Assembly: GCA_028819945.1 (NCBI GenBank)
Contig: JAPPKQ010000309.1
Location: 1 to 20,325 of the forward strand
Reading direction: 5' to 3'
Length of the DNA: 20,325 nt
DNA from: a bacterium
Lineage (GTDB): Bacteria; Actinomycetota; Acidimicrobiia; Acidimicrobiales; CATQHL01
In this document: positions 1-20,325 of the stretch, one piece after another
Layout of the letters: the number at the start of each line of letters is the position of its first letter
Position numbering within the stretch: position 1 is the first letter of the stretch
Made by a program: the position numbers and the translations under genes
The notes under the pieces: model-generated
Databases searched by the model: none
What the model saw: only the letters and a program-made list of their open reading frames with translations
What the model was told of the DNA's origin: nothing

Positions 1-180
1 CCGCAACCCACGCAGCCGCCACAACCGCTCTGACCCGCGCCGCCGCCACCCGCCGACACCCCGCCACAACCGCTGATCGCGGCCCCGGCAGCGGACCAGC
101 CGGAACCTTTCAACTACATCGAGCGGCGAGCCCGCCCTCCCGGTAAACGATCCGCGCCTGTCCGGCATGCTGCGACCGAG

Positions 181-263
181 CCGGCACAACCACCGCCCGC
201 AACCCCGACCGAACCACCCGCCCTGCCGGCACAACCACCGCCCGCAACCCCGACCGAACCACC
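181..263 (+). repeat. Two 38-bp direct repeats in proline-rich stretch
   Basis: Bases 181-218 and 226-263 are identical (38 bp, 45-bp period). In the frame of the downstream ATPase they encode a repeated AQPPPATPTEPP motif. A period divisible by three keeps the frame and fits expansion of a proline-rich linker. Confidence 0.85.
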
Positions 264-270
264 GAGTTTC

Positions 271-1326
271 ATGTTCGGGGCCGACCAGGTCGCGCCACCC
301 CGCGAGACCGTGCCGGTACAGCCCTGGTCCCCACCAGAACCCGCTCCAGAACCCGCTCCCACAGCAGAGCGCAGACCAGAGCCGGCAGGGGTGGGCAAGG
401 CTCGATTCGCTGAAGCGACTTACGACCCGGCGTTCAAAGGAGCCCCCTGGGCGAACCAGATCACGGACACCGAGGGTCCGAAAGGTCTGGTCATCGCTGT
501 GGCCGCGGCCAAGGGAGGCGCGGGCAAGTCCACTCTCACCTGCTGGCTGTCGGAGGCGTTCACCGCCAGCGGGGTGTCTGTAGCGCTGGTGGACGCCAAC
601 ATCGGCCAGCCCGACATCGCCAAGATGACCCGAACGTGGCTGCAGTCCCCAGGCATCGCTGCTCTTACCGGCGAGCGGCGCTTCAGCGACGAGGAACTGT
701 TCGAGGCCTCATTGCATATCGACGGTCTCGGTAGGGTCCTGGGAGGCCCGGCCAAGCCGTTGGAGGAAGCGCCCGAATCGATGCTCGCTGCGTTGGCGCT
801 AGCCACGGAGCGTCTGGCCGCGCATCACGAGTTCGTGATCGTGGACACACCCGTCGGCACCGTCTACGAACCCGTGTTCGGCAGGTTCGTGCTGCATGTG
901 GCGAACATCCTCCTGGTGGTCACCAACCCTCACGAACCGACGGTCCAAGACACGGCGATGTGGATCAACGACATATCCAGACCGCCTGAGGAGGGCGGCT
1001 TCGGATGGCCGTTGGACAAGACGCTCGGCGTGCTCAACCGGGCCGACCACAGCGCGGAATTGAATCTCGAAAACGTCCGGTCATGGATACCGAACCTGAA
1101 CACACTCTGCGACGTGCCCGAGGTGAAAGGCGTGATAGCCGCTGTGAACAGCGGCGAGTGGCGCTGCCCTAAAACAGCCAGAGACGCCGTAGCGGGTCTG
1201 GCCCATCAGCTGTGCCAGACGCATCCTTCGTTATCGGATCCCCTGGCCCAGTCTCGCAAGGACCCCGCGCTGGCTCGGAACACCAAACGGCAGGGGGGGC
1301 TGCTCAGCCGGCTGCGTCGGCGCTAG
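271..1326 (+). CDS. ParA/MinD-type P-loop ATPase with proline-rich N terminus
   Basis: From ATG 271 the protein is 351 aa. Residues 1-70 are proline-rich and low in complexity, followed by a MinD/ParA/SIMIBI ATPase domain: deviant Walker A KGGAGKST (about 81-88), a VDANIGQPD switch-like motif (about 107-115) and a Walker B-like FVIVDTP. The tail is basic (LLSRLRRR). Family knowledge: such ATPases position machinery at the membrane or on the nucleoid, for example CpaE/TadZ in pilus systems or EspI-like proteins with proline-rich N termini. Which role applies is inference; the pilus genes make a pilus-localising role plausible. The start is uncertain because no Shine-Dalgarno precedes ATG 271. 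The same frame stays open and proline-rich back to base 34 but has no ATG, GTG or TTG there, and a TGA at 31-33 separates it from more proline-rich codons. The partition ParA of this window is a different gene (4717-5580). Confidence 0.75.
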   Translation: MFGADQVAPPRETVPVQPWSPPEPAPEPAPTAERRPEPAGVGKARFAEATYDPAFKGAPWANQITDTEGPKGLVIAVAAAKGGAGKSTLTCWLSEAFTASGVSVALVDANIGQPDIAKMTRTWLQSPGIAALTGERRFSDEELFEASLHIDGLGRVLGGPAKPLEEAPESMLAALALATERLAAHHEFVIVDTPVGTVYEPVFGRFVLHVANILLVVTNPHEPTVQDTAMWINDISRPPEEGGFGWPLDKTLGVLNRADHSAELNLENVRSWIPNLNTLCDVPEVKGVIAAVNSGEWRCPKTARDAVAGLAHQLCQTHPSLSDPLAQSRKDPALARNTKRQGGLLSRLRRR

Positions 1327-1432
1327 CGATCGCAGCCGGGACGGGAGACTTCCCGCCGATCCGCGGAAGTGCGAGCGTCATCTTCCAGACGGCCCCGGCA
1401 GCGGCGCGGGGCTGAACGGCCGGCAGCGGTCG

Positions 1433-2059
1433 TCACGCCTCATCCCGGACGGCTTCCCAAATCGCCACGATACCGGGAACGGCCCAAGCGGTGTACTCGA
1501 CCATCCAGCCCGGAACCGTCAAGTCGACGCACCACACGCGCCACGCCTGGCCGTAACGCCCGTCGGATGTGCTGTCACGCATCGGGTTGTAGGCCGCGGG
1601 CGGGCCGTCGGCGGCGAGTGCCGAGAGCACCGCGTCGTAGCTGCCCAGATGCGGGGCCAGATACAGCACGCTCGTTTCGTCGTTGACGGTGACCAGCCAC
1701 AATGTGGGCCACGGCCCGTCGATTTGTTCAATCTCGGTGAACAGCATCATCTCGCGCCAAGAGAACGGGCTCTGTAGCAGCAACTGGCGGTGGGCTCGCT
1801 CTGCGGCGGCGGTCATACGCTCTGCTCCGGGCTCGGAGGCGAGACCGGGCGTCCATCCGCTGCGGTGGGTCACGATACGGTAACTGGCGTTGAGCAGGGT
1901 CCTGTACCACTGGTGGCGGGTCTGATCCAGCCACACGTACCGGGCGGTCTCGCCCACCCGCTTGCCGAGATCGATGCCCTTGCCGGCGGCGTAATCCGCC
2001 CAGAGGCGGCCTAGCCTCACCGTGTTGACAGAGACCTCCGTCTTCTCGCTGTGGGTCAT
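1433..2059 (-). CDS. Hypothetical protein
   Basis: I do not recognise this 208-aa protein. The ATG at 2059 (MTHSEKTEVS...) is chosen over an upstream in-frame start at 2116, which would add an arginine-rich stretch of unlikely composition. It is tryptophan-rich with no clear transmembrane segment and no cysteine motif. The C-terminal half (WMVEYTAWAVPGIVAIW) is hydrophobic and could be buried or membrane-associated. It converges on the ParA/MinD-type ATPase gene, with about 100 bp between the stop codons, and points away from the origin region. No Shine-Dalgarno is obvious, only a weak GGAAG about 12 bases upstream. No function is proposed. Confidence 0.6.
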   Translation of the reverse strand: MTHSEKTEVSVNTVRLGRLWADYAAGKGIDLGKRVGETARYVWLDQTRHQWYRTLLNASYRIVTHRSGWTPGLASEPGAERMTAAAERAHRQLLLQSPFSWREMMLFTEIEQIDGPWPTLWLVTVNDETSVLYLAPHLGSYDAVLSALAADGPPAAYNPMRDSTSDGRYGQAWRVWCVDLTVPGWMVEYTAWAVPGIVAIWEAVRDEA

Positions 2060-2546
2060 GTCACTGCCCGGCTTCCGGAACCACCCGATGGCGCGTCGCT
2101 GCCGGACAACACGCAAGAGCGCTGGAGCAGCGCGTCCTGATCGAGGGAGTCGTGCCTACGCGATAGAGACGGCACGCGCCACGCCGGCGGGCCGGCGGGC
2201 TTCTCCGTGTGGGCGAGCACGATCATCATGGATGATCATAGCCCCGTTGGCGCACGGATACGACCGATCCGGAACCGGAAGAAACCCCTCTTACACCTTC
2301 CATCACCCCTCGAAACCCCTCTTACACCTTCCATCACCCCTCGAAACCCCTCTTACACCTTCCATCACCCCTCGAAACCCCTCTTACACCTTCCAGGGCC
2401 GGCTCTGCATTCACACCAGTGACCGACGCGTGACGTCGCGGCATGTTCCGGCGATCGTGACGCCCGGCCGGATCCGCTGTCTAAGCTGGACCCCCGACGT
2501 CCGGGCGTCCGTGCCGGTGATCCCACGCCATGACAAGAGGAGAGAC
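2060..2546. other. Non-coding control region upstream of rep
   Basis: No convincing gene lies here; open frames across it are extensions of neighbours. It holds a small inverted repeat at 2221-2237 (GATCATC, 3-nt spacer, GATGATC), the 31-bp repeat array at 2281-2395, and the rep leader ending in a good Shine-Dalgarno (AAGAGGAG, about 2535-2542) before GTG 2547. A TAAGCT at about 2481 resembles a TAnnnT -10 box, but no matching -35 is evident. Confidence 0.5.
2281..2395 (+). repeat. 31-bp direct repeat array (iteron/centromere-like)
   Basis: Three perfect 31-bp units begin at 2281, 2312 and 2343, followed by a 22-bp partial unit at 2374-2395. Each unit contains AAACCCCTCTTACACC and CACCCCTC. 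The units are head to tail without spacers, so this is not a CRISPR array. Its place upstream of rep fits an iteron, operator or centromere array. The reverse complement of the 5671-5760 array shares the CACCCC...AACCCCTCT core, so one protein may bind both. Confidence 0.9.
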
Positions 2547-4187
2547 GTGCCTGAGAAGGTTTCGAAGGAACATCGCAAGCCGCGCAGACCGCGGGCCCGT
2601 GAACGCGGCCTGGGACTCAGACAAGTGGCCGGGCTCCTCGAGGCCCTCGACCGCGAGGATCTGTTCCAGCGGTCCGGGAATGTCCATCGCCTCGTGGTGT
2701 CGCGTGCCGATCTGGCCGCCGATCTGGGGATCACGAGACAGGCCCTGACGGGGAGGCTCGCCAGGCTGGAGCGCCACGGGATACTGCTGGACCGGTTCCC
2801 CGTCACGATAGACGGGGACCGGCTCGCAAGGTCGGAACAAGGAGAAGAGCGACCCGGGGAGGGGCATGGGCGCGTTCCCGTGGAGACCGCCCGTCGTCGC
2901 GGATCCCACCTCAGCGGTCCGGCAGCAGCGAGACGGGCGCTGAACGCGGCGGGTCGTCCCCGCCGCGGCACCACCCCGACCCGCCGCGGCAGCATCCCCG
3001 CCGCGGCAGCATCCCCGCCGCGGCACCACCCCGACCCGCCGCCTGTAAACGTTTGTGAATTTATCAAACGTTTACAGGTAACGTTTGATAAATTCCTCGC
3101 GAGTATGATTGATTATATAAATAAATCAAATCAATCAAGAGATCTAGTATGCGCGGATTATCAAACGTTACCGCCTCATCAAACGTTACCGCCTGTGGAA
3201 AAAGCCTCGCACGTGCACACGTGCGAGGCCTCCGAAAGCCGTCGAACGTCCACACGCCCTCCGGGCAGGACTCCGGACGAGACTCCGAGCATCGGGGAAC
3301 TGCCTCCCGGGGAGCGCCGGTTCGGGCCGCAGGAGACGGAGATGACCTACGGGGATTTCGAGGTTCTCGTCGGGAACTGGAGACAGTCCTGGAGCGAGGC
3401 GGTCGCAGCGAGAGCTCCGGAGCCTTCACCCGGATTGCTGTTCAGCGTCTGCTGCGAATATCCGAAGGAGTGGTGCGACAGAGCGATGAGGCTGATAACC
3501 AGGGACATGGCCGGACCCAGCAAGATGCGGAACCCGTGCGGGCTGCTGTACACAGCGGCGCGTGACGGCTGGCTCAACTACTTCCCCGAGGAACCCCCCC
3601 GGCGGTGCGGCCGCTGCGGCAGCGGCGTTCTCATCTCCCAGACCGAGGATCGGTGCGCCGAATGCACGCTCCGGGAGCGTGAGGCGGCACGTGTCGCGGC
3701 CGAGGCCGCCGAAGAGGCCGCCCGCCGCCGAGCGGCCGAGGCCGCCGCCGCCGCCGAAGAGGCTCGGAGGGAACACGCTGAGGCGGTCGAGGAGGGCAGA
3801 CGGTTGTCAGATCAGTTGAAAGCAGAATTCGGATTGAGCAGAGCAGGCATCATCAGAATGGCTTGCAAACACGGGTATGAGCAGATGGTCGTCGGTGGCG
3901 GCTGGCGGGACACGGCCCTCGAGTTGGTGTCGCAAGGGCTGATTCGCGTGCCCGGCACTCCTGACGAGCGATCTCCGACGCAGCGGCCGGCCGCTGCGTC
4001 GGAGCCTCTGCGGAACTGGCCGGACGGTCCGCAGCCTCTGGGTGCGGTGCTCGGGGATGTCGTCAGCGGTCTCTCGGAAGTGTCGGGACCGTCCGCGAGG
4101 GAACCGCCGGAGGGGGATGGACAGCAGCGACGGGAATCCTGCCCCGACCGCTCTGAGAGCCCGGAACGTCCCGAGGACGGGAACTAG
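2547..4187 (+). CDS. Plasmid replication initiator, HTH + zinc ribbon, origin inside gene
   Basis: The start is GTG 2547, with AAGAGGAG about 5 bases upstream; the protein is 546 aa. Residues about 50-92 form a winged-HTH-like segment (LVVSRADLAADLGITRQALTGRL...). A low-complexity linker follows and runs through the AT-rich origin-like island. The C-terminal half has a conserved-looking segment (CGLLYTAARDGWLNYF, about 331-346) resembling the DnaD-like end of Rep and phage O-type helicase-loading proteins. After it come a CxxC-x12-CxxC zinc ribbon (C354, C357, C370, C373), an Ala/Glu/Arg coiled coil (about 375-420) and a further globular segment. Inferred role: bind the internal iterons and recruit a helicase or primase. 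The stop TAG overlaps the opposing RHH gene's stop within the shared CTAG at 4184-4187. Alternatively these are two genes split at the island, the second starting near ATG 3342, but the frame stays open throughout. Confidence 0.72.
   Translation: MPEKVSKEHRKPRRPRARERGLGLRQVAGLLEALDREDLFQRSGNVHRLVVSRADLAADLGITRQALTGRLARLERHGILLDRFPVTIDGDRLARSEQGEERPGEGHGRVPVETARRRGSHLSGPAAARRALNAAGRPRRGTTPTRRGSIPAAAASPPRHHPDPPPVNVCEFIKRLQVTFDKFLASMIDYINKSNQSRDLVCADYQTLPPHQTLPPVEKASHVHTCEASESRRTSTRPPGRTPDETPSIGELPPGERRFGPQETEMTYGDFEVLVGNWRQSWSEAVAARAPEPSPGLLFSVCCEYPKEWCDRAMRLITRDMAGPSKMRNPCGLLYTAARDGWLNYFPEEPPRRCGRCGSGVLISQTEDRCAECTLREREAARVAAEAAEEAARRRAAEAAAAAEEARREHAEAVEEGRRLSDQLKAEFGLSRAGIIRMACKHGYEQMVVGGGWRDTALELVSQGLIRVPGTPDERSPTQRPAAASEPLRNWPDGPQPLGAVLGDVVSGLSEVSGPSAREPPEGDGQQRRESCPDRSESPERPEDGN
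3043..3229. other. Probable plasmid origin: iterons, AT-rich unwinding region, DnaA box, hairpin
   Basis: Seen: a 13-bp perfect inverted repeat (CTGTAAACGTTTG, 3043-3055 with 3065-3077); a nearby GTAACGTTTGATAA (3078-3091); and an 18-bp direct repeat twice (3160-3177 and 3178-3195) containing ATCAAACGTTACCGCCT. That makes five copies of a CAAACGTT-type core. Between them, 3096-3150 is strongly AT-rich, unlike the rest of the window, with flanking TGATTGAT/ATCAATCA. TGTGGAAAA (3194-3202) reads TTTTCCACA on the other strand, a match to the DnaA-box consensus. A 12-bp-arm hairpin follows (3204-3215 with 3218-3229). Iterons, an unwinding element and a DnaA box are the standard parts of an iteron origin. 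Confidence 0.75.
3665..3681. repeat. 17-bp palindrome inside rep, copy 1 of a repeated motif
   Basis: CACGCTCCGGGAGCGTG has 7-bp arms and a 3-nt centre. The identical 17-mer recurs at 5964-5980, and its 13-bp core CGCTCCGGGAGCG recurs on the other strand at 8582-8596. Confidence 0.7.
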
Positions 4188-4716
4188 ACGGACCGGGCTT
4201 CCGGCCTGCGTGCCGCTCGACTGCTGCTGCGGTCTTCCTCCCACGCTGTCTCCAGTTCGATCAGTTTTCTGATCAAGGCGCTGACAGGCCATCTCAGCTG
4301 ACCGGCCAGCGCCTTCAATTCCAGGTGCTCGTCGCGATGGAGCCGCACCGTCCAGTTGCGTGAGCCGGTACCCGGCTGTGCCCGACCGGGACGGCGCACA
4401 CGGCTGGCGAGCATCTCAGCGTGATGGCGGTCGTAGGCGACCATGACCAGCGAGCGGCGATGCACGCCCGGAATCACGGCATCCAGCCGGTCCCTCAGAT
4501 CGTCTGGCATCCACACGGTCAGGGTCTTGAGCCCGCCTGAGGCGCCGCGCGTTCCGGCGGGAGGACCGGAGAGGCTTCCGGCGGTCGTGATGGCGCGTCC
4601 GGCGCCACCGCCGATGAGAGCCGGTACGGCAGCCTCTCCGGGCTGTTTCCAGGCAGACCGCGGCGGGGAGACCGGCCGGCGGTCGAAAGCCGCCCGCGGG
4701 TCGGGAGGCGTGCGCG

Positions 4717-4720
<4 letters not shown>
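4184..4720 (-). CDS. Centromere-binding partition protein, two RHH-like segments
   Basis: This 178-aa protein starts at ATG 4720, which overlaps the parA stop in an ATGA, so the two genes are translationally coupled. Residues 1-60 look disordered (Pro, Gly, Ala). Two ribbon-helix-helix-like segments follow: KTLTVWMPDDLRDRLDAV (about 65-82) with the helix after it, and NWTVRLHRDEHLELKALAG...VSALIRKLIELE (about 122-157), the latter typical of CopG/MetJ-type folds. Small RHH proteins downstream of parA act as ParB/ParR/ParG-type centromere binders that also repress the operon (family knowledge). Its likely targets are the 5671-5760 and 2281-2395 arrays (inference). The tail is basic (SSSRAARRPEARSV). 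Two RHH-like segments in one chain are unusual, since most such proteins have one and dimerise. Confidence 0.7.
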
Positions 4721-5580
<860 letters not shown>

Positions 5581-5670
5581 AGCGTTCCCGGCCCTCTCTC
5601 GATCCGGTTCTCGCTGCCGGCGCCGGATCGTTACGAGCATAACCGGAACCAGCCGGGCCGCGAGGGGTTT

Positions 5671-5760
5671 AGAGGGGTTATGGGGTGGATCCGATGCTGA
5701 TCAGAGGGGTTATGGGGTGGATCCGATGCTGATCAGAGGGGTTATGGGGTGGATCCGATG
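5671..5760 (-). repeat. 32-bp direct repeat array upstream of parA, putative centromere
   Basis: Two perfect 32-bp units (5671-5702 and 5703-5734) and a 26-bp partial unit (5735-5760) are head to tail; a GAGGGGTTT fragment precedes them at 5662-5670. Each unit contains AGAGGGGTTATGGGGTGG, the reverse complement of a CACCCC...AACCCCTCT core also present in the 2281-2395 array. Its place directly upstream of parA fits a parS/operator bound by the downstream RHH protein. Confidence 0.85.
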
Positions 5761-5959
5761 CCCGCTGCGGTGCTCGCTGTGGCGGGGTGGTGACGCTTCT
5801 GGGCCGGGGCGCACGTTCCAGGACCGGCCGGGCGCGGCGGACTCCGAGCCCGCCGTGTGACGGCGGAACGGTTCGCCGGCGTCACCGGCCCCGGCCGGGC
5901 TTCCCATCGCCGGGGAGGCGGGCCCCTCTTCTTCGGCGGTTTCGGGCGGGTCTCGTGCC

Positions 5960-5984
5960 ACAGCACGCTCCGGGAGCGTGCTGT
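5960..5984. promoter_or_regulatory. 25-bp palindrome containing the CGCTCCGGGAGCG motif
   Basis: ACAGCACGCTC and GAGCGTGCTGT form perfect 11-bp arms around CGG. The inner 17 bp are identical to 3665-3681. A third GAGCGTGCTGT lies alone at 6025-6035. This may be an operator, a host-protein site or a terminator; there is no T-tract on either side. Confidence 0.6.
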
Positions 5985-6058
5985 CAGTAGCGTGCATCCG
6001 GCGGGGCCCGGCCGCGCGGATGCGGAGCGTGCTGTCTTACAGCCCGCCCGCCGTTCGG

Positions 6059-6625
6059 CTACCCGCCCCGGGCCGGCACCGACCCGGATACGATCTCGAC
6101 CTCCCCGAGCACGGGATGCGGTATCGGCATCACACCCAGGTACGCTCTGCGGCGCCAGTGGTGATTCGGCGTTATCAGCTCCGAGGAACTGTGCGCGCGC
6201 CCGCATTCGCTGCACACCAAGGTGCCCACGTCGTCGGCGTACACCGAAGGCAGACCCGACCCGGGGCATACCATGCTCTTCGTCGAAGCGAACGCCGCGG
6301 CGCGCACCGCTGCCACGCGGTGCAGATGCTCACCCTGCCACGGCTTCGCCGTCACCAGCAGGTTGCAGACGAAACCACCGCCGACCATCCCCAGCAGCGC
6401 TGTGGTCAGAGACGACATCGGCAGCACCGACCCGGCCACTAAGCCGACGATCAGGCCGCCGCCGCCGCCCACGGCGCCTGCTGCCAGCGACGGCAACGGC
6501 ACCGAGCGGGGCAGCACGATGTTGCTGGTGAGCCGACCTATCCGGGGAGGGCCCGGATGGAACACTTTCGTCACCCACATCATCAGCATCGCACCACCCG
6601 ACCCTGCCGGCACGCCCAGCAGCAA
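6059..6625 (-). CDS. TcpE/PrgI-like conjugation membrane protein (putative)
   Basis: The frame runs from TTG 6625 (188 aa), with ATG 6589 as an alternative start that would cut into the first hydrophobic segment (LLLGVPAGSGGAMLMMWV). Further hydrophobic segments are at about 45-66 (LAAGAVGGGGGLIVGLVAG) and 70-92 (LTTALLGMVGGGFVCNLLV), followed by a basic stretch and a C-terminal domain with CPGSG and CSEC cysteines that could bind metal. The pattern LPRSVPL, two hydrophobic segments, then a short polar region resembles TcpE/PrgI-family proteins, which support the VirB4-type ATPase in monoderm type IV secretion (by eye only). It follows the VirB2/TcpD-like gene by 21 bp, the order seen in such loci, but no VirB4 gene follows; the parA centromere does. 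The frame is open directly after the upstream TGA. Confidence 0.5.
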   Translation of the reverse strand: MLLGVPAGSGGAMLMMWVTKVFHPGPPRIGRLTSNIVLPRSVPLPSLAAGAVGGGGGLIVGLVAGSVLPMSSLTTALLGMVGGGFVCNLLVTAKPWQGEHLHRVAAVRAAAFASTKSMVCPGSGLPSVYADDVGTLVCSECGRAHSSSELITPNHHWRRRAYLGVMPIPHPVLGEVEIVSGSVPARGG

Positions 6626-6646
6626 CCACAGCCAGCCTAGTTGCCG

Positions 6647-7081
6647 TCAGTCATCTGCAGGAGCAAGCCCTTCACCTATGCCGAAGACAGTTCCAATCGA
6701 CTTGAAGATGGAGTCAAGGAGCCCTATGAAGAATTCCAAGGCTGTCGCAACGAAACCCAAGTTGAACATGAACGCGCCCAGCAGCAGCACCCCGCCTATC
6801 GTCGGCAGCGCTCTGGTTATTCCCGAACCGCCCGTGACCGCCTTGTATATCTGGCTTCCCGTAACGCCGATCACCATAACGACCGCGAGAGCCTGGACTA
6901 CAGACTGGACTATCCCCCCTATATCCGATTGAAGGAAATTCGTAAGAGTACCGGATACGTCGTCGTTTGATGTTGTTGGTGCTGTGTCGTCTGTGTCGTC
7001 TGTGTCGTCGTGTGATGTTGCTGTTATGACGGGCACGACCGCTGCCAGGTGATGGGACTGTTGCGGCAATGGCTCCGACAC
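6647..7081 (-). CDS. Two-TM VirB2/TcpD-like membrane protein (putative)
   Basis: This 144-aa protein starts at GTG 7081. An N-terminal Asp/Thr-rich linker (about 25-40, encoded by a 9-bp repeat near 6985-7010) precedes two transmembrane helices, about 54-78 (IVQSVVQALAVVMVIGVTG) and 90-118 (ALPTIGGVLLLGAFMFNLGF...). A short Gly-containing loop separates them, and an amphipathic tail follows. Two close helices with a small loop are the layout of VirB2-type pilins and TcpD-like channel proteins of monoderm conjugation systems. The assignment rests on topology and on the following TcpE-like gene, not on a diagnostic motif. The start is uncertain: no clear Shine-Dalgarno precedes GTG 7081, and the frame remains open upstream through PPLLVGLFPV, which could belong to a signal sequence. 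Confidence 0.5.
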   Translation of the reverse strand: MSEPLPQQSHHLAAVVPVITATSHDDTDDTDDTAPTTSNDDVSGTLTNFLQSDIGGIVQSVVQALAVVMVIGVTGSQIYKAVTGGSGITRALPTIGGVLLLGAFMFNLGFVATALEFFIGLLDSIFKSIGTVFGIGEGLAPADD

Positions 7082-7172
7082 GGGGAACAGCCCGACCAGC
7101 AGGGGCGGATCCTGATGCCCCGTCCGGTTGGCACCATAAAAATTCCCGACCGCACTCCCCCCACAAATCCCC

Positions 7173-7183
7173 GGGGGGGGGGG
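7173..7183. repeat. Run of 11 G
   Basis: Eleven G directly after CCCC lie in the 163-bp gap between the one-TM gene (7245-7493) and the VirB2-like gene (start 7081). Runs this long slip in replication and in sequencing, so the local length is unreliable. Confidence 0.9.
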
Positions 7184-7244
7184 CCGCCGTCGGCGGCTCT
7201 GGCGTCACGGTGCACGACCATCCGGCGCGGTGTCGGTTTCCGTG

Positions 7245-7493
7245 TCAGGTCAGATACCAGACCAACAGGGCCAGGACCGCGACGGCCGCGAGGCCCCCGA
7301 TCACGTAGGACTGCGTGCCGCCACTGAACATGTTTCCTGACATGGACGCGAATCCTAGCCCTCGGAGCGTGCGATCCATGCGCCCGCGCCGCGGCCCGCT
7401 CGGAGGCGCACCCGCCGGACCTTGGACGGGTCCTTGCGGTGGCGGTGCGGGGGGCCGCACGATCTCGCGGGGTGGGCGCACGGCGCTGCTCAC
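7245..7493 (-). CDS. Small tail-anchored-type membrane protein
   Basis: This 82-aa protein begins at GTG 7493, which overlaps the upstream gene's TGA in a GTGA, indicating translational coupling. The first 35 residues are proline-rich and basic (REIVRPPAPPPQGPVQGP...), then a Gly/Ser hinge, then one C-terminal transmembrane helix (about 62-81, YVIGGLAAVAVLALLVWYL), with the protein ending right after it. That implies a cytoplasmic N terminus and a membrane anchor. I recognise no family. Its position between the PilT-type ATPase block and the VirB2-like gene suggests a part of the same envelope machine. Confidence 0.65.
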   Translation of the reverse strand: MSSAVRPPREIVRPPAPPPQGPVQGPAGAPPSGPRRGRMDRTLRGLGFASMSGNMFSGGTQSYVIGGLAAVAVLALLVWYLT

Positions 7494-8551
7494 GGCCGGC
7501 GCTGCTCATGGCCGGCCGGGCAGGCTTTCGTGGACGGCGACACCTTGTGCCGGCACACCGAGCCCGTCAGCGTCGGCGCCCCGCAGTGAACCAGCCGCCT
7601 GGGTTTGGAGCGGCCGGTCCCGCGCGCGGGGTTCTTGCCGGCCGGCGCGGGCTTGCGCTGGACGGGCGGCGGGAGCGGGAGATGCCTGCGAGCCTGCGCG
7701 GCGTACGACCTGATGTCGGGATGGCCGGAGCAGTCGCCGCCGGTCCGGTACCACAGCACCGCCGCGTCGGGGTCGAGCTCGCACATCGCAGCGAGCGCGC
7801 AGAAGCCGGCCACGCAGACGAAATCGCGGTCGGTCATAAGGCCCAGCAGCCGCTGCTCGAGCCTGTCGGTCTCGCCGAGGCTGGCGCCCGCGGCGGCCTG
7901 CTCGCACAGCCACGCCTCGGCCCGGTCGATGAAATGGGGTTCCACGAGGTGCCGGGTCGCCCGCGGCACCCCGACCTTCGTGAGCACCGCCGACAGGCCC
8001 CGCGGCTCGATCCTGGTGCCGGGCCCGTCGGAGCGGTAGGTGGCGCCGATGTCCGCGATCGTCGCTTTGAGCACGCCCGCGCCGATGCGGTCGTCGACCA
8101 GGTCGAAAGGGTTCATCGGGTCGGCCGTGCCCATCGCGTCCATCATCGCCGCGGCCACCGCCAGGTCCCGTTCCAGCCGTGCCCGCCAGCCGCCGTCCCC
8201 GTCGCCCGCCCCGGCGCGGGCGGTATGGCGGCGGGCGCAGCGCTCGTAGCGAGCGACGCAGTCCTGCCAGGTCTCCGGCGGCCACGCCTCCGGCTCGGCG
8301 TCGACCGGCCGGGTGTATACCCACCTTCCCGCGAGGCCGTCCCGCGCTGACACGCGCCATCCCGACCAGCCGCCGTCGCGCACGAACCAGTCGCAGGCGT
8401 CCGCGGCGAGCGGTTCCAGCGTCACCTGGTGGCGCAGCGTCACCGACGCCGCTTCGGCAGGGCCCGTGCCGGCGCATCTGCGGATGACCGTCGTGCGGGC
8501 CGCGGGGTGGCTGTCGGCGACTTCGTAGCACGTGTCCGGCGGGGTTCGCAC
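7490..8551 (-). CDS. Hypothetical protein with C-terminal zinc-finger-like motif
   Basis: The start is GTG 8551 with a GGGGG tract 12 bases upstream; the protein is 353 aa. The open frame continues far upstream, but that part is antiparallel to the PilT-type coding frame and is not believed. The body is soluble, Trp- and Asp-rich in its first third (DACDWFVRDGGWSGWRVS), with cysteines scattered around 240-280. The tail has CGAPTLTGSVCRHKVSPSTK followed by a C and H, giving C..C..C..H. This matches small treble-clef-like motifs common at the ends of actinobacterial accessory proteins and suggests nucleic-acid or protein binding. It is translationally coupled to the one-TM gene and lies 113 bp after the PilT-type gene. 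No function is claimed. Confidence 0.65.
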   Translation of the reverse strand: MRTPPDTCYEVADSHPAARTTVIRRCAGTGPAEAASVTLRHQVTLEPLAADACDWFVRDGGWSGWRVSARDGLAGRWVYTRPVDAEPEAWPPETWQDCVARYERCARRHTARAGAGDGDGGWRARLERDLAVAAAMMDAMGTADPMNPFDLVDDRIGAGVLKATIADIGATYRSDGPGTRIEPRGLSAVLTKVGVPRATRHLVEPHFIDRAEAWLCEQAAAGASLGETDRLEQRLLGLMTDRDFVCVAGFCALAAMCELDPDAAVLWYRTGGDCSGHPDIRSYAAQARRHLPLPPPVQRKPAPAGKNPARGTGRSKPRRLVHCGAPTLTGSVCRHKVSPSTKACPAGHEQRRP

Positions 8552-8581
8552 AGCCGGGATACTACCCCCGCGCGGATGGCA

Positions 8582-8596
8582 GCGCTCCCGGAGCGC
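8582..8596. repeat. 15-bp palindrome, copy 3 of the repeated motif
   Basis: GCGCTCCCGGAGCGC has 7-bp arms and a 1-nt centre. On the minus strand it contains CGCTCCGGGAGCG, the 13-mer found at 3667-3679 and 5966-5978. It sits in the gap downstream of the PilT-type gene. Confidence 0.65.
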
Positions 8597-8664
8597 GACG
8601 GCGCGCGCCGCGGCCCTCCCGGCGCGACGGCCTCTCGCGGTCCGTGCCGTGGATGCGTGGGCTT

Positions 8665-9717
8665 CTAGACCGCGCGGGCTTGGCGCAGCAGCAGGTCGAA
8701 CGTCTCGGGGTCGACGCTCTCGCAGCGTGCTTCGTGGTCGGTCACCAGGCCCTGCAGGCATTTGGACGCCAGAGCGTGGTCGAGACCGGCCTGGAGGTTC
8801 TCCATGTGGGTGCGGAGCCTGCCGATCTCGCCGCCGGGCCTGATCCACTGCCGCATCGAAGAGGAGAACAGCATGACCTCCGCCACGACGTGGCACCCGC
8901 GGGGATCCGCCGCGTCGGGCAGCAGCCTCTGGGAGATCACGCCTCTCAGCACCTGGGACAGCAGCACCTGACCGACCCGGCCAGTGGCAGCCGAGATCCG
9001 TTCGCAGACCCCGGCACCGTCGGGGGCGTGCACGCAGGTGAGCACCAGGTGCCCGGCGGCGGCCAGCGCCAGGCACAGCTCGAAATCGGCGGCGGTCAGG
9101 CACTCGCCGACCAGCACCACGTCCGGGTCGGTGCTCAGAACGGTGCGCAGCGTCGACCCCCGGACACGGGGATCGACATCGCGCTGCGACACCAGCGACA
9201 GCTTCGGCTGGTGCAGGTACTCCACCGGGTGCTCGATCGTGAGGATGCGGGCCTCCCTGGTGGAGTTGACGAGGTCCACCAGCGACGCCAGCGTTGTGGT
9301 GAGGCCCGAGCGCGCCACGCCAGCGGCGATCACCAGACCCGACGATTGCGCCGCCAGCATGCGCACTTCGTCCGGCAGTCCCAGCTGCTCCAGCGGCGGC
9401 GCCGTCTGGGGCATCAGTCTGAAGGAGGCGCTCAGACCGCCGACCCCGTCCCAGCAGGACGCTCTCCACCTCAGCCCGTCGACGCCGGCCACTGTGGAGA
9501 CGGTGTCGAGGGCCGAGGCCCACGAGTCCCTGGAGCATCCGCCGATCCAAGCGGACACGGCTTCCATCTCGCGTGCGCTCGAACGGTTCGCGCCGGTGAG
9601 CGGAGCGAACCGCCCGCCCTGCCTGAGCCAGGGAGGGAGCGATTCGTTCACGTGGACGTCCGAGGCCTGCGGACGCATCGCGGTGGCCTCGGCCAGCGCC
9701 GCGTGGGTGACGGGCAT
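8665..9717 (-). CDS. PilT-family ATPase with degenerate Walker A
   Basis: From ATG 9717 the protein is 350 aa, close to the roughly 345 of PilT. This start has GAGG six bases upstream and places the ASDVHVN motif (18-24) as in PilT; ATG 9762 would add 15 residues. Other motifs: Asp-box region ILTIEHPVEY (158-167), Walker B DPDVVLVGE (197-205), His box GHLVLTCVH (222-230), and RGVISQRLLP (258-267), diagnostic of the PilT/PilU/PilB-GspE superfamily. Walker A reads GVARSGLT (133-140): the invariant lysine is leucine. The usual IEDP of the Asp box is IEHP. PilT hexamers power pilus retraction; this one should bind or hydrolyse ATP poorly, so it may act as a partner subunit as PilU-like proteins do, or be decaying. 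The rest of the fold looks intact and the frame is unbroken. Confidence 0.85.
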   Translation of the reverse strand: MPVTHAALAEATAMRPQASDVHVNESLPPWLRQGGRFAPLTGANRSSAREMEAVSAWIGGCSRDSWASALDTVSTVAGVDGLRWRASCWDGVGGLSASFRLMPQTAPPLEQLGLPDEVRMLAAQSSGLVIAAGVARSGLTTTLASLVDLVNSTREARILTIEHPVEYLHQPKLSLVSQRDVDPRVRGSTLRTVLSTDPDVVLVGECLTAADFELCLALAAAGHLVLTCVHAPDGAGVCERISAATGRVGQVLLSQVLRGVISQRLLPDAADPRGCHVVAEVMLFSSSMRQWIRPGGEIGRLRTHMENLQAGLDHALASKCLQGLVTDHEARCESVDPETFDLLLRQARAV

Positions 9718-9883
9718 GCTGACCTCGGAGTCGGGCGGGATCGGGAGCCCGGTCAGGTTCATCCCGGACCGCGTCCCGCACCCCCGGCCCCGAGGGGAGG
9801 CGCGATCCCGGCTCTGCCGACGGGTCCGCCGGGGCGTCCCCGGCCACCGCTGCGTCCCCGGCGTCCGGGAGCCGGCGGAGGTC

Positions 9884-10306
9884 TCATGTGCGCTGCAACT
9901 GCTCGGGTACGCCGAACGCCGACTCCAGCTCGATGCACATGCTGGTCACGGCACGCTCTTCAGGCCCCTCCTCGGCGGCTTCGGCTATCTGCTCCACGGT
10001 GGGTATGCCGTAAACCACGGGGAACTCGTGCTCGGCCTGGCGTGCCAGCGTCTCCGAGCAGAGCCAGGCCCATACGACCACGTCGCTGCCGGCCTCCCTC
10101 ACCGAACGCGCCGCTGAGAGGTGCGCCGGGCACGACACCACCACCAGCAGCGGGTCGCCGGCGAACACCGCCTGGCCGTACGGCAGGCCCACCTGTTGCT
10201 GCTGCTCGTAGGTCGGCTGCGGAGGACCGGCGCCACCCGCCGAAGGGGCCGCGGGAACGTAGATCGTCCTGGCGTGTTCCGATGCCGCTTCTTCGCTGCC
10301 GCCCAT
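9884..10306 (-). CDS. Hypothetical acidic protein
   Basis: This 140-aa protein starts at ATG 10306. An N-terminal Pro/Gln segment (AGGAGPPQPTYEQQQQ) precedes a soluble alpha/beta-looking domain (LLVVVSCPAHL, DVVVWAWLC, FPVVYGIPTVEQIAEAAEE), and the C terminus is acidic. No transmembrane helix or known motif is recognised. It is divergently transcribed from the prepilin peptidase gene across a 298-bp region holding three copies of a CGGGTACCGT motif, one of them 5 bp from this start. It precedes the PilT-type gene on the same strand, so it may be the first gene of that block. Confidence 0.6.
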   Translation of the reverse strand: MGGSEEAASEHARTIYVPAAPSAGGAGPPQPTYEQQQQVGLPYGQAVFAGDPLLVVVSCPAHLSAARSVREAGSDVVVWAWLCSETLARQAEHEFPVVYGIPTVEQIAEAAEEGPEERAVTSMCIELESAFGVPEQLQRT

Positions 10307-10473
10307 CAGGCGGGTACCGTTCCGCCGCGCTGCGGGCCCGGCAGCCGCCTGGAACCCCCGTCTCGTGCCACGACCAGTATGCTACACCAGAAGTTCGCGC
10401 CGTTCCCGGTCCGGTGACCGTGCCGCATGCCCGGCGGCGGCGCGATCCCGCAGGAGGCGCGGACCGGTGGCGA

Positions 10474-10597
10474 CCGAGACGGTACCCGGCGTGCGCCCGC
10501 CGCGTCGCGGCCTCGCGTGACGGTGCCGGCGGCGGATCATGTCCGGGGGGCGCTTCACCGCGCGTCTCGCCGGGATGCACGCCGGGTACCGTCTCGG
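10474..10597. repeat. 21-bp perfect inverted repeat flanking 82 bp upstream of the prepilin peptidase
   Basis: Arms 10474-10494 and 10577-10597 are perfect reverse complements, centred on GGTACC, with 82 bp between them. The right arm ends 7 bp before ATG 10605. A partial third copy, CGGGTACCGT, lies at 10311-10320 beside the divergent gene's start. It could be a paired operator, a long hairpin in the leader, or an invertible segment. Confidence 0.8.
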
Positions 10598-10604
10598 GTA
10601 GCTG

Positions 10605-11456
10605 ATGTCGGCGGGTTCCTCTCTGGTGTTCCTGGGTGCGGCGCTCGCGGCGGGCACCTTCGGGGGTGCGGCCGTGCTGCGCCGCATAGGCGAGCGCGGC
10701 CCTACGCGCACGGTGATGGGGACCTCTGCGGCCGTCGTTGTGGTTTTCGGGATGCTGGCGGTGCTGCCCCGCCCGCCGGTTCCGCAGGGCGCGATGCTGC
10801 CGCTGCTCGCGATGGCGGCGGCGCTGGGGGCGGGCTGGACCACCGACACCGCCAGCATGCGGCTGCCGCACACCACCGCCAACTCGGCGCTCGCGGCCGT
10901 CCCGGCGGGATCGGTGATCGCCGTGTCGGCCGCGCCGGTGGCGGCGGGCATCGTCTTCAAGCCACCCACCACTCGCACGGTCATCGTCTGGCACGTCTGG
11001 GGACGTGCCGCTCTGGCGGTGTTCACGCTGGCCTCCCTGCGCCATCCCGGGCCGGGCGCTCCAGGCGGCGGGCTGGTGGCTGTGCTGGGGGTCACGCTGG
11101 CGGTGCTCGCGGTGGGGCGGCTCCTGGTGTGGGCGGGTCAGGCAGGCGCCGGCGACCCCGTGTGGGTGGCCGCCTGTGTCATGGCCGCCGCATCCCACGC
11201 GTTGCTGACCGCCGGCGTTCCCGTCCACGGGCCGGGCGCGTGGGCGGTGGCGTGGATGGGAGCGTCGGTGTTCCTGGCTTCCGGCGCCACCGCCGCGCTG
11301 GCGCTGGCCGCGGTCACCGGCGGAGGCCTCGCCATCGCGGGACGCCCCGTGCTCGCGGGGCAGTGGACCGCTCTGGGGCTCATAGGATTCGTCGTCGCCT
11401 GGAAGTTCACGCCTCTAGGGCCGGACTTCGCCGGAGGCTGGGCCGCTCTCGCGTGA
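10605..11456 (+). CDS. Divergent prepilin peptidase (A24/PilD-like)
   Basis: ATG 10605 is preceded by GGGTAG; the protein is 283 aa and polytopic, with about seven or eight hydrophobic segments. Two aspartate motifs identify it. WTTDTASMRLPHTTA (78-92) matches the D..(x)LP..T signature after the first catalytic Asp (D81). GAGDPVWVAA (181-190) matches GxGD with the second catalytic Asp (D184). Family enzymes cut prepilins after a conserved Gly on the cytoplasmic membrane face and often methylate the new N terminus. The N-terminal zinc/methyltransferase region of PilD is absent, as in short TadV/archaeal-type enzymes. The three prepilins here are the obvious substrates. The lysine that often follows GxGD is replaced (GAGDPV), so it is divergent. 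Confidence 0.75.
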   Translation: MSAGSSLVFLGAALAAGTFGGAAVLRRIGERGPTRTVMGTSAAVVVVFGMLAVLPRPPVPQGAMLPLLAMAAALGAGWTTDTASMRLPHTTANSALAAVPAGSVIAVSAAPVAAGIVFKPPTTRTVIVWHVWGRAALAVFTLASLRHPGPGAPGGGLVAVLGVTLAVLAVGRLLVWAGQAGAGDPVWVAACVMAAASHALLTAGVPVHGPGAWAVAWMGASVFLASGATAALALAAVTGGGLAIAGRPVLAGQWTALGLIGFVVAWKFTPLGPDFAGGWAALA

Positions 11457-11569
11457 GCCGCCGGTGGTCCCCGGCCCCGGCGAGGCCGCCGGAACGCCAT
11501 CGCAGCGAGGGCGGGCACGGTCCCGGTGCTCCGGTTCCTGGATGGACCGGGCCCAACGCGTCGTGGGGT

Positions 11570-12385
11570 CTACGCGTCCGGCAAGGAGCGGCGCCATCTG
11601 CCCCCGCTCACATGCGCCGGGAGGGACCTGGACGTGCGCAACCACTTGCCGCCCGGCCCGTGGCCGCCTTTGACGCGGTCGAGCAGGCCGTCGCGTTCCG
11701 CCTGGGCCAGCGCCGCGGCGCGGATGTCGTCGATCCCGTAGCGGGAGGCGAGGAGCCTGGAACGTGAATTGAGCGCTGCGTTGGCGTCGGCCCACGTGAC
11801 CGGATCCGGCAGATGCTTCTCGGCGTTGCGGGCGATGCGCAGCGCAGAACGGCGCACGAACATCGCCTCCGCCCAGTCCCGGTCGGACGCTTCCGCGTGT
11901 ATGGAGGCTGCGGTCTGGGCGAGCTCGTACAGGCCTGTCACGGCCCGGCACCCGTCGACGTCCCACCCGATGCGCAGCTCCGCTGTCATGGTCTCGCCGA
12001 AGTGGTCGCCTTCATCGAGGCAGGTCAGCAGCAGATCGAGCCGGGTGGTGCCGTCGTCGGCCATGTCGCGGCCTGCCACGCAGGGAGCCCATTCCGCTAG
12101 GGGACCGCCCCCGGCCTGCCCGACCCGGCGGTGCGAGAACCTCAAAGGGCTCAGACCGCTCAGACACCGCTCCGCCAGCCGCTGGGACTCCTGAGGCCAG
12201 TCGGACGCGGTGATCACGTCGCCCCAGCCGTTCAGGGACCGTGGAGCGATGTCCGCGGGCAGGCCGGTGACCGGATCGATGGCCACCAGCCGCGCCGGGC
12301 GCAGGTTCATGCTCGCCGTGTCGTCGGCCCAGGTCATGCTCACAGGGCACAGAGCGGTGAGCGGCGGGATAGCAGCAGACGGCAA
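11570..12385 (-). CDS. Hypothetical protein
   Basis: The start is TTG 12385, chosen because CGAGGAG lies about six bases upstream; the protein is 271 aa, and an in-frame ATG lies at 12337. It looks soluble. The first half is acidic with WADDTASMNL and GWGDVITASDWPQE. The middle contains LLLTCLDEGDHFGETMTAELRIGWDVDG. The C-terminal third is helical and basic (RSALRIARNAEKHLPD, RSRLLASRYGIDDIRAAALAQAERDGL, KWLRTSRSLP), perhaps a nucleic-acid-binding end. I recognise no family. It converges on the prepilin peptidase gene with 113 bp between the stops. Confidence 0.6.
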   Translation of the reverse strand: MPSAAIPPLTALCPVSMTWADDTASMNLRPARLVAIDPVTGLPADIAPRSLNGWGDVITASDWPQESQRLAERCLSGLSPLRFSHRRVGQAGGGPLAEWAPCVAGRDMADDGTTRLDLLLTCLDEGDHFGETMTAELRIGWDVDGCRAVTGLYELAQTAASIHAEASDRDWAEAMFVRRSALRIARNAEKHLPDPVTWADANAALNSRSRLLASRYGIDDIRAAALAQAERDGLLDRVKGGHGPGGKWLRTSRSLPAHVSGGRWRRSLPDA

Positions 12386-12688
12386 GGGAATCTCCTCGGA
12401 CGCACCCACGCGCTCTTCAGGGTAAGCGCACGCCCGGGGCCGCGCCAACAGCAGGCGAGGACACGACCGCCCCGGCATCCACGGGAATCACATAGGTGAC
12501 CCGACATCCCGTCCCGGACCGCCGGCCGTGAGCATGCTCCCTGCAAGGGTTCGAGGACTCGGCATGCGCCGCGTGGGGATTCCCGCCGTACGACGCCTCG
12601 AAGACACGGAGCCGCGCGCTCACGGCCCGCGCGGTCATGAGAGCACGCAACCATGCGACCCGGCATCCATGGCCGCCGGTCCGGGCCG
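12386..12688. other. Intergenic stretch, nothing recognised
   Basis: About 300 bp lie between the recombinase-like gene's stop and the TTG start of the next minus-strand gene. Short open frames exist on both strands, but none has a good ribosome site or family-like composition. No tRNA, T-tract terminator or repeat array is seen. Confidence 0.4.
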
Positions 12689-13582
12689 TCAGCTTCTGCG
12701 TTCCCTGCTGAGCATCCCCGACAGGGTGCCGGCGCTCCACTGCCGGCCGGTTCGTGTGGGCAGGCCGTCGTCGTTGAGGCCGCGGGCGATCTGCGCCAGG
12801 GTCCGGCCCTGGGCCCGTTCGGATTTAGCGCGTTCCATCAGACCCATCCCTTCGGGCCATCTCACCATCGCCTCCACCGCCTTCTTGGTCCACTCCCGGA
12901 CGTCCCTGTTCCTGCGCCCGCCGGGCAGGGGCACACCGTCGTCGTTGAAGCCTGCGGCGATCTCGGCGCTCGAGCGTCCCTCGGCGTGCTCGGCCAGAGC
13001 CCTCTTCCACGAGTCCAGGTAGGAGAGCCCCCCGTCCGGCTCGTCCACGGGGCTCCCGGCCGCGCCGGCATCCGTGGGTTTCCGGGACGGCTCTCCGGCG
13101 CCGGCGGGCGGCGGCACCTCGAACCCACCGGCGCCGGCGGTGTCACGGCCCAGCTGCGCCAGCCCGCACAGCATCCTCACTGCGAACCTCCCCTCCGGGG
13201 TGGAGGTGTCGACGTCGGCGCCGGGCACCAGCAGCCGCCAGCCGTCGCTGCGGGCGCAGTCCGCCAGGAGCATCACGATCCCGGCTGAGCATGCGATCCT
13301 GTCGATTCCCGACACGGACAGCGCCGCGGCCCCGCCCGATGACAGCGTCATCAGCGCCGGGCGCATCCCGGGCCTGGCGAAGGGCTGCACGCTGCCCGGA
13401 ACCCCGTCGTCGACGACCTCCTCTATCTGATCGAAGCCGTTGAGCCTCGCGTGCGCCGCCGCGGCGGCCAGCTGCAGCTCCGCCGGCGGGGCCGAACCGC
13501 CCGGCCCGGCCCGGGCGTAAGCGAACGCCTTGCGGCTCCGGGCGCCGCCGCCCGGAACGCCGGAGCGGCCGCGCGATGCCAT
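12689..13582 (-). CDS. Serine-recombinase-like protein lacking the catalytic serine
   Basis: This is 297 aa from ATG 13582. The N-terminal resolvase-like domain has AFAYARAG (19-26), GMRPALMTL (72-80), SGIDRIACSAG (91-101) and DTSTPEGRFAVRML (125-138), in the order seen in large serine recombinases. The catalytic serine of the YxRxS motif is Gly26, and the second arginine of the DRxxR motif is Cys98, so strand cleavage by the usual mechanism looks impossible. The C-terminal part has two similar DNA-binding-type units, about 195-240 (EGRSSAEIAAGFNDDGVPLP) and 250-291 (QGRTLAQIARGLNDDGLPTR, then TGRQWSAGTLSGML), like the recombinase domain segment 'LN..G.pt..G..W....v..il'. It may be a DNA-binding regulator or architectural protein, or a decaying enzyme. 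It sits just downstream of the minor-pilin pair on the same strand. Confidence 0.75.
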   Translation of the reverse strand: MASRGRSGVPGGGARSRKAFAYARAGPGGSAPPAELQLAAAAAHARLNGFDQIEEVVDDGVPGSVQPFARPGMRPALMTLSSGGAAALSVSGIDRIACSAGIVMLLADCARSDGWRLLVPGADVDTSTPEGRFAVRMLCGLAQLGRDTAGAGGFEVPPPAGAGEPSRKPTDAGAAGSPVDEPDGGLSYLDSWKRALAEHAEGRSSAEIAAGFNDDGVPLPGGRRNRDVREWTKKAVEAMVRWPEGMGLMERAKSERAQGRTLAQIARGLNDDGLPTRTGRQWSAGTLSGMLSRERRS

Positions 13583-13588
13583 AGAGCA

Positions 13589-13594
13589 AGACTA
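13589..13594 (-). promoter_or_regulatory. Putative -10 box of a leaderless transcript
   Basis: On the minus strand TAGTCT (TAnnnT type) ends six bases before ATG 13582, so transcription would start at or next to the A of the start codon. No Shine-Dalgarno is present. This is the spacing expected of leaderless actinobacterial genes. No -35 is recognisable. Confidence 0.45.
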
Positions 13595-13696
13595 CACGAT
13601 GCGCCACACCCCCGGCGTGTCGCGCATCCTCCGGACGCCCGAGACCAGCGGCGTGCGCATCCCCGGCGCGCCCTCCGGGGGAAGCGGCCGCGCCGC

Positions 13697-14794
13697 TCAC
13701 GATCTGCGGCCCGGTGAGACCGTGACCGTCTTCATGGTGCATGTCTGCCCGTAGGGCCTGTCCGTGGTCGGCAGTCTCTCTTGGGGGGTTCTGAGCTGGA
13801 GTTCGGCATCGGACATGGACACGCACAGATCGACGATCACCGCTGCGACACCCTGGCTCTCCCTGAGACCCGTGGCGGCGTCGGTGGCGTCGAACTCACC
13901 GGGGGCGCAGTCCCGCTCCTGAAGCTGCGGCAGGGCCACGGCGCCGGTGTCCAGCGCCGACTCGGGGTCGGGGTCGGGACCCTCCACGCACCGCCACACG
14001 TCGTGGATGCCGGGATCGTTCGTGGAATGGAAGGAACTGCCTATGCTCTCGACGCGGCCGGTCACGATCGACACGCGGTACGGGTCCGGGTTCCAGAGCG
14101 CCTTTTTCGGGACGAACATGTCGGCGGTGCCGGCGGGATCGACCGGACGGTGGGCCGCCACCATCAGGTCGCCCCCGATGACGCCCTGGCGGACCGCGGG
14201 CGTGGCGGAGCGATGGTACCAGCACTCCAGATCCCTGGGATCATCGAGGGATGCGGTGCCGTCCGCGTCGAGCGCGGCGGCCAGAGAGTCCGGCTCGACC
14301 ATCCAGCATACCACTGTGGAGTTCCCGGAGTAGTCGGTCCAGTCCGGGGCTGGGAGAGGCACCGGGAACGGCGCCTGCGCTGCCGTGAGGCACTCCGAGC
14401 GCGTGGCTTCATCGCCCCCCAGGTCGTCGGGGGTCGGGTTGGCGCACTGTTCCGATGCCAGCATCCGCTCGGCGGACCTGGCCAGCTCGCGCGCCGCGAT
14501 CCGCTCGGGTCGCTCGGCTTCGCTCCGAGGGGAGAACACCCCGATCGCCAGCAGCACCAGCAGCGTCATCGAGGTCATGACGATCCCGGTGATGGTCAGG
14601 TCGACCACTACCTCCATGACGGTCAGGCCGCAGTCGGGAGCCCGGCCCGCGGCCCGGTCCGGTCGTGTGCTGCGGCCCCGGGCATGCGGCGGACACCGCG
14701 CAGCGCGAGCGGGGCGCCGGCCCGGCACGGACCCTGTCACGGGCCTTCCGGTCCCGTCCGGCCGGGTGTGCGTGCCCGCTGACCACCGGTGCAT
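13697..14794 (-). CDS. PilW-like minor prepilin
   Basis: This 365-aa protein starts at ATG 14794, which shares its A with the upstream stop (TGATG), so it is coupled to the PilV-like gene. The prepilin signature lies at CG|LTVMEVVVDLTITGIVMTS: Gly at -1 and Glu at +5, then a hydrophobic helix of about 25 residues ending in LLAIGVF. The leader is unusually long (56 aa) and arginine-rich. The body is secreted-type, with scattered cysteines (SEQCANP, VVCWMV, LECWYH, DVWRC, DLCVS, QTCTM) likely to form disulfides outside the membrane. PilW/PilJ-type minor pilins form tip complexes that prime assembly (family knowledge). Tip function here is inferred from pairing with a PilV-like partner. Confidence 0.75.
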   Translation of the reverse strand: MHRWSAGTHTRPDGTGRPVTGSVPGRRPARAARCPPHARGRSTRPDRAAGRAPDCGLTVMEVVVDLTITGIVMTSMTLLVLLAIGVFSPRSEAERPERIAARELARSAERMLASEQCANPTPDDLGGDEATRSECLTAAQAPFPVPLPAPDWTDYSGNSTVVCWMVEPDSLAAALDADGTASLDDPRDLECWYHRSATPAVRQGVIGGDLMVAAHRPVDPAGTADMFVPKKALWNPDPYRVSIVTGRVESIGSSFHSTNDPGIHDVWRCVEGPDPDPESALDTGAVALPQLQERDCAPGEFDATDAATGLRESQGVAAVIVDLCVSMSDAELQLRTPQERLPTTDRPYGQTCTMKTVTVSPGRRS

Positions 14795-15657
14795 CAGATG
14801 CAGGACAGGTCGGGATCGTTCCAACCTTCTTTGAGCACGCATTTCGTATAACCCGCCGCCACGGTCTCTCCCGGTCGGGCTACGAGTACCTTGCACCCCC
14901 CGTAGGAAGGCACCTGGACGTCCTCGTACTGCCCGGCGGCGAGGAGGTATCCGTAACTCTCCCGGGTCCGGGCCGGTGTCGAAGCGCTGTCGGGCACTAC
15001 GCCGGTGACGTCGCCGGTGGCCGGTCTGGCCGTCCACCCCCGCGTGAGCGGCACGGACGGCCCCAACGCTGTGCGTGTCAGTGTGCGCAGGCCGCTGCCG
15101 TCGCGCCAGGTGGCTGTGATCTCGCGCACCGCCCGCGGGGGGTCGTCCGTCGCGCCGCACCCATCGGTCCACGTCCCGGCCGGGACCGGCCGGTCGCGGC
15201 ATTCGACCGGATCGACCGGCGGATCGATCCGCCGGTCGCAGCTGCCCATGTCGGCCAGCCGGTAGTAGTCGGCCCATTCTATCGTTATCAGCTTGTGGCC
15301 CGACGTCCCCGGACCGACCCCGGCCGGTCTGACGACCTCGCCGGGCTGCTGCTCCAGGACGCCGTTGCTGTCCCTGCTGGTGCCGGAAACGGCCGTGACG
15401 GGCGGCCCGCAGACGGCCGACTGCCCGGCATGCTGGACGCAGTCGACGTTGCGGGCCGCTTTGGCGGCCTCCTCGATGAGGGCCACGGCATCCGCGCGGA
15501 GGCGCTCGCGGCGCTCGACGTTGGTTATGGTGATACGGAAGGAGAGGACCATCGCCGCTGTGACAGCGAGCACGACGATCGCCACCACCGTCTCGGCCAG
15601 CGAGCCGTCATCGTTCGCGGTCCGCTCACGCTCACCGGCCCGGCCGGGCGTGCTCAC
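14794..15657 (-). CDS. PilV-like minor prepilin
   Basis: This 287-aa protein starts at GTG 15657. A short charged leader (STPGRAGERERTANDD) precedes GSLAETVVAIVVLAVTAAMVL, a prepilin N-terminal helix resembling the SLxExxVAIxxL pattern of PilV. Glutamate is at +4 if cleavage follows the Gly, or +5 if it precedes it, an irregularity against the G|xxxxE consensus. The extracellular part carries several cysteines (NVDCVQ, AVCGPP, GSCDRR, DGCGATD, GGCKVL, TKCVLK, LSCI). There is no obvious Shine-Dalgarno. The start overlaps the TGA of a short upstream frame in a GTGA, so translation may depend on coupling to a small leader peptide. It is followed without a gap by the PilW-like gene. Confidence 0.72.
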   Translation of the reverse strand: MSTPGRAGERERTANDDGSLAETVVAIVVLAVTAAMVLSFRITITNVERRERLRADAVALIEEAAKAARNVDCVQHAGQSAVCGPPVTAVSGTSRDSNGVLEQQPGEVVRPAGVGPGTSGHKLITIEWADYYRLADMGSCDRRIDPPVDPVECRDRPVPAGTWTDGCGATDDPPRAVREITATWRDGSGLRTLTRTALGPSVPLTRGWTARPATGDVTGVVPDSASTPARTRESYGYLLAAGQYEDVQVPSYGGCKVLVARPGETVAAGYTKCVLKEGWNDPDLSCI

Positions 15658-15751
15658 GCGGAGGGATACGGCATGAGGACTCCACCGGCATACGGAGCGA
15701 CCGGCATCGGCTCGGCGGGTCCGGTGGCCGGGCCTGCGGTGCGCGGCATGC

Positions 15752-15771
15752 CGGGCGACGCGCGTCGCCCG
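15752..15771. promoter_or_regulatory. 20-bp perfect palindrome between divergent genes
   Basis: CGGGCGACGCGCGTCGCCCG is a complete palindrome in the 158-bp region between the PilV-like gene (-) and the small protein gene (+). Its place between divergent starts fits an operator for a dimeric regulator. Confidence 0.5.
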
Positions 15772-15815
15772 CGTGCGGCGGGACCGCTCACAGAGCACCG
15801 CCGGAGGTCTAGGCG

Positions 15816-16163
15816 GTGAGGTCGCGGCTGACCCGGGTCCTGCGGCTGGGTTCCGACGCCCCGGACGACGCGCCCGGCCTGCTGGGGGGCAGCCTGTGCG
15901 GCTGCGGGTGCGGCCGCAACGCGGTGGAGGGCACCGAGATGCACGCCGTTCTTCTGGCCGCGTCCCGCCGGTCGTTGCGCCGGCTCCGAGCGAAAGCCAA
16001 ATCGGGCGGCGCCCGCACCCGGCGGGCGCAACACCTGCTGTGGGCGTGGAACCGCTGCGAGGACGGCTTCGACGCTTACGTCCACGGCCGGCCGATGTGG
16101 GAATGCGGCCCGCCGACACCGCTGTGGATCAACGCCTGGCGCCGCCGGGTGGACGAACTCTGA
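15816..16163 (+). CDS. Small cysteine-containing hypothetical protein
   Basis: GTG 15816 is preceded by a strong Shine-Dalgarno (GGAGG at 15803-15807, spacing 8), which makes this small gene credible against the overlapping opposite frame. The product is 115 aa. It has CGCGCGRNAVEG (about 28-39), a basic helical middle (LLAASRRSLRRLRAKAKSG) and a Trp-rich C-terminal half (LLWAWNRCEDGFDAYVHG, MWECGPPTPLWINAWRRR). Four or five cysteines could bind a metal. No family is recognised. It is the only plus-strand gene within the minus-strand pilin cluster, and may be regulatory. Confidence 0.65.
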   Translation: MRSRLTRVLRLGSDAPDDAPGLLGGSLCGCGCGRNAVEGTEMHAVLLAASRRSLRRLRAKAKSGGARTRRAQHLLWAWNRCEDGFDAYVHGRPMWECGPPTPLWINAWRRRVDEL

Positions 16164-16199
16164 ACCGCCGGAGACCGCCCGCGCCGCGCCGCCCCTGCG

Positions 16200-16231
16200 A
16201 AAAAACCACCCCGCCGGCGGCGCCGGCGGGC
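16200..16231 (-). terminator. Rho-independent terminator of the major pilin gene
   Basis: On the minus strand a perfect 9-bp stem (CCCGCCGGC/GCCGGCGGG, 3-nt loop, 16211-16231) is followed after a few bases by seven T (16206-16200). It lies about 50 bp past the pilin stop codon. It separates the pilin transcript from the minor pilins further along. Confidence 0.85.
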
Positions 16232-16279
16232 GCGGCGCACACGGAAGCAGGGACCGCACCCGCCGAACGTCGCCGGGCC

Positions 16280-17191
16280 TCAAGCCTCAGGCGTGGCGTA
16301 TCCGCCGTAGGCGCTCGTGGCGGCCTGGACCTTGCCGTTCGGGGCCAACAGCGACGGGTCGGTTCCGGTGGTGCCCGGCATCTCCTCGAAGATATCATTC
16401 CCCGAAGTGAAAGCTCCGCAATCGGCTCCCCACCCGGCTAGTGTGGCGCTTTCGTTCACCGACTGGTGGCCCTCCCCCGACACCGCCCCGTTGGACGAGT
16501 CCTGCACCAGTATGCTGCAGAAACTGCTGCCGCTGGCACCCACGAGGCCGATACGTATGACGTCGCCGGCGCGGATCTTCGTATCATCCGGCACTGTAGT
16601 CGCCAGACCGTGCGTAGTCGCAGAGAAACCTTTGGGGTTGGAGCCGCCGACGGTGATGGCGGCGGTTGATTCCAACGCAGCGCTCGGCAAGTGGACCCAG
16701 ACCTTGCTGACATTGGGGTCCGCGCCCTTTATCGTCCCGAAGGTGTTCTTCGCAATGAAGTTGATGGCCGGCTCCTGTGCTTGCATCAACCTAGCGGCCT
16801 CCGCGGATGCGGCGGCTACATCGCTGAAACCTACCAACGACGCGGCGGTGGCTGTGCCATCGGCCGCGAAGTTGTTGGTGCCTCCGGGCAGTGTGATGCT
16901 ATACACGCCCCTGGCAGCGGACGCCGCGGACCTCAACGTCGCCATCGCCGCGGAGTCCTGGGCCTGCTGACGCAGCTTCAGCGCCTGGGCTATCACCGCT
17001 GTCGACAGGATCGCCAGCAGGATCACACCTATTATTATCTCCGCGGGGGTGAAGCCCGAGTCGTCGGCTCTTCGACCCGCCCGGCTCCCGCGGAGACGGT
17101 CCCGGTGCGAGGACCGCTCCACGGGCCGGCTCTCACCACCTCCCGCCTCGGATTCGTGCGACCGACCGCAAGGTGCCATATAACCCATCAT
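16280..17191 (-). CDS. Type IV major pilin precursor
   Basis: The prepilin signature is DSG|FTPAEIIIGVILLAILST: Gly at -1, Phe at +1, Glu at +5, then a hydrophobic helix and the heptad-like KLRQQAQDSAAMATLRSAASAARG typical of the pilin N-terminal helix. The mature form is about 257 aa. Two cysteines, SSFC and ADCGAF, near the C-terminal half could close a D-region loop. The start is uncertain: ATG 17191 or 17188 (GGATGG upstream, leader about 46 aa), or GTG 17122 (GGTGAG upstream, leader about 23 aa). AT-richer codons and Asn/Thr/Ser content fit a surface fibre subunit. It is divergent from the PilM-N/PilO operon and has its own promoter and terminator, consistent with high expression of the main subunit. 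Confidence 0.88.
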   Translation of the reverse strand: MMGYMAPCGRSHESEAGGGESRPVERSSHRDRLRGSRAGRRADDSGFTPAEIIIGVILLAILSTAVIAQALKLRQQAQDSAAMATLRSAASAARGVYSITLPGGTNNFAADGTATAASLVGFSDVAAASAEAARLMQAQEPAINFIAKNTFGTIKGADPNVSKVWVHLPSAALESTAAITVGGSNPKGFSATTHGLATTVPDDTKIRAGDVIRIGLVGASGSSFCSILVQDSSNGAVSGEGHQSVNESATLAGWGADCGAFTSGNDIFEEMPGTTGTDPSLLAPNGKVQAATSAYGGYATPEA

Positions 17192-17229
17192 CAAACCATC
17201 CGAATGCTTTCGTGTCCAGCTTCCGTACG

Positions 17230-17238
17230 ATCATAGCA
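17230..17238 (-). promoter_or_regulatory. Extended -10 promoter of the pilin gene
   Basis: On the minus strand TGCTATGAT is an extended -10 (TGn plus TATGAT) about 40 bp upstream of the first ATG. No good -35 is present at the usual spacing, which is normal for extended -10 promoters. Confidence 0.5.
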
Positions 17239-17380
17239 GATCCCACGGTCACGGCGCCGGCGGGCGGCGCGGCTGCGCCGATCCGCGGGCGACCAGGTAA
17301 GGTGACCGCAGGCCGGTGAAGGTGGAGGCCCCCCAGGGCTTCCCGCCCGGCGGGGCCGTACGGCTGAAGGAGAACACCCA

Positions 17381-18739
17381 TTGGGAACACCGTCCGGGGA
17401 TGCGCTGGGCAGGCGGCGGGCGCCGCTGGTGGTGACGGTGGACGGCACCAGGGTCACCGAGGTCAGGTTCAGATCCGGCGAGGCGGTGTCGGTGTCCGAA
17501 CACGACCACGGCACCGAACTGGAAGCGGTCCAGGCTGCGGCGTCCAAGCGGGGCAACAGACTGCTCGTGTGGTGCGGTCCCGTCTCCGCTCGCGTGTCCC
17601 GGCCGGCGGCCTCGTCCGAGCATCCCGACGCGGCCGCCCTGGCCGACGCCGCATACCTCCAGAAGGTGTTCGGGAAGGATCGCCCGGCCGCTATGAGCGG
17701 GGAGGTGGCCATGTCGCCGGACATGGCCGACGACACGGCCGCGTTCGTAGCGTCGCGCCGGCCCCGGATGGTGATGTCGGGGATGTGCGTGAGATCGGAG
17801 GACGAAGGCATCTGGCTGCGGGTGGGGCGTTCCGTCGTGGAGGCCACGCTCGTGCACGGCGGGCGGATCAGCGGTTGGAGTCAGCTGTGCGAGGGCCTGG
17901 ATTCCGTCGCCGGGCAGATATCCGGGGGCCGTGCCGCTCAGAGGGCACGCTCCGACCTGGCCGAACGTGTGGTGCTCGAGACCCGCAGAGCGATCATGCA
18001 GTGGCAGCGCACCCGCACCGTGCCGCCGTCCATATGGCTGCACGGTCCCGGCGGGGACCCGTCAGGCGATATCCACCAGGCTCTGCTCTCCCGCAGCGGC
18101 TGCAGGGTGGCGCTGCCGGCGGTGGACGCGGCAGCGGAAGCGGCCCAGCACGCTCTGGTGCTGCCGGTCGCGGCGTGTTCTCTGGCCGCTGCCCGACTGC
18201 AGCAGCCTGCGAGGGTGCTGCAGTCGGCGAGCAGAGGCAACAGGGCGCTGGCGCTCAAGGTGGCCGCATCCGCGGTGGCGGTGCTCGCGGTCATGGCGAT
18301 CGTGGCGGCGTTGCAGGGCAGATCGGTCGGGCAGAGAATCGATGCCGCCACGAGAGAGATCGGACTGTACCAAGACGACCCCCAGGCCGCCGCCGATAAA
18401 CAGATCGTGGCAGAGGCCGAAGAGGCGCAGACCCTCCTCTCCCGCCTGTCGGGATCCGGCGGCCCGAACTGGGAGATGCTGTTCGCGCTCAACGAACGGT
18501 TCCGCGGCTACGCCGAGGACGAGGAGTTCTCGCTGCGCTCGGACAGGCAGCAGACGTCGATCTCCCTGACCGTCCCGGGAGGCATCGAGCATCTCACGGG
18601 TGTGCTCGACGAACTGGACGTGTGGGCCGAAGCGATCTACGGGCCCGGCGCGTACTCGGTGAGCGGATCCGGCGTCGACGAGATCCCCGGCAGCGGGATA
18701 CAGGTGACGGTACTGCTGGGACATCACCGGGAGCAGTAG
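17381..18739 (+). CDS. PilM-PilN-type fusion, type IV pilus assembly
   Basis: The start is TTG 17381 with AAGGAG eight bases upstream; the protein is 452 aa. Residues 1-280 resemble a degenerate actin-like PilM: LVVTVDGTRVTEVRFRSGEAV near the start, EGIWLRVGRSVVEATLVHGG in the middle, then SIWLHGPGG...GDIHQALLSRSGCRV and a closing helix ALVLPVAACSLAAARL, parallel to the second half of ASKHA folds. A single transmembrane helix (about 292-312, VAASAVAVLAVMAIVAAL) and an external domain of about 140 residues match the PilN layout. PilM, PilN and PilO form the inner-membrane alignment complex linking motor ATPases to the pilus; PilM and PilN are normally separate and tied by a PilN N-terminal peptide. 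The PilO-like gene follows after 4 bp. The fusion is read from composition and order, not from a search. Confidence 0.7.
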   Translation: MGTPSGDALGRRRAPLVVTVDGTRVTEVRFRSGEAVSVSEHDHGTELEAVQAAASKRGNRLLVWCGPVSARVSRPAASSEHPDAAALADAAYLQKVFGKDRPAAMSGEVAMSPDMADDTAAFVASRRPRMVMSGMCVRSEDEGIWLRVGRSVVEATLVHGGRISGWSQLCEGLDSVAGQISGGRAAQRARSDLAERVVLETRRAIMQWQRTRTVPPSIWLHGPGGDPSGDIHQALLSRSGCRVALPAVDAAAEAAQHALVLPVAACSLAAARLQQPARVLQSASRGNRALALKVAASAVAVLAVMAIVAALQGRSVGQRIDAATREIGLYQDDPQAAADKQIVAEAEEAQTLLSRLSGSGGPNWEMLFALNERFRGYAEDEEFSLRSDRQQTSISLTVPGGIEHLTGVLDELDVWAEAIYGPGAYSVSGSGVDEIPGSGIQVTVLLGHHREQ

Positions 18740-18743
18740 GTAG

Positions 18744-20325
18744 ATGGCCCCCAAGTTGACTTTCTGGCTCCTGATCTCGGTGGCGGTGCTGTGGGCGGTC
18801 TGGACGCTGGGTCTCAGGGGGCTGCGCGGCGACGTCGACCTGGCCGAGACGCTCGATCAGCGGCTGGCGGACCTGTCGGCGGCGGCGTCGGACACGGCGG
18901 GATCGTCCATGGATCCCGCCGAGGCCAGAGAGGTGCTCGACCGGTACCGGGACACGTTCATCTGGCTGGGCGATCCGCTGGCCCCGAACCAGCGCGAGGC
19001 CGACTTCCGGACGGTGTGCCCGGAGGTCAAGAGACGCCTCAGCGCTGCGGTCACCGGGATCTACAGTTACTCGTGCACCGTCGGCGAAGCCCAGCCGGCC
19101 GCCACCTCGACACGGGTGGTGCCGCTGGATCTCAGTGTCACGGCCGCCGGGGAGGGCGACGGGAAGCGTCTCGTGCTCGCCGTGGAGGAGGACCCGTCGA
19201 TGCTGCTGAAAGAGATCACGGTCTCCTCCACGAGTGATGCCCCCGGTGATGCCCCCGGCGGCCCGCCCGGGAGCGGAGACGGTCCGCGGGGCGATCCCTA
19301 CGCCGAGACCGTCTCCATGGGCGTCGATCTCTACCTTCTGGCCGAAGCCCCCGCGAGCGTCCTCGCCGATGCCGCGGAGCGCGCCGCGCTGCGCGGCAGG
19401 GAAGCCGAGAGGGGAGTGACACGCAAACGTCTGGCGGTCGCTGAGGCCCGGGCCGTCCTGGAAGCCGCCGAATCAGCCGACCCCCGCGATCTCGAGGCCG
19501 TCGCCGAGGCCCGATCGCTCCTGGCCGCAGCCCGCGCTGCGCTCGCCGCCGTAGAGGTGGAGGGAGCCGTCGCTGAGGTGGAGAACGCCGGACTGCAGAA
19601 CGCCGTCGCCGACCTGCGAGCCCTCCCGGGGAAGCTGTCGGACGCCAGGAGCGCACTGGACGCGGCCAGATCTGCGAACCCTGTGGACCCTGGGACCGTC
19701 GAAACGGCCGAGATGTCCATCGACACGACCGAGCAGACGATCGCCAGAGCCGCCGCGGCCGTCGCCGCGGAGGCCGCTCCGGCGTTGAGGGCCGTCCTGG
19801 TGGAACTGGACGCAGCGAGAACCGCTTTCAAGAACGCTCTGGACGCAGACACCGCGGCCGCAGCCGCAGCCGCGGAGGCCGCAGCCGCAGCCGCGGAGGC
19901 CGCAGCCGCAGCCGCGGAGGCCGAGCTGGAGGGCACCCCGGCAGGGCGGCCCGCCGCCCGTTACACGGCCGAGGCCGCGGAAGCGGCCCTCGCCCTCGCC
20001 GCTGGAACGCTCGGCACCGACCCCCCGCCCGGCGCGGCCTTCGCTGCCGCCGCCAGGGTTCTGGCCGCCGCCGCTGGAGACCCCTCCGAGACCCCCGCCC
20101 GGGCGGAGGCCGAGCTGGAGGCCGCGGAAGCGGCCTTCGCCCTCGCCGACACGGCCCTCGTACACGCCGCCGCGACGGTGGTCGTGGCCGACGCATGGAC
20201 GGTTCTGGCCGTCGCCGCCGCCCGCCTGGGCCCCCCCCCCCCCCCCCGGGGGACCGCCCCCGCCCCAACCGTCGCTGTGGCAGCGGCTCTCGAGGAGCAC
20301 GCCCCCGCCCGCCAGGCACCCGTAT
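18744..20325 (+). CDS. PilO-like protein with long alanine-rich tail (3' end outside window)
   Basis: ATG 18744 lies 4 bp after the PilM-N stop, suggesting coupling. The frame is open for over 525 codons to the window edge. Residues 5-24 form one transmembrane helix (LTFWLLISVAVLWAVWTLGL). A coiled-coil-like stretch and an external domain with two cysteines (TVCPEV, YSCTV) and VVPLDLSVTA follow, the order of PilO. From about residue 215 the protein becomes Ala/Glu-rich and helical for more than 300 residues, well beyond the roughly 200 aa of PilO. The tail includes three copies of AAAAAAE, a duplicated EAAEAA(L/F)ALA segment and a Pro-rich patch encoded by 17 C. It may be a surface-spanning stalk or cell-wall spacer in a monoderm. 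If the window ends join, the frame would stop at 144-146. Confidence 0.7.
   Translation, partial: MAPKLTFWLLISVAVLWAVWTLGLRGLRGDVDLAETLDQRLADLSAAASDTAGSSMDPAEAREVLDRYRDTFIWLGDPLAPNQREADFRTVCPEVKRRLSAAVTGIYSYSCTVGEAQPAATSTRVVPLDLSVTAAGEGDGKRLVLAVEEDPSMLLKEITVSSTSDAPGDAPGGPPGSGDGPRGDPYAETVSMGVDLYLLAEAPASVLADAAERAALRGREAERGVTRKRLAVAEARAVLEAAESADPRDLEAVAEARSLLAAARAALAAVEVEGAVAEVENAGLQNAVADLRALPGKLSDARSALDAARSANPVDPGTVETAEMSIDTTEQTIARAAAAVAAEAAPALRAVLVELDAARTAFKNALDADTAAAAAAAEAAAAAAEAAAAAAEAELEGTPAGRPAARYTAEAAEAALALAAGTLGTDPPPGAAFAAAARVLAAAAGDPSETPARAEAELEAAEAAFALADTALVHAAATVVVADAWTVLAVAAARLGPPPPPRGTAPAPTVAVAAALEEHAPARQAPV
19857..19919 (+). repeat. Three tandem 21-bp repeats in the alanine-rich tail
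   Basis: Three identical 21-bp units (19857-19877, 19878-19898, 19899-19919) encode AAAAAAE each time. A heptapeptide period fits an extended helix or coiled coil and allows in-frame length change. Confidence 0.85.
20231..20247 (+). repeat. Run of 17 C inside the PilO-like gene
   Basis: Seventeen C encode a short proline run. The frame is open at this length; gain or loss of one base would shift it. This is either a slippage hot spot or an assembly error. Confidence 0.9.

What the first reader, a model, noticed from the sequence alone, without database searches (positions are those of the whole stretch)
6059..20325. Plasmid-borne type IV pilus module combined with conjugation-like membrane proteins
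On a Rep/ParA replicon the window carries a major pilin, two minor prepilins, a prepilin peptidase, a PilM-N fusion, a PilO-like protein, a PilT-type ATPase and possibly a pilus-localising ATPase. It also carries a VirB2/TcpD-like and TcpE-like pair, but no PilB, PilC or VirB4. A pilus system on a monoderm plasmid, perhaps working in transfer, DNA uptake or attachment, would be a largely undescribed combination. The organisation is seen; the joint function is inference.
Basis: partly seen in the sequence, partly recalled or inferred. Interest (0 to 1): 0.75.

Follow-up and report, generated by a model that had tools for sequence, protein, structure and literature searches.

The report
Plasmid pilus genes with altered motor
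A plasmid-like DNA piece from an uncultured bacterium, probably an actinobacterium, carries much of the gene set for a type IV pilus, and its pilus-retraction motor protein belongs to a small family in which the lysine normally needed to bind ATP has been replaced.

Summary
The window is one whole 20,325-bp contig, without terminal overlap, of a 76%-complete metagenome-assembled genome. It looks like a plasmid: two ParA-type ATPases, a putative initiator with iterons inside its gene, and repeat arrays. PilT is certain by profile and fold; PilM-PilN is supported by a low-confidence model; three ORFs carry prepilin-like N-termini; a peptidase and a PilO-like protein rest on motif and topology. 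The conjugation-like membrane pair has no profile support. PilB, PilC and VirB4 were not found here, but the contig is incomplete, so their absence from the replicon is unproven.

By shared contig lengths, two or three of PilT*, PilM-N and the TadZ-like ATPase recur on six other metagenomic contigs, so this is a replicon family. Pilus genes on actinobacterial plasmids are already annotated elsewhere. I rate it a new variant of a known kind: a plasmid type IV pilus module with a probably ATPase-defective PilT.

The parts
34..1326 (+). MinD/ParA-type ATPase, TadZ/CpaE-like (pilus-localising candidate). N-terminal part cut off by the contig end; an in-frame TGA lies at 31-33
2547..4187 (+). putative replication initiator with an AT-rich, iteron-bearing stretch (about 3040-3200) inside the ORF; open frame starts at 2022
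   Evidence: winged-helix match HTH_Crp_2 7.2e-5, below cut-off; repeats TTATCAAACGTT; no plasmid relative by tblastn
2281..2395 (.). 31-bp direct repeat array, 3.7 copies
   Evidence: a 22-nt stretch recurs inverted (91%) beside the 5671 array
4184..4720 (-). small protein, candidate centromere-binding partner of ParA
   Evidence: position downstream of parA and sequence by eye; no Pfam/NCBIfam match, PHROG repressor only at E 0.034
4717..5640 (-). ParA partition ATPase
   Evidence: AAA_31 7.7e-15; ParA_partition 1.9e-17, below cut-off
5671..5766 (.). 32-bp direct repeat array upstream of parA (candidate parS)
7245..7493 (-). 82-aa protein with one C-terminal TM segment
7490..8551 (-). unknown protein without predicted TM segment, Cys/His-containing C-terminus; start uncertain
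   Evidence: no family match; candidate starts
8665..9762 (-). PilT-like ATPase (PilT*) without the Walker A lysine (Leu154, codon CTC at 9301-9303) and with an Asp-box Asp-to-His change
9884..10306 (-). unknown 140-aa protein upstream of pilT*
   Evidence: no credible family match
10605..11456 (+). candidate A24-type prepilin peptidase: six predicted TM segments, D-x6-P and GxGD aspartates (motif recalled)
   Evidence: sequence, TM count; no Pfam, NCBIfam or PDB match and no alignment to one A24 peptidase
13697..14698 (-). minor prepilin candidate, N-terminus CG/LTVME followed by a hydrophobic stretch; start uncertain
   Evidence: sequence and TM; no credible profile match
14794..15747 (-). 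minor prepilin candidate, DG/SLAET followed by a hydrophobic stretch (Glu spacing one off the usual +5); start uncertain
   Evidence: sequence and TM; no credible profile match
16280..17194 (-). major prepilin candidate, SG/FTPAE followed by a hydrophobic stretch
   Evidence: GspG E 0.083, myxobacterial PilA E 0.099; geopilin E 0.014
17381..18739 (+). PilM-PilN fusion: actin-like domain, TM at 290-308, C-terminal alpha/beta domain; TTG start with AGGAG upstream
18744..20324 (+). PilO-like protein (N-terminal TM, then helix and a beta-rich stretch by eye) with a long Ala-rich tail; runs off the contig
   Evidence: position directly after PilM-N; TM; no profile match

Best explanation
This is the backbone and part of the pilus region of a plasmid-like replicon, probably of an uncultured actinobacterium. 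It encodes a type IV-a-like pilus: prepilins, a processing peptidase, a PilM-PilN/PilO inner-membrane alignment complex and a TadZ-like ATPase that would place the machine in the cell. Its PilT-like protein has lost the residues for normal ATP binding, yet the family is conserved. The most likely role is a ring that docks on the pilus platform (PilC) and lets a second, active ATPase retract or gates retraction, as catalytically dead Vibrio PilT does for PilU. Extension ATPase and platform are probably encoded on the unseen part of the replicon, less likely by the host. The pilus most likely serves attachment to neighbouring cells, perhaps for transfer of the replicon. Shown: gene content, fold of PilT*, the substitutions, their conservation, and linkage by shared contig length. 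Inferred: ATPase loss, docking role, missing PilB/PilC, and purpose.
For: Replicon: ParA partition gene with repeat array, iterons inside a putative initiator, second array. PilM-N was not found in the other 396 order genomes searched, nor the TadZ-like gene (E 1e-30) in the other 295 class genomes. Composition departs from the MAG: 0.72 against 0.87-0.94 for five pooled host pieces.

Pilus: as listed in the observation check.

Family and linkage: contig lengths shared between searches put PilM-N, PilT* and the TadZ-like ATPase together on contigs of 53,561 and 27,753 bp, and two of the three on 50,675, 29,617, 54,141 and 21,137 bp.

PilT* substitutions: the Walker A Lys is Leu in the window, Arg in 11 of 13, Lys only in P0029; the Asp-box Asp is His in 12 of 13; the R206 equivalent is lost in 10 of 13 (Lys in three of them). 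The 12 form one clade at 100/99, joined with P0029 at 100/99. All 17 comparison PilT-type loci keep the lysine (16 by pattern; L026 read by eye).

Precedent: Vibrio PilT K136A still supports PilU-dependent retraction (passages of PMC6821130). A natural PilT R206S variant makes PilU essential (passages of PMC6762196).
Against: No PilB or PilC is seen in the window or, apart from Tad-type loci, in the MAG, so a working pilus is not shown. No PilU-like partner is seen. The window's Leu differs from the family's Arg, so this copy could simply be decaying. Arg at the Walker A position might allow some nucleotide binding. The peptidase, PilO and minor prepilins have no profile support, and the PilM call rests on a weak model. 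Shared contig length is indirect evidence of linkage. Composition does not tie the contig to this MAG (0.72, no better than the 0.73-0.75 of three unrelated actinobacterial plasmids), so the host is uncertain; one other MAG contig (C445) departs even more (0.64), so an outlying value alone does not prove a separate replicon.
Confidence: 0.55

Rival explanations
1. A complete plasmid T4P of ordinary mechanism: PilT* is an active retraction ATPase that tolerates Arg in the P-loop, and the window's Leu is a recent loss or an assembly error in one copy. PilB and PilC are on the missing part.
For: All 11 close relatives keep a positive charge (Arg) at the site; the Walker B acid (Glu or Asp) and the final His-box His are kept in all 13 rows; the fold is fully PilT-like.
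Against: Asp-box Asp-to-His in 12 of 13 and loss of the R206 equivalent in 10 of 13 are further active-site changes within the clade, while the sister P0029 keeps all of these residues.
Confidence: 0.2
2. An accessory pilus kit that relies on the host's chromosomal T4P motor: the plasmid supplies pilins, alignment proteins and a PilT* that replaces or poisons the host retraction ring.
For: No PilB or PilC found in 20 kb; 100 of 198 order genomes (own included) have a PilT-type match, so T4P hosts are common.
Against: The assigned host lineage has no PilT match at E 1e-20 in 5 of 5 relatives and the MAG's other motors look Tad-type; related contigs reach 54 kb, so room for PilB and PilC exists.
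Confidence: 0.15
3. A decaying replicon: PilT* and the recombinase are degenerate and the pilus is no longer made.
For: Window-specific Leu at the P-loop; the recombinase seems to lack its catalytic serine (by eye, motif recalled); an in-frame TGA at 31-33 near the left end.
Against: Long intact ORFs; the Asp-box change in PilT* is shared by the whole clade; mean column identities of 43% and 64% in the PilM-N and PilT alignments argue for maintained genes.
Confidence: 0.1

Closest known systems
Type IVa pilus retraction ATPase PilT/PilU (PilT4 of Geobacter metallireducens, PDB 6ojx)
   Different: No Walker A lysine; Asp-box Asp is His; R206 equivalent lost in 10 of 13 family rows.
T4P gene sets on actinobacterial megaplasmids: Frondihabitans pNBRC108728a, Curtobacterium D40, Euzebya pEDY32-46I, Miltoncostaea unnamed1
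   Same: Secretion/pilus-type ATPases together with T2SSF/PilC-type proteins, some with PilM, PilO or a prepilin peptidase, on an actinobacterial plasmid; in Miltoncostaea next to replication genes.
   Different: These plasmids are 0.45-0.8 Mb and keep a canonical Walker A in the PilT-type gene. PilM of Frondihabitans, and the part of Miltoncostaea PilM that was fetched, show no sequence similarity to this PilM-N.
Mobile-element pili of Gram-negatives: IncI R64 thin pilus, PAPI-1 pilus, Yersinia ruckeri plasmid pYR4
   Same: A type IV pilus borne by a mobile element; PAPI-1 is transferred through it (PMC7324554, passages); pYR4 is titled as encoding both a type IV pilus and a type IV secretion system (PMC6232867, listing). 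R64's use in mating is recalled.
   Different: Those are Gram-negative. No shufflon-like repeats and no conjugation genes were found here.
Tad/Flp pilus localisation protein TadZ/CpaE
   Same: MinD-type ATPase; the longest relatives have an N-terminal domain that looks receiver-like by eye.
   Different: The CpaE_hom_Actino match is far below its cut-off, and here it sits with T4P-type partners.

Membership tests
PilT/PilU type IV pilus ATPase | PilT fold and family profile | tested here: met
PilT/PilU type IV pilus ATPase | Walker A lysine (GX4GKS/T) | tested here: not met
   Leu154 in the window, Arg in 11 relatives, Lys only in P0029
PilT/PilU type IV pilus ATPase | Walker B acid and final His-box histidine | tested here: met
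   Glu (10) or Asp (3), and the final His-box His, in 13 of 13
Type IV pilus machine | prepilin with class III signal and hydrophobic N-terminal helix | tested here: met
   16280-17194: SG/FTPAE then a 19-residue hydrophobic segment; weak pilin matches
Type IV pilus machine | PilM/PilN alignment proteins | tested here: met
Type IV pilus machine | A24 prepilin peptidase | tested here: inconclusive
   aspartate spacing (recalled motif) and six predicted TM segments fit, but no Pfam, NCBIfam or PDB match
Type IV pilus machine | extension ATPase PilB and platform PilC | tested here: inconclusive
   not found in the window; the MAG's other matches look Tad-type; contig incomplete and MAG 76% complete
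Conjugative type IV secretion system | VirB4, coupling protein, relaxase | tested here: inconclusive
   none among the ORFs scanned against Pfam, but the contig is incomplete
Conjugative type IV secretion system | VirB2- and TcpE-like membrane proteins | tested here: not met
   no family match above threshold for 6059-6625 or 6647-7081; distant relatives below profile sensitivity are not excluded
TadZ/CpaE | receiver-like N-domain plus MinD-type ATPase | tested here: inconclusive
   ATPase domain met; N-domain present only in longer relatives such as P0031, judged by eye, and cut off in the window
Plasmid | replication and partition genes with iterons | tested here: met
   ParA, repeat arrays, iterons in a putative initiator; initiator and ParA have no relative in the plasmid collection, so the call rests on anatomy

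The most novel reading that the evidence does not exclude
A family of actinobacterial plasmids encodes a type IV pilus whose PilT has been turned into a conserved, ATPase-dead adaptor or brake, so that retraction is powered or gated by a different ATPase. It would be a natural, fixed version of the dead PilT plus active partner arrangement that the papers seen here report from Vibrio mutants and one strain variant.
Probability: 0.3. Interest if true: 0.72.

Novelty: new variant of a known kind. Interest (0 to 1): 0.5.

Why it matters
If right, it shows that loss of ATP binding in a pilus retraction ring can be fixed by evolution rather than being only a laboratory mutation. It would give a natural system for separating PilT's docking role from its motor role, and it would add a monoderm plasmid family that invests in a pilus, which bears on how plasmids without a recognised conjugation system move.

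Tried and rejected
Rejected: ordinary chromosomal T4P locus of this lineage. Rejected: pilB/pilC on another contig of the MAG; the ATPases of C394 and C445 fit the TadA family best and C27 is read as Tad-type by eye. Rejected: C445 as another piece of the same replicon on composition; it is an outlier too, but closer to the rest of the MAG (0.64) than to the window (0.56), and shares no 20-mer with the window. Rejected: a pilin shufflon run by the serine recombinase; no suitable inverted repeats between 12400 and 17400. Not supported: the contig as a closed circle; no terminal overlap, its TadZ-like N-terminus is cut, and identical PilM-N and PilT proteins are listed on a contig of 21,355 bp.

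Led nowhere: viral-contig scans with PilT, A1, A2 and A3; one genome-contig scan gave 4 generic PilT-type loci; PilM-N in plasmid and phage collections; P0029 in plasmids (only hits under 60% identity) and in 396 phylum genomes (own only); Rfam and tRNA; sequence match of A1 to PDB, none below E 0.5; profile comparison of A1 with two plasmid PilM proteins.

Counts and limits: each protein search scored only the roughly 8,000 candidates sharing most words, and the PilT search was cut at E 1e-60, so family sizes are lower bounds. Of the 21 hits I aligned the 16 with more than 50% identity and left out 5 distant ones. All 13 PilT hits and all 16 PilM-N hits were aligned. The tree used 17 comparison loci that had already been fetched (of one search's four loci only two), not a random sample. 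The composition test used 17 of 23 fetched host stretches, as six read N. The genome search scores only a few candidates per genome after a loose first look.

Papers: passages only of PMC6821130, PMC6762196, PMC3244431 and PMC7324554; the rest as search listings (one search showed 20 of 32). That no paper on this PilT family or plasmid family came up rests on those searches of an open-access library alone.

Full report
What the window is. The window is the whole of contig C363 of a metagenome-assembled genome of 2.62 Mb in 485 contigs, 76% complete. Its ends do not overlap. Identical PilM-N and PilT proteins are listed on a contig of 21,355 bp, while the TadZ-like protein is listed on one of 20,325 bp. 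The contig is therefore taken to be incomplete. The left end cuts the N-terminal part of the TadZ-like ATPase: P0031 has 582 residues against 430 open codons here. The right end cuts the PilO-like ORF.

Replicon features. A ParA partition ATPase (4717-5640) lies beside a 32-bp repeat array (5671-5766) and a small downstream gene. A putative initiator (2547-4187; winged-helix match 7.2e-5, below cut-off) has an AT-rich region with TTATCAAACGTT repeats inside its reading frame, and a 31-bp array lies upstream of it. Neither initiator nor ParA has a relative in 72,556 plasmid records, so 'plasmid' is an inference from anatomy.

Host. The contig does not fit the MAG by tetranucleotide signature: correlation 0.72, against 0.87-0.94 for five pooled host pieces of similar length and 0.73-0.75 for three unrelated actinobacterial plasmids. 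One other MAG contig, C445, scores lower still (0.64). The host assignment is therefore open. The only organism names met are distant TadZ-like hits labelled Acidimicrobiia and Acidimicrobiales. The assignment to Actinomycetota is an inference from those names and from base composition.

Pilus genes. PilT is secure. PilM-N rests on fold: Foldseek's two best PDB hits are PilM, with low TM-scores, while the second aligner ties PilM with FtsA, on a model of mean pLDDT 59. Three ORFs show prepilin-like N-termini, and one of them has weak profile or PDB support. The peptidase fits the A24 aspartate spacing and has six predicted TM segments, but no family or PDB search matched it; the motif is recalled. 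PilO is called by position and topology only. The VirB2/TcpE-like calls find no support.

Motors elsewhere in the MAG. Whole-genome searches gave T2SSE matches on C394 and C445 and T2SSF matches on C27 and C445 besides the window's PilT. The C394 and C445 ATPases fit the TadA family best (6.7e-65 and 2e-40), each on a contig with a weak CpaB match nearby. No PilB or T4P-type PilC was recognised. The MAG is incomplete, so this is not proof of absence.

A conserved module. Searches of 5.8 billion proteins, each scoring about 8,000 candidates, returned 16 PilM-N proteins, 13 PilT proteins at E 1e-60, and 16 close TadZ-like proteins, each count including the window's own. Proteins listed with the same longest-contig length are taken to share a contig. 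On that basis all three occur together on contigs of 53,561 and 27,753 bp, and two of the three on 50,675, 29,617, 54,141 and 21,137 bp. In sampled genomes PilM-N was found only in the window's own among 397 of the order. The phylum sample of 396 adds only three fragments of about 95 residues. The TadZ-like gene, at E 1e-30, was found only in the own genome among 296 of the class. The family thus seems to live in uncultured organisms or on elements that genome collections miss.

The altered PilT. In the 13-sequence alignment the Walker A lysine position is Leu in the window, Arg in 11 and Lys only in P0029. The Asp-box Asp is His in 12 of 13. The arginine after Walker B (R206 of Vibrio PilT) is lost in 10 of 13, three of these having Lys, and kept in P0021, P0023 and P0029. 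The Walker B acid is Glu in 10 and Asp in 3, and the final His-box His is kept in all 13. The 12 substituted sequences form one clade (100/99), joined with P0029 (100/99), apart from 17 comparison PilT-type loci: 11 from order relatives, 4 from actinobacterial plasmids and 2 from other phyla. All 17 keep the lysine: 16 matched by pattern, and L026 read by eye. The tree flags three long comparison branches, all plasmid rows, and warns that one of them meets the long stem of this clade, so the depth of the join is unsure. The simplest reading is one loss on the stem of the clade. In the window the codon is CTC at 9301-9303.

What it probably does. In Vibrio cholerae a PilT with the Walker A lysine changed to alanine still supports retraction if PilU is present (passages of PMC6821130). 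A natural PilT R206S variant makes PilU essential (passages of PMC6762196). A conserved, probably ATP-blind PilT is therefore best read as a docking or gating ring for another ATPase. No such partner is visible in the window, so this step is inference. PilB and PilC are expected on the missing part, because relatives reach 54 kb, but that too is unproven. The purpose of the pilus (attachment, transfer or DNA uptake) is not determined. Among Gram-negative mobile elements, PAPI-1 is transferred through a type IV pilus (PMC7324554, passages).

Novelty. Pilus genes on actinobacterial plasmids are not new as annotations: Frondihabitans, Euzebya and Miltoncostaea plasmids carry PilT with a PilB-type ATPase and a PilC-type protein, and a Curtobacterium plasmid carries several T2SS/T4P/T4SS-family genes. 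What appears new is this replicon family and its PilT active site. Searches of an open-access library listed no paper that I recognised as on either; I saw listings and passages only.

Noticed in passing
12689-13582 (-): Serine-recombinase-like protein (Recombinase 7e-13, Resolvase 1.2e-9) whose N-terminus reads YARAG where a YxRxS motif with the catalytic serine is expected (motif recalled, judged by eye); possibly a non-catalytic DNA binder. A PDB comparison aligned only residues downstream of that site.
   Followed up: partly
3040-3200: AT-rich stretch with TTATCAAACGTT repeats in both orientations lies inside the reading frame of the putative initiator, reminiscent of origins placed within initiator genes (comparison recalled).
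   Followed up: partly
2281-2395 and 5651-5766: The two repeat arrays share a 22-nt stretch in inverted orientation (91%), flanking the rep-par segment; they may be sites for one binding protein.
   Followed up: no
11570-12478 (-): 302-aa protein without any credible family match, between the peptidase and the recombinase.
   Followed up: no
31-33: In-frame TGA near the left end of the TadZ-like reading frame, within Pro-rich repeats; real stop or sequence error not resolved.
   Followed up: no
L023 (G000:C394) and L024 (G000:C445): The MAG carries two Tad-type loci with TadA-family ATPases (6.7e-65 and 2e-40) and weak CpaB matches. C445 is a compositional outlier (0.64) and also holds two large proteins without any NCBIfam match.
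   Followed up: partly
L055 (Miltoncostaea oceani plasmid): PilM and PilO genes lie beside replication genes, which in turn precede PilB-, PilT- and PilC-type genes: pilus and replication genes are interleaved on another actinobacterial plasmid too.
   Followed up: no
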